The notes under the pieces: generated by a model
The model's database searches: none
Seen by the model: the letters and a program-made list of their open reading frames with translations, nothing else
Told to the model about the DNA's origin: nothing
Made by a program: the position numbers and the translations under genes
Source: Labia minor
Lineage: Eukaryota; Arthropoda; Insecta; Dermaptera; Spongiphoridae
Length of the DNA stretch: 64,000 nucleotides
Assembly: GCA_963082975.1 (NCBI GenBank)
Contig: OY720344.1
Span: 76,186,053-76,250,052 of the forward strand
Direction: 5' to 3'
Shown here: positions 1 through 64,000 of the stretch, one piece after another
How positions within the stretch are numbered: position 1 is the stretch's first letter
How the letters are laid out: the number at the start of each line of letters is the position of its first letter

Positions 1-1334
1 TAATTCCATATGTCGTTTTTTAATTTTTAGAATAGTTTGGTCCATATTAATTATAGAGATAGTATTTTTGTAGAGGGAGAAAAAATAGAGAAGAGAATCT
101 TTAATTGTAAATTTTAATATTTTCTTATTTAGTAACGTTTTAGTATATATAATATTTAACCTTTTTCATTATTTTATAATACTATATATTTGTATATATT
201 TTGAATTGCATTTAAATATATCATTATCCAGTATTGTCTTTTGTTTGTAAATAATAAGCACAGTTGTAACAAAGCATAAGAAAAGGTTGCATAAACAAAC
301 GGCGTAGTGGGAGATATTTCAATAATAAAGAATAAAAGAGAGACAAAAATGATCAACGTAAGGTTCATTCTTCTAGTTATATATTAAATTCTTAATTTTA
401 TACAAATATTTTTACTTTCTAATAAATATATATATATATATATATATAATACAATATATAGGTATACATGGCATATATAACTTTTAACATTAATTATAAT
501 AATTCATGATAGAAATAAATAAATAAAATAAATATTCACTATTAAACACAATTAAAATTAATTTATCTTTAAGTTTCAAGTACGATTGATTTGATTTATT
601 ATAATTCTATAACGAATCCGGAAACAAACCAAAACAATTGTACTCTGTCTCTCGATACACATAAAATTGATTTTCCTTTCTCTTGGTACAATGTGCTTCT
701 ATTTTCAATCTACTACTACTACAATCAACAACATCAACCAACATCGTAACGTTTTTTAACTGCGTTTTAATCTTTTTAATGCCGTATCAATCAATTTTTG
801 TGAATTATTTATTTCTTTTACGAGTGCAAATTGTTTTTGTATTAAATTGTTTTTTACTAAACAATCTTTATTTTTGTTATTCGTAATACGAATAAGAATA
901 GATCTATCGAGTTTATATTATTTACACTTGAACTTGGTAGTAAAAAAAGAATTATTTACCAAATCAAATAATAAATCAAATATTGAAAAATATTTGTATT
1001 ATTGTTTGAGTTAAAAGATTTATTATTTTTATTCTGATATTTTAATCTGATCTGATTTAATAATATTTGTAATTCTTTTTCCAATTTATATAATTTCGAA
1101 TTGATTCAGGGTTTTCAAGATTGAATCATATTCCTATCCAATTACTATGAAATATTGCAATATATTATTAATATTAATTAATTAATATTCTGAAGAAGCT
1201 ATAAAAATATTCATTTTAAATAGCATTTTCTTGGTCTGAAAATAAATATTTACATTCCTATTAAAAGTTTTATTAAACATTTTCTAATAATTTCTTTTAA
1301 ATAAAAACTAAATTATAAATGACCTTTCTATATA
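1..1334. other. AT-rich stretch without a recognisable gene
   Basis: Only A/T-rich sequence with frequent stops in all frames is visible. A (TA)n run lies at about 425-449. The short open frames here (64-67 codons) have the low-complexity F/L/I/Y/N composition expected of translated AT-rich DNA, and I see no motif in them. Confidence 0.6.
425..449. repeat. (TA)n microsatellite
   Basis: About 12 uninterrupted TA dinucleotides. Similar runs occur across the window and are not specific to any element. Confidence 0.9.
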
Positions 1335-1475
1335 AGTGCCCATAATTATAAAATTGGTCTAAGTTTTGTTTAATGAAAATTTATTATGAATATGTGTGAA
1401 ATTTTGTGTGATTTTCACATGAAAATGTTTTTAAAGCTTGAATTGACTTAGACTACTTTTAGAATTATGGGCACA
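1335..1475. mobile_element. Tc1/mariner-type MITE, copy 1
   Basis: The two ends form an inverted repeat of about 28 bp: the left end begins AGTGCCCATAATT and the right end, read in reverse, begins TGTGCCCATAATT. Both continue to a GTCTAAG motif. The element is about 141 bp and is flanked by TA on both sides, the target duplication of the Tc1/mariner superfamily. There is no coding capacity. A longer relative with the same ends lies at 61579-61808, so this is a family and not a chance palindrome. The two interiors differ strongly in length, so they are probably separate deletion derivatives of one parent. Confidence 0.75.
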
Positions 1476-2924
1476 TATATATCTTCTACAATTTAAGGCC
1501 AAATTATTAACATTAAATCATTATTTATATCTAATGAAAGTATAATTTTATTAATATATCTAAATACAAATGTACTCGTATTTAGACAAAACTATATAGG
1601 TAAAGTATATTATATATATAATTTCCTCCTTCTATTTTTCTATTGATTTTTTTTTAATATTTATTTATTTAAATTAATTTATTTAATAAAAGCTTTTTTG
1701 TTAAAAATTTAATTTTAATATTTATCCTTGTTATTTATATATAGGAGAAAGAAAAATATTAATATAATCAAAACATAGGGTGTGCAAATTTTCATATTTT
1801 ATAAATGTTTTATTTTATTATAAACCTGCAATGAATTTATCATTTTTAAGGATATACCTATACTCATAATGTTTGTAGAATATATTTTATCAAAAAAAGT
1901 TTTCCTTTAAAAAAAGCTTTAAATTCAGATTAAGTGTATTTAAATTAATATTAAATTTATAAGAAAAATAAATAATTATTATAAATTTTTTTTAGAATAT
2001 ATATTTATCTAATTGGTTTTATCGACATTCAATCACAATTTAAATAAATTCCTATTCTTTTTCTTCTTCTATGGTAGATATTACAGTATATTAATATATT
2101 ATTTGATTATATTCAAATATTATAACTCTCTATTGTTTTAAAGACTATTAAAAAAATGAAAATAATTAAATTATAATAAATGTAATAATATATACTGTAT
2201 GTTCATATTTTAACTTTGTAATATACTAAAAGAAATAAATATCTTTTTGATTTATTTTTAAGATTATTTTGGTTGGAATCTATTCCTATTATATTCGTGC
2301 TAAACTTTATTATATTATAAATTTAAATTATTTATTATTTTAGTATATTATGTTTAAATTTTTCTGAGCTTGGTGAGGTTTTTGAACTCCAGTTTTTACG
2401 TTTCTTAATTTGATATTGTACTTTTGAAATAAGCGCTCATAATTTTATTTAATAATAATAATAATAGCAATAAAATATAAAACTATTTAATTTTACTGTC
2501 CATTTTTTAGTAGTTTTTTTTCAAAATTAATTTTACTTTCACATTTAATCTATTATAACTATTTAAGTAAATAATGAGTTATAGATTAAAAATTAATTCA
2601 AATGATTGTTTTTACTTAAATTTTTTGACATTTAATTATAAAAAAATTCATTTCTATCTCAAAAACCATCCCTCGTTCTAAAAATCTCTTATCTCTCTTT
2701 TTTTAAACCAAAACCAAATATTAGAATTTTTTTATGTTGATTGTATATTAAAATGTTATTTTACATAAATTTCTTATTTAAACTAGTTAATTAATTTAAA
2801 AAAAAATTAATAATGTTTATTCTATTATTTTGTTTCACTATTCGAATATACTTATATATATAATTTTATAGGTATATTTTTTTTATATTGATATTTGATT
2901 TGGATGTGGGGGATGTTTCATCTA
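1476..2924. other. AT-rich stretch, nothing recognised
   Basis: Homopolymer-rich A/T sequence with stops in every frame. I see no transposon ends, RNA genes or motif-bearing frames. Confidence 0.55.
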
Positions 2925-3470
2925 ATGTGTACTCACCCCGTATCTCCTTCGGGAGGGTTTTAAGAAAATCCTTTAGGAACCCTATGGTGCCGGTTAACTA
3001 AACACTTGATTAAAAGGAAAAACAAATTTAAATATCTTATCCACGGTTTGTGAACTACTGAGCTGCCAAACGTTGATCGCGGGCTGATATACCTTAGGCC
3101 ATGTGGTCTGACTCACACCATCAAGACGAGCACACACACATACAAATGCACCGACACCGAGGCGACATCATTCAGAGAAAGTCCGGGGTTGGCGCCGGGC
3201 CAGGCTGCTGCTGCTGCTGCCCACGTCATTGCTAGCTATTCCTGTTAGCCCTCTCGCACCCCCAACAACACTCCAAGATCAGATTTCCCAACTTTTCTTA
3301 TTCGCAATTGTTTGTTCATTTAACGGAATTGATCAGTTGAAAAGTAAATGGAGCGTCCCATTCCCTTGAAGAAACTACACTGGTGCCTTGAAACGTAAAC
3401 GCATACATTAATTCTCCAATGGAAAGTCTTCGTCCTAAAATGATTCCATGATTTTCCTTTGTATAAAAAC
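2925..3470. other. Unidentified GC-richer island
   Basis: This block contrasts sharply with its surroundings: it has many C/G-containing codon-like words, a (CTG)5-type run near 3207-3220 and several CpGs. Neither strand gives a long open frame. It could be a fragment of a retrotransposon untranslated region, an exon or UTR of a host gene, or a non-coding RNA. It lies immediately left of a dispersed repeat (3527) and a pogo remnant (3691), which favours a transposon origin, but I could not match it to a family. Confidence 0.4.
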
Positions 3471-3526
3471 AAACATATTATTTGCAATCAATATTAATGA
3501 AAATTTTTATTATTAAATGAGTAGTA

Positions 3527-3668
3527 CCTGGAACATCGAGCTATCTCTCGACTCTTTAAAGAGTATTGATATACAATTCTTTAATTATTTATTACAATTA
3601 TTAAATGTTACATCATTGCATCAATCTGATTAAAATGAATGGAACTTGGGTTTTCAATAATAATAAAT
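3527..3668. repeat. Dispersed repeat 'D', copy 1
   Basis: About 140 bp here are closely similar to 55458-55602 in the same orientation. Both begin CCTGGAAC, carry a short palindromic block (CGAGCTATC...CTCG), then share a long AT-rich section ending near ATGAATGGAAC. Two copies 52 kb apart indicate a dispersed element. The hairpin-bearing end is reminiscent of the HINE 3' ends described below, but no matching second terminus was found. Confidence 0.65.
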
Positions 3669-3690
3669 ATTTTTTTTTGGCAAAATTTAG

Positions 3691-4226
3691 CTCGATTTAG
3701 ACTCACGAACAATAATCAATGGTTTCAAGAAAGCTGGAATTTATCCATTTTCTAATAATGTCGTTCCTGACTCTATGTTTAGTGCTGCTTTCGTGAAACA
3801 ATGGAAAGATCAAAATGTTAAAAACACTACTGAAATGGACGAGCCACTATTGATCAAAGATCCTACCTTATCGATTAATGAAAAAGCTGCTTGTCATCCG
3901 CTTATATTCATTGTTTCAAGGAATAGCACAGAAAAAATATGGAAAAAAAATCGGAAGGTATACCTGTATCAAACACAGCGAGCACCTCTCGAGGTGTTAA
4001 TTTATGTACAATCTGCAAATGCGACTTTCGGTATTATAATGATAAACGAGAGTGGAATCAATGTATAACATGTATGAACTGGGTGGGCGGAATGTGTAAT
4101 AAAAAATCCAAGTTGATGCAATACGAATGTGAAATATGTGTTGAGATAATGACTAAATTAGAAAAACTGAAAAACTTTATTTTATTTAAAAAAAAAAAAT
4201 TATTTTCTTTTATTTGCTTCATTTAA
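3691..4226 (+). pseudogene. Pogo/Tigger-type transposase, degraded C-terminal part
   Basis: The frame through 3721-4068 reads TIINGFKKAGIYPFSNN, then PDSMFSAAFV. This is the characteristic end of the DDE_1 (pogo/CENP-B-like) transposase domain, where GF-x-x-x-GIYPF follows the catalytic core. A second frame (3939-4226) carries a cysteine-rich finger: CTIC, then EWNQCITC, then GGMC and ECEIC. Such PHD-like C-terminal fingers accompany many arthropod pogo transposases. The two parts are in different frames, so at least one frameshift separates them. The DNA-binding half and the DDE residues are missing. The gene is therefore a 5'-truncated, frameshifted relic. The family call is by motif recognition only. 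Confidence 0.7.
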
Positions 4227-4670
4227 ATAAACTTATTTTTTTCTTGGTTATTTTCTTAGTTTTTTTACTTACTTATACCCACAAACAAAACAATCTTTAG
4301 AAATCTATAAGTAACTTTGGAATTAATTAAACGATTTTAATCTAGTAAAAAACATTTTAAAAAATGGTAAATGATGAATCCGATTGTGCCCCATAACATA
4401 TGAACTTTGATTTCAAGGAGCTTTAAACGGCTGCTAACGGACTTACCCCGAACACGGGGGAAGTCCGGATTAGCTGCTATACATTTTTGACTTGTTATAA
4501 AAGTTGTAATTTTTAGAAAAAGTTTGTGTTTATGTTAATGCAAATTAAAGAGTATTAGTTGCACTTAACGATGAAACCAACAAAATGTTGAATATTTGAA
4601 ACATAATTTTAAAAATAAATGGCAAAGTCGAACTTATCAAAAACCGGCCGGGACTTACCCCACTTCACCT
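4227..4670. mobile_element. 3' flank and end of the pogo-like element
   Basis: A hairpin at 4439-4466 (GGACTTACCCCG, 4-nt loop, near-complementary arm) shares its GGACTTACCCC core with a second block at 4651-4669, GGGACTTACCCCACTTCACC. Repeated GGGACTTACCCC words near the 3' side of a pogo relic are plausibly subterminal and terminal repeats of that element. The matching left terminus is absent, in keeping with a 5' truncation. Confidence 0.45.
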
Positions 4671-7363
4671 TTTATATAAATTTATATGTATACAATTTTT
4701 GCTAGTATAATAAGATAATATCAATATATTGTTTACCAAAATCATATATTCACTAGTCTTTTTATATTATTATTATTATTATTATAATCATTTTATTTTT
4801 TTTCCATTAAATTTGTTTATAATTATTACTAAGTTAGGAGTATACATTGTAAGTTTAATGAAAACAGTCAAAATATAAATAAACTAAAATGAAACAATAA
4901 CAATTTAATCAACAGCGAAATCAGTTATAAAATGCTGAACTACCATCGAAGTTTTTAGAAAATTATATAATATAGTATTAAATTAAATCTGATATTAATC
5001 TAATAAATGGCTAAAAAGTGCTTCGGTCACGAGGACTTCTAAAAATAAAATAAATTTTCAAAATATATATTATAAATATATTTTGTTTTTATATATTGTT
5101 TTAAAAAAAATATTTATGAAAAAATAGTTCAGAATTATATGTGAATATATAAAATATAAAACTTTTATTTAAATTATATTATGGCGGTTTACTTTATATA
5201 AACTATGATATCTTCTTAATTTTAATTAATTTTTATTAATTAAAAATACATGCATTAAATTAAATTTCAATTATTTTTAAAGGAAATAAATTTAAAGTAA
5301 AATAAATAATTAATTGACAAAAAAATGACCACCGGGTGTAATTTTCGGTGATAAATGGGTGCATAGAGAGCTATGTTTCTTATATTATAATTCAGAAGGG
5401 GAAAATAAGTTTGTTCTGTTTTTTGAGAAACGAGGGAAAGGGGAAAGAGAAGGAAACAGATTAAAATTAACAATCAGGAAACCATATTATGATGATCTCT
5501 CGTTTAACATACATTTTTTTAATCCTCTTAGTATTGTTATTTATGATATAACTTATCATTAGATGTTATTATAAATTAACTTTATTTTTCATCATTATTT
5601 CGTTAATGAACAATAAAAAAGAAAGATATATATTTTTATTGTTATTAAAGTATATAGCCGTTTTAACATTAAAAAATTATTGAAGTGTTTAATATAAAAA
5701 TTTTAGTAAACAATACTTTAGGTTTACTACCTGTGATTATTTTTCATACAAATTTTTTATAATGGATAAATGTTATATAATTTTTTGATATGTTAGGAAA
5801 AAATAATGCTCACTTTTCAAGGCGATTGATACGCCTGATGTATATGCAACCATATAGCCATAAATGATGAATATCAATTTATTTATTTAAAAGTTATTAA
5901 ATTATGTATGATTTTCAAAGAAATTATTTAATATTTACTTAATTAAAATTTTCAATAATATTAATTATAAAAAATATAAAAAAAATGTTCTATTTTAATT
6001 ATTTTTTTATTATTATTATTTTTATGCAAACACAATTTTATTTGAATATTTATTTTTCTATTTTCACTTTTTTTTATATATTTTTTATTCTTTTTTATTC
6101 ATCTCATGTAAAATAGAATTATCTAATTGTTCATAGTAGTGGAAAATATCCATTCACTTTCTTCTCCTTTCGCAAGATTAAACTAGTTTTTACAAACATG
6201 ATGCAAGTTTTTGAACTTGAGACGATAATAAATTATATAGTCTTTTTTGAGAAATATATATGTATATATATATATATAATTTTATTGTTATTTTAAATGA
6301 ATTGCTTATATACATAATTTGTTTTTCATATATTATCATCCATATATTATGTTTATATAATAATCAAGATATAATTTATTATGCATGTCTATTCGCTAAT
6401 CTTTTTAAAATATATAAATTAAAGTAAAGTTTATTACTCAATTCAATTTATTATCTTTACCTCTCCCGTACAATTTAATATATCATTAATGTTTTATAAA
6501 AATTATTTATTATTTGGATTTATGTTATTTATTAACTTAATTTTTATTTTACATAATCTAATCAGTGTTGATGGTAATAAATTTAAACTAACAAATCATA
6601 ACCCAGAGAGTTATAAAAATTTTAAATTATAAAATTGAAATAATGGAATTAATACTTGTCTACAACAAATAAAAATATAGGTACTATATACCAGTATTAT
6701 ACTATAGAAGATTTTTAATAAAATAAAAAAAAGGGAAATATTTTTCAAATCAACTTTTCATACTTTCTTTATTGATTCGTTTAAATATTCTTTAAGGTCA
6801 AGTGAAAGTTGGATAGGATTGATCCCCCATGAGACAAGAAAATAGACTCTTTTCGTTTCCCTGTTCACTCATCTCCCTTTCAACATTTGAGAACTCTCTT
6901 TCACCTCTCCTCTCCTTCTGTTTATTTTCAATATTTGAATTAAAGTAAGACCATTCTTTCAGGGCCACTGGGAGTTAGGAAAATTGTCGAACACTTTTTC
7001 AATTACAATAGTTAACACAGATTCTGAACAGAAAGCAAATAAAATGGTGCTGGATGTTTTTTTTTCATTCAAACTTTTTAATATTTTAAATATTAGTTTA
7101 ATTTTCTTTTGTTTTTTTAATCAATTTGAAGAGAGTGATTTTAATAAACTCGAGCACTTTATTAATATACACTTTGAAAATAAAGATAATAATAAAATGT
7201 ATAGAAATGATATTAATGTCAAAAGAATTAATTAATTATTTAAAAAAAATTAAAATTTAATTAAAAGATAGTTTCAGTCTTATAATATTAATAGGAGAAG
7301 ATGTGGCTAGAATAGGTGATGAAATTTAGTGAAAAGTTCATTTATTGTTTAACAATAGATAGA
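4671..7363. other. AT-rich stretch, nothing firmly recognised
   Basis: Long A/T-rich sequence. There are ATT trinucleotide runs near 4770-4785 and 6006-6022, a (TA)n run near 6255-6280, and a pyrimidine-rich block at 6840-6925. A 29-bp segment at 4689-4717 recurs exactly at 57837-57865. Small open frames at 5359-5562 and 6984-7235 lack recognisable motifs. Confidence 0.5.
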
Positions 7364-8041
7364 AAAAAGTTGACCTGTGGCCAGGTCCGAACCGACCGAC
7401 CCGTCGCGGCGGTTTGAAATAAATTAATTTCCAGCTACAGAAACAATTTCAAATAATTTTAATATATCTATTAATGTAATAAAAAACAGATATGGATACA
7501 TAAATAATAAATATAAACATTTTTAATTTTATTTTATTTATGCAAGACCAGGCTGTGACGTCATGAATGGCTGGATGACGTCATATAATTTTAAATCAAG
7601 AAAAAACTAATAAATATGATTTTTCTCGAGGATAAAACCAATACAAAGTGCATATATAAAAAAAATCTCCTTTTGTGTGAAAATAACCCTTCCCTTCCTA
7701 TCGTCGATCGCTAATACTACCACTTCCGGTTTCCGGAATTGCACCAAAAGTTGATCAATTCATCCCACTGATGCATTAAGTAAATATACCAAATTTCATC
7801 AAAATCGGTTGAGCCGTTCAGGCTATACACATCTATACGGACGGACAGACGGACAGACGGACGGACAGACGGACAGACGGACGGACAGACGGACAGACGG
7901 ACAGACGGACGGACAGACATCATGCTAAAAATACTTTTTTCTGTTAAGAAAATGCATGATTCGTGGAGATATGTAAAAATCTCCAAATGTGAAATTTGGT
8001 GTGAAAACAATACCTCCCGTACTATCGTCGGTCGGTAAAAA
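7364..8041 (-). mobile_element. HINE-A copy 1 (Helentron/DINE-like, non-autonomous)
   Basis: On the minus strand the element starts with a T-run and ACCGACCGACG. It continues through the conserved ATGAAATTTGGT block and a GTCC/GTCT microsatellite, then a paired TGACGTCA segment. It ends with CGTCGGTCGGT-like sequence followed by the hairpin GACCTG-GCCA-CAGGTC. The 3' subterminal motif is disrupted here by about 10 extra bases (CCGTCGCGG region, near 7400). It encodes no protein; the 116-codon frame across it is translated microsatellite. Mobilisation would need the Rep/helicase of an autonomous Helentron, which is not in this window. Confidence 0.85.
7838..7919. repeat. (GGAC/AGAC)n tetranucleotide array inside HINE-A
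   Basis: About 80 bp of alternating GGAC and AGAC units. The same array sits at the same internal position in the other HINE-A copies but with different lengths, as expected for a microsatellite within a mobile element. Confidence 0.9.
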
Positions 8042-9636
8042 GATAGAATGGAGAGATCAGATACCAAAGAATTAGTAAAAATAAATAAGATTTTTCAAAA
8101 AAAATCTATAATATTTATTTTTATTTAATTTATTTAAAGAAAAATTTGAGAAATATAAATTATTAATAATAAATTTTTGGGGCGTTTCTTTCTAATAACA
8201 TATACTATATTCATCTGATGAATAAAGCATTAAAATAATAATTATTTAATTATTTATTATTTGATTCTTTTTATTAACATATTAGATTAGTATTTATTAG
8301 AAAAAAAATTACAAGAAATATTTATTTTACTTTCCATAATTATATTAATTTGAACAAAATAGTTTATTTTCTTCAATTAATAATAAAATAAAATAATTTG
8401 TTTAGATGATTGATTATTTAATATAATGATGAAATATGAAGCTATTAATACCCTTAATTACACTTTTTTTATTTTTTTGATATTAAGTTTTAAATAATTA
8501 TTTTTAATGAGTTACTAATTGAATATGAATGAAATAAAAAAATAATAATTTAAATTTAAATAATAGCCTGAATTATTGTTGATTATTACTTAAATTACAT
8601 TTATCTTATCTGACAAAAAAGTCAATTAGAGAAACCAGTAGGGAAAAGTTAGAAGGACAATATATTTAAGGAAAAAATAAATAAGCAAGAAATAATCATT
8701 TTGGAATATACATTGATTGTGAAACTTAAGTAATAGAATACTAAAATAGGCATTTTTAAAAACAATTTAACAAATAACTTTTATTCAAAATATTACTAAG
8801 AGTTGTTAGTTAAGTTACTATTCTTAATTAGATAAATTAAATCTATTAAATTACGATTTTCAAGTAAAAATTAAATTTAGTTCTTTACTAATTTTTCGGC
8901 ACTCCTTGGAATGGTGATGAACTCAATTTAAAATAACATTTGACTTAATAAAAGTCTAGTCAAAATAAAAAAAAAAGATCTCTCTGAGAACTTCCTTTAA
9001 TCATTCTATATTAAGGTGTAAACATTTGGGAAAATTTTTCTTAATTTTTCATTAAGTATTAAATGAAATAACTTTAGTAAATAAATCCATTAGTTAAAAA
9101 AAAATCTCATACTGCAATATTTATATATACCATATAATAATATATGGTATATGTGTAATAAAGAGAATGGATCTATATGATTATCAAAGAGTATAGAAAA
9201 TGAATTTCAAAATACACTTTTAATCCTTTCATATAAGCTAGGTCAAAGCTTTTGTTCATATTATAATTTTATATATAAGTACTATAACTATATATCAGGC
9301 ATATTATTAAATACAACTACAGGTATATACATAGTTTTACTGTGTTGATGGATAACAAGCCAAACAAATGTCAGACTTTTACATGTTATTGGAATCTGGC
9401 TTCAATTCAACATTTCTCTTTTATATTATTTTTCTTTCAATGTTATAGGGAGGATCTCTTTACTATTTTTCATTTGTGGTTAGTTTGCTGGATACATAAA
9501 TAACTAAACCTAGATTATTTTTTAACCTTGTTTCCAAAATGTTTAAATTTCTTTTAATTGAATTTAAATTTTTCTTTAAAAATATTTTTTAATTTTCTTA
9601 GTTTGATTGGGATGAAGCCTTATTTGTGAAAAATTA
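8042..9636. other. AT-rich stretch with one short hairpin
   Basis: No coding signal is visible. A perfect 12-bp stem with a 4-nt loop lies at 9125-9152 (ATATACCATATA and its complement). It is AT-only except for the central CC/GG, so it may be chance. Confidence 0.5.
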
Positions 9637-10034
9637 TTTTTCTATCAACTTTTGAGAAATGTAGCTCAATCGGAAGAGGGTCATTACCTACAACGTTTTG
9701 ATTTTTTTTCCTCTAAAGTGGTCAGTAATAATAAAGATATATGTTTGATAATTTTTCACATGATTAAAAATTGTATAAAACTGCTATATATAGAATTTCA
9801 GCTTGATTGAATCGCTGAAAGTACCAGAATTAATTTTTTAACACTGCAAATCTCACGCGCCAACACGTGACGTGGTGCCATCAACAAAGAGCCAAACATG
9901 CGCTGGTTTAATAAATATGATTTATTAATTTTAATTTATAATTTATAATTAATTAAATTTAATTTAAACATAATATATTATGTTATTTAATCTAATTCAA
10001 ATTGCGAGATAGTCGAGTGGAGACACTCCAGCTA
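9637..10034 (+). mobile_element. HINE-B copy 1, 5'-truncated
   Basis: The sequence joins the family at the CTATCAACTTTTGAGAAATG block and continues to its 3' end: GCGAGATAGT, the hairpin GAGTG-GAGA-CACTC, then CCAGCT. The 5' third, with the microsatellite, is missing. The family's E-box region (ACACGTGACGT) is present near 9865. Confidence 0.8.
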
Positions 10035-12111
10035 ATTTATTACTAATATAACTTATAGCAAAACAAATCAGCAATAAATTAATTATAAATAAAAATATGA
10101 AGTGTTAGTTTTTCATTGTAAAACTTCCAAATCCCGCCAAAAACTTGACATGTGCAAATGGTACTACCCGCGATCACACAGCTTTCTATTAGTTTTGAGT
10201 TATTTGTGTCGACCTTTAGCCAAGGTGTTGTATTTATTAATCCTTAAAGGTATATCGGTTGACAGTTCAGATATTTAGTGGTTTTCTTTTTATAATTTAT
10301 TTTTTCTAAAAGTCTTATATTTTATTATTTGAGACATTAAAATATCAATAAAAAACCAAATTAAATAAATAGTAAAATAAATAAAAATATTACAGTCAAA
10401 GAGGGCTGGAAAATGCGAAAGGGTTACTAATAAATATTATAATATCTAAAAAAATAAATGGATAAATAAATTAATAAAAAAATATCACAAATTAAAATCT
10501 GATGGATGATACTTACTTAATAAATAAAATAAATAAATTTTAAAAACACGCTTTTATTTAAATGCACTAAAAAGGAGAAAATAATTTCACCACACACACC
10601 CATTAAACATTCGGGGAAAGAAAAGAATACGAAGAACATTTCATTGTATATGCACAGACCTTTTTGTGTTTTTTTTTCTTTTTTCCTATAATTGATAACT
10701 ATGAACTTGATACCCCATTTGAAGTAGAATTTACGTTTTTCATTGCATGTTTGGCGCCCACTCTTTCATTTTTAGATATGGATAAGTTAAATTAATTTAA
10801 TTAAAATAATAAATTATTTAATTCAAATAAGTTATGAGGACAGGTCAATAAGTCCTTGACTTTTTGAATGAAACTCAGGTTTTTGGATAAAATATTAAAT
10901 TAGCTCTTATTAATATACTAGTATATATTTATAGATAATTACCATTTTTCAATATTATGTAATAAAAATTACTATTTTTCAATATTATGCATTATGTAAT
11001 TACTAATTGATAAAAATAATACCTCCTAGGTCACCTATGACCTGGGATAAATATGCATTGTCATCGGAGTTACATATTGCAAAATTTCACCTCATTCGAA
11101 CATTGAGAAGTGGATCAAATTCACCTTCCAAGATTTGACGACAGGTCACGATGTGAAACTAAATAAAAGCGTATAAAAAATAAATAAAATTATTTATTTT
11201 CAAATATAGTATTTCAGTATTTTGAAATTGAATTAAAATATGAATAACGTTATAAAAGAATCAGTTTAATAAATTTTAGTTACATAAATTTTATTAATAA
11301 TTATTGAAGTGATTTTCGTAGAGCAATTGAATTAAAAGTGAAATTTTGCATATAAAGAATCATTACTAGATTTTTACTTATTCTAGATTTTATTATATTT
11401 TTTTAATTATTCATTGTCTATAATTACAATTGAAATATAATTTTTTTTTAAATCTCTGAGATTACAAATATTCCTACAACCATACACTCTTTCTTGTCCA
11501 CATTACAAGAATCGCATCATCTTCCCTGGGCCAAGTAAAATTCTTGATCACTAACGATGCTACATCTGGCACGCCTCCTCACTTTAACCTTAATGGCCTT
11601 ATACATTCGAAGCAATCTTTTTAACGGTTTCCACAAAACTTAACAAAAATCTTTCTTTTTTCAGAATGATAGTGAGGAACTTAAGATCGCAAACTTTATG
11701 ATCTATTAAATACTTTTAAATTATATATCACTACTGTTCTTTCTAAACTTATTCTATTATCTATTCTATTCTATATTATTAAAACGATAAATTATTAAAT
11801 TTTATTGTTAAAGTTAAGAAATACGTATAAATTTATAAATGTTAAAAGGATAACTTTTTCACTATATACTAAAATATTCAATTGTCCTAATCCTTTACCA
11901 AAAAATTTAAAATAAAAATTTTAAGTTTGTTTGTTTTTTTAATAGGTGATATCATAGTGATTAAAAATTTTCTGCTGATTGTTATTTTTTTAGAATCTTT
12001 AAATATTCAATGAAGATAAGCATAATAATAATAAATATTTAATTAAAGTATAAAATATAAATATTATATTTAGTTATTAAAATATTTTTCAAACGCCTTT
12101 CAATATATATA
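10035..12111. other. AT-rich stretch with a possible mariner end
   Basis: Mostly featureless. At about 10833-10866 the sequence GAGGACAGGTCAATAAGTCC followed by TTGACTTTTTGA resembles the ends of irritans-type mariners, but no partner end was found. Near 10940-10995 a ~30-bp unit (ACYATTTTTCAATATTATG) is tandemly repeated. A slightly GC-richer part at 11515-11600 has no recognisable frame. Confidence 0.4.
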
Positions 12112-12555
12112 CGAGGGTAATTCACAAAGTAAGTTACGTTTTGGAATTAAAACAAAGCTAGTACAGGAAAATGATTTTTATTATATACATTTGAAAGAGC
12201 ATTCCATAGACTGCAATTTTGTCTCACGCGTCACGTGTTTCGCCCAAGTCTCGTCTCCTGTTAAAATTTGATCAATGAATGAATTACCATGGTACTCGTA
12301 GGCCTCCAAAAATGACAGAGGCAGCCCAATGACGACCACGCGGCCGTGACTGACTGGCTCAACATTCAAGATTTCTATGAGGAAGGAATTCCGAAGCTTT
12401 ATTCATCGCTACAATAAATGTCTCCACTTTTTTGGCGATCATGTAAAAAAATAGTATTTTAGTTGCTCTTTCAAATGTATATAATAAAAATCATTTTCCT
12501 GTACTGTAGTTTTGTCTTAATTCCAAAACGTAACCTACTTTGTGAATTGTCCTCG
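12112..12555. mobile_element. Mariner-like deletion derivative with ~90-bp inverted repeats
   Basis: The left end 12112-12200 and right end 12464-12555 are near-identical inverted repeats beginning CGAGG(G/A)(T/C)AATTCACAAAG, and both are flanked by TA. The 444-bp length, TA duplication and internal transposase remnant identify a non-autonomous Tc1/mariner element. Typical mariner ends are about 28 bp, so 90-bp arms are unusual. They may come from an ancestor with long inverted repeats or from partial inverted duplication during internal deletion. Confidence 0.85.
12181..12369 (-). pseudogene. Mariner transposase fragment around the first catalytic aspartate
   Basis: The translated segment contains LSFLEAYEYHG...FIDQILTGDETW followed by ETKLQSMEC. 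In mariner transposases the TGDETW motif carries the first catalytic Asp, and the following ETKRQSMEW-type words are conserved. About 60 codons survive and the frame runs into the inverted repeat. The N-terminal helix-turn-helix domains and the second and third catalytic residues are absent, so it cannot be active. It sits within the 444-bp element and shows that the element derives from a mariner. Confidence 0.8.
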
Positions 12556-15385
12556 TAAATCTACACTATTAATATTTTTAGATATATATGTATATTTTAT
12601 GTAAAGTGTCCAAAAATAAACACTATAATATTATTTTTATTTTAAATATTAAATGATACTAGCATTTTATTTGTTTAAATTTAATATATATTTTAAATAA
12701 TATAAAAATATCAAAATTCATTATCTTATATTATATCTCAACATTATTCACTCTTCATATTGTCATAATGTTAGTTAAACAAATTGTAAATAAAATTCTC
12801 ATTAAATTAAATTATTAACGAGATAGTTCTCATGAAAAGGAAAATTATTACCATTTTATTTATTAAATGATTTAATAGAATTTCTTAGAATGTCTTGATA
12901 TTAATTGTTTTTTCTTCATATATTACTCGGATTACTATTGCTAAAACCCAATACTCCAAAATTATTTATTTTATTATATTTTTTACTTTCTCTTTCTCTG
13001 TCTCTCTTTATCTTACATAGGATTAATGACCAAATAACATAATCGTTTTATAAAAAATGAATTTTCAATTAAATCAAAATAACTTTAAAGAATCAATATA
13101 AAGAGTGAGTAATATTTTAACTTTCAGCAATTTTTCATTTCCAGAAGACAAGTTAAAATCTGTCAAAGTGTCTCAATAAATTATATACTCGATTATTTAA
13201 TTGTTTTCAAATGATTTCATAATATACGATATAAAAATATAAATTTAAAAATTTATTTAGGTACAAAAATAAATAAACATTTAGAAAATTTATAGTAGGA
13301 TTAACATAAATCTTCTTACAATTAGATAAATTGAAATCGATATTGGTTAAGTGATCAAAGAATAATGTAATACATTAAGAATTTTACAATGCAATTATAT
13401 TAAATAATTTGGGGCAAAAATTCAATCGACCAAAACAAGACAATGAATTTTAAGAAAATACTTTTCCTTGTTTTATTATAGTACTTTATCTTGATTTAAA
13501 ATCTAGATAAAATAAAAAAAAATGACAATCAAATAGATCAGAGGATGAGCAATCCATTTGTTTATTACTAGCCAGAATAGTATTTATGCATCTTCGCTTT
13601 GCTTATACACCTAAAACAATGAAACAAAGTTAATTAAGTAGTTAATTAAGTAGAATATTTTGCTTTTAGAACTAAAATGAATATTATATTAGAATTATTT
13701 TTTTTATTTAAGAATTTTATTTATTTTATTTTGTAAATTAATTTCAATTTTAAATACTTTTATTCTCCAAATCATGTTTCAATATGTGACTATTAATTTA
13801 GTACGTGACTATATGAGGGATTTCCCCAACGAAGAAGCAAATTACCAAACATTTCGACATTAAACTATAATTGAACAGAATTACCCAAATTGTTGGCTTT
13901 CTATTTTTTGAGATTGGTTCTAATATGAAAAAATTGTTACTTGCTATGTTTAAATTAAATAAAAATTGTCTATTACTATAAATATCTTTGTTTTTATTGT
14001 TTACCAGCTAAAGTAACAGTTATTATCTTGCATCAAATAAAATTTAATAATATTCTATATATTATGAAGGATTATTATTCAATGTACTGCAATTCTGATT
14101 ATCTTTTAAAAAATGACATTTGTAGATAAATGAAAAACATGGCGATTATTTAAAAAAAAGTTCCCTCTTCTTACATATATAAAATATATACTGACATAAT
14201 ACTTATTTAATATATTAAAAAGATGATAATTTACAATATAAGTGATTTTAGTTTTTATAGTATACTTAAATAATTCTGTGTGAAATAATTATAATTATTA
14301 TTATAAAATTATACATAAAATTGTTTTAGTTTCCTAATCTGTCTAGAAATTCGTTAGAAAATGGATTTTCTATGTTTATAAAAGTTGAAAATAGCAAATA
14401 AGTCTATTAGAAAGATATACTCCTATATATATATATATAGAGAGAGAGAGAGGGAGATTCAGTAATGGGTTTAATACTCCCTCCCATTTTTATATCTTGT
14501 GTATCTACTTTTATTACTGTATTTTTTTCATCTCTAATTACAAAAAGCTTCCAATTAAAACTCTACACAAGACTAACTCTCAAAGAATTATTTTATTTAT
14601 TTATTTAGTTTTTTTTAATAAGTGAAAATTGAAAATCTTTTCTAGGCAGAAACTCTCCTTTTGTATGTATGTGTATATTTAATCCAATTTCTTTAAAATA
14701 ACAACAACCGATGATTTTCAATTATCAATTTATTTCATTTTTCTTAATGGTTCGGAGTTGCATTCCCATTTTTAGTATTTATTTACAGTATTTTATTTTT
14801 ATTTTTTTTATGATCCAATCATCAAGTAAATTGAATCGTGGAAATCAACGGATAGATAGATATCTTTCACTAACGAACTCATTCAAGATAAACAAACATT
14901 TATTAGCTCAATTTTGTCTCATATTGAAAACCGATACAAAGCGTTGGAAATTATATTACATTAATATTCTAAAGGAAACATTTCCAAGACAAGAAAATAC
15001 AATAAATAGGAAATATAATGGATTGTTTTCAATTATCAAAACAATAGGTTTCGTAAGATTTAATGTTTTATGTTTACTACAGATATAAGTGAGTAACCAG
15101 AAATAAAGAGGATTATTTTGTGGTTTATTCTTTGAACATCAAAGAAGTCGTTTACGTTGAATTTGTTCCTCATGGCATCATGAAGGAAAAGAACTAAATC
15201 TACAATCTGTGCTGTGGTAAGAAAAAAAATATGGCAAATCAGAGTAAATAAACTTTTTCATAATGACAACGCAACTAGCAACATAAAAGTGAAAAGTATC
15301 CATTTTTTCTCATAATGTCGTTTTTCTTATCTTTCATGTGTTTACAAAATTATAAATTAAGAAAAAAAATAATATAAAGTATGCA
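12556..15385. other. AT-rich stretch, no supported gene
   Basis: Low-complexity A/T sequence. The longest open frame (14711-15088, plus, 125 codons) has no recognisable domain and a composition like its surroundings. A (TA)n plus (GA)n run lies at about 14427-14455, and a CTCTCTTTCTCT-type pyrimidine block near 12986-13010. Confidence 0.5.
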
Positions 15386-15822
15386 TTTTTACTATCTCGC
15401 CAGAGATAGTATTGCGATCACGAAAATGTTCGATGTCGAGATTTTGATGTTTTTATACGTTTTGAAGGTCCCCTGAGTAATTTTCACTAAGGTTGAGAAA
15501 AATGTCTGTCTGTCTCTCCTTCACAGAGAGAGAGTGAGTGTGTGTATGTAGACAAGATTACGCAAAAACGGTTTGAGCTAGAATCATGAAATTTGGTACA
15601 CGGTCATTATTCAAAATTAGTAGTTTTCTATCAACTTTTGAGAAATGTAGCTCAACCGGAAGAGGGTCATTATTTACCACGTTTTAATTTTTTTCCTCTA
15701 AACTGACCTTAAAAATAAAGATATATGCTTGATAGTTTTTCACATAATTCAAAATTGTATAAAACTGCAATTTATAGAATTTCAGCCTGATTGAATCGCT
15801 TAAAGTACCGGAATTAATTTTT

Positions 15823-15961
15823 ACTTTCCCGCATACTTCGTATAAGGGAAGTATTGGAATCGTCAAAAATTTCGACTTCGAGATTTTGATAGATCTTGAC
15901 GTTTTAGACATCCCTGAGTCGGAAAATACCATTTTTGGAATTATGTCTGTGTGTGTGTATG

Positions 15962-15992
<31 letters not shown>

Positions 15993-16924
15993 TGTCTGTA
16001 AACAAATTTACTCAAAAACTAATCAAGCTAGGACTTCGAAATTTGGTACACCGATATTATTCAAAGTTTGTAGATTTCTATCAAAATTTCGTCAAAATCG
16101 GTTAACCGGAAGTGGTACTTTACCTACAATGGTTGCGTTTACCTTTCAAGTAAAGTACCAGTTTGCTTCGAGATATTTGTTTCATATTTTGTATATAGAT
16201 TTAAAAATATGAAAAAAATTGAGATACCAAATTTCATCATGATCTGACTACCGGAAGTGACATTTTACCTATACAAATAGCGTTTCCTTTTTACCGACCG
16301 ACGATAGTAAGGGAGGTATTGTTTTCACACCAAATTTCATCTGTGGATATTTTTAGGTACATATCTCCACGAATCATGCATTTTCTTAACAGAAAAAAGT
16401 ATTTTTAGCATGATGTCTGTCCGTCCGTCCGCTGTGTGTCCGTAGAGATGTGTACAGCCTGAAAGCCTCAACGGATTTTGATGAAATTTGGTATATTTAC
16501 TTAATGCATCAGTATGATGAATGGATCAACTTTTGGTGCAAATCCGGAAACCGGAAGTGCTAGTATTGCCGATCAAATAGAGGAAGTGAAGGGTTATTTT
16601 CATATCAAATTTCACGTGAAGGCATATCTCCACGTGTTATGCACTTTGTATTAGTTTTATCCTCGAGAAAAATCATCTTCATTAGTTTTTTATTAATTTA
16701 AAATTATATGACGTCACCCCGCACTTCATGACGCACAGCCAGCCCTTATATAATATAAATAAAATAAAATTAAAAATATTTATATTATATCCATATCTGT
16801 TTTTTTTACATTTAAAATATCAGTTAACCGGAAGTAGCACTTTATTACATTCTAAATATTCATTCACAACTCTTTATACCTATTTATATGCGGGAAAGTC
16901 TAGGGGAGGACACTCCCGCTTATT
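15823..16924 (+). mobile_element. HINE-C, third Helentron-like family, nested in HINE-B
   Basis: It begins ACTTTCCCGCATA after a T-run and ends TATGCGGGAAAGT (16887-16899), the exact reverse complement. The hairpin GGGAG-GACA-CTCCC follows (about 16905-16918), then CTTATT. A (GTAT)n microsatellite lies at about 15950-15990. The same order of parts is found in HINE-A and HINE-B, with unrelated termini. It is itself interrupted by a HINE-A fragment at 16291-16810. This is the only copy of the family seen in the window. Confidence 0.85.
16291..16810 (+). mobile_element. HINE-A copy 2, 3'-truncated, nested in HINE-C
   Basis: It starts TTTTTACCGACCGACG and follows the family through the GTCC microsatellite, the ATGAAATTTGGTATATTTAC block and TATATGACGTCA. 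It stops around 16810, before the 3' subterminal motif and hairpin. HINE-C-like sequence (GGTTAACCGGAAGT type) resumes at about 16825. The loss of the 3' end may be a later deletion. Confidence 0.75.
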
Positions 16925-17115
16925 TAACACTGTAAATCACGCGCCACCACGTGACGTCATGCCATCAACAAAGAGCCTAACACGAGCTGGTATAATAAAT
17001 ATTATTTATTAATTTTAATTTATAATTTATAATTAATTAAAGTTAATTTAAATATAATATATGTAAATTAATCCAATTCAAATAGCGAGATTACCGAGTG
17101 GAGACACTCCAGATT

Positions 17116-19890
17116 TTTCATAGAAAGAAGAGGGGAAGAAAACTATATTAAAATAAAAAAAATAATCTAATAGTGTTATGTAAGGTAATAATGTTTTTCA
17201 ATCATCCATAAAATTAATTGAAACAATTCTCATTTATATACCTAGTATAAATAGGAATAAAATATATTTTTCTTTTTGTGGCACCCATTGGACTTGAAAG
17301 TTCTTATATACAACAACGATATTATTTCAAAAGTCCCTGATTCATACTACTTTATTTTAATTCTTTCATATGTAATTTTTTACAAATAAAAAATTAACCT
17401 TAACGGGTTTTTTCAAGTTACATTGGAACGGAATTGTACTTGCTACTTTAAAAATAAATATAAAACTATCTTATTCAAAAATATTAATATTCAAGCAGGT
17501 ACTTAGGGATCAATATAAAAAAAGCTAGGTATGAATACAGAAGTACTAATTAGAAAAATAGATTGCTAATTTATTATAGAAAGTAGTAAATACAGAATAT
17601 TATGGATATTAACGTTCTAAACATAAGTTATATTATAACATAACGAAAAATTATTTCCCTTTTAAAATAGTTATTCCTCTTGCTTATAATGCCAATTCCT
17701 TTTTATATTGAATAGAACGTAGCTTGTAAAAAAGTACACACTACTTTAAACAGAAAGGAAAAATAAACGGGTAAATTTCTTAAAATTATAACACACTCTT
17801 TCACTCTCTCCCTTGTGTGGAACATTGAGTTTGTTTTTTTCAAACCCTTAAAAGTATCTTTATCTGTTAGAAAAAGAGTTTTGCACTTTTGAAACGAGTA
17901 GATCGGTAAGCCCGTCTCCCGAACGAACCTCGTATATTCAACAAAAAGCGCGCAAGTGAACCTTTTTTTAGACATAGAATATTGAAAAAATATTAAAACC
18001 CTATTAAAGTAGACAATATATTTTAAATTCCATATAAAATATAACGCACTTTTTCAATATTATTTTTCTTCTATTTTCATCGTTTAAGAAGAAAATAAGT
18101 TTTTCTTTTCAATATTCATAGATCTCATCTCCATATATATAAAATATTATTTATAATAGTGGAATATTTTAGAAGTAATTATTTTTAAACAACTCACAAG
18201 GTAGAATTTGTACTTAATGTTATTCGTTAAACATTAAATAAACTTTTATATTAATTAGACAAATCAAATAAATGTTATCTAATGAATCTGTTCATGAACA
18301 TTCGAGTTCAGCAAAGCCATAGAGACGGATAGATAAATATATTTAGTAAATGTGAAATAAACTTTAGTAGAGTTGTTATAGGACTTCTTATAAATAAAAG
18401 TTAAAAATAGTTAAGAGTTTTATCTCCTTTGGGTAGTTGCTGATTTTAGTTTCATTTGTTACACGATTCATTAGTTTTTATTTTAGATTTTCTTGAATAA
18501 TTGTAAATTTATATCTAAGTATACACGAGTGATCAATATCTAGATCAAAATGTACCTCTTGCGTTGTTTGATTTAGTTTTCCATAATAATAATAACAACC
18601 TTTACAAAAAATGTTGTAAAATAAAAAAAAAATGTCACGGATAAAATCTCAAGTGTCCTCTTTGAAAATGTTGGTACGTCGTTAGTTAATTGACAGCACT
18701 CTTGTTAAATTGGTTACGATTGCTACTGAAAGGATTTGTTATCAATTATAATTTAGAAAAAATTTATTTCTATAAATGTTTAGTGACAAAATGTTTTCTT
18801 TTGATTTTATTAAAATAATCGAAAGAGCTGCAGACATGTTTAATTAAGATGCTATGATTCTTATTAATGGGAGAGTCACTTATAGATTTATAAAATTTTA
18901 TGCATCCCAACATTTGTTTCTTATATTTATTTATTTTCTTTTTTAATATATTTATTTTAATAAAATGTTAAATACTACTGGTACAGTGTCATTGGTGCTT
19001 TTATCTTACATACAATTTATTTTAATATTTTAAATTATATTATCAATTTTAGATTAATTTTAAATGACATCTGGTATAAATATTATATGCAAAAAATATC
19101 TCGCTTCTTTTTTGTATTTATTTATTTATTATATCAAATTGAAAAATATAATTGAATACATTTACAGGATAATGGTTGTGAATATATATATATTTAATCC
19201 AAAAAAAAATTGCTATATATTTAATTTCAATAAACAAGCGTGAAAAATTTATATGTATACATGCATACAAAAAATATTAAATTATATATAATAGTTTGAA
19301 ATTAGAGAGAAGATTGAAAAGGACATTTAATAATTTTCATTTTTTTTTATCATATATCAGTTATTTCACTCTAAAATTGATTATTATATAATCATTCGCG
19401 AATTATTTTAATAAATTTCAGGAAAGCCATTGTATTTTTATTTCTAATTTTCAAATAAACATTATTCTAATTCCATGAATCAAACAGAAATAATTCATAT
19501 TCTTATTTGTAATCTTAGTAATATATTTTTCATCGTTAGTGGTATATTATTAATTTTGTCAGTAAACATAAAGAATACGTTTAAAATTTTTATAAAAACA
19601 TAACATTAGTCATATGTTGAATAATTGAGTAAAATGTTAATCTACTCAATTTCAAAGAAGCTAATAAATATTTATTATTGGTAAGAAAGATTTTACAATA
19701 ACAAAAGTGAAATAACCAGGTGATATTAGAAAGAAAAATTCATGAAAAATTATTTTGAAATATATCAGTTAAATGAACCACGATAATTTAGATGTAAATT
19801 TTAAATTTTTTAAATACAAATATTATAAAAATATTACGTTATGAATGTTTTTTTATTTATCAAAATAAATCAAAAACATATATATACTTA
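17116..19890. other. AT-rich stretch, no supported gene
   Basis: No transposon ends were recognised. A minus-strand frame at 17703-17975 (90 codons) is somewhat richer in C/K/R/E codons than the background but carries no motif I know, and has no visible splice context. The rest is A/T-rich filler. Confidence 0.45.
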
Positions 19891-20532
19891 CTAGCTGCTC
19901 CGAGCGCCTTTGGCGCTCTCCATACCTAGACGGGGGCTCCGCCCCCTGTACCCCCCCCCCCGAGTGTCCCTATTCTGAGCTATAACCATCTAACTCCTAC
20001 CCTGTCCCATCTCTATAGTTTTTTATATATGTTTATTTATGCAGAAAAAATTAATTGATATAATTATTAATTTAATAAAATAAAATTTAATAATAAAATT
20101 TAATTTAATAAAATAAAATTATTTAATAAAATATTAAAATAATAAAAATTAATAAATTTGTAAAAAAAATATATAATACTTAAAGAAAAAAATGTGCCTT
20201 TGCAAGTTTCGAACTCAGGGTGCAAAGTCATAAGAAGACGCGCTAGCTCGCTCGGCCAGGAATCGCTTTTGTTTAGAAGCTTCTTATAAGGGTATATATA
20301 AGATTTCAAATTTTTGCCACCAGCGCCTCTATGAGCTAGTATGGTAACTAAACTATTTTTAATTAATTAGCATTTCCTGGACACACCTTACCAATTAGCG
20401 GTTTTCTAAAGGAAGTCTGACATGCCCTGAGACCTACTGAATATACATAAAAAAATTTCATAAGAATCGGTCAAGCCGTTTCGGAGGAGTATGATTTCAA
20501 AGTTTTGTGACACGAGAATTTTATATATAAGA
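19891..20532 (-). mobile_element. Complete non-autonomous Helitron (CTAG family), 642 bp
   Basis: On the minus strand the element begins TCTTATATATAAAATTCTCG and ends in the hairpin GAGCGCC-AAA-GGCGCTC, 7 nt, then CTAG. It lies precisely between A (19890) and T (20533). All of these are diagnostic Helitron features: 5' TC, a 3' hairpin about 11 nt before CTRR, and A^T insertion. A second hairpin (GGGGGC-GGA-GCCCCC) precedes the terminal one. Just upstream of the 3' end is a short LINE-derived stretch (GCTCAGAATAGGGACACT), and the centre carries a tRNA-like promoter region. There is no Rep/helicase, so it depends on a partner. Confidence 0.9.
20200..20262 (-). other. tRNA-like (SINE-type) segment inside the Helitron
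   Basis: Reading the minus strand, TGGCCGAGCGAG resembles an A box of the tRNA-Ser/Leu type, and GAGTTCGAAAC about 30 nt later resembles a B box. The spacing fits an internal RNA polymerase III promoter. No full cloverleaf can be drawn with confidence, so I read this as a SINE head or tRNA relic carried by the Helitron, not as a functional tRNA. Confidence 0.5.
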
Positions 20533-20536
20533 TATA

Positions 20537-21144
20537 CACCTATCCCCCGATTTACACGGTACTTGTTTTACACGTTTTCGCTTTTACACGGTTTTCCAAA
20601 TAAGTTTTTTTTTTGTTTTTATTGCACTCTACTAAATGCTACTGTGTACACATCTCATGGGGAATCCCGAGCTTATGTGCTGACTTGCTGCACATGCACA
20701 CTGTGTCTGTATTTCTTCGCATAAAATTAAAGTTTTATCTACGGAAAATTGTATTTGTTGAAAGTTTCACAGTTTCAGAAAGATTTAATTTTCCATATTC
20801 CAACCTTCGATTCCTAAAAAAAGAATGAGAGTAATTTCTGATAGTGATGAAGGATAATAAAACACCTTTGGTTTTAGTTTTTGTTCTTCTGTTTAATGTA
20901 TTGTAATTAAATAAAAAAAAACAGTGTTTCCGTAATATATTACATATTTTAACCTGTCAATGCATTTTATTTTTATTTCTGTGTACACCTAAAAATATTG
21001 AAAAAAATCACAACTGTTAAATAGCAAAATTATGCATTTTCTGCAAGCGTTTCGATTTACACGGTTTTGACTTGAAAATTTTCAATTTTCGATTTACACG
21101 TTTTTCTCAGGAACGTATCTACCGTGTAAATCGGGGGTTAGGTG
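20537..21144. mobile_element. Pogo/Tigger-like MITE, 608 bp
   Basis: The ends are inverted repeats of about 24 bp: CACCTATCCCCCGATTTACA on the left and, in reverse, CACCTAACCCCCGATTTACA on the right, both flanked by TA. The word GATTTACACG recurs several times just inside both ends, a subterminal repetition typical of Tigger elements. A 71-codon frame inside (20613-20828) has no recognisable transposase motif. The left end lies four bases from the 5' end of the neighbouring Helitron. Confidence 0.8.
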
Positions 21145-21385
21145 TATATTCTTAGATAATATTTCTGTTATTATGTGTAAAAATAAAAATTGAAATTTTA
21201 TTTAATATATCATCATTGTAAAGTATCACAATAAATAAATTATATTTATTTATTTATATAAAATTAAATAGTTACAAATAAAATTAAATATCAATAGATT
21301 TAAATACAAGCGAATGTAGGTCTTAGGTAAAGGAATTAATTAGCTTTTAATTTAACATTTAAATTATAAAAGTATTATATATGTT

Positions 21386-21426
<41 letters not shown>

Positions 21427-23184
21427 ATTTTCTAACTAAAACTAAAATTTGATAATTATGATTTGTTTTAAAATAAATATTTCATGTGTGTGTGTGGGTG
21501 GGTGTGTGTTATTATTTTATTTTTAACACACCTTTCAATACTAATCGTAAACATCTATTTATCTATTATATTTATATCATACCGAAAAATAACAGAATTA
21601 CATAATTATACGAATGTAATGCCTAGTCAATGACATTGAAGGACGTTGATAGATTTAAAAATAATAAATATAAAGGCAACCTTAAGATAAAGAAGAATAG
21701 ATTGGATGGTAATAATTCACGATAGGGGAACTTGTTGCTGGTACCAACATTTTTGGATTTAATTAATGAACGATATTAGTTCATTTAAAAAAAAAATCAT
21801 TCATATACCTATTTTAGTGTCATTTACACTCAAATGTCAATAACATGTTTTCATAATATGAATATAATAAGATACTCTTATTTATACTATTATTTTTTGA
21901 AACTTTTTTAATTTTAAAAGTAATTAATATTTACACTTTAGATAACAAAAAGTTATTAATTTTTTTTATCGTATATTAAAATTGGCCAAAGTTATTTTCT
22001 GGTTTGTTACAATTATAGAATTTATTAAACTTTATTTTTTTATTTTTTGGGTAGAGGACAGTATATTATTATATTAAATGAAAATGATCAAATTCATTTG
22101 ATATCTAGCAATTTAATAATATCCTTTCCATATCACAATTTCTATTAATCTGATATTGGATTTAAGTTGTTATCAACTACCAGTTTATATATATATATAT
22201 GTATAAAATTAATATTATTTATTTACTTACCAATCGATCAATTAAATAGTAATTAATAAAAATTACCTGAAACAAAAATAAAAATGATTAAAAGATGGTA
22301 ATTTTAATTACATCAATTATAATAAATAAATAAACGTAAGTGTATTGAATTAATGATTCATTTTTAGAAGTGAAAATATTAATCAAAACAAATTTATTAA
22401 CACTTTTAATTTGAAAATAGGAATAATTTTCTTTGTCTCTGTATTTTTTTTTCTTTGTTATTTTTTTTTGATTAATTTTTTATTTGAATAAAAAACTTTT
22501 TTCCAAGGGTCAGAACGTTCAATCAATGTTTAGTAAAACTGTAAATATTTTTTTGACAATCGAGTGCTCAGTAGTTAAACAAACATTAAAACAATATACA
22601 CTGATGAATTCTGTTGCCATGGTGTCCCAGTAAAATACTACGCAAATTAAACGTGTTCTCATTAAACAATCATTTACTTATCGCACATTGCAAATGATAT
22701 ATAAATGAAAGTATCGTTAATAAGGGATAGAAATCGATTTTAGTTATTTCATTCTAAGGATTTCTGAAATTTTTTACAGTGTATGTAAATGAACACGATA
22801 GCGTCATGAACTTGTTTATTCAAATGGATAAGTGTGTTTAAAATAAAAATAATTTCATAAAAATTAGAACTTAATAAATAATCTTTTGTAAATAATAATC
22901 TTAATCACTGGAATAGTAATTAATATACATTTGTACTGCTTTAATAACATCTGGTCAATCCAATATATACAAATAAAAAAAAATGCTTGTTTATTTCCTT
23001 TAAATTGGAAAAGCACCACCGATAGCATTTAATTAAAAACTCGTTAACTATTTGCCAGTGAACGATGTTCTGTATAGGACATTAATGTCAATTCATTTAA
23101 ATCGTTTAAATTCCAAACTAACCAATCGAAAACTAAAATATAGGTAATGCTATTCGTTAATTTTATTCCATTTTTATTTATTTA
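21145..23184. other. AT-rich stretch with simple repeats
   Basis: It contains a (TA)n run at about 21387-21416, a (GT/GGGT)n run near 21486-21509 and otherwise featureless A/T sequence. No coding or transposon-end signal is visible. Confidence 0.5.
21387..21416. repeat. (TA)n microsatellite
   Basis: About 15 TA units. Confidence 0.9.
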
Positions 23185-23294
23185 CTAGCTGCTCCGAGCG
23201 CCTTCGGCGCTCTCCACACCTAGACGGGGGCTCCGCCCCCTGTACCCCCCCGAGTGTCCCTATTCTGAGCTATAACCATCTAACTCCTACCCTG

Positions 23295-23830
23295 TCCCAT
23301 TTCTCTCACGTTCCTTCCTACAATGTCCTCCCTGTTCACAATTGGTCTTCCACACGGACGTTTTCCAATCGAACTCCCCACCAATATATTTTTCCTCTCC
23401 CATTCTAGCCATGTGCCCTGCCGAACCCAGCCTTCTCTATTTTATAACCTATATCTAGAGATGCATAGAGGTCATGCAATTCCTTGTTACGCAGTCTCCG
23501 CTATTCCCCGGTGTCCTCATCTTTCTTTGGCCCATAAATCTTGGGAAGAATCCTTTTCTCAAATACTTTGAATCTACTCTCATCTCCCAGGGTTATAGAC
23601 CATGCCTCCCACCCATATAATACAACAGAAAAAATAATTGTTTTATATATTTTAATTTTGATCCCCTTTGATAATAATTTCCCGATTGCAACCTCGATTT
23701 AAATTCTTTGCAAATATTATTCGCTCTGTTACTATTTATTTTGCATTATCACTATTAATTTAAAACCCCATCACTTTTCCTGCCTCGAAACCATTAATAC
23801 AAACAAACAATTTTAGCTAGCATAATGAGA
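23295..23830 (-). pseudogene. LINE reverse transcriptase C-terminal fragment carried by the Helitron
   Basis: Reading the minus strand, several frames give pieces of the same conserved tail: a YYMGG...MRVDSKYL-like region, then GSAGHMARMGEEKYIGGEF, then DWKTSVWKTNCE. Other copies at 31.6, 44.0 and 51.9 kb read RRLRWAGHVARMGEER. This is the C-terminal tail common in arthropod 'endonuclease-reverse transcriptase' LINE proteins. Frameshifts and stops are frequent. The fragment is in the same orientation as the Helitron and meets its terminal module at GGGACACT|CGGGGG, the same junction as in the 19891 copy. Confidence 0.75.
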
Positions 23831-23943
23831 TTAAAAAATAAAAAATATATAAACTTACCTGAAAATAATTAGATATTTATTTAATGAAATTAAATTTTTA
23901 AGTAAATAAATAAATAAAATCAAAATTCAAAATTAATCAAGTA

Positions 23944-24316
23944 ATAAGTTGACCTGTAGCCAGGTCTGAACCGACCGACGGTTTGAAATAAATTAATTTC
24001 CAGCTACAGAAACAATTTCAAATAATTTTAATATATCTATTAATGTAATAAAAAACAGATATAAATATAACATAAATATTTTTAATTTTATTTTATTTAT
24101 AATATATAGCTGAAGTAGCCGGCGTTGCCCGTGATTATAATAAGGAGGCTGTGACGTCATGAAGGGCTGGGTAATTTTAAATTATGAAAAACATAATGAA
24201 GATGATTTTTCCCGAGGATAAAACCAATACATTCGTGGTGATATGTAAAAAAATCTCCTCATGTGAAATTTGGTGTGAAAACAATACCTCCCTTACTATC
24301 GTCGGTCGGTAAAAAA
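23944..24316 (-). mobile_element. HINE-A copy 3, internally deleted
   Basis: Both termini are present: the hairpin side with GACCTGTAGCCAGGTC and ACCGACCGACGG, and the far side with ATCGTCGGTCGGT followed by A-runs. The microsatellite and the CCGGAAACCGGAAGT block are missing. A subfamily insert, GCTGAAGTAGCCGGCGTT (near 24110), is shared with the copy at 49906. One TGACGTCA remains near 24154. Confidence 0.85.
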
Positions 24317-25159
24317 GGCAATCGAAATGTTTTAAATTATCTAAAAAAAACAATTATTAATATAAAAATACAAATAAAATGATCAAAAAATAAATAAAAT
24401 TAAATTAAATAAATAAAACGTTTTAAATAGAAATTCAAACTATTTGATATTATGAAAAACAATTTTAAACAAATGTATTTAATTAAATTAATAAATTTAA
24501 AAAATATTAAATGATATTTAGCTTAAATATAAAAATTAAAATAAAAAGAAATTACTTAAAAAAATTAAAACTATAAAAATAATATTAAAATATATATAAA
24601 ATTACCTGAAAATAATTAGATATTTATTTGATAAAATTAATTAATTATCTTAAAAATTTATCCAAGTAATATCATCTATTTCTATTCGACACTGAGAAGG
24701 AAGGGATTCACAGCACAGATCATCCTTACAGTCACAGTCAGTAGAGAGTAAAAAAAATGAAGACCGCCGTTTTTTAAAATAATTAAATTATTTTATAGAT
24801 TATAAAATAAAAATTATTGTATTAACATTATAAAAATATTGAAATAAAAAATAATATTTAGTTTGATTTAATAAATAAAAATATTATAAACATTTTTAGT
24901 GAGAATTTCTCGGGGAGGTAGGGAGGTCAGATAAGCGACAACTTTTATTCCAAATGTTCGTCCTCCCTAGCTGTGACGTCATCAATAAGAAAATGTAAAG
25001 AAAAGGGCTGTTTTTAGGGTTTACCCGACAATTATTCGATTTTTTCTCGCCGGAAAAACCATCCTTGGACTTCAACGAACATTTTAAAAAAAGAATTGTC
25101 AAAATTGGTCCAGACGTTATTGAGTGATGCAATTACAAAAGTCATTTTTATTTATAAGA

Positions 25160-26875
25160 TTTCATAATTTTATTTTTTTTTTAACAAAGAATTAGAAATC
25201 TGGAGAAAAGCAAAAAGATAAACATTTGCAAATAAACGAAAGATGAAATCAATCAAGTATAGGAACGCAATTTTTTAATGAAAACATCAAAGAAAAGAAA
25301 AACAAATTAAAGAGTTGACGAAGAATTCAGACTTGTCAAGTTGGTTAACAAAACGCACTAGAATGTCACGAAATGATTTCCCGGAAATTGTAACTTATTG
25401 ACATTTCTATTTCAATTATATATAATAAATTTGCATCATTATTATAAATTAACCATGAAAATAGCAGAAGGTCCCCCTTAAACTTCCTCCAATATATATA
25501 TATATCTATTTATTTTCAGAATCTCATAAAATATACTATTCTTTTATAATTAAGTTTCAAAATTTTTTTTAACACGTTCTCGCCGGGTCTATAATTTGTC
25601 TATGATGGGACTAATCATTCATGTACCACCGCTGGTAGATGTCAGCGGAAACGTATTATTGACAGTTAATAGATAGTTTCACCAATATTTTTATTTATTA
25701 GAGAATTTATTTAAAGAATTTTTAAATTTTTGAACAATATGAGTACAGAACTTTCGCCTTCAAAATCAAAACTTTACCATTTAAGCAACAAATAGATATA
25801 TTTTCTAAAAATATGATTAAAAAATTTCAATTTAAAAAAAAAATATTTGTGAAATATCAATATTCATTGAATTAATTATTTTGTTTTATAGTATAATTAA
25901 TGTTTATAAATGTAATTATATAATAAATACTACATGACATAAATGAGAAAACAGTAATAGAAACTATCCATTTAAGAATCATTTGGATTGTTTCCAAAGA
26001 AAATAGGAAATATTCTCTCAATTCAAAGAATAATGTAATATGGATACCAATATTTAAAACTGCATTTAGATGTCTATATATTAAAAAAATAAAAATAATT
26101 CAATGATTTATTGATTATATATTTTATGGAATATTCAAAGAAATAACTCCAGATTTCATTTTAATATTTCATTTTTAATTGATAATTATTTTTTCTCATC
26201 TGTATGACTGGCTAGAGACGAACTTTCCTAATTGGAATATTTTATATTGGACGATTTTTTTGATCATTAAGTCAATATATATATATACGTATATATAATA
26301 TATAAACAATAAATTATGGCTATACTAAACTTACTTAAAAAAATGAAACTTATTCATGGTAATTTTGATTATTTTACTAGTTAATTTAAAATATTTTATG
26401 TATTTTTAATTATTTTTTAAAAATATTTATAAATAATTGTAATAACTAATAACATAATATATAATTAAAGTACTTGTACTTGTGTATTTTTATTTCTATA
26501 AAATCATTAAAATTATAATTCCTGTATGGGATAGTGAGAATTGTAACTTCTACCCAATAGTATCCAACATGAGACATACGCCCTATAGGGTAGCAATTTT
26601 TAAAAATTATGTATATGTAACATGGGGGGAGCATTTTAAGTTTTTAGAAGCTTTGGTTTTATCCAGATATATGTACACTTTATATAACTTTGAAGTAAAA
26701 TCTAAATAAAAATATATAAAATTATTTTTATAATTTCAAATTTATTAATTTTTAAAATAAATCTCGCATATAATTTCTTTCATAGCGCCAATATAACATT
26801 ATAATTGTTATTTATACTAAATACTATTATACTATGATTGTTTTTTCTTTCTTTCTTTTATGGAAATTTGAAAAT
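25160..26875. other. AT-rich stretch, nothing firmly recognised
   Basis: A slightly GC-richer patch at 25575-25660 contains CGTTCTCGCCGGGTC, which reminds me of piggyBac-like element ends, but no TTAA-flanked pair is visible. Short frames at 26446-26709 overlap on both strands and lack motifs. Confidence 0.4.
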
Positions 26876-27489
26876 TAAAATTAGCTGGAGTGTCTCCACT
26901 CGACTATCTCGCATTTGAATTAGATTAAATAACATAATATATTATGTTTAAATTAAATTTAATTAATTATAAATTATAAATTAATATCATTAAATAATAT
27001 TTATTAAACCAGCGCATGACTCTTTGTTGATGGCACCACGTCACGTGTTGGCGCGTGAGATTTGCAGTGTTAAAAAATTAATTCTGGTACTTTCAGCGAT
27101 TCAATCAAGCTGAAATTCTATATATAGCAGTTTTATACAATTTTTAATCATGTGAAAAATTATCAAACATATATCTTTATTATTACTGACCACTTTAGAG
27201 GAAAAAAAATCAAAACGTTGTAGGTAATTACCCTCTTCCGGTTGAGCTACATTTCTCAAAAGTTGATAGAAAACTACTAATTTTGAATAATGCCCATGTA
27301 CCAAATTTCATGATTCTAGCTCAAACCGTTTTTGCGTAATCTTGTCTACATACATACACACACACACACACATTTTTCTCAACCTTAGTGAAAATGATTC
27401 AGGAACCTTCAAAACGTATAAAAACATCAAAATATCAACATCGAAAATTTTCGTGATCGCAATACTATCTCTGGCGAGATAGTAAAAAA
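26876..27489 (-). mobile_element. HINE-B copy 3, near full length
   Basis: This is the best complete HINE-B. On the minus strand it starts TTTTTTACTATCTCGCC. The next parts in order are the GATCGCGAAAATTTTCGATG-type segment, a (GT)n microsatellite (27356-27373 on the plus strand as CA), the AATCATGAAATTTGGTAC block and the E-box region. It ends GCGAGATAGTCGAGTG, completing the hairpin, then CCAGCTAATTTT. The 5' motif ACTATCTCGC and the 3' motif GCGAGATAGT are exact reverse complements. The minus-strand open frames across it (27101-27304, 27308-27553) are not genes. Confidence 0.9.
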
Positions 27490-27499
27490 GACATTTTAA

Positions 27500-27585
27500 A
27501 TTTTTGAACTTCTTGAGGTTTGAACTCTTGATCTCAAGATCTCTGATTCCCAACTATTTATGGTAGTTTAGTAGCCAAATGATTT
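27500..27585 (-). other. Possible tRNA-derived SINE head, decayed
   Basis: On the minus strand TTTGGCTACTAAACTACC could be a degraded A box, and AGAGTTCAAACCTCAAG, about 35-45 nt later, contains a good B-box-like GTTCAAACC. The segment directly abuts the HINE-B 5' end. No tail or second copy was found in this window, so this is tentative. Confidence 0.3.
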
Positions 27586-29164
27586 AAACTTAACTCTATA
27601 TTTTTTTATATTTATTCGAAAGATTATAATTAAATACACCTATAGAAAAAAATCAGATTTTTTTACCTCAAAGTTTAAGAGATATAATTAATTAAAGTTA
27701 TGCAAAAATACATCAGCTCTTATGAGTGTCCTTGTTCAAAACTCCGGAAATTGATGGTTTGTAAGAAATTGACAAACTTATTTTCAAAGAAAATCATTTA
27801 TAGGTATATTTAAATATAAATAATAATTTAACCAACCTAAAAATCATTTTTTAAAGTTGGTATCATCTAGTTACAGCTGAGCACAAATCAATTAATATTT
27901 TATTTATTACATTATTATAATAATTTAATTATAACTCGTATTAAATTCAATCGAATAAATTCTTATGTAAATTTTCATTAATTATTATAGCATTATTTGT
28001 AACAAAAAAGTTATTTTTTTTGACTTCGGATTGCGGCTCCCAAACTACCTTAATAAGATAAGATTAATTTTAATAAAACATTTAATTAAATTAATTAGAA
28101 ATAAAATTTATAATTTTTAAGAATGATTGAAATGTATTTGAAAGATGATTTTATTTTATTTATTTCAAGGATTTAAATATTGTTTTATTTTCTATTTAGA
28201 AAGCATCAATTCTTTTAAACCCTGAAATGTTGTCTGTGGAATTAAACACTTTTTTCATTTAAGAAATATCTTAAAGAGTAACGAAATGAGGACGTTTGTG
28301 ATGAACAAGAACAGTAACAGATATGGATTGCAGTTTCCAAAGATGACAAGTAAAATACATCCACCCTTTTATGCTATTGACAGACTAGCGGGGGTGTCTT
28401 AGTCAATTGGTTTTGTTTTCGACTTCTCTAAATACTTTTTTTATGTCATTGCAATAATGAAGGTGACATTTTCGATTTATGAATGAATTCCATCTCCCCT
28501 AATACTTATTTTCATAATCCATTTATAAATATTATATAATGCTTGTGTTTAATATTTTAAACATTTTGAGTTATTCGAAAGAATAAAACAGTGGTTTTGG
28601 TGTTCCGCCATATTCAGAAAAAATTTAGTATCATATATATACTTGAGTCACACTCCAGTCTTAATAATACATACTACAATATACAATGTTGTATTATAAT
28701 AACAAAATTTATATAATGGATTGTCCAAAATAAAATCAATATTTGTATAACCTTATCTTTTTTCTCAATTTTCTTATTTATTTTTAATTATTTGTTATTT
28801 TTATCTTTCCTTTGTTGATGTTATTATTTTATCCTCTATTTATTTATTTTATTTTTCCCTATAATTAAACATTTTGTTTCATATAGTTAACTATTTGTAT
28901 TTTCATTTTAATAACAGAATAATATTTGTAATACTCTATAGAAAAGTATTTTTCAAGTCAAAGACTCTTTTCATATCTTAAAGAAACTTTATATTAGTAG
29001 TTTTAAACTTATTTTCTCTAATCTAGTTATAATTTTTTTTTTAAATTGAAATATCAATTTCTTGGTTAATATCTTTAAAGTTAACTAGTATGTTTATTTA
29101 TGAGATTAAATTAATTTTCTTTTTTTAAATTTTAATAATATGCATAAAGATCATTTTTATGAAA
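27586..29164. other. AT-rich stretch, no supported gene
   Basis: The 28200-28480 part is less AT-rich but has no long frame and no recognisable motif. The remainder is homopolymer-rich A/T sequence. Confidence 0.45.
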
Positions 29165-29312
29165 ATTTTTTGATGAAATGAATAGCCAATCAAATTCTTC
29201 AATTCCCAGTCACGTGGTCAAAATAGCCAATAAGTGAATAATTACACTGAAAAGATCCCTCCGTTTGGTAAGATCCCTCTTGCTTGTTGCTAGGGAACAA
29301 ACTGTTTTTGTC
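29165..29312 (+). promoter_or_regulatory. Candidate promoter: two CCAAT boxes, E-box, RFX-like X-box
   Basis: Within about 120 bp lie AGCCAATCA (about 29185), CACGTG (about 29213), AGCCAATAAG (about 29227) and GTTGCTAGGGAAC (about 29287). The last fits the imperfect-palindrome form of RFX-bound X-boxes. A repeated AAGATCCCTC also occurs twice (about 29253 and 29271). The cluster sits immediately upstream of the exon-like frame at 29351. Motif clusters can arise by chance, but this density in an AT-rich background is unusual. Confidence 0.4.
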
Positions 29313-29350
29313 ATTTAATAAATAGTAATCCTTTGCATTTTAAAATGTAA

Positions 29351-29550
29351 TTTTCACGATATGGCGATGAAAATAATGATTCTATTAATGAAATTATTAA
29401 AAAAAAAAATACACCGGAAAATACTTTATCAAATAAGAAATACATTTGGAAATTATTTATGGACTTTTGCATTACCAGAAAATATAAATTAGATGGACTT
29501 CGTACTGTTAATGAGCTTGCACTGATATTGAAAGATTGGGATCTATGTAA
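29351..29550 (+). pseudogene. Exon-like frame resembling a KIAA1958/Crypton-type N-terminal module
   Basis: An open frame beginning FSRYGDENNDSINEIIKK and continuing TLSNKKYIWKLFMDFC, then LRTVNELALILKDWDL, ends at a GTAAGT splice-donor consensus (29547-29552), after which it would stop. The pattern of KKY-x-W-K-x-F-x-D-W/F-C followed by ELA-x-x-L-K is typical of the N-terminal segment of KIAA1958-, QRICH1/ZMYM- and Crypton-derived proteins. No in-frame ATG exists: an in-frame TAA lies just upstream and the first codon reads TTT where a start would be expected. It is either a decayed copy or an exon whose acceptor I cannot see. The open frame on the opposite strand is a shadow. Confidence 0.45.
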
Positions 29551-29707
29551 GTAAAAACATTCTTGTATTTTAATAAATATAATATAACATTCTAACTGAA
29601 CATGCATTCGTAGACGACTACTAACAACTATTATTTATCGGGTTATATATAACTGGGTCGCCGAGTCACCGTTCAAATAATTTAAAAGAACATGAAATTA
29701 TCTCTCT

Positions 29708-29835
29708 CTCCTATATATATATAAAAAAAGGTTTTTGTCTTCAAAGAATTACATCCCAATATTCTTGCATATCTCAGCAATTATTTTTTTAAAATTTGAT
29801 ATGTATACATGTTGCCATTCAGCAGAGCAAAGAAT
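29708..29835 (+). mobile_element. Helitron family 2, 5' end fragment
   Basis: TCTCCTATATATATATAAAA followed by AAAGGTTTTTGTCT matches the 5' ends at 41078 (plus) and 61523 (minus). The ACATCCCAATATTCTTGCAT block that follows also matches the later part of those copies, so about 200 bp including the microsatellite are deleted here. No 3' end was found nearby. Confidence 0.6.
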
Positions 29836-31286
29836 ACAATACAAATAATGTTTATAATTTTTAAATTTTTATTTTTCTAATATTGGCCTTTTTAACTTAT
29901 TTAGCACACTGAAAACATTCACATTGCGACTTTTAATTTTTAAGATTATATGAATAAATAATTTTAATTTTGATCTCATAATTGGATTTTCACGTAAGTT
30001 TTCAATATGGGTGGACAATGTAGGAAGAGACCAAATGTTTTTAGTGTCAGGACTAGTGCAAAGTGTTCTTCAGAGCTTCTGAACCCAGTAAATCAACGAT
30101 TAGCCACCCATTCAACTCAAAATCTCAAGATAGACTCTTGGTCAAACCGACTAAGACGCAGAATTCCAAAAATTCCTTCCCAAAACATTTACTTTAAATT
30201 CAGGCTAGAAGGAGCGCCGAAATGTAAGACGTGAAAATAACCCGAAAATAACATCTCATAATAATACAAATTTTCACGGAAACCTAAAAGAACATATATT
30301 TATATATATATATCATAAAATAAATTATTTTCCCCTAGCTACAAGTATATTTTTACTATAAATTTATAATTTATAATTGTTTCTTATTTGTAAAAATAAC
30401 TTAAAAAATTCTGAAAAATATTTTGATATACCTTATTTCAGCATTAAGCGGTAATTGTTTATATTTATAATTATTATCATATGTTATTTATAATATCAAT
30501 ATATTGAATATTTTTAAATTAAATGACATTTAAACTTTTCTACTTTTTCTATCGAAGTTTTTATTTTAGTGATAAATTTCCCTTGAGAAAAGTTGCCTGT
30601 TTAATTTGACAACAACTGGATCTGATATATAAACCACCTTGAAAGGATTGGAAAAGAGCAGTGTGTATCACAAGATTAGACACGGGGGAGGAGGGGATTA
30701 AGGGTCTTTTTCATAGACTATCGGTTTGACCTTCATTTGTCAATGGATCTGGATTGGTAGAAATTTGCAATCTCGTTCATGAGGAATAAATTTCTAGTTA
30801 AATAATCCCAAATGTTAGACTAAATAAATGGTTCAGTAACGTTGTCTATTTACGTGATTCTCCGAAGACTTCCTCCCTCTTCCCGTTGCCGCCACTTTAG
30901 ATCCATTTAAAAGGATTTTCATTTCACTTTTTCTAAATTAAAAAAATAAAAAAATACTTTTTAATAAAGTAGATATATTATATTATAATCTTTCCACTCT
31001 AAATATATAACCGAAATAATAATTATTAAATGAAATGATAATTTTGAGGTAATTTTCATAATTTAATAAATTAATGAAGTTTGTATTATTATCAGAGTTC
31101 TAGCTTATTTGAATCTTTTATTTTATTAGTATTGGTCATCATTCATATACGATTAGTTTTTTGGGAGTGGAGAGGGGGAAAGAAGCCTCACGCTTAGAAG
31201 ATACCTACCCTCCCCCGGAATAATAAATAGATATTTATAAAGTGATAAAAGCAAAATTAGATTGAAATCACTAATACGGCTTTACA

Positions 31287-31330
<44 letters not shown>

Positions 31331-31594
31331 GTATATATATGTATATTTCTAATTTTCTAAAAATGTTGAGATCAATCATGATTAAATTTGATTTTAAAAG
31401 AAACAAGTAAATAAAATTAGGTGAAGTAAGTATTATTTTATTAATATAGTAAAATTCGTTATTTAAAAACAAAAAGTAATTAAATTATCCTACCTGAAAT
31501 GAAATTTAAAAGACCTTTCTTCCTGTTAATCTATTTATAAAATATTGTCTGCAAACATATTATGAACGTTTTTATTAATCGAAATCAACGTTTA
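29836..31594. other. AT-rich stretch, no supported gene
   Basis: A 75-codon frame at 30007-30234 (plus) is basic and Ser/Asn-rich, less AT-biased than its neighbours, but I recognise nothing in it. The region 30590-30910 is moderately complex, unique-looking DNA. A long (TA)n tract lies at 31292-31345. Confidence 0.45.
31292..31345. repeat. (TA)n microsatellite with TATG interruptions
   Basis: About 50 bp of TA units. The minus-strand 61-codon frame across it is a low-complexity artefact. Confidence 0.85.
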
Positions 31595-32247
31595 TAGCAG
31601 AAGTTTCAAAGTAAAGGGGCTTATCGCGTCAAAATTATTATCAAAAGGGATAAATATTAAAATACATAAAACAATTATTTTGTCGGTTGTATTATATGGG
31701 TGTTGCATGGTCAATGACCTTAGGAGACGAGAGTAGATTTAGAGTATTTGAGAATAAGATTCTTCGCAGCATTTATGGGCCAAAGAAAGATGGGGTAATC
31801 GGAGAATGGCGGAGACTGCATAACGAGGAATTGCATGACCTCTATGCATCTCCAGTTTTAGTTAGAATTATAAAATCGAGAAGGCTGCGATGGACAGGTC
31901 ACGTCGCTAGAATGGGAGAGGAAAGAATGACGAAAAATATAATGATGGGGAGACCGAGTGGGAAACGTCCGCTTGGAAGGTAGTGGGAAGGGACGTGAGA
32001 GAGATGGGAGAGGGTAGGGATTGGAGGGTTGTGGCTCAGAATAGGAATACTTGAAGAAGTGTGCTTGCTGGGGCCAAGAACTTTCGATTTATAATAATGG
32101 GGAGACCGAGTGGGAAACGTCCGCTTGGAAGGTAGTGGGAAGGGACGTGAGAGAGATGGGAGAGGGTAGGGATTGGAGGGTTGTGGCTCAGAATAGGAAT
32201 ACTTGAAGAAATGTGCTTGCTGGGGCCAAGAACTTTCGATTTATCGT
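31595..32247 (+). pseudogene. LINE 3' end with 152-bp tandem duplication
   Basis: From 31687 a 98-codon frame reads WSMTLGDESRFRVFENKILR, then IYGPKKDGVIGEWRRLHNEEL, and ends RRLRWTGHVARMGEERMTK. This is the C-terminal tail of a non-LTR reverse transcriptase protein; clades that carry this tail include RTE-like elements, but I cannot assign the clade. Upstream, 31595-31686 continues the same family in another frame. Downstream, about 152 bp (31941-32092) are repeated head-to-tail at 32093-32244, duplicating the coding end and 3' region. The 5' part is missing. A HINE-A copy begins 10 bp further on. Confidence 0.8.
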
Positions 32248-32256
32248 CTTGATGTG

Positions 32257-32880
32257 TTTTTACCGACCGACGATAGTAAGGGAGGTATTGTTTTCACACC
32301 AAATTTCACATGTGGAGATTTTTACATATCTCCACGAATCATGCATTTTCTAAACAGAAAAAAGTATTTTTAGCATGATGTCTGTCCGTCCGTCTGTCCG
32401 TCCGTCCGTATAGATGTGTACAGTCTGAACGGCTCAACCGATTTTGATGAAATTTGGTATATTTACTTAATGTATCAGTGGGATGAATTGATCAACTTTT
32501 GGTGCAATTCCGGAAACCGGAAGTGGTAGTAGTAGTAGAAAGGGTTATTTTCACACCAAAGGAGATTTTTTTATATATCACCACGAATCATGCACTTTGT
32601 ATTGGTTTTATCCTCGAGAAAAATCATATTTATTAGTTTTTTCTTGATTTAAAATTATATGACGTCATCCAGCCATTCATGGCGTCACAGCCTGGTCTTG
32701 CATATATATTATAAATAAAATAAAATTAAAAATGTTTATATTTATTATTTATGTATCCATATCTGTTTTTTATTACATTAATAGATATATTAAAATTATT
32801 TGAAATTTTTTCTGTAGCTGGAAATTAATTTATTTCAAACAGTCGGTCGGTTCGGACCTGGCCACAGGTCAACTTATTTT
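32257..32880 (+). mobile_element. HINE-A copy 4, near full length
   Basis: It runs from TTTTACCGACCGACG to CAGTCGGTCGGT (one mismatch to the expected reverse complement), then the hairpin GACCTG-GCCA-CAGGTC and AACTTATTT. The GTCC/GTCT microsatellite (about 32382-32408) is short. Of the two conserved TGACGTCA sites the second is mutated to TGGCGTCA, consistent with decay. Confidence 0.9.
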
Positions 32881-34762
32881 CTGGTTTAACTTTATCTAAC
32901 CCTGAAAACGAAAGATTGAATTTTATACAATTCTACACCACCTTTACCTTCCAGAGAATGCAAGGCTTTGAACACATAATAGAATTCGAATTGTTATTGA
33001 AACAATTTTAGAATAGATAAAATAAATACATAAACACATATACACGCACGAGCACTAATATCTTTCAAGGGAATAAATAAAAAGGGATTTCTCTATTTCA
33101 TTATTTGTTGATTATCTTGATATACCTGACCTTTGAAGTCATTTTTTTTAAAAATTATTTTATTTTCAGTATTAAATTTCTCTTTTTGTAGTTTGTTTAT
33201 AACAATAATACATTAGAAAATAATTATTATTTTAAGCCTCATGTGTTAGTCCTAGAATATGATTTTCTTTTTAAATATTTGTACTTCTAACTGTAAGCTT
33301 TAAATGAAATGATTTATTACATTTTTTTTAAGAAAACCGGAAGATAGTTCAATGAAATTTTTCTCTTGCGATATATTCTTTTATTTAATTTTAAAATAAC
33401 TTTTCATATATAAATAGACATTTTTTAAAAAAAAAACAACTTAATAATAGAGTTATAGATATAAGAAGTGAAAAAAACATATTATATCCAATACAGCATT
33501 TCTCGACCTTCAGGTATTTGTGGCCTAGTTTTCAAACATCAATTTCATGATGGTTTTAAAAAATTCTTTCATCGTGTGATTTACAATAGAGCAATAAGAA
33601 TATTTTTCAAATTAAACTATTTTACAATATTTTAAATATTTTACAATATTTGATATATAATATTTTTTTTTTTCAATTGTATTGAACTATGTCAAGATTC
33701 AACGTTTCAATACATTCATGATATAACAAAGTAGCAAGTGAACATACATGGTTGTCATATAAAATTAAAAAATTATATTAGTGAAAGAAAATATTATAAA
33801 ATTAATAAAAAAGTATTTAATGAGTATTTAGGTTTCTGTTTTTAAATTATTATGTCAATTCAAGAATTTTCCTAAATGCTAAATTCGATTGTAGTGTTGA
33901 ATCAAAACTGCAAGTGAACATATATGGTTCTCATATAAAATGTAAAATTAGAATAGTAAAAGATAATATTATTAAATTAATATAAATTTATATACTATAC
34001 CGTAAACAAATAATAAATATAATAAATATTATTACTATAAATAAGTTCACTTGATATTTTTTCCAAAAATTCAAAATCACACACAGACAAAAAATTTAAA
34101 AAGTATAAAAAATATAAAAACATTAATAAAAGTAATGATTTGTGTGTGAGTTAATTAATTTTTTTAAAATAATTTTAATATTTTCTCTTGGTACCACAAC
34201 TAATAAATACATATTTAATATATAGAATTTCCTATTAAGAACATTTAAGAATTTCATATATACTATATTGTACCAGAGAAACCTTTAAATTATTTTATGT
34301 TATTAAGCTTATATATTTATAGATGGTTTATTACATTTTAGACCATTTACTTCAATTAAAAGTCTTTGTTTGTAAGATCAATCAAGAGAAATTTGTCGGT
34401 GAAATATAAAAAAAATAAAAGACTAAGAATTTCAAATTGATTTTTTTATATTTTCATAATAAAATTAAGAAGATATTTTTCTTAACTTTTCTCTAAGTTA
34501 TTTTTTTCAAGATTTTATGAAAAATTGTTCATTTAGGTTTGAATAAACATTTCATTAAATGGATATTCATTAAAATCTCATATAATTAAATTAACCTTTA
34601 AAAAAAATGTTTTTTAAAATAAATAACTTATACTAATTTCTTCTTCTATAAGTAATTTGATAACTAATATAAGAAAAACAGAATAAGAAAATTCCCAGAA
34701 CGTTGAAAGTTCTAAAAAATACAATATTCAAGCCCATATTTCAAAAATTCTTGATGCAATGT
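32881..34762. other. AT-rich stretch, nothing recognised
   Basis: Homopolymer-rich A/T sequence. A ~35-bp word, GCAAGTGAACATA(C/T)ATGGTT with flanks, occurs at about 33733 and 33910, suggesting an old local duplication. Confidence 0.5.
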
Positions 34763-35519
34763 CAGTGGCGTACCTAGAACTTTTGCCGCCCGGGGCGATC
34801 TCCTTTGCCGCACTTTCTATTATAAGTCAATCAAATAGTGGTTTTTATAAATTAATACACATAAATAAATTATTAAGTTATTTAATCAATATTAATTAAT
34901 AAGCAGAGTAAATTTTTTTACACATATTTGTATGCACTCGTAAACATATTAATATAATATTTACTCTTCTAGCTTTCATACTAGAAAAATCGTGTATAAT
35001 GCTCTCAAAATTTATATTTATATTTTTTCCCCCGGCCCTGCTTTTCAAAAGAAAAATAGATGATTTAAAAAAATATTGGTATATCACTTCAAAGTAATCA
35101 TCTAATCATATAAACTTTTCAAAAGAAATGACATTTATAAACTGATATGAAAAAATTTTGGTTAGGAAAAATTGCCGAACAAAATCGTAAAGATGCGTTT
35201 ACGAATTCAACGAATTTTAATGAATACAATAAAATAAAATTATTATCCTGTTCTTGGAATTAGAATTCAAAATTTACACTAAAATGCATTTATATACACC
35301 GAGGAATAATATTCGAAATCATATAGTTAATCATAATTTATATAAATCAAATAGTAAACTTATAATAATCATAATAATCATTTATTATTCAAGAAAGAAA
35401 AAAAATAAATATGAAATGGTTGCTTTTTACAACTATAACTAAATTTAAAAAATGCCGCCCCAAGATAAGTGCCGCCCGGTGCGGACCGCACCCACCGCAC
35501 CCCCCTAGGTACGCCACTG
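34763..35519. mobile_element. hAT-type MITE, 757 bp, with perfect 8-bp target duplication
   Basis: The ends are inverted: CAGTGGCGTACCTAG on the left, and CCTAGGTACGCCACTG closing the right. The 8-bp sequence TGCAATGT flanks both sides (34755-34762 and 35520-35527). The CAGTG start and 8-bp duplication are typical of hAT elements. GCCGCCC(G/C) words lie just inside both ends. No transposase remains; the short frames at 34896-35087, 35254-35442 and 35378-35671 are not recognisable. The perfect duplication points to a comparatively recent insertion. Confidence 0.88.
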
Positions 35520-35527
35520 TGCAATGT

Positions 35528-36490
35528 TTGGTTAATATCTTCTTGATCAAAATTAGGCAAACTTAAATTTCTCCTATTATTGAAACAGAAAACAATAAAA
35601 AAGATTGGTAATTTTATTATTATTATTAATTTATTTTTTACATTTTCAAAATCAATTATGCTCCAATCCACATCCTGTTTATTAAATAAACAATTTTTAA
35701 TGAAACAATTGTTCTCTTATACTTGTAATATATTCTTGAGAATGAGTGTCTAAAATCACTCTTCCATCTTTCGTTTTTATTTATTTTTTCTAACTTAAGC
35801 TAATATTATATATTTATTATTTATGTTTACTTTTTCTTTGACTTAAATGCTGATTCATCTCGGAATTAAGTTATGTATCTACAAAAATGAAAACTTTTTG
35901 TGTACTTATTAAAAACATCTTTATTCATTTAATGGATGCACGCTTGATAAAGAGATCTAAATAAACATGAAGTGTATCATTTCAATACAATTTGCATATT
36001 ATAAATGCTAATGTTTTGTTGTTGTTTTTTCATTCTTATTATGTTTTTGTGGTAATAACATTGAAAGATTTTTATATTCGTCATATTAATATTTAAATAA
36101 AGTACCTATACGTATTTTATTTTCAATTTCAATTTTTCAATAAACATAATTTTAAGATTGTTAATTGAAATATATAAGATTATTTTAATCTCATCACAAT
36201 ACTTACTATATTAACTTTAAAAAACATCTATTTATTCTTTCCTTGGGAAACCTTTATCACATGTTGTAGATGTGACAATGAAATTTCAAGTTCAATTTAA
36301 AATGATATATATAATAATTTATAATTATACTTGATCAATGTTTACTTAAGTATTACTACTCAGAAACACGCACGATTCCCGAAAACAATCAAAATAATAC
36401 CATTAACCTAATTCAAGAAGACATTTATTCTTATTAGACTGAAAAATAAATAAGAAATAATTGATCATGTTTCCTATCTAGTATAGTATG

Positions 36491-36542
<52 letters not shown>

Positions 36543-36829
36543 TATATAGATTGATAGATAGATAGGGAATATAATATCAAATTGTAATTATTTTTTCTTT
36601 CGTTAACTTAATGAATATCTCTTAAATATTTTGAGTAATATACTTAGAAGGGATAATGAGAATTTTTTAAATAAATCATTAATTTATCTAATCTTTTTAT
36701 ATATATATTTTATATAAGTTTAATTAATTATTATATTTTAATTATATTATATTATATAAAATATATTATATTATATTTTAAATTTAAAAAAATTAAAAAA
36801 AATTATATTTTAAATAGGATCTAAAAAAT
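35528..36829. other. AT-rich stretch with a (TA)n tract
   Basis: No genes or transposon ends were recognised. A (TA)n tract of about 40 bp lies at 36494-36536, followed by (GATA)n at 36550-36565. Confidence 0.5.
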
Positions 36830-37286
36830 CTGGAGTGTCTCCACTCGACTATCTCGTAAATATGATTGGATTAACTAACACATATATTATATTTAAATTA
36901 AATTGAATGAATTAAATTATAAATTAAAATTAATAAATAATATTTATTAAATCAGCGCGTGTTTGGCTCTTTGTTGATGGCACCACGTCACGTGCTGCGC
37001 GTGATTGCCAGTTAACGTGTTAAAAAATTTAAAAAATTAATTCCGGTACTTTCAGTCATTCAATCAAGCTGAATTCTATATATAGCAGTTTTATACAATT
37101 TTTAATCATGTGAAAAACTATCAAACATATATCTTTATTTTTACGGTCAGTTTAGAGAATGAAAAATGAAAACCTGGTAGGTAATGGTCCTCTTCCAAAC
37201 GAGCTACATTTCTCAAAAGTTGATAGAAAACTACGAATTTTGAATAATGCCCGTGTACCAAATTTCTCTGGCGAGATAGTAAAAAT
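36830..37286 (-). mobile_element. HINE-B copy 4, lacking the microsatellite region
   Basis: Minus-strand orientation. The 3' hairpin side (TCTGGAGTG-TCTC-CACTCGAC) is at 36830-36850 and the 5' end TTTTTACTATCTCGCCAGAG closes it at 37286. The segment between the ATTTGGTAC block and the 5' motif is deleted. Its 3' 120 bp are the reverse complement of 38085-38213. Confidence 0.88.
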
Positions 37287-38082
37287 AATGATTAAATAAT
37301 TAATATGTTATAGAAAGTTTGTGCAAATCAATTTGGAAAAAATTTAAAAAATTATGTTTATATATATACATATATACATATATCATACATATATATATAC
37401 ATATATCAATATTTGATTTTAAGGTGAAAAAAATATTTTTTTTATTTTTCTTTTATTGATTTAATTTGGATATTTCAAGAAAATTTGAAAATAGTATTTA
37501 TTGAATGTTTATGACAAGATTCCAGTTAAGAATATAATCTTGATTAAATTAAAATTAATTTATTAAATAACCATTTGCATATTTATGAGGGAAGCTTCTA
37601 ATCATAATACATCTTTTAAAAAATATTTTCATCTCCCTTCTCAACTTAAGACGTATTTATTGAATTCAATACCTTGACATTTTTCATCAAAAGACCGTCT
37701 TGATCCAAAAGAGAAGAAATGGTATATATATCAAAATAGTGTTTTTTCTTTTTCTCTTATTGGAAGAATTGTTGCTTTTGAAACAAAAGTAACAATCCTT
37801 TTCATTTGATAAAGGACGCACAATACGCATCAGATTATTGAGACTTTAATGAAAAAATTAAGGTTAAAAAGAGGAATGAAAACAGAGTCGAAATATCATT
37901 CGCTTTCAGAAAACAAAGTGATTGTAATTTTATACAAATAATAATTAATTAGAAATTCTTTTTTTCAAAGTGAGTTATTTCTTTTAATTAATGATTTTAA
38001 AATTGAAGATGTGATCAAGTACATTTTTTGATTTTTGAAAATATTAATGTATATTAAATTATTAAATGATCTTTTTTGACAT
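37287..38082. other. Sequence between two inverted HINE-B 3' ends
   Basis: Unique-looking A/T-rich DNA with alternating TATATACATATA runs at 37363-37412. It is flanked on both sides by HINE-B 3' regions in opposite orientation. No coding signal is visible. Confidence 0.45.
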
Positions 38083-38213
38083 TTAATAAATATTATTTAT
38101 TAATTTTAATTTATAATTTAATTCATTCAATTTAATTTAAATATAATATACATATGTGTCAGTGAATCCAATCATATTTGCGAGATAGTCGAGTGGAGAC
38201 ACTCCAGCTTATT
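38083..38213 (+). mobile_element. HINE-B copy 5, 3' end only
   Basis: Only the AT-rich 3' section, GCGAGATAGT, the GAGTG-GAGA-CACTC hairpin and CCAGCTTATTT remain. It shares the variant CCAATCATATTTG with the copy at 36830, which other copies do not have, so these two are each other's closest relatives. Confidence 0.85.
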
Positions 38214-38805
38214 TATTTGACTGAAAATAAAATCAGTTATTATTTTTTAAATAATAAATTATATTTTTTTATATTAATTTAATATAAAATATTTCTAATG
38301 TATATCATATTATTTTATTAAATTATTATTTAAAGAAAAAATTAAATATTTTTTTATTCACTAATTAAAAATACAAAATTTATGAGATTTAATATTCCTT
38401 ATTTTCTTATTTATTACTTTAAAATTTTTTTGAACTTGATCATATGTGAACCATACCATGTTCATTAACTCGGGACTCTCACTGAAGCAACATTTGAAAA
38501 ACCTTTAGGTATCTATTGTAAAAATTGAAAAAAAAATGTAAATGTATTTATTGAAAGAAAAATCAATTCTAATTAGATATATTGTATTTGAACAATGAAC
38601 AAATATTAAGATCATAATTTAATAAAATAAATTCTCTAAATATTATAATTAAATTACTCAAACAATGAATTTCTTTATTTTATATATACAATATATATAT
38701 CTCCTGATAATTCAATTGGACAAATAATATATTATTTATCTCGATGTTAAGAAATCAAAAATGACTGGGAATATATACTTATAGATAGGGTGACCAAATG
38801 TCTCG
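38214..38805. other. AT-rich stretch
   Basis: No gene is visible. Just before the HINE-A start, ATAGGGTGACCAAATGTC (38785-38802) resembles a transposon end that also occurs at 48929. Confidence 0.45.
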
Positions 38806-39440
38806 TTTTTACCGACCGACGATAGTAAGGGAGGTATTGTTTTCAGACCAAATTTCACATGTGGAGATTTTTACATATCTCCACGAATCATGCATTTTCT
38901 AAACAGAAAAAAGTATTTTTAGCATGATGTCTGTCCGTCCGTCTGTCCGTCCGTATAGATGTGTACAGCCTGAACGGCTCAACCGATTTTGATGAAATTT
39001 GGTATATTTACTTAATGCATCAGTGGGATGAATTGATCAACTTTTGGTGCAATTCCGGAAACCGGAAGTGGTAGTATTAGCGATCGACGATAGGAAGGAA
39101 AGGGTTATTTTCACACCAAAGGAGATTTTTTTATAGATCACCATGAATCATGCACTTTGTATTGGTTTTATCCTCGAGAAAAATCATATTTATTAGTTTT
39201 TTCTTGATTTAAAATTATATGACGTCATCCAGCCATTCATGACGTCACAGCCTGGTCTTGTGTATATATATTATAAATAAAATAAAATTAAAAATGTTTA
39301 TATTTATTATTTATGTATCCATATCTGTTTTTTATTACATTAATAGATATATGAAAATTATTTGAAATTGTTTCTGTAGCTGGAAATTAATTTATTTCAA
39401 ACCGTCGGTCGGTTCGGACCTGGCCACAGGTCAACTTATT
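38806..39440 (+). mobile_element. HINE-A copy 5, full length (reference copy)
   Basis: All family parts are intact. They are, in order: the T-run with ACCGACCGACG (38811); two blocks ending TTTCACATGTGGAG and ATGCATTTTCTAAACAG; the GTCC/GTCT microsatellite (38930-38953); CCGATTTTGATGAAATTTGG; CCGGAAACCGGAAGT; two TGACGTCA octamers (about 39220 and 39240); CGTCGGTCGGT; the hairpin GACCTGGCCACAGGTC; and AACTTATT. It has no coding capacity. Length is about 635 bp. Confidence 0.92.
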
Positions 39441-40416
39441 TCTATTTGAGTCCTTATTTTCAGTTAAATACAATGTGCAATAGAATGTCTTTTATTAATT
39501 TTATTAATTACTAAAACATATTTAATTAATATCCCGTGTCCCCAGAGCCCTTTAAAATTAAATAAATGGATTTAATAAAGTAGAAGATGGGTATTTGACC
39601 ATCCAACACACATTAGCCCCCCCCCCCCCCCCTTTGTCGGTCATCTTAGTTAAAAAATAGAAAAAACCTAAAGCCTTTTGCAATATAATAAAACAATATA
39701 TTCTTTATTTTGGTAAACTAAAGCTAAACTATATTAAATTAAAAAAATAATTTTAAATAATATCATAATTTTAAAATTTAAAAAATGGGAAAAAATTTGA
39801 AAAATTAAATTATTTATAAGTGATTAGGATAAGATTAGAGAACTCGAAAGTTTGACATTAATTTTTAGAATAAAACTTAGAAATCTTTAGTATATACATA
39901 TTTAATCTTGAAAGATATATATTTTTTTTTAAAAAAAAAGTTAAATTTTTTATATCATAAAAATGACCTCCAATATTTTTAAAGTTTTGACCATCTGATA
40001 TATTACATTTTTATAATTATATATATATATTGATTTTATAGGGTTACTTGTCGGATTGCAAAACTATATAAATGATTTATTTTTATGTATAATTTTTAAT
40101 ATTTTAATTTGCCACAACCCTTAACTTTTTCTCAGCAGAGAAATTTAATTATTTATATAAGCTTAAAATATAAATCAATAGAATAAACTAAAGTGATTAT
40201 ACTTAATGAGTAAAATAAGTATATTAAAAGAAAAATTAAAGATATATGTATTTGGATTAAAAATAAAAGATTTATTAAAATATTTACATATCTAAATTTA
40301 ACATTATTTTTTTATTTACTTAAAAATACTCTTTAAAATATAGATTTATTTCAGTTAAATATATCTTAGATTTGTTATTGTTTTTTTATCTAAAATGAAC
40401 TTATATATAATCACTT

Positions 40417-40447
<31 letters not shown>

Positions 40448-41077
40448 TAAGTCATTATCACGTTTAATTTCTTATGAATGTCATTTAAGTTGACATTTAA
40501 TAGTTCCTGTAATGTCAGGAAAAACAATACTAACTATTTTGTCTAATGTGTATCTGGATAAGATATATATAGTATAAAATATTTTTTTTTCTTCTTTCTA
40601 ATTTTTTAATAATGGGTGGCATTAGTATTCGATGTGAATATTCTTTTCTGTTGACACTTAAAATGTCGGTGACATTTTATATAATTATATCTACCTCAAT
40701 CCAGCTATCTTTCTCCATTTTGCCAGCTAATATACAGAGTTAATTCCTTTTAAAATCGGTTCATAAATTAAGATTAGACGTGCATCCGACATGATAATTA
40801 TCGTAATCTAACGTTTCACCTTTATTATGAAATGGCGAATGGAAAAAAGATTCATAATATCATATTCTAGATGCTATCATTATCTACGTTCAAGAAAAAT
40901 AATCAAATGAAATGAAAATTTTAAAATAAATGATTGACTTTTAATTAAAAAATATTTTTTTAATCATTTTATAGTATAAATTAACTAAAATTAATTAATA
41001 ATTTGGTAAAGGTTAAATAATAGATAATTTACTTATTATTCTATTCCCTAAAAATTGAAACTTGTTTTAAATAGTCT
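39441..41077. other. AT-rich stretch with a poly-C run
   Basis: A C-tract of about 20 bases (39609-39632) stands out. (TA)n runs occur near 40020 and 40425-40447. No coding or transposon-end signal was recognised. Confidence 0.5.
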
Positions 41078-41193
41078 TCTTCTATATATATAAAAAAAGG
41101 TTTTTGTCTGCACATTGCTCAGAATTTAAAAATTTTTGCATATCTTCGCGTTTCATGACCTCTAGAATCCAAAAGTGACTTTAGAATTTTTCA

Positions 41194-41225
<32 letters not shown>

Positions 41226-41804
41226 GGTCTGTCGGTCTGTCTGTCTGTCGGTCTGTCTGTCCGGAAAATTACTATTTTATAGACTCAGAATTGGCTGAAC
41301 CGATTTCTTTGAAATTACATCACAATATTCTTATATACTCCTAGAGTAACATAGGCTATAAATTTTATTTATATGTCAACAATAACCGCAGAAATTAATT
41401 TTTTAAAGTTTATATAATTCTCCGTGTTGTTCATTCAAGAGCAGCTCGCGGCTCACTGTCGGCCTAGCGGAATCATTTCAAACAATGAATTATCATAGCT
41501 ATTCCCAATCAAAGAATTATTATAATATTTCACTTTTTATTTTAAATTCTAATATACAAATATCAATTCAATTAAATAATTTATTCTAAAAGTTCTAAAT
41601 TTAATTAAAATATTTATTAGATCATATTTTTATCTTAAATTATTTTTTATTTAATTGAATATTTCTTCTTTTCTATAATATATATATAATAATATATAAA
41701 TTTTATCATTGAGTAATAAAAAAAAATATTATTTAACCTGAATTAAAATGACTGAATTATATTATCTTTGTTTTTTATTTTAATTTAATTACTCTATTAT
41801 TAAT

Positions 41805-41847
<43 letters not shown>

Positions 41848-42260
41848 TAAAATATGATGATATAAAGTTGTTTTAAATTTTTGACATTTTTAAATTGGGT
41901 ATATTTTTTAAATTTATTAAAATGTCTTTTTTATTTATTATGTTTAAAAGATTCATTTTTATTATGTGATATTAATAAAAAATAACGATGCTCTGTGCAA
42001 GTCGAATCATGTTGCACATAATTAAATAACAATTGCCAAACAAAGAATATAATATTTTTTTAAATTCTTATATTTAAATATCATTTCAATTAAATAATTT
42101 ATTCTAAAAGGTCTCATTTTAATTAATTTAATAAAATATTTAAATCACCATTCAATTTTTTATTAATAGGCTTCTTTTTTTTATTTTTAATTTTAATAAA
42201 TTCTCTTTTTTTTTGATATGATATTAATAAAAAATAATATTAAATTGTATATAAATATAA
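41078..42260 (+). mobile_element. Helitron family 2, 5' end and interior, partly duplicated
   Basis: It starts TCTTCTATATATATAAAAAA then AGGTTTTTGTCTGC. Next come a (CTGT/CGGT)n microsatellite (41195-41262) and GGCTGAACCGATTTCTTTG. The segment from about 41505 to 41985 (AAAGAATTAT...TGATATTAATAAAAAATAA) is imperfectly repeated at about 42045-42240, and the copy at 61523 (minus) confirms the family. A 5' TC end with an AT-rich leader is typical of Helitrons. The 3' end is uncertain. The nearest CTAG terminus in the same orientation is at 44626, which would make a 3.5-kb element containing the LINE relic, but the two 5' families have not been shown to share that terminus. Confidence 0.65.
41195..41262. 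repeat. (CTGT/CGGT)n tetranucleotide array
   Basis: About 17 units just inside the Helitron family 2 5' end. Confidence 0.92.
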
Positions 42261-42789
42261 AAATTAGAGTATTTGAATTTTTTTAAATTTTAACACATGT
42301 AATCGATCATATGCATTAAGAATGGAAAATTTTGAAAATCAACTTGGTATTAAATTCAGAAAAAAATACTGATATATAGAATATATAGACTATTCGAATA
42401 TAATTTAAAACTCTTTCTCTCCTTCTATTTTAAATTTAAAAAAACGGAGTTTTAAGAAATTTAGATGCCATATGCAACATGGGTGGGTAAATGAATTGAG
42501 CTGGAAAAGGAGGCAATTTATAATTTTCTTCTAATTCAGATTTAGGACAAATCGTACAACATTATATCAAATCTCGCTAAGAACATTCAATATTTTTGTA
42601 CACAAATTATTCAGAGTATTGGCTAAGCGTATCACTCACAATCAGTTTATATTGAAATTTATATAAATTAACAAAGTAAAAATTTTTATTTGTTTAAATT
42701 TTATTATAATGAATCAAAAAAAATTAAATATATAGATCACATGATTAAGAGAAGCAAAAAACTTGACAGAAAATAACTGTTGGATGGAG
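42261..42789. other. AT-rich stretch between Helitron 2 and the LINE relic
   Basis: I recognise no motif. It could be interior sequence of a larger Helitron. Confidence 0.4.
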
Positions 42790-44390
42790 GTCGGACGGAC
42801 ATGACAGAAACTGTAAACGAAATCTTCATATTGCGACGAATAATTTTCAAATCCCCTAGCACCACCAGAATTAGATAAGTTTATTTTAAGGGAGGAAAAT
42901 AACTATGATCTAAAAAAATTAATAAATGAACTTAATAATAAAAAAACAAATAAATCAATTAATTTAAATTAATACTATTAATGAATGTATATATTGATAA
43001 TTTATCTATAGTTTTATACCGTTAATTTTTATAAATTGTCTCAAGTCTCTATTTTTGCATTTTCTCAAGTTTCATTATAATTAAAAATATTCAATAATAA
43101 TCTAGCAATGAAAATAAAATACCAAAATGTAATGATCAAGAAATATTATACTATATTTCACTATTATAACATAGAAAATACTTAAGAACCATAGGCGGAG
43201 GAAATATTAGGAGATATCATTGCGGGTTCAGGCCAAATCGATCAACATTAATTAAGATATTTTCATTATGACAGATATTAGGAAAAAACCGCGAATTCAA
43301 TATTTCTGTTTACTAATTATTTGTAGACTTTAGTAAAACATACACATGACTCAATATAGATCAGCATAAACTTTTTCAAATTTTGATCTTCAAATTTGTC
43401 TTGAAGGTAGTAAAGAAAGAATAAGATGCGGAAATCAATTGTAAAATGTTAGGTTACCCAGACGACTTAAATATAATAGGAGATTAGGAAATTGCAATTG
43501 CAGATAGCGAGGAAAAATTAATGGAGGTTTGAAATTAATAGTGATAAGAAAAAATATTTAGTAACAAAGAGGAAGAGTATTGACATACAAAATCTTAAGA
43601 TACAAAATGTAGAATTTGAATATGTAGAAAAATTGAATGTAATCACGAAGGATAATAATATTTGAGAAGAATTTAAATCGGGGTTGCAATCGGGAAACGC
43701 CTGTTATCTTGCAATAAAGAGGCTTATCTCTTCAAAATTATTATCAAAGGGAATATATAAAAAAATTATTTTGCCTGTTGCATTATATGGGTGGGAGGCA
43801 TGGTCTATGACCCTGGGAGATGAGAGTAGATTCAGAGTGTTTGAGAATATCACGAAGGATAATAATATTTGAGAAGAATTTAAATCGGGGTTGCAATCGG
43901 GAAACGCCTGTTATCTTGCAATAAAGAGGCTTATCTCTTCAAAATTATTATCAAAGGGAATATATAAAAAAATTATTTTGCCTGTTGCATTATATGGGTG
44001 GGAGGCATGGTCTATGACCCTCGGAGATGAGAGTAGATTCAGAGTGTTTGAGAATAGGATTCTTCCCTGCATTTATTGGCCAAAGAAAGATGAGGTCACC
44101 GGGGAATGGGGGAGACTGCATAACAAGAAATTGCATGGCCTCTCTGCATCTTCAGAAATAGTTAGGGTTATAAAAGGGAAAAAGCTGCGATAGGCAGGGC
44201 ACGTGGCTAGAATGGGAGAGGAAAAAGATATTGGTGGGAAGACCGATTGGAAAACGTCCGCTTGGAAAACCAATGACGCGTAGGAAGGGACGTAAGAGAG
44301 ATGGAACAAGGGCTCAGGATAGGGACACTTGAAGAAATGTGGTTGTTGCGGCTAAGAACTTTCGAGTATCTTTGAGCCACATAGGTAGAT
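42790..44390 (+). pseudogene. LINE reverse transcriptase relic with 207-bp tandem duplication
   Basis: Scattered frames give reverse transcriptase pieces in order. Around 43210-43330 the translation resembles CGFRPNRST, then KNREFNISV, then VDFSKTYT (motifs of fingers and palm). GYPDDLNIIGD (about 43456) is a mutated YADD-type catalytic box. From 43684 the connection and tail read SGNACYLAIKRLISSKLL, LYGWEAWSMTLGDESRFRV and finally GHVARMGEE. A unit of about 207 bp (43642-43848) is repeated directly at 43849-44055, duplicating the GNACYL-to-RFRVFEN section. Multiple stops and frameshifts make it inactive. It belongs to the same family as the fragments at 23.3, 31.6 and 51.9 kb. Confidence 0.78.
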
Positions 44391-44554
44391 AGATATAACA
44401 TATACAATAATAATATATATAATTAATATAGTGATTAAATTAAAATATATTTTTTAAATAAGAACACAAAAAGAAATGAATGTTTTATGTAATATACTGA
44501 TTGAAACAAAATGGATGAAAACCTTTTACTACTTTCAACCACCAAATACTATGT

Positions 44555-44626
44555 ACCACTCGGGGGTACAGGGGGCGGAGCCCCCGTCTAGGTGTGAAGA
44601 GCGCCGAAGGCGCTCTGAGCAGCTAG
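44555..44626 (+). mobile_element. Helitron (CTAG family) 3' terminus
   Basis: CACTCGGGGGTACA is followed by the GGGGGC-GGA-GCCCCC hairpin, then the hairpin AGAGCGCC-GAA-GGCGCTCT, GAGCAG and CTAG, followed by T. It is the same terminus as at 19891 and 23185, here on the plus strand. It lies downstream of a LINE relic in the same orientation. The short CACT before the G-run matches the LINE/Helitron junction of the other copies, but about 170 bp of AT-rich DNA now separate it from the LINE. Confidence 0.85.
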
Positions 44627-44656
44627 TTTAATATAAAATAATTTAAGTTGAAACAA

Positions 44657-45094
44657 TCTGGTGTGACTCCACTCGACTATCAAGCAATTTGAATTGGATT
44701 AAATAACATATATTATATTTAATTAATTATAAATTATAAATTAAAATTAATAAATAATATTTATTTAACCTGCGCGTGCTTGGCACCACGTCACGTACTG
44801 GCGCGTGATTGGCAGTCAACGTATTAAAAAATTTAAAAAATTAATTCCGGTATTTTCAGTAATTCAATCAAGCTGAAATTCTATATGTAGCAGTTTTATA
44901 CAATTTTTAATCATGTTGAAAAACTATCAAACATATATCTTTATTTTTACAGTCAGTTTAGAGGAAAAAAAATCAAAACGTTGTAGGTAATGACCCTCTT
45001 CCGGATGAGCTACATTTCTCAAAAATTGTTCGAAAAATACAAATTTTGAATAATGCCCGTGTACAAAATTTCAAACCGTTTTTGTGTAATCTTG

Positions 45095-45128
<34 letters not shown>

Positions 45129-45141
45129 AGAGATAGTAAAA
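44657..45141 (-). mobile_element. HINE-B copy 6
   Basis: Minus-strand copy. The 3' hairpin side (CTGGTGTGACTCCACTCGAC) is at 44658 with small changes, and the 5' side is shortened, ending at GAGATAGTAAAAAT after a (CA)n run (45100-45124). The E-box CACGTGACG region is mutated. Confidence 0.85.
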
Positions 45142-45235
45142 ATCAGTGGGTATTACATCAAAAATCGATGAAAATTTGAAAAGTTCTAAAAATGGCCATA
45201 TATGTCTATCAAAATATATTTTATATAAAGGGTCA
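45142..45235. other. AT-rich spacer
   Basis: Nothing recognised. Confidence 0.4.
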
Positions 45236-45700
45236 TCCAACTGTCGCGCCTAGTTGTCAGAATTGTATAATGTTTGCATGTGTCGGTATTTCAGACAATA
45301 GAAGTTGTTTTGTTTGATTAGAACGTTATCCATGAATTTGAATACACTCCAAGAACATGTTTTCAATATTCAAATTTATTATGTAAATAAACGCTCTTAT
45401 AAAATACCCATCTCAAAATTCGTCAAATTTTAGGTATAAATATTTGGCCAAATCAAACTAAAAATTTGTGAAAAAATTTTAAGAAACTGCTCGTGTTATT
45501 GATAAATCCAAAAGTGGACAATTAGAAACTACACAGAAATTAGACATCGCTGCTCTTAGTGAAAGTGCTGAAACTGAACCGAGAAGATCAATTTTCACGT
45601 CTTTCTTAAGAATTAGGCATTTCATATGTCCTCAATTGAATCATATTGAATCATATTGATGGGTCTGAACTCTACTTCCATCCATACAGTGCAAATAGAC
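45236..45700 (+). pseudogene. Tc1/mariner/IS630-type transposase, N-terminal relic
   Basis: Around 45487-45655 one frame reads TARVIDKSKSGQLETTQKLD then IAALSESAETEPRRSIF. This matches the pattern of the basic linker and second helix-turn-helix of invertebrate IS630/mariner-like transposases (K-SGRPRT...ENI--V-ESVE--P--S). GGGTCATCCAACTGTCGCGC at 45230-45250 may be the element's terminal repeat. No catalytic region follows and stops are present. Confidence 0.5.
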
Positions 45701-46429
45701 TTACAAGTCTGAAAAATATTACGTTTTTGAGATCATATTTCTACATCTTTTAATTTTATGTTATTCCAAAATAGTTTAATGATTTTTATCGATTAATTTA
45801 CTTTACTTATGCATTATTTTTTTAAGAAAATCATTAATTTGATTCTTAATAAATTTTTCAATAAGGCATTTATGCAGGTAGCAGTGATCTATCAGTTCAT
45901 CATCAACGTATAAAAAATTTAGTTTGCTTTATCAATGTTATTCTGATGATGTATTTATTTTTATACAAAAATTTTAAACTTCATAATCCAATCTGTTATT
46001 TTTTATTTTGAATAGTTATTTAAATAAAAAATTAGATATATCAAATATTGCATATTCAAACAAAACAAAAATATTCTATTGAATTCCTTTATACAGCTTT
46101 CCCCTTTAGTTTCTCACACTTGGAGATAAATATAACTCCAAAACTCACTGAACACAATCAATAAGATGATCCATTTATAGATTGTAGATATTTTTATTAA
46201 AGCTCCATTCATTGATTTGTACAGATATTATTGTTAACGAACATATACCGGATCAATGCGTGAAAACGTTTTATTTATTTATTTTTAATCTTTGAATTGA
46301 AACATTTATTTTAATTTAATTCCTAGGAAAATTCTTTCATTTTATAGTAATGAAATATATGAGATATGATTTAAATCTTTGATCATTTGCCTTCATTGCT
46401 TTTTTAACATTTGGTCAAAGAAAAAAAAA
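45701..46429. other. AT-rich stretch, nothing recognised
   Basis: Featureless A/T-rich sequence. Confidence 0.5.
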
Positions 46430-46873
46430 TCGGAGTGTCTCCACTCGACTATCTCCCAAATTTGAATTGGATTAACTAACACATATATTATATTTAAATT
46501 AAAATTAATAAATATATATTAAACCAGTGCGTGTTTGGCACTTTGTTGATAGCACCACGTCACGTGCTGGCGCATTATTTTCAGTCGTGTTAAAAAATTA
46601 ATTCCGGTACTTTCAGTGATTCAATCAAGCTGAAATTCTATATATAGCAGTTTTATACAATTTTCAATCATGTGAAAAACTATTAAACATATACCTTAAG
46701 GTCATTTTAGAAGAAAAAAAATCAAAACGTTCTAGGTAATGACCCTCTTCCGGTTGAGCTACATTTCTCAAATGTTGATGGAAAACTACGAATTTTGAAT
46801 AATGCATGTGTACCATGTCAAAATTTCAACATCGAAAATTTTCATGATCGCAATTTGGCGAGATAGTAAAAAG
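46430..46873 (-). mobile_element. HINE-B copy 7, internally shortened
   Basis: The 3' hairpin side (CGGAGTG-TCTC-CACTCGAC) is at 46431 and the 5' side (GGCGAGATAGTAAAAA) ends at 46873. The AT-rich 3' section and the microsatellite region are both reduced. The E-box CACGTCACGTG block is retained near 46555. Confidence 0.87.
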
Positions 46874-47829
46874 ATAGAAAGTTGTATTTCCAAATACAAT
46901 AATGTTTTAAATACAAATATATTCACTGAATTGAACTAGGTATATTAATAACAGTTTTAAAAAAATAAATTATTTTCCATATATTATAATAACGATAAAA
47001 ACAAAATAATGAAAATCTCATAATAAATTATGATAAAAAAATAAATGTTTAAATCAAGCGGTGAACAAGCTTTATGAATTTGAAAATCCCTTGATTCTTT
47101 TGCTTAAGTGATTAATGGGTGAATTCATTTTCTAGAATCAAAAGGGTTTCAATGTATTGAAGAGAAAGAGAGAGTGAGGGACTATTTAAAGAAAATTAAA
47201 TTTCATTTAATAGCATTTTGTTACTCAACTATAATATTACTTAATTCTCCGCATAATTTTATTGGCGTTGGTCAAAGTATTAAGTATTTATTTTATTTTA
47301 TTTAGAATTTATTTTGTTTCCTCGTTGATATTAAAAGTTACTTGAGAAAATACTCGTATATTTATTTTTGAAACACATTCATAGAAATTAATAATAAAAA
47401 TATTATTACTGATTAGAAAATACATCGAAAAACATTATTTAAACATTAAATAAACATATTTTATGTATGTATCATATATACAGAGTATATCAGAAAACAA
47501 TGGTTTTTAAAAACTAAATATCTTCTAAAAGATAAATTATTTTGATGTTTTTCGTAATATTATATTAAATTGTAGACAACAGATATTTTTGACATTTTTA
47601 TATTGTTTGCCTTTTTTCTCAAAAGGAATTTCTCTTTTTTCTCCGAAAATTTAGTTTTTAAAATCGACCTTTATAATATACCTATAATATACGTATAAAC
47701 AAAAGCATTTATTTAAACTATAGACTAAAAAGTATATTATAATAGTTAATTTAAAATTGAATTAATTATTAGAATTCTTTTAAATCTATACATTTTTTAT
47801 TTATAAAATATAATAAAATAATCCTACTA
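46874..47829. other. AT-rich stretch, nothing recognised
   Basis: Only A/T-rich sequence and a short (GA)n run near 47164-47175. Confidence 0.5.
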
Positions 47830-48547
47830 CAGGGTGGGGTAGAAAAACCTATCCGATTTCAAATCCCTTTTTCTCAGAAGAGGGAGCAGGTAGAGTAGTG
47901 GGGTAAAAAACGTTAGAAAGCCGGTTTTATGCCATTTGTCAGTAGTCAACATGCCTTGGTCTGGTGAACATCGTGCTTTTGTTATTGAGCGGTTTATCGA
48001 AAACGGCGGTTAGATAATTGCTACACAACGTGCTTTTCGAATTCATTTTCTTCGACCCAAAATGGAAGAAAATGGAGTGGAAAATGTGTGGTTTCAACAA
48101 GATGGTGCAACCGCCCACACATCGCGACGATCAATGGACATTCTCAGGGAAATATTTCCAGGTCGCCTCATTTCTCTGAGAGGTGATCTTGGCTGGCCGC
48201 CGCACTCACCGGATCTCACTCTATGTGACTTCTTCCTTTAGGGTTACCACAAATCGAAGGTTTATCAGCATCGACCAAGGACCCTTCTTGCTTTATGAAG
48301 AGAAATTGCTCGGGCAATTGAAGAAATTCCTGTGGAAATGACGGTGAAAGTCATGGAAAGCTACCGCGAGCGCCTAAATCAGTGTATCCTCTCCCAAGGA
48401 CGACATTTGAGTTATGTGCTTTTCAAAACTTAAATTTAAAAATGGCATAAAATTTTCGATATGTTAATAAAAGAAATTTTTTGACAAGCTGAGTGGTTTT
48501 AATTTTATAACGTTTTGAAATCGGTTAGGTTTTTCTGCCCCACCTTG
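47830..48547 (+). mobile_element. Tc1/mariner-superfamily element, 718 bp deletion derivative
   Basis: The ends CAGGGTGGGGTAGAAAAACC and, in reverse, CAAGGTGGGGCAGAAAAACC are inverted repeats extending about 35 bp to ATTTCAAA, each flanked by TA. The interior is a transposase with a large central deletion and stops (next entry). Confidence 0.87.
47951..48434 (+). pseudogene. IS630/Tc1-mariner transposase, deleted and interrupted
   Basis: The frame opens MPWSGEHRAFVIERFIENGG and meets a stop. After a few codons (IATQRAFRIHF) it jumps to a later part: NVWFQQDGATAHTSRRS, containing the second catalytic Asp of the QQDGATAHT motif. Then comes WPPHSPDLTLCDFFL, the signature next to the third acidic residue, followed by a stop, and a C-terminal section EIPVEMTVKVMESYRERLNQ. 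The first catalytic Asp region is deleted. The pattern is that of a widespread arthropod Tc1/mariner-like group. At least three stops or frameshifts make it inactive. Confidence 0.8.
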
Positions 48548-49042
48548 TACTACATACACACACACACATTGCTCGATTATTTTTATTTTAAATTATCTTT
48601 TTGGAGAATATTGATTGTTGGCTATTTCTAAATAAATAAAAATATAATATAATTTTTACTTTCATTTACATACTATATATATGAATATTTAAAAATTAAT
48701 GAAGGAGAGAACACTATTACAACCGGAATCAATAGGCAAATAGCAGTATGTTGGTAATGAAAATGATCAGAAAAGGGGAGGCAATTAATTTTCTCAATAC
48801 CTGGGACTGATTTTAAAGATTTTAAGACCCAATTAAACAAATATTTAGTTAAAATGACTTGAAATTTAAAAATATCCCAAATTTTTTTAAGGAACAAATT
48901 CGTTAACACAAAATCATCATCTATAAGTAGGGTGACCATATTTTTAAAATACCAAACCGGAACATTTTACCTATTTTTTGGTTTTTTAGAACCAAATTGA
49001 AAAATTTTTGAAAAAAAGTACGAAATGTCCTAAATATTTAAA
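48548..49042. other. AT-rich stretch with a transposon-like end
   Basis: At 48929-48945, TAGGGTGACCATATTTTTAA resembles the terminal repeat of known hAT-like elements. A HINE-A copy follows about 110 bp inside. No partner end is identified. The minus-strand frame 48673-48939 has no motif. Confidence 0.35.
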
Positions 49043-49675
49043 AATAAGTTGACCTGTGGCCAGGTCCGAACCGACCGACGGTTTGAAGTAAATTAATTTC
49101 CAGCTACAGAAACAATTTCAAATAATTTTAATATATCTATTAATGTAATAAAAAACAGATATGAATACATAAATAATAAATATAAACATTTTTAATTTTA
49201 TTTTATTTATAATATATATGCAAGACCAGGCTGTGACGTCATGAATGGCTGGATTACGTCATATAATTTTAAATCAAGAAAAAACTAATAAATATGATTT
49301 TTCTCGAGGATAAAACCAATACAAAGTGCATGATTCGTGGTGATATATAAAAAAAATCTCCTCGTGTGAAATTTGGTGTGAAAATAACCCTTTCCTTCCT
49401 ATCGTCGATCGCTAATACTACCACTTCCGGTTTCCGGAATTGCACCAAAAGTTGATCAATTCATCCCACTGATGCATTAAGTAAATATACCAAATTTCAT
49501 CAAAATCGGTTGAGCCGTTCAGGCTGTACACATCTATACGGACGGACAGACATCATGCTAAAAATACTTTTTTCTGTTAAGAAAATGCATGATTCGTGGA
49601 GATATGTAAAAATCTCCACATGTGAAATTTGGTGTGAAAACAATACCTCCCTTACTATCGTCGGTCGGTAAAAAA
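49043..49675 (-). mobile_element. HINE-A copy 6, near full length
   Basis: Both termini and all internal blocks are present, but the microsatellite is reduced to about three GGAC/AGAC units (49538-49550). One TGACGTCA is intact and one is mutated to TTACGTCA. The 3' subterminal motif and hairpin are perfect. Confidence 0.9.
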
Positions 49676-49905
49676 TATTCTAAGATATGAACGTTTCAAT
49701 AAATTATTATTTAAAAAAGTTTAATAAATAAAAAACATGATTGTTTATAATTTTTTAAGTGTAATTTAAAATAATCACCGTTATAATAATAATAATAATA
49801 TCTCAAGTACATTTAAACATTCTTTTTTTTAATACTAAAAATAAATACATAAATCTTTTTAATTAATTCATTTAAAATATAATAAATTATTAGATACAAA
49901 ATAAA
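49676..49905. other. Spacer between two HINE-A copies
   Basis: AT-rich, with an (ATA)n run at 49784-49801. Both neighbours are in the same orientation. Confidence 0.5.
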
Positions 49906-51127
49906 ATAAGTTGACCTGTGGCCAGGTCCGAACCGACCGACGGTTTGAAGTAAATTAATTTCCAGCTACAGAAACAATTTCAAATAATTTTAATATATCT
50001 ATTAATGTAATAAAAAACAGATATGGATAAAACATAAATATTTTTAATTTTATTTTATTTATAATATATAGCTGAAGTAGCCGGCGTTACCAGAGGCTGT
50101 GACGTCATGAAGGGCTGGGTGACGTCATATAATTTTAAATTAAGAAAAACATAATGAAGATGATTTTTCCCGAGGATAAAACCAATACATTCGTGGTGAT
50201 ATGTAAAAAAATCTCCTTATGTGAAATTTGGTGCGAAAATAACCCTTCCCTTCTTATCGTCGATCGCTACTACTACCACTTCCGGTTTCCGGATTTGTAC
50301 CAAAAGTTGATCAATTCATCCCACTGATGCATTAAGTAAAGATATCAAATTTCATCAAAATCGGTTGAGCCGTTCAGGCTGTACACATTTATACGGACAG
50401 ACGGAAGGACGGACGGACGCACGGACAGACATCATGCTAAAAATACTTTTTTCTGTTAAGAAAATGCATGATTCGTGGTGATATATAAAAAAATCTCCTC
50501 ATGTGAAATTTGGTGTGAAAATAACCCTTCCCTTCCTATCGTCGATCTCTAATACTACCACTTCCGGTTTCCGGATTTGCACCAAAAGTTGATCAATTCA
50601 TCCCACTGATGCATTAAGTAAATATACCAAATTTCATCAAAATCGGTTGAGCCGTTCAGGCTGTACACATTTATACGGACAGACGGAAGGACGGACCACT
50701 TCCGGTTTCCGGATTTGCACCAAAAGTTGATCAATTCATCCCACTGATGCATTAAGTTAATATACCAAATTTCATCAAAATCGGTTGAGCCGTTCAGGCT
50801 GTACACATCTATACGGACGGACGGACGGACGGACGGACCACTTCCGGTTTCCGGATTTGCACCAAAAGTTGATCAATTCATCCCACTGATGCATTAAGTA
50901 AATATACCAAATTTCATCAAAATCGGTTGAGCCGTTCAGGCTGTACACATCTATACGGACGGACGGACGGACGGACAGACGGACGGACGGACGGACGGAC
51001 AGACATCATGCTAAAAATACTTTTTTCTGTTAAGAAAATGCATGATTCGTGGAGATATGTAAAAATCTCCACATGTGAAATTTGGTGTGAAAACAATACC
51101 TCCCTTACTATCGTCGGTCGGTAAAAA
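49906..51127 (-). mobile_element. HINE-A copy 7, expanded by internal tandem duplication
   Basis: The termini are intact on both sides (hairpin side at 49906, T-run side at 51127), but the length is about 1.2 kb against ~635 bp for a normal copy. The extra length comes from repeated copies of the segment running from CCACTTCCGGTTTCCGG to the GGAC microsatellite: one at 50276, then consecutive ones at 50558, 50696 and 50838. It also has the GCTGAAGTAGCCGGCGTTA subfamily insert near 50074. Frames such as 50555-50806 and 50917-51144 merely translate the repeats. Confidence 0.9.
50558..51003. repeat. Three head-to-tail ~140-bp units inside HINE-A
   Basis: Units start at 50558, 50696 and 50838 and differ by only a few bases. 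Each boundary falls within GGAC microsatellite sequence, so unequal exchange or slippage between microsatellite tracts is the likely cause. Confidence 0.9.
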
Positions 51128-51442
51128 AGAGTTAAATTAAGCAATGGTTATAAAAGATGAATGTTTCCACTAAAAACAATTGAATTGTATCACGATTGGC
51201 ATGTTTTCTCGATTTTCATTTCATAAGCTGCCAAGCCTAAACTTAATCAAATTATCCATCATTGATATTTATAACTTGTTGACTAAATGTGCGTAGGCTT
51301 CGATACTAGATGACATATGATTCATAGATCCAATGACAACTGCCGAAAATCACCCCGCACGCAAGCATAAAAATAAATTTTCACCTCTTATGACATAAAA
51401 GAAAAATTTAAATTATTCAACTTTAAAGAAAAAAACAACTAT
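51128..51442. other. Spacer, moderately AT-rich
   Basis: I see no motif or frame worth reporting. Confidence 0.45.
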
Positions 51443-51895
51443 TAGGTGTGTAAATAAATTCTCGCTGTATTTTTTTATGAAAATGAACGCTTTATTATAC
51501 AAAAATAGTTACACTCATATTATTCAAAATATTGGCCATCAGCAAGTGTCTCTTGAGTTTGACATGAATCTTCTTTGAACAACTTCTCTAATTCTTCATC
51601 TTTAAACTTTTTTGGGGCGCCTGGACGTTCCTTTTCTTCAAGATCAAAATCACCATTTTTGAAGCGTCGAAACCAAACTCTACAGGTAGTTTCGGATAGG
51701 GCAGCGTCTCCGTAAGTCTCAACAAGAATTCTGTGAGCTTCAGCTGCAGAATTCTTCAGAAAAAAGTAGTGCAACAATACTCCCCGCAAAAACCGTTTAT
51801 TTGGGGTAAAATCTGACATGTTCAAAGCTTTGTAAAAATTCTAATTCTAATCGGAACAAAATGAAATGAACTCTAATTTATAGCTAGGGCCCTCC
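51443..51895 (-). mobile_element. Mariner deletion derivative
   Basis: On the plus strand the block begins TTAGGTGTGTAAATAAATTC, a typical mariner terminal repeat, immediately outside the stop codon of the mariner frame. The opposite end near 51880-51895 does not show an obvious match, so that end is eroded or replaced. A LINE fragment starts about 20 bp further on. Confidence 0.65.
51520..51825 (-). CDS. Mariner transposase DNA-binding domain fused to the native C-terminus
   Basis: This intact 101-codon frame starts MNMSDFTPNKRFLRGVLLHY (a start at the internal Met, MSDF, is also possible). Residues about 12-60 form the first helix-turn-helix (LKNSAAEAHRILVETYG...CRVWFRRFKNGDFDLEEK in separate parts). 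The linker PGAPKKFKDEELEKLF then leads into the second helix-turn-helix, which breaks at QTQETLA. The protein ends directly in DGQYFE-stop, which resembles the very C-terminus of mariner transposases, so about 240 residues including all catalytic residues are missing without loss of frame. It could bind mariner ends but not cut. Whether it is expressed is unknown; it may simply be a young deletion copy. Confidence 0.75.
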   Translation of the reverse strand: MNMSDFTPNKRFLRGVLLHYFFLKNSAAEAHRILVETYGDAALSETTCRVWFRRFKNGDFDLEEKERPGAPKKFKDEELEKLFKEDSCQTQETLADGQYFE

Positions 51896-51914
51896 TGTGT
51901 TTACAAAAAAAATC

Positions 51915-52145
51915 CCCAGGAATTGCATGGCCTCTATGCATCTCCAGATATAGTTAGAATTATAAAATCGAGAAGGCTGCGATGGGCAGGGCACGTGGCT
52001 AGAATGGGAGAGGAAAGAATGGCGAAAAATATATTGGTGGGGAGACTTGGAGAAGTGTGGTTGCTGCGGCAAAGAACTTTCGATTTTCGTAGAGCCACAG
52101 ATATAGATAGAATATTTAATAATATTCTAGAAAATAAAGAATGTT
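51915..52145 (+). pseudogene. LINE C-terminal fragment
   Basis: The frame from 51923 reads MHGLYASPDIVRIIKSRRLR then WAGHVARMGEERMAKNI and, after a small deletion, LLRQRTFDFRRATDIDR. It is the best-preserved copy of the LINE tail also seen at 23.3, 31.7 and 44.1 kb, and shows sequence beyond the point where the others end. The minus-strand frame opposite it is a shadow. Confidence 0.78.
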
Positions 52146-52540
52146 AGGTTATAATTATAGAAAGGAATTGATTCACTTAAAAAAAATTTACATTCATATC
52201 CAATTGAACTAAAATTTAAAATTTAATTGAATTTCAAATTATTATAAAAATAATAATAATAAATAAATTATCATATTTTAATTTTAATATTTACAAATTC
52301 AGACTGATAAGAATAGACAGAGACCGTCACAAATTAGTATTACTTATTTTATAAAAGATATTTCAATGATACTATTTGATATTTCATTGCGTTTCATGAT
52401 ACCCATTTAGCTGGTACAGACTTAACATTAATTATCAATTAAATTCTTATTTTTATTATTTACAACATGGTGCGATTTGAACTCTCGTCCTTAACTATTT
52501 TAACTCACAATCAGTTCTTACTTGTACTCCGATTCATATA
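52146..52540. other. AT-rich stretch
   Basis: At 52466-52485 the minus strand reads GAGTTCAAATCGCACC, similar to a tRNA B box, but no A box or second copy supports a SINE. Confidence 0.4.
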
Positions 52541-52779
52541 TGTGCCACTCAGAAGCCAAAGCGATTAACTCGACATTTAAAGAAACTGAGAAAATGAAGC
52601 CCAAAGTTCACAACTTGTAGAAAATTCAGTGTTAAGGACTACAGAAAAATACATATTGCATTGCAATATTAAGATTATCAAGTTCAATATTCACTTCATA
52701 TGTTGCAGATTACATTACATTACATTACTAGCAAAATTTTAAAAATCGGAGTTAATCGGTTTGGTTTCTGAGTGGCACA
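52541..52779. mobile_element. Small MITE-like element with ~31-bp inverted repeats
   Basis: The left end TGTGCCACTCAGAAGCCAAA, continuing GCGATTAACTC (52541-52571), and the right end 52749-52779 are reverse complements with three mismatches. Total length is 239 bp. The flanks give no clear target duplication, so the superfamily is open. TTACATTACATTACATTAC (52712-52730) lies inside. Confidence 0.65.
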
Positions 52780-54300
52780 TTTATCAATTATTTACATAAG
52801 AAATTGTAGAGCAAAAACGCAACAATCACATTCCTCCACCCTTCCCTTTTTAGAACCATTTCCATCCAATTTCTTTCTTCTTCCAATAGATAAAGTCAAG
52901 TCCACCTTTTGGATACTTTTCTATTATCCTAATGTTTGTTTTGTATTTGCATAAACATGTAAAAAAATAATAAATCGTTTTCCAATATTATATACTTCGT
53001 ACCTCAATATAATATATAGAAAATGTTAAAAGAAGTAAGCTCTTATAAAGTTGTGAAAAAGTATGATACTAGGATATTTGACTGTCAGTTTTATTTTAAA
53101 TTAATATATTCTATCTTGTGATAAGTAGTATACAATTTATTTATATACTATATAAATTGTTTATATATATACATATATATAAATGAAATAGTCAGGAAAA
53201 TATTCATCAAAAAATTTATGGATTGCATCTAAAAAAAATGTGAAGAGGAAAGAGATCTCTTTGATATAAGTTCCTCCTTAGAACTCTAGATATTTGTATA
53301 AATTATGAGTTACTTTAACCAAGATAAATCTATAAAATGAATGAATGAAGGGAAAAAAATATAGAAAAAATATGTGACTTGATGATTAAATTAAAAGGGA
53401 GAATAATTCATTTTTCACTATACTTAAAATAAAATAAAAATTTATCTATTTATTCATTTAAATTACTATATAAAAAAAATTGATTTTCGATTGTTAGAGA
53501 TGAAATAAAAAAGATAATTTGTTAGTTTAAATTTACATTTCATTGCAAATCAATTAAAGAAAAATAGAGAGAGAGAGAGAGCGATAATCTATTTATAAAA
53601 TTTATTGATGGACAAAAAATAATATATTTACCAATCGATTTATAAAATCAAAATAATAGGGGATTAGCGATAATAATTTCTGAAATATGTTTAATTGTAC
53701 TTATTATATTATGAAATTTATCATATGGGAATTTGTCACACTCCCTCCAATAGAAAAAGAAAAAGTATTTTTAAAATTTAATAAAAAAAAAAACAATAAA
53801 TTATTATTATTGATATTTGATTCATTGAGCGTCTCTCTCTCTCATTCCATTGAATCCGAGTCCAAATTACCGTTATTGAATTTATATAAAAGAATGAAAT
53901 ACAAATAAATTTGATAAAATAATAAGTTATAAATTACGTCCAAATAATTTAATTTTTTTTTAATTATATTCATATGTTTAGTATAAATAGTATATTCGAT
54001 TTTCTAAAATGAAATGTTTACTTTTAAATTATAGATCTGGATCTTTGGTTTTATAATTAGCTACATTTGAAAAAGCATCCTTGGACGAAGGGAAATAAAC
54101 AAAAGGCGCTCTCAATTCTGAGACACAGGTGAGGTCATTAGAATCAACAAATGGAAAGAAACGCCTCAATAAATAAAAAATAAAATAAACTTGTTATCAA
54201 TGAATCAATCATTCATTTGTTTGTATAAAAATAAAATATATAGATGCATTGACCTAACCTAATATTTAAAAATATCAAATGCAAACCTTACAATGTTTAC
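52780..54300. other. AT-rich stretch, nothing firmly recognised
   Basis: It contains a (TA)n-like run at 53150-53180, a (GA)n run at 53566-53581 and a short (TC)n at 53831-53842. No motif-bearing frame was found. Confidence 0.5.
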
Positions 54301-55140
54301 TGTTTATATTAATTATATACATAATGTATATATAGAATTTGAATGTATTCCTTTCTATGAAGATTAAGTAAACACCTTGGACATGCCGAAACAAAATAAA
54401 ATATTGTTGAGCCTGTCGGATCACCTGAGCCACTAGTGAAGGTGTTAAAAAAAAGAATTCTTAACTCTTTCACACGAGTTGGAATAAAATTAGTTGGGAA
54501 AGGAACCCTGAAATAAATTTCACCGAGAGAGTGCATTACGTTTGACTATCAGTACTTGGGCGTTTCGCCTTGGAGAACCAAGATCAGAAAGAAATAATAA
54601 CAAAATTAAATTAATCAAAATATCCAATGCTAACATATGGATCTGCAAAGGAAAAGTTAGGTTCACTTTTTTGCAAATAAAAGAAAAAGGTTCGTTGCCA
54701 CGTTATAATATTTAATGAAAAGAAAATTAATATAAAATAAAAATAAAAAATGAAATTGATATAAAAATTAAAAAGAGATGATCCTTAGAATTTACAAATT
54801 AAATATAAAAATAATGAGTATTAAATGCTAGCTAGTGCTCAGCTAAAACAAAACAAGTTTACAAAAATAATAATAATAATACCTCAACACAGTTTACAAA
54901 GCACGTGGTCAACAACAAATCTAAAAAATGGCAAATTCACAGCTAAAAAGCTAAAATCATGTGAACAGCGCGTCCAAATAGCAAGTGGATGCGACCAACC
55001 CTCCAAGCCAAGGGAAGTAGCCCCTGGCCAAAATTCACCATGCAGCAAGGTTACAACCAATTGTAAGGAATCACGTGACTCTTTTTTCCAGACCACCCGT
55101 TCCTACCAATTTAAATGACCACGTGTTTACTTAAATATAC
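54301..55140. other. Less AT-rich block of unknown nature, with three CACGTG sites
   Basis: Overlapping frames at 54309-54536 (minus), 54825-55118 (plus) and 54884-55096 (minus) have more balanced amino-acid composition than the background, but I recognise no domain. GGGCGTTTCGCCTTGGAG (near 54559) resembles the GGCGAAACC motif in the R1-type LINE 3' region (57200), so part may be transposon-derived. CACGTG occurs at about 54902, 55073 and 55119. Confidence 0.35.
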
Positions 55141-55457
55141 AAAAAAAATATTTAAAAATAAAAACTAATAAAATTATATAAAAAGAAATTAATAATAAAA
55201 TAACTAAATCTAAATCGGGGAGAGGCTTTAACACACCTCTTTATTTAATATTTATTTAATCCTATTACTTATAGAATATTAAGTTAATTAAATATAATAC
55301 TCTCTATAGTTATCTATATCTGCGTCCCTACCAAACTCGAAAATTCCTACAACTCTCTCTAAACTGTGATACCTCCATTCAACTCTTATTCTCTCCCAAC
55401 TCTATCACATCCCTCATTTCCTTTATTACATTGACTGGAAATATAATTCTATAAGTT
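55141..55457. other. AT-rich spacer with a C/T-rich block
   Basis: 55320-55440 is pyrimidine-rich (CTCTCTAAACTGTG, CTCCCAACTCTATC) with no frame or repeat recognised. Confidence 0.4.
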
Positions 55458-55602
55458 CCTGGAACACCGAGCTATCGCTCGACCCTTTAAAAATATTAAT
55501 ATACATTTCTTTAATTATTTATTTTACAATTATTAAATGTTACATCATTGCATCAATCTGATTAAAATGAATGGAACGTGGGTCCTCAATAATAATAAAT
55601 AA
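55458..55602. repeat. Dispersed repeat 'D', copy 2
   Basis: It matches 3527-3668. Here the palindromic block CCGAGC-TATC-GCTCG is better preserved, and the word GTTCCTGGAAC preceding it is itself palindromic. Confidence 0.65.
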
Positions 55603-55769
55603 TGAATAATATATTTTAGTGAAAAGATATTAAAAATTATAAAACTATGAAAAACCTAATTAATAAAAGAACCATGAATAAATAAATATAAATTAGTAAT
55701 TTAATAAAAAAATAAAACACGAAAATAGATAAAATAAAAACATAAAATTAACTAATAAAAATTTATAAG
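55603..55769. other. AT-rich spacer
   Basis: Nothing recognised. Confidence 0.45.
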
Positions 55770-57322
55770 GGGTGTATAATGAGTGTCTCAGAAACCAGTC
55801 TTTCCAGAAGAATGGAAGAGAAAAAAACTTATCCTTCTGAGGAAGGGAGACAAACCTCTAGATAAAACACACATTATCATATAGGCCAATATGCTTATTA
55901 GATACATTAGGCAAGGTCTTAGAAGGCCTTATCTTACAAAACCTAGAGCATCACATTAACCTACCTGGCGGATTCTCACACCAGTTCGATTTTATACGAG
56001 GGGTTTCGACAACCGACGCTATACTGGAAACCTTAAGACTAGCTAAGGTAGCAAGGGAAAAGGGAAACGAGAGGATATCGTTTTCGATTCCCTCCTGAAT
56101 GTAGAATGGTCAAATGGAGTCACGGCTATTGGATTTGCTGACGATGCTATCATGATTGAGGCACTAGAAGAACACATTCTGGTAGTAAAAATGGAGGAAA
56201 GCACCACCATAATTAAAAAATGACTAGCAGATAAAAAACTTGAGAAGGCTCTTAACAAAACCGAAGCAGTCCTCGTAACAAAAAGAAGAGTAGATAAGAC
56301 ACCAAGGCTGGTAATAGATGGTGTCCGCATCCCCTGGAAAAAACAGATGACCTATCTTGGTGTTGATCTAGATAAAAACCTCTCCTTTGGACCGCACCTG
56401 GAAAAAATCTCAATGAAAGCGGCAGAATCTGCAGGAACTCTCTCACGCTTGATGCCAAATATAGGCGGGCCTAGAAAGAAGAAACGTAGACTATATGCAA
56501 ATGTCATCCAATCCAAATTACTATATGCATCTCTTGTCTTGGTTGAGGCTATAGATAAGAAGTCACAAATCCAAGAACTGTTTTCAATGCAACGACTTGC
56601 ATTGAAGGTCACTGCCACATATCGTACTGTTTCGGGAAGTGCGGCGTTAGTGTTGGTGGGCATTCCACCTATTGATCTCATGGCCAAGGAGAGAAGCGAA
56701 CTATTTTTCGAATTAAAAAATAAAACGGAAGTAGAAAAAATAAATATTAAAAAAGCAGCCAAAGAAAGACTGCTAGATAAATAAAAGGAGAGGTGGGATG
56801 TAGATGAGAACGGGTGATGGACTCATAAATTAATCCCTAACATAAGTACCTGGTTGCAAAGACAACATGGGGAGGTGAACTTTTATTTGACTCAAGCCTT
56901 GTCCTGACACGGCTGCTTCCAAAGTTACCTACACAGAGTAGGCAATCTGTCCGAGTTGCAAAAAAGAGGATAATGTAGAACACACAATATTCAACTGTGA
57001 AAGGTGGAAGATGAAGAGGGAGGAGTTAAGAAATCGACTCGGAATGCCTATCACAGTGAATAACATATCCAGATTAATGACATCCAAAGAGGAAAATTGG
57101 GTTATAATCACTCAATATATACAAGAAATACTTAAAATGAAGGAAGGCCAGCTAAGGGGTGTAAATTAAAAACAATCTCCACGACAGATGCTATGTCGAA
57201 AGGCGAAACCTTTCGCGGAGAATTGGGTTAGAAATCAGGAAGGAGTAGGTGTTTTAGTCGGTAGATCATTTTAGAAGGGAGCCCGACATTTCATCTACTA
57301 CTATAAAAAAAAAAAAAAAAAA
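55770..57322 (+). pseudogene. R1-type LINE, 5'-truncated, internally deleted, with poly(A) tail
   Basis: Domains appear in order across shifting frames. FPEEWKRKKLILLRKGDKP (55798) is followed by SYRPICLLDTLGKVLEGLIL then DFIRGVSTTDAI, the fingers and palm of reverse transcriptase. A deletion near 56095 removes the next palm motif. GVTAIGFADDAIM carries the catalytic ADD box (about 56130). The longest open part, 56347-56784, reads MTYLGVDLDKNLSF...TYRTVSGSAALVLVGIPPIDL, which is the connection region characteristic of R1-clade proteins. A CPSC-x8-H-x4-C finger (about 56945-57000) lies near the C-terminus and the frame ends at 57169. A 3' region with GGCGAAACC and a run of about 19 A (57304-57322) close the element. 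It is dead: stops, frameshifts and a deletion. Confidence 0.85.
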
Positions 57323-57532
57323 ATTATAAGAATTAACAAAAAATTAAACGACAAATATTTTGGAGAAAAAAAATAATTAAAAATAATTAATAACTGATTT
57401 ATGACGCCATTTGGATTTAATATTTTTAAATTTAAGAAAATACTAATAAAGTTGATTTTTCTCGATGCTGAACCAATACAGATCGATTTATCTTTATATA
57501 TGTATATATATATATATATATACATATATATA
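57323..57532. other. AT-rich spacer with (TA)n
   Basis: (TA)n lies at about 57495-57532. The minus-strand frame 57301-57543 is low-complexity. Confidence 0.5.
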
Positions 57533-57824
57533 TGTAAGAGCATTCCTAAGCCACCTAGATACTAATATGTAGAACTAATAAGGATCAAGTCACAGTGAGA
57601 ATAAACAAACTTTTAATCGTTCTAAATATACTTTCAACATGATTGCTGTTAAAGATTATTAAATAATATTTTAATGTTGTTATTATAATAGACTCAACTG
57701 TTGTTTCTTTTGTATTTAGGTAACTATTATAATTAACTAATGTATTATTTTTGTATATAATTTTAATAAAATAATAAAATCTCCTCTTTTGTATTTAGAA
57801 ACACTGTGGATTTATTTAACAACA
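57533..57824. other. Possible solo LTR (tentative)
   Basis: The block begins TGTAAGAGCATTCCTAAGCC, contains AATAAA-like signals and ends AACAACA, giving TG...CA-type borders about 292 bp apart. The flanks are TA repeats, so a 4-5 bp target duplication cannot be judged. No internal retroelement genes or second copy are visible. Confidence 0.25.
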
Positions 57825-60800
57825 TTATATATATTATATACAATTTTTGCTAGTATAATAAGATAAGATATAAACACAAATGTAAATACAAAAAAATGTA
57901 AATATTGTATTCTTACTATTAGTTCCTCTAACTTGTTCATTTAATTTTTTGTTTAATATATATGGCGCGAATGGGTAAAGAGAGATTAATGAAAATGGTA
58001 GAGTAAATTGGGGGTAGATATAAATGAGATGGGATTGAGAATTAGAATGGGTATCAAAATGGGATTGTTAAATATATTTCCAATTAGATATTGTTAAATG
58101 TAAATATTTAAACATATGTATAGGGGAGTAGGCTTTCACAAGAAGTCTCTTGAGGACGCTTCAGGATTGTGTCCTTTTCAATCCCTCTAGGACTACTCAA
58201 ATGTCCCTTTGGGTTTATTTGTAATGGCCCGATGAAGTAGTGGCAATTAGTAAACTTTATATAATATAGACTGTGTGCTAAAGATTAGTGAATGAAAATG
58301 AAGGTTCTTTCTATATGTGCTAATTTTATTTTTTATTATATATATTTCTTTTTTAACGGAATGATAATATTGTTTTTATTTTAAAATTTATATTTAATAA
58401 TAATTTAATTGATTTAAATTAGAATATTCTTCAATTATATATATATATATTCTTAATTATAATTTAATAAAGAACAAAAGGAATTTTAAAAGCTTTACCA
58501 ATATTAAATTTAATTTAAACTTTATATAAAAAAATGTTTTCTTTTAATATATAAATAATATAATTATATAGATGACATATGATTTGTTTTTATTTAATTA
58601 AAATTTTTTATTATCTTCAAAAGTATTTGTTTAAAAAATAATTTGCTTTAATAAATACAAAAGAAAAAAAGAAAATCTCTTGAAGTATGGCTCAAAATAA
58701 AATTAAAAAAAAATTAATAAAATATTTGTATGAATGTGATAAAAGGATTGTATTAACTTATATTTATATAGAAAAAGTTGATAAAATTAAATGTATATAG
58801 TTTATTTTACTTTGTTCTCTAATTCAAAACTTACGCTGTATAATTTTATAATATATATATATTTATATATATTTAAATACTAATTGTAAGTGATTTTCTT
58901 TCTAGTCTTATTTTTTAATAATAATTTGTTTCTTTTCAAATTCATTTGATTACTTTTCAATATTAAAATCAACATTTAGAATGGCCTCCTCAAATTTCAA
59001 ATGAATACCAAATAATTTGCTTTAATTTATATAAAAGAAAAAATAATATCTCTTGAATAAATTATTTTATTCTTTAATTTTTTCTTTCTAAAATTGCTAA
59101 AAAGGTCATAGATACCAAAAACATAAAAAAAAAATAAATATTAGTTTACTGTAATTTAAATCAAGTTTATTTTAATGAAGAAGTATTATGTAATTTACAT
59201 TTTGTATATCAATAAATTTTAATTAAATAATTACAAAAAAGAATTAAATTAAATCATCATTTGAAAATTAGAAATAAATATTTGTATGAAGTTTCTGTTT
59301 TGGACATTTTCTCTAATAAATTCATAATTCTTATATAATAAATGTAATCTTTCTAAAAATTATATTTTATTAATTTTCTTGAATAATGAATACTCATAAC
59401 TACAAATATCATACAAAATTCGACCCCCAAATTAAATTAAAAAAGATAATGTAGTAAGATAATTTTTTTGACATGACTTTTTAATCTCTTGATTGTTCAC
59501 TTACACACGCTTTCAAAAATGCCAAAAGTTAATATTTAATACTTTTGGTATTATTACACCAACCAAAGTTCCTAGTCACTTTTTTAATTGTTATCATGAT
59601 GTTTTATTTTTAATATATGTATATTAAAAAAATGAAAGAAATTTTGAAGAATATTTATAAGTTAGCTTTCACTTAAAACTACACAAGTAAGGATTAATTT
59701 ATTTTTTGTTGTTGAACTTACAAATGATTATGACATAATATAAACAATTTTTTGCTAATCATTTCAGTAACAATTTTAGTTTTAATAAAATGCATTTTCA
59801 AATATTTTTATTGTGTATGTTTTTACATATAATAAATTTATAAATAATTTATCAAATAATATATGAAAATAATAATTTTAGCTTTAATTTATTATATCAC
59901 CATTATTTTATTTTTCAACTGTATTTTTTGACATTAACACTAAGAACTTTAACTCTTTGTGGTGTTAGTTGTTAGTTTTTATTAACATTTTCAAATTTCT
60001 GACTGTACTGCCAGAGACAAATGTTACTATGTATATATAAATCACTTTATTATTTTCCATTTAAACACCTTTAAATATTTAATCAAAATAGACGTTGCTT
60101 TTCAAAATATTAAATATTTTAAAATAACTATATATAATTTAATGTTTTTAAAAAAATTTTTGTTCGATTATTTTAAATTTGAATATAAAATTTTAAAATT
60201 TTCATTTAGTATTAAAATTTAAAGTTTTGATGTTTTAATGGATAATCGTTTTTATTTTATTTTTTATTAAACGAGGCATTGATTTCTTTTTAATTAGCAA
60301 AATCTATAATGAGATCATGAGTCTTAATAATATTCTTATGAGATGATTGCCCTTTGAAGAAAGAAAAGTTTGAATGCCAAAAAGGGCCTTTTCTTCAAGC
60401 GGAACGACAATAAAATATAGAGTTCATTTTAACTGAATAGAATTTTACCCTTTATTGCTCCAACATTCTTTCTACCATTTTCATATTAAAAGATATTCTT
60501 ATTAACAATTCATAATTATTTATTTATCTTTATTTTTTAATTAAATACATATTCCTTCTATATTTCGATTCGATAAATTTTGTAAAAAATATTCTGTGAA
60601 AATGATATTACTCGTGGTATAGGTAAAATTTTTAAAAATGTAAATTTATTGTTTTTTTCACTTTTTTATGAAAACAAATTATTATTATTAAAAACTTTAT
60701 CTAAAAATTTTATACAAATAAATCTTATTATTTTTTTTCTATATTATAATTCTAATAATAAATTAAAATGCTGAAATTCTGAACTGAAGGTCAATCGAAG

Positions 60801-60860
60801 CTCACATGGTATAGTTTTGAGATTCGAAATTTGAAAACGAAGATTCAAAACACATCCTGA
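57825..60860. other. AT-rich stretch, no supported gene
   Basis: A moderately complex patch lies at 58125-58260 (AGTCTCTTGAGGACGC, CCCTCTAGGACTACTC). The rest is homopolymer-rich A/T sequence with (TA)n at 58437-58450 and 58850-58870. At 57837-57865 a 29-bp segment is identical to 4689-4717. Confidence 0.45.
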
Positions 60861-61120
60861 TGAAAATTTTCGATGTTGAGATTTTGATGTTTTTATAAGT
60901 TTTAAAGGTCCCTGAGTCATTTCAACTAAGGTTGAGAAATATGTCTGTGTCGGTTTGAGCTAGAATCATGAAATTTGGTATACAGGCATTATTCAAAATT
61001 CGTAGTTTTCTATCAAGTTTTGAGAAATGTAGCTCAACCGGAAGAGGGTCATTACCTACAACGTTTTGATTTTTTTTCCTCTAAAGTGACCGTAAAAATA
61101 AAGATGTCTGATAATTTTTT
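60861..61120 (+). mobile_element. HINE-B copy 8, central fragment
   Basis: It carries AATTTTCGATGTTGAGATTT through GAAATTTGGTATACAGG to the CCTCTAAAGTGACCG block. Both the 5' motif and the 3' hairpin are missing. It abuts the interior end of a minus-strand Helitron family 2 copy at about 61125. Confidence 0.8.
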
Positions 61121-61124
61121 AAAT

Positions 61125-61523
61125 ATGATCTAAATATTTTATTAAATTAATTAAAATGAGAACTTTTAGAATAAGTTATCTAATTGAAATGATATTTGAA
61201 TATTAGAATTTAAAATAAAATATTATCTTAATTCTTTGTTTGGGACTTCCTATAATAATTAATATATACACATTGTGAAAATGATTCCGCTAGGCTCAGT
61301 GTGCCACGCGTTCCTGAATGTACAACACGGAGAATTATATAAACTTTAAAAAATTAATTTCTGCGGTTATTGATAAGATATTAATAAAATTTATAGCCTA
61401 TGTTACTATAGAGGTATATAAGAATATTGTGATGTAAGCTCATAGAAATCGGTTCAGCCAATTCGGAGTCTATTAAATAGTTATTTATAGACAAAAACTT
61501 TTTTTTTATAAATATAGAAGATA
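61125..61523 (-). mobile_element. Helitron family 2, 5' portion
   Basis: On the minus strand it starts ATCTTCTATATTTATAAAAA (TC after an A) and follows the 41078 copy through GGCTGAACCGATTTC, CTCCGTGTTGTACATTC and TAGCGGAATCATTT to TTAATAAAATATTTAGATC. The microsatellite is missing. The 3' side ends at the HINE-B fragment. Confidence 0.7.
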
Positions 61524-61578
61524 TATTGTCTATTCAGCTTCCCATAAATATATGTTTAAAATAGTTTTCTAGAATATA

Positions 61579-61808
61579 TGTACCCATAATTATGAAAGTG
61601 GTCAATTCAAGCTTTCAAAACATTTTCATGTGAAATTCACACAAAATTTCGTATTCATAATAAATTTCCATTAATCAAAACTAAAAAAATTATAACTTAA
61701 AATGTCGCATAGTATAAAAATATTTTTTTAATTTATTCAAATGCAAATCATTAGATATTTCGAAACAAGAAATATATGACTTAGACCACTTTCATAATTT
61801 TGAGTACA
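61579..61808. mobile_element. Tc1/mariner-type MITE, copy 2
   Basis: The ends TGTACCCATAATTATGAAAG and, in reverse, TGTACTCAAAATTATGAAAG extend to GTGGTC and are flanked by TA. They match the 1335-1475 element. The length is 230 bp. Confidence 0.75.
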
Positions 61809-62256
61809 TATATAGTATTAATGTTAATTATCTGAAATTTTTTAATTTTTTTAATGTCTTTTGGAATTAGCAATATCATTAGTTTATTTAATTTAATAAA
61901 TATAGTTCTATACCTATTATATTATTTAATAGAAATGTGAATTTGAGATCCAAACTATTATTATTTTATATAAACATGTTTAAATAAGTTTTTTTAATTA
62001 TTTTATATTTAAATTTTGTGTACTTGATAAAGTTTGAACCTTCGTTTCCTATTTTAAAAATATACCATTTATGATTCATTTTTGGATTTATTTTCAATTA
62101 ATTAATTAATAGTAGAATTTAGTTGCTCAAAATTCTGATGAATTTACTCCTTGAGGGTTAGAGAAGACGCCCGGATAAATTGTGTTAATTATACCGTTTT
62201 GTATTTATACAAGTGATGAAAGGAGAGTTTGTGCGAATAGACACATTGTCTTAAGG
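61809..62256. other. AT-rich stretch
   Basis: Nothing recognised. The last 8 bp (TCTTAAGG, 62249-62256) are the expected left copy of the hAT target duplication. Confidence 0.5.
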
Positions 62257-64000
62257 CAGTGGTTCTTAAACTGTGGTCCGCGGACCCCTGGGGGTCCGCG
62301 AAGCCTTTACTGGGGGTCCGCGGTCCTCGGAAAAAAATCATCGTAAAAATATATACATATATAAATATTTAAAGTTCATTGTTTAACTATATCCTCCTAG
62401 AGAATTACGGCTATAATTTAATACTATTAATAATACTATTTTATTTTATTAAATTGATAATTATATCAATTAATTTTTTGTGAATAAATAAACATATATA
62501 AAAAACTATATATAAAATTTGAATTTTCATCCATTCATTCATTTAAAATCATTTTTCGATTGTTCCTTTAAAATAACCCCTCTTAGGGGCTCGGAAGGGG
62601 AGGCCATATAAGGGAATTTTCTTTCACTTCGTTATTGGGGAAAACCAGGGGATGGGACAGTCTTACCCGGAAAAACCCAAATTGTCAGCGTCCACTCTGG
62701 GGTTTTAAACAGTTTTAAAGCAAATGTTAATTATAAGTTCATTTCTCAACGAGTTGTATCTTTAAATTATTTTTATTAATTTAATTAATTATAATTAAAT
62801 TATAGCTAATAATAGTTTATTATAGCTAATAATTTTTTTAATTTTTAGTGTAATTTGCATGATCATTATTTATATAAAAACACTAAACACATTTTGCAAT
62901 TTCCCAGAAAGGCTGTTTTTGAGATGTAAGTATAAGTTAGTTTTATGAATAAAAAATATTTATTTTAATAATATTTTAGAATCAAATTACGAAATTAATA
63001 ATATTTTAGAATCATATTACGAAATATATTTATTATATAAATTAATATTCATTTAAAATGATATTAAATCATTTATTTAAAATGATTTAAAACATTTATT
63101 AAAATGATTTAAAACATTCATTTAAAATCATATTAAAACATAGCTAGTAAATAATAATTCGTTATATTTATATTATATTTATATTATTGTAGTTCAATGT
63201 TAATAAATTACTCCATAAAATGGATCGTTGGCTACAAACTGGTTCAACACAGAAACGGAAAGAATCAGATGATGAGGCATCAACAGCAAACTCTACCAAG
63301 AAACGCAAAACTAGAAAATATTCGGATGATTATTTATCATTTGGATTTACTTATATTTGCAACAATGATGTGGAAAGACCAGTCTGCGTTCTATGTCAGG
63401 AAAGTTTATCCAATGAAAGTATGAAACCTGCTAATCTCAGACGTCATTTACAAACAAAGCACAGCGAGCATGTTAGTAAGTCTATCGAATTTTTTAAAAT
63501 GAAAAAAGAAGAACTTAATTCAAGTCAGAAATTGATGGTAAAGACGGGATCTGGTGGTATGAGTAAGAAAGCAGTAATGGCTTCATATGAAGTAGCTCTA
63601 CTTATTGCTAAAGCAGGAAAGCCGCATAATATAGCAGAGCAATTAATTCTTCCTGCTACAAAAGTAATTACAAATATAATGTTAGGAACTAAAGCAGCAA
63701 ACGATATAAATTTGATTTCATTATCAAATGATACGGTTAAGAATAGGATTGAAGACATGTCATGTAATATAAAAGAAGAATTAATATCGAGTGTGCGCAA
63801 AAGTCACTATTACTCATTACAATTGGATGAAAGTACTGATGTCACTAATAATGCCAATTTGTTAGCTTTCATTAGATATGAGTTTGAATATCAAATACAA
63901 GAAGATGTATTGTTTTGTGATTCACTACCTTCACGAACGACAGCTAATGACATATTTAACAGTTTGAATAATTTTATAACCGAAAATGAAATAGAGTGGC
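62257..64000 (+). mobile_element. Autonomous-looking hAT element (Charlie-like end), runs off the window
   Basis: It starts CAGTGGTTCTTAAACTGTGG followed by TCCGCGGACCCC and palindromic GGGGGTCCGCG words, the familiar end of hAT/Charlie elements. About 960 bp of leader follow: a GC-richer block (62575-62700), then A/T-rich DNA with short tandem repeats (AATATTTTAGAATCA type at 62970-63020, ATGATTTAAAACAT type at 63055-63140). The transposase frame opens at 63220 and is uninterrupted to the edge. The right end lies outside. Confidence 0.85.
63220..64000 (+). CDS. hAT transposase, N-terminal 260 codons, partial at window end
   Basis: The frame begins MDRWLQTGSTQKRKESDDEA. A basic stretch TKKRKTRK (residues 26-33) could be a nuclear signal. 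A BED-type zinc finger follows: C56, C59, H76 and H81 in CVLCQ...LRRHLQTKH, which binds element ends in hAT transposases. Residues 100-190 match the N-terminal part of the ZBED5/SCAND3-related hAT group (VALLIAKAGKPHNIAEQLIL, then TVKNRIEDMS). LQLDESTDVTNNANLLAFIR (D203) contains the first catalytic aspartate of the RNase H-like fold. There are no stops or frameshifts, unlike every other transposon frame in the window. The Met at 63220 is chosen because MDRWL is the usual start of this group. The catalytic remainder and dimerisation domain would lie to the right. Confidence 0.88.
   Translation, partial: MDRWLQTGSTQKRKESDDEASTANSTKKRKTRKYSDDYLSFGFTYICNNDVERPVCVLCQESLSNESMKPANLRRHLQTKHSEHVSKSIEFFKMKKEELNSSQKLMVKTGSGGMSKKAVMASYEVALLIAKAGKPHNIAEQLILPATKVITNIMLGTKAANDINLISLSNDTVKNRIEDMSCNIKEELISSVRKSHYYSLQLDESTDVTNNANLLAFIRYEFEYQIQEDVLFCDSLPSRTTANDIFNSLNNFITENEIEW

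Follow-up and report, generated by a model that had tools for sequence, protein, structure and literature searches.

The window, that is, the whole 64-kb stretch of DNA that was analysed, is AT-rich (G+C = 25.7%) and carries short repeated elements of three kinds: HINE-A (seven copies), HINE-B (seven copies and a fragment) and HINE-C (one copy). The initial annotation had confined these elements to positions 15386..39440. This extent is too narrow. Copies span about 7364-51127, and the HINE-B fragment lies beyond them at 60868-61105.

Six HINE-A copies are two-ended. These are A1 (7364..8041, minus strand), which has about 10 extra bases adjoining its 3' motif and an expanded (GTCY)n tract; A3 (23944..24315, minus), which has suffered an internal deletion and lacks the core; A4 (32257..32876, plus); A5 (38806..39438, plus), the example given in the initial annotation; A6 (49043..49674, minus); and A7 (49905..51127, minus), in which internal tandem copies with periods of 282 and 142 repeat the microsatellite and the core. 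The remaining copy, A2 (16288..16815, plus), sits within the HINE-C copy and has no 3' end; its right edge was placed by eye, at 16815-16823.

The most complete HINE-B copy is B3 (26878..27488, minus). B4 (36824..37285, minus), B6 (44653..45142, minus) and B7 (46424..46872, minus) are also two-ended, B4 with its microsatellite region deleted and B6 with its motif and hairpin decayed. B1 (9640..10037, plus) has no 5' end, and its left edge is uncertain; B5 (38084..38213, plus) is a 3' part with the terminus CTTATT. B2 (15386..17120, plus) is interrupted by the sole HINE-C copy (15818..16924, plus), which lies within a T-run of B2 and is itself interrupted by A2. The fragment (60868..61105, plus) contains the core and no ends; its part from 60951 to 61105 is 92% like B2, and the part before this was assigned by eye.

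All three families are built from the same parts. Each has a pair of subterminal inverted repeats, whose motifs are 11 bases long in A, 10 in B and 13 in C. The 5' motif is close to the terminus and directly follows a T-run; its 3' partner is internal, set back 24-25 nt from the 3' end and followed by a hairpin. Between the motifs are a microsatellite, which is GTCY-rich in A, mostly (TG)n in B and (TATG)n in C, and a core. The terminal sequences are a T-run followed by AC... at the 5' end and a CTTATT-like sequence at the 3' end. T5 or T6 precedes all 13 preserved 5' ends, and at least TT follows at the 3' ends. The motif pairs, hairpins, microsatellites, core and order of parts that the initial annotation had listed for the three families were all recovered. 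Its description of the 3' motif as an exact reverse complement holds for four of six two-ended copies of A, for one of five of B (B3) and for the one of C; the other pairs are mismatched. The CTTATT end that it had reported is likewise present at five of six 3' ends in A, one of seven in B and the one in C.

Chance was rejected on the motif counts of A and B and on a scan of shuffled sequence. Motif A, with at most one mismatch, occurs 13 times, always within elements (0.05 expected); motif B, with the same tolerance, occurs 12 times, 10 of them within elements and two outside (0.9 expected). A scan for the layout with no preset motifs returned eight matches, each of them a two-ended copy of A, B or C (8 of 12), and 100 shuffles returned none. 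The shared layout thus exceeds chance, and the observation is real. Motif C, with at most two mismatches, finds only its own two occurrences where 0.97 are expected, and is therefore not significant alone; the significance of HINE-C comes from the combined layout and from the empty site described below.

The hairpins were compared with shuffles by folding one copy from each family. The 3' hairpin sequence is intact in five of six copies of A, six of seven of B and the one of C. Shuffles folded as well in 1 of 200 cases for C, 15 of 200 for A and 20 of 200 for B, so that the hairpins of A and B beat shuffles only mildly. The initial annotation had not noticed a second structure, an inverted repeat at the 5' end of B and C formed from the 5' motif and adjoining bases, which was equalled by 0 of 200 shuffles in B and by 1 of 200 in C. 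In HINE-A, the 5' end folds no better than expected by chance, with 80 of 200 shuffles doing as well.

The three families had been called unrelated in sequence. For B and C this is contradicted, since the two are 71% identical over 280 positions; the B3-C alignment scores 125, against a maximum of 37 in 200 shuffles. Under strict scoring, the likeness of the 3' ends of B5 and B3 to that of C was reached by none of 2000 shuffles. The motifs of B and C are identical at 8 of 10 positions. The motif of A is unlike both of the others, and under the same strict scoring its 3' end resembles neither that of B nor that of C. Aligned at full length with B, A gives nothing beyond shuffles (the score was reached by 18 and by 10 of 200), and its match to C is weak (A5-C scores 36, with a shuffle maximum of 34 in 200). 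All three families, however, share a core that is 75 nt long in all 12 of its matches, and whose middle 56 positions are alike beyond shuffles. This counts against calling A unrelated, and the constant length of the core in families whose ends differ hints at a role for it. An earlier comparison of the last 60 bases was withdrawn and superseded by the strict scoring with shuffles. Here, A5 and C agreed at 36 of 42 aligned positions and B5 and C at 42 of 53; A looked as near to B and C as B is to C because gap costs were very low. The family alignments held six of seven A copies and four of seven B copies (all but A7, B1, B2 and B5), and the identity table covered 13 of 16 pieces (all but B2, C and the fragment at 60868).

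One might still hold that three unrelated families converged on one layout, a view to which the non-significant A-B alignment and the distinct 3' end of A lend something. The homology of B and C contradicts it, and the fixed-length core common to A, B and C and the weak A-C match speak against it as well. Convergence is very improbable, and the idea of three unrelated families was rejected on the B-C likeness and the common core. HINE-A, -B and -C very probably represent three short non-autonomous Helentron families, that is, DINE-1-like HINEs, with B and C close relatives and A probably more distant.

The nesting of A2 within C within B2 reveals the sequence of insertions, with B2 first, C next and A2 last, and also supplies an empty site of natural origin. 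The place where C entered B2 is preserved in five other B copies. All five have AATTAA followed by T6 there, and all five agree with the left flank of C through the last base of that flank. To the right of T6, only B1 and B3 (98% alike) continue to match B2 without a break, and B4, B6 and B7 differ. With the insertion, T6 became T5...TTT, a gain of two T's and of no other bases. The initial annotation had expected elements bounded by the T-run and the CTTATT end, with no target-site duplication. This is what is seen for C in B2, with the reservation that the gain of two T's is open to either reading. Among the matches listed in a comparison that omitted those of at least 250 bases at 99.9% or more (self matches), none joins the flank of one A copy to that of another, except for a spacer common to A6 and A7 and for AT-rich stretches.

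A TT duplication could account for the two T's. If C is taken to span ACTTTC to CTTA, the change from T6 to T5 plus TTT fits the target-site duplication expected of MITE-like elements that have subterminal inverted repeats and move by cut-and-paste; DINE-1 carries the same ambiguity, as PMC2374699 discusses. The ends are, however, asymmetric. The 5' motif abuts the T-run, whereas 24-25 nt, including the hairpin, separate its partner from the 3' end, and the scanned open reading frames that overlap copies match no transposase family. Cut-and-paste movement is accordingly very unlikely. A canonical Helitron (Helitron1), which would have 5'-TC and 3'-CTRR termini and insert between A and T, was rejected, as the ends here are T-run/AC... 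and CTTATT-like.

The Helentron/DINE-1-like reading made in the initial annotation is well supported by the anatomy and by the one empty site. On the best reading, the elements would be non-autonomous Helentrons that a rolling-circle process mobilises in trans. The copies carry what may be end signals only: the T-rich 5' end with its subterminal motif, the reverse complement at the 3' side, the hairpin and the T-rich terminus. A Rep-helicase-endonuclease would be supplied by an autonomous Helentron at some other genomic location. This enzyme would nick within the T-run at the 5' end; rolling-circle replication would then copy the strand, copying would halt near the 3' hairpin, and the copy would enter a T-run target. 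In this scheme, the enzyme, rolling-circle copying and the function given to each signal are inferred.

The layout itself is not new. Both it and the occurrence of several families in one genome have been published (PMC2374699, PMC4067079), and what the window would add to a known superfamily is three families from an AT-rich genome. DINE-1/INE-1 of Drosophila, as described in PMC2374699, has subterminal inverted repeats, a conserved core, a 3' hairpin, T-rich insertion sites and no significant open reading frame. It also has a partial inverted repeat beside the 5' motif (here in B and C, absent in A), a GTCY-rich microsatellite in its block A (here in HINE-A only; the microsatellites of B and C differ) and variable central repeats (here in A7). 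The Drosophila motifs are 13 bp long, against 11, 10 and 13 bases here, and have other sequences. Its core is about 90 bp long; the point in common is that a core is present. Hel-2/MITE01 of Lepidoptera (PMC4344730) shares the 5' inverted repeat, the subterminal inverted repeat followed by a tetranucleotide microsatellite, and the 3' hairpin, yet its reported ends are 5'-TC and 3'-CTRR, flanked by A/T, in place of the T-run and CTTATT-like end. The HINEs of Metaseiulus occidentalis and the Helentrons of flies and mosquitoes (PMC4067079) likewise form several families with different subterminal repeats in one genome, with T-rich targets and a 3' palindrome. The empty sites given there show no modification of the target; the site in the window gains only its two T's. 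In that account, the mite HINEs are without the inverted repeat and core that B and C both have, and the distance from the 3' motif to the end is 38-60 bp, rather than 24-25.

Autonomous partners with Rep, helicase and endonuclease are also described in PMC4067079. The initial annotation had seen no autonomous Rep/helicase in the window, and the scan agrees: no match to Rep, helicase or endonuclease was found among 54 of the 55 open reading frames of at least 75 amino acids. (The filter kept 189 of 239 frames of at least 50 amino acids, and 54 of 55 at 75; all 54 were scanned.) Thus, no partner here ties the families to Helentrons. Nor did searches outside the window find a relative from another genome. 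A 20-mer of the core had no match in viral_contigs; a 17-mer had 36, none with CCGGAAG or a microsatellite nearby, and these look like coding sequence. A two-part core matched twice in viral_contigs and five times in genome_contigs, never with the spacing seen in the window, and these matches look like chance, in coding or bacterial sequence. The HINE-A 3' end had no match. These collections hold viruses and prokaryotes, so the result is not evidence of absence elsewhere. The letters of the core alongside "transposable element" matched nothing in the full-text literature.

Three sets of ends in one window had suggested several parallel Helentron lineages, and the ends fit that proposal. It is also possible, though less likely than not, that one autonomous Helentron mobilises A, B and C, with the differences between ends being drift within its tolerance and no parallel lineages needed. 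The agreement of the B and C motifs, the likeness of their 3' ends and the core common to all three families favour a single source; the motif and 3' end of A are unlike those of B and C. Further, members of a HINE family have at least 11 identical subterminal-repeat bases in common by the rule of PMC4067079. The A, B and C motifs do not share 11 bases with one another (that of B is only 10 long), and so they count as separate families by this rule. A single Helentron is compatible with the reading of the elements as non-autonomous Helentrons, and competes only with the step to parallel lineages.

Two substitutions separate B from C within the first ten bases of the 5' motif. Each has its mirror image in the 3' motif, and the arm of the 5' inverted repeat has changed too, with the loss of one base. 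This might reflect selection on complementarity between the ends, through single-strand pairing or through the use of one end as a template for the other in rolling-circle copying, a suggestion that we regard as improbable. Were it true, new end sets, and hence new families, would arise through in-step change of all copies of the motif.

The best overall explanation is, with high probability, that the three families of non-coding elements HINE-A, HINE-B and HINE-C (here A, B and C) are non-autonomous Helentrons. The window, whose G+C content is 25.7%, holds seven copies of A (A1 to A7), seven of B (B1 to B7) plus one fragment, and a single C, on both strands; these span about 7364 to 51127, plus 60868-61105. 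Pairwise identity is 98.2-98.7% among A1, A4, A5 and A6, 89.5-96.8% for A pairs involving A2, A3 or A7, and 90.1-98.2% between B copies. Within A7 (49905-51127), tandem copies with periods of 282 and 142 repeat its microsatellite and its core (the internal stretch that the families share), resembling the central repeats of DINE-1/HINE-type elements. A6 (49043-49674) lies ~230 bases from A7, in identical orientation.

The layout can be sought with no motif supplied. Each hit must have TTTT, then a word of ten bases whose reverse complement recurs 250-1700 bases later, then a hairpin and TT. With limits chosen after the elements had been seen, it returned eight places (six A, one B, one C), and none in 100 dinucleotide shuffles. 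This recovers 8 of the 12 two-ended copies, the four lost being B copies that keep both ends but whose motif pair (a 5' motif and its reverse complement near the 3' end) is inexact. The motifs themselves are largely confined to the elements: all 13 matches to the A motif at up to one mismatch fall inside elements (0.05 expected), as do 10 of 12 for B (0.9 expected), while the C motif, at up to two mismatches, finds only its own two matches (0.97 expected). A 13-base core word, also at up to two mismatches, has 30 matches against 11.9 expected.

The T-run before the 13 preserved 5' ends is T5 in nine and T6 in four. The 3' end of A is AACTTATT in five of six copies and AACTTTTT in A1; that of C is CTTATT; the seven B ends read CTTATT (one), CTAATT (two), ATTTTT (three) and ATTGTT (one). 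Motif pairs are exact in 4/6 A, 1/5 B and 1/1 C. The 3' hairpins drawn in the initial annotation are intact as sequence in most copies (5/6 A, with the loop altered in A3; 6/7 B; 1/1 C), but C folds best with its terminal bases paired to the 3' motif instead of in the drawn stem, and folding of the B 3' end also gives a competing stem. With one copy folded per family, equally good energies were reached at the 3' end by 1 (C), 15 (A) and 20 (B) of 200 shuffles, and at the 5' end by 0 (B), 1 (C) and 80 (A).

The junctions are best seen where elements are nested. A2 lies within C, and C within B2; the order of insertion is B2, then C, then A2. All five B copies holding the uninserted site of C (B1, B3, B4, B6, B7) read AATTAA followed by T6, and the filled site in B2 reads AATTAA, T5, C ending in CTTA, then TTT and AACACTG. 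To the left of C, B2 agrees with all five down to the last flanking base. On the right, the match resumes within the first bases in B1 and B3, a pair with 98% identity, and 12 to 64 bases on in B7, B4 and B6, whose sequence after T6 differs. By the initial annotation's own criterion, its reading would be refuted by copies whose boundaries miss the T-run and the CTTATT end, or by target-site duplications. At this site the boundaries agree with the reading and nothing was gained except T's, but these number two, and they may be either part of the element or a TT duplication.

Among the matches listed, comparison of flank with flank among A copies gave none, save in the A6/A7 spacer and AT-rich stretches. 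On either side of A3 lie stretches that match each other over 55 bases (92.7%), clear of the junctions. A4 adjoins a 152-base tandem duplication (31938-32244); another near-perfect one, of 207 nt, lies at 43642-44056.

How the families are related can be judged by alignment. C aligns with B3, the most complete B, across 280 positions with 71.1% identity, and its score of 125 compares with at most 37 in shuffles; with B2 it aligns across 125 positions (75.2%; score 87, at most 31 in shuffles). The A5-C alignment scores 36 (at most 34 in shuffles), and A5 against B3 or B2 falls within the shuffle range (18/200 and 10/200 reach the score). With the comparison restricted to the 3' motif and what follows it, C scores 38 with B5 (the 3' part of a B copy) and 33 with B3, neither reached in 2000 shuffles; for A5 the scores with B5, B3 and C are 8 to 9, and 1361 to 1953 of 2000 shuffles do as well. 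The core pattern, GAAATTTGGTA, 46-64 bases, then ACCGGAAG, has 12 matches in the window (A 8, B 3, C 1), every one 75 nt long, and none in 100 shuffles. Across the 56 middle positions, searched letters excluded, A and B agree at 26, A and C at 27, and B and C at 39; of 10,000 letter shuffles, 17, 4 and 0 respectively do as well. Because of these alignments, 3'-end scores and core comparisons, B and C are, judged by sequence, close relatives, and the A core is probably homologous to theirs; the A ends differ in sequence from those of B and C. The mirrored change of ends between B and C was seen in a single comparison. Two points slightly lower our confidence in the Helentron assignment: to the right of the empty site just two B copies give a clean match, and the 3' end of A is unlike those of B and C.

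As in the initial annotation, no autonomous Rep/helicase partner was found in the window: Pfam (E 0.01) matched no Rep, helicase or endonuclease among 54 of the 55 ORFs of at least 75 aa, those passing a complexity filter. Searches of viral_contigs and genome_contigs (viruses, prokaryotes) turned up no relative. Going by the Helentron literature (PMC4067079; PMC2374699; PMC5148889), the elements most likely owe their movement to a Rep-helicase-endonuclease acting in trans. Such an enzyme would nick the T-run; rolling-circle copying of the element would follow, halting close to the 3' hairpin, and the copy would insert into a T-run. The enzyme and these steps we infer; anatomy and junctions are seen directly.

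DINE-1 is described as having subTIRs (the 5' one accompanied by a partial inverted repeat), a microsatellite rich in GTCY, central repeats that vary, a conserved core, a TT insertion, and a 3' hairpin with a species-specific stem (PMC2374699); these parts recur among A, B and C, the GTCY-rich microsatellite in A and the partial inverted repeat in B and C. PMC4067079 describes seven families and 21 subfamilies from a single mite genome, with empty sites and a varying number of T's; its family rule puts A, B and C each in a family of its own. Set against those accounts, they add new families to the Helentron-type non-autonomous elements already described.

A fourth repeat occurs at 41101-41480 (+) and about 61310-61510 (-), the copies sharing 175 nt at 91%; no Helentron-like ends were recognised in either. 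One copy has a (TGTC)n microsatellite, and a AACCGATTTCTTTGAAATT stretch recalls the core.

The Pfam scan returned one Mos1-type (mariner) transposase HTH domain (HTH_48, E 1.3e-18), in an ORF at 51523-51840 (-). HTH_32, RVT_1, two zinc fingers and TMEM192 matched below curated cut-offs. A stretch at 48014-48238 (+), with no Pfam match, looks to us mariner-like. The weak RVT_1 match (55862-56095, +) lies in what we take to be probable non-LTR retrotransposon remains (55862-57166, +). The two zinc fingers, zf-BED and Spin-doc, belong to a 269-aa ORF reaching the window end (63193-63999, +), which we presume is perhaps a hAT-type transposase.
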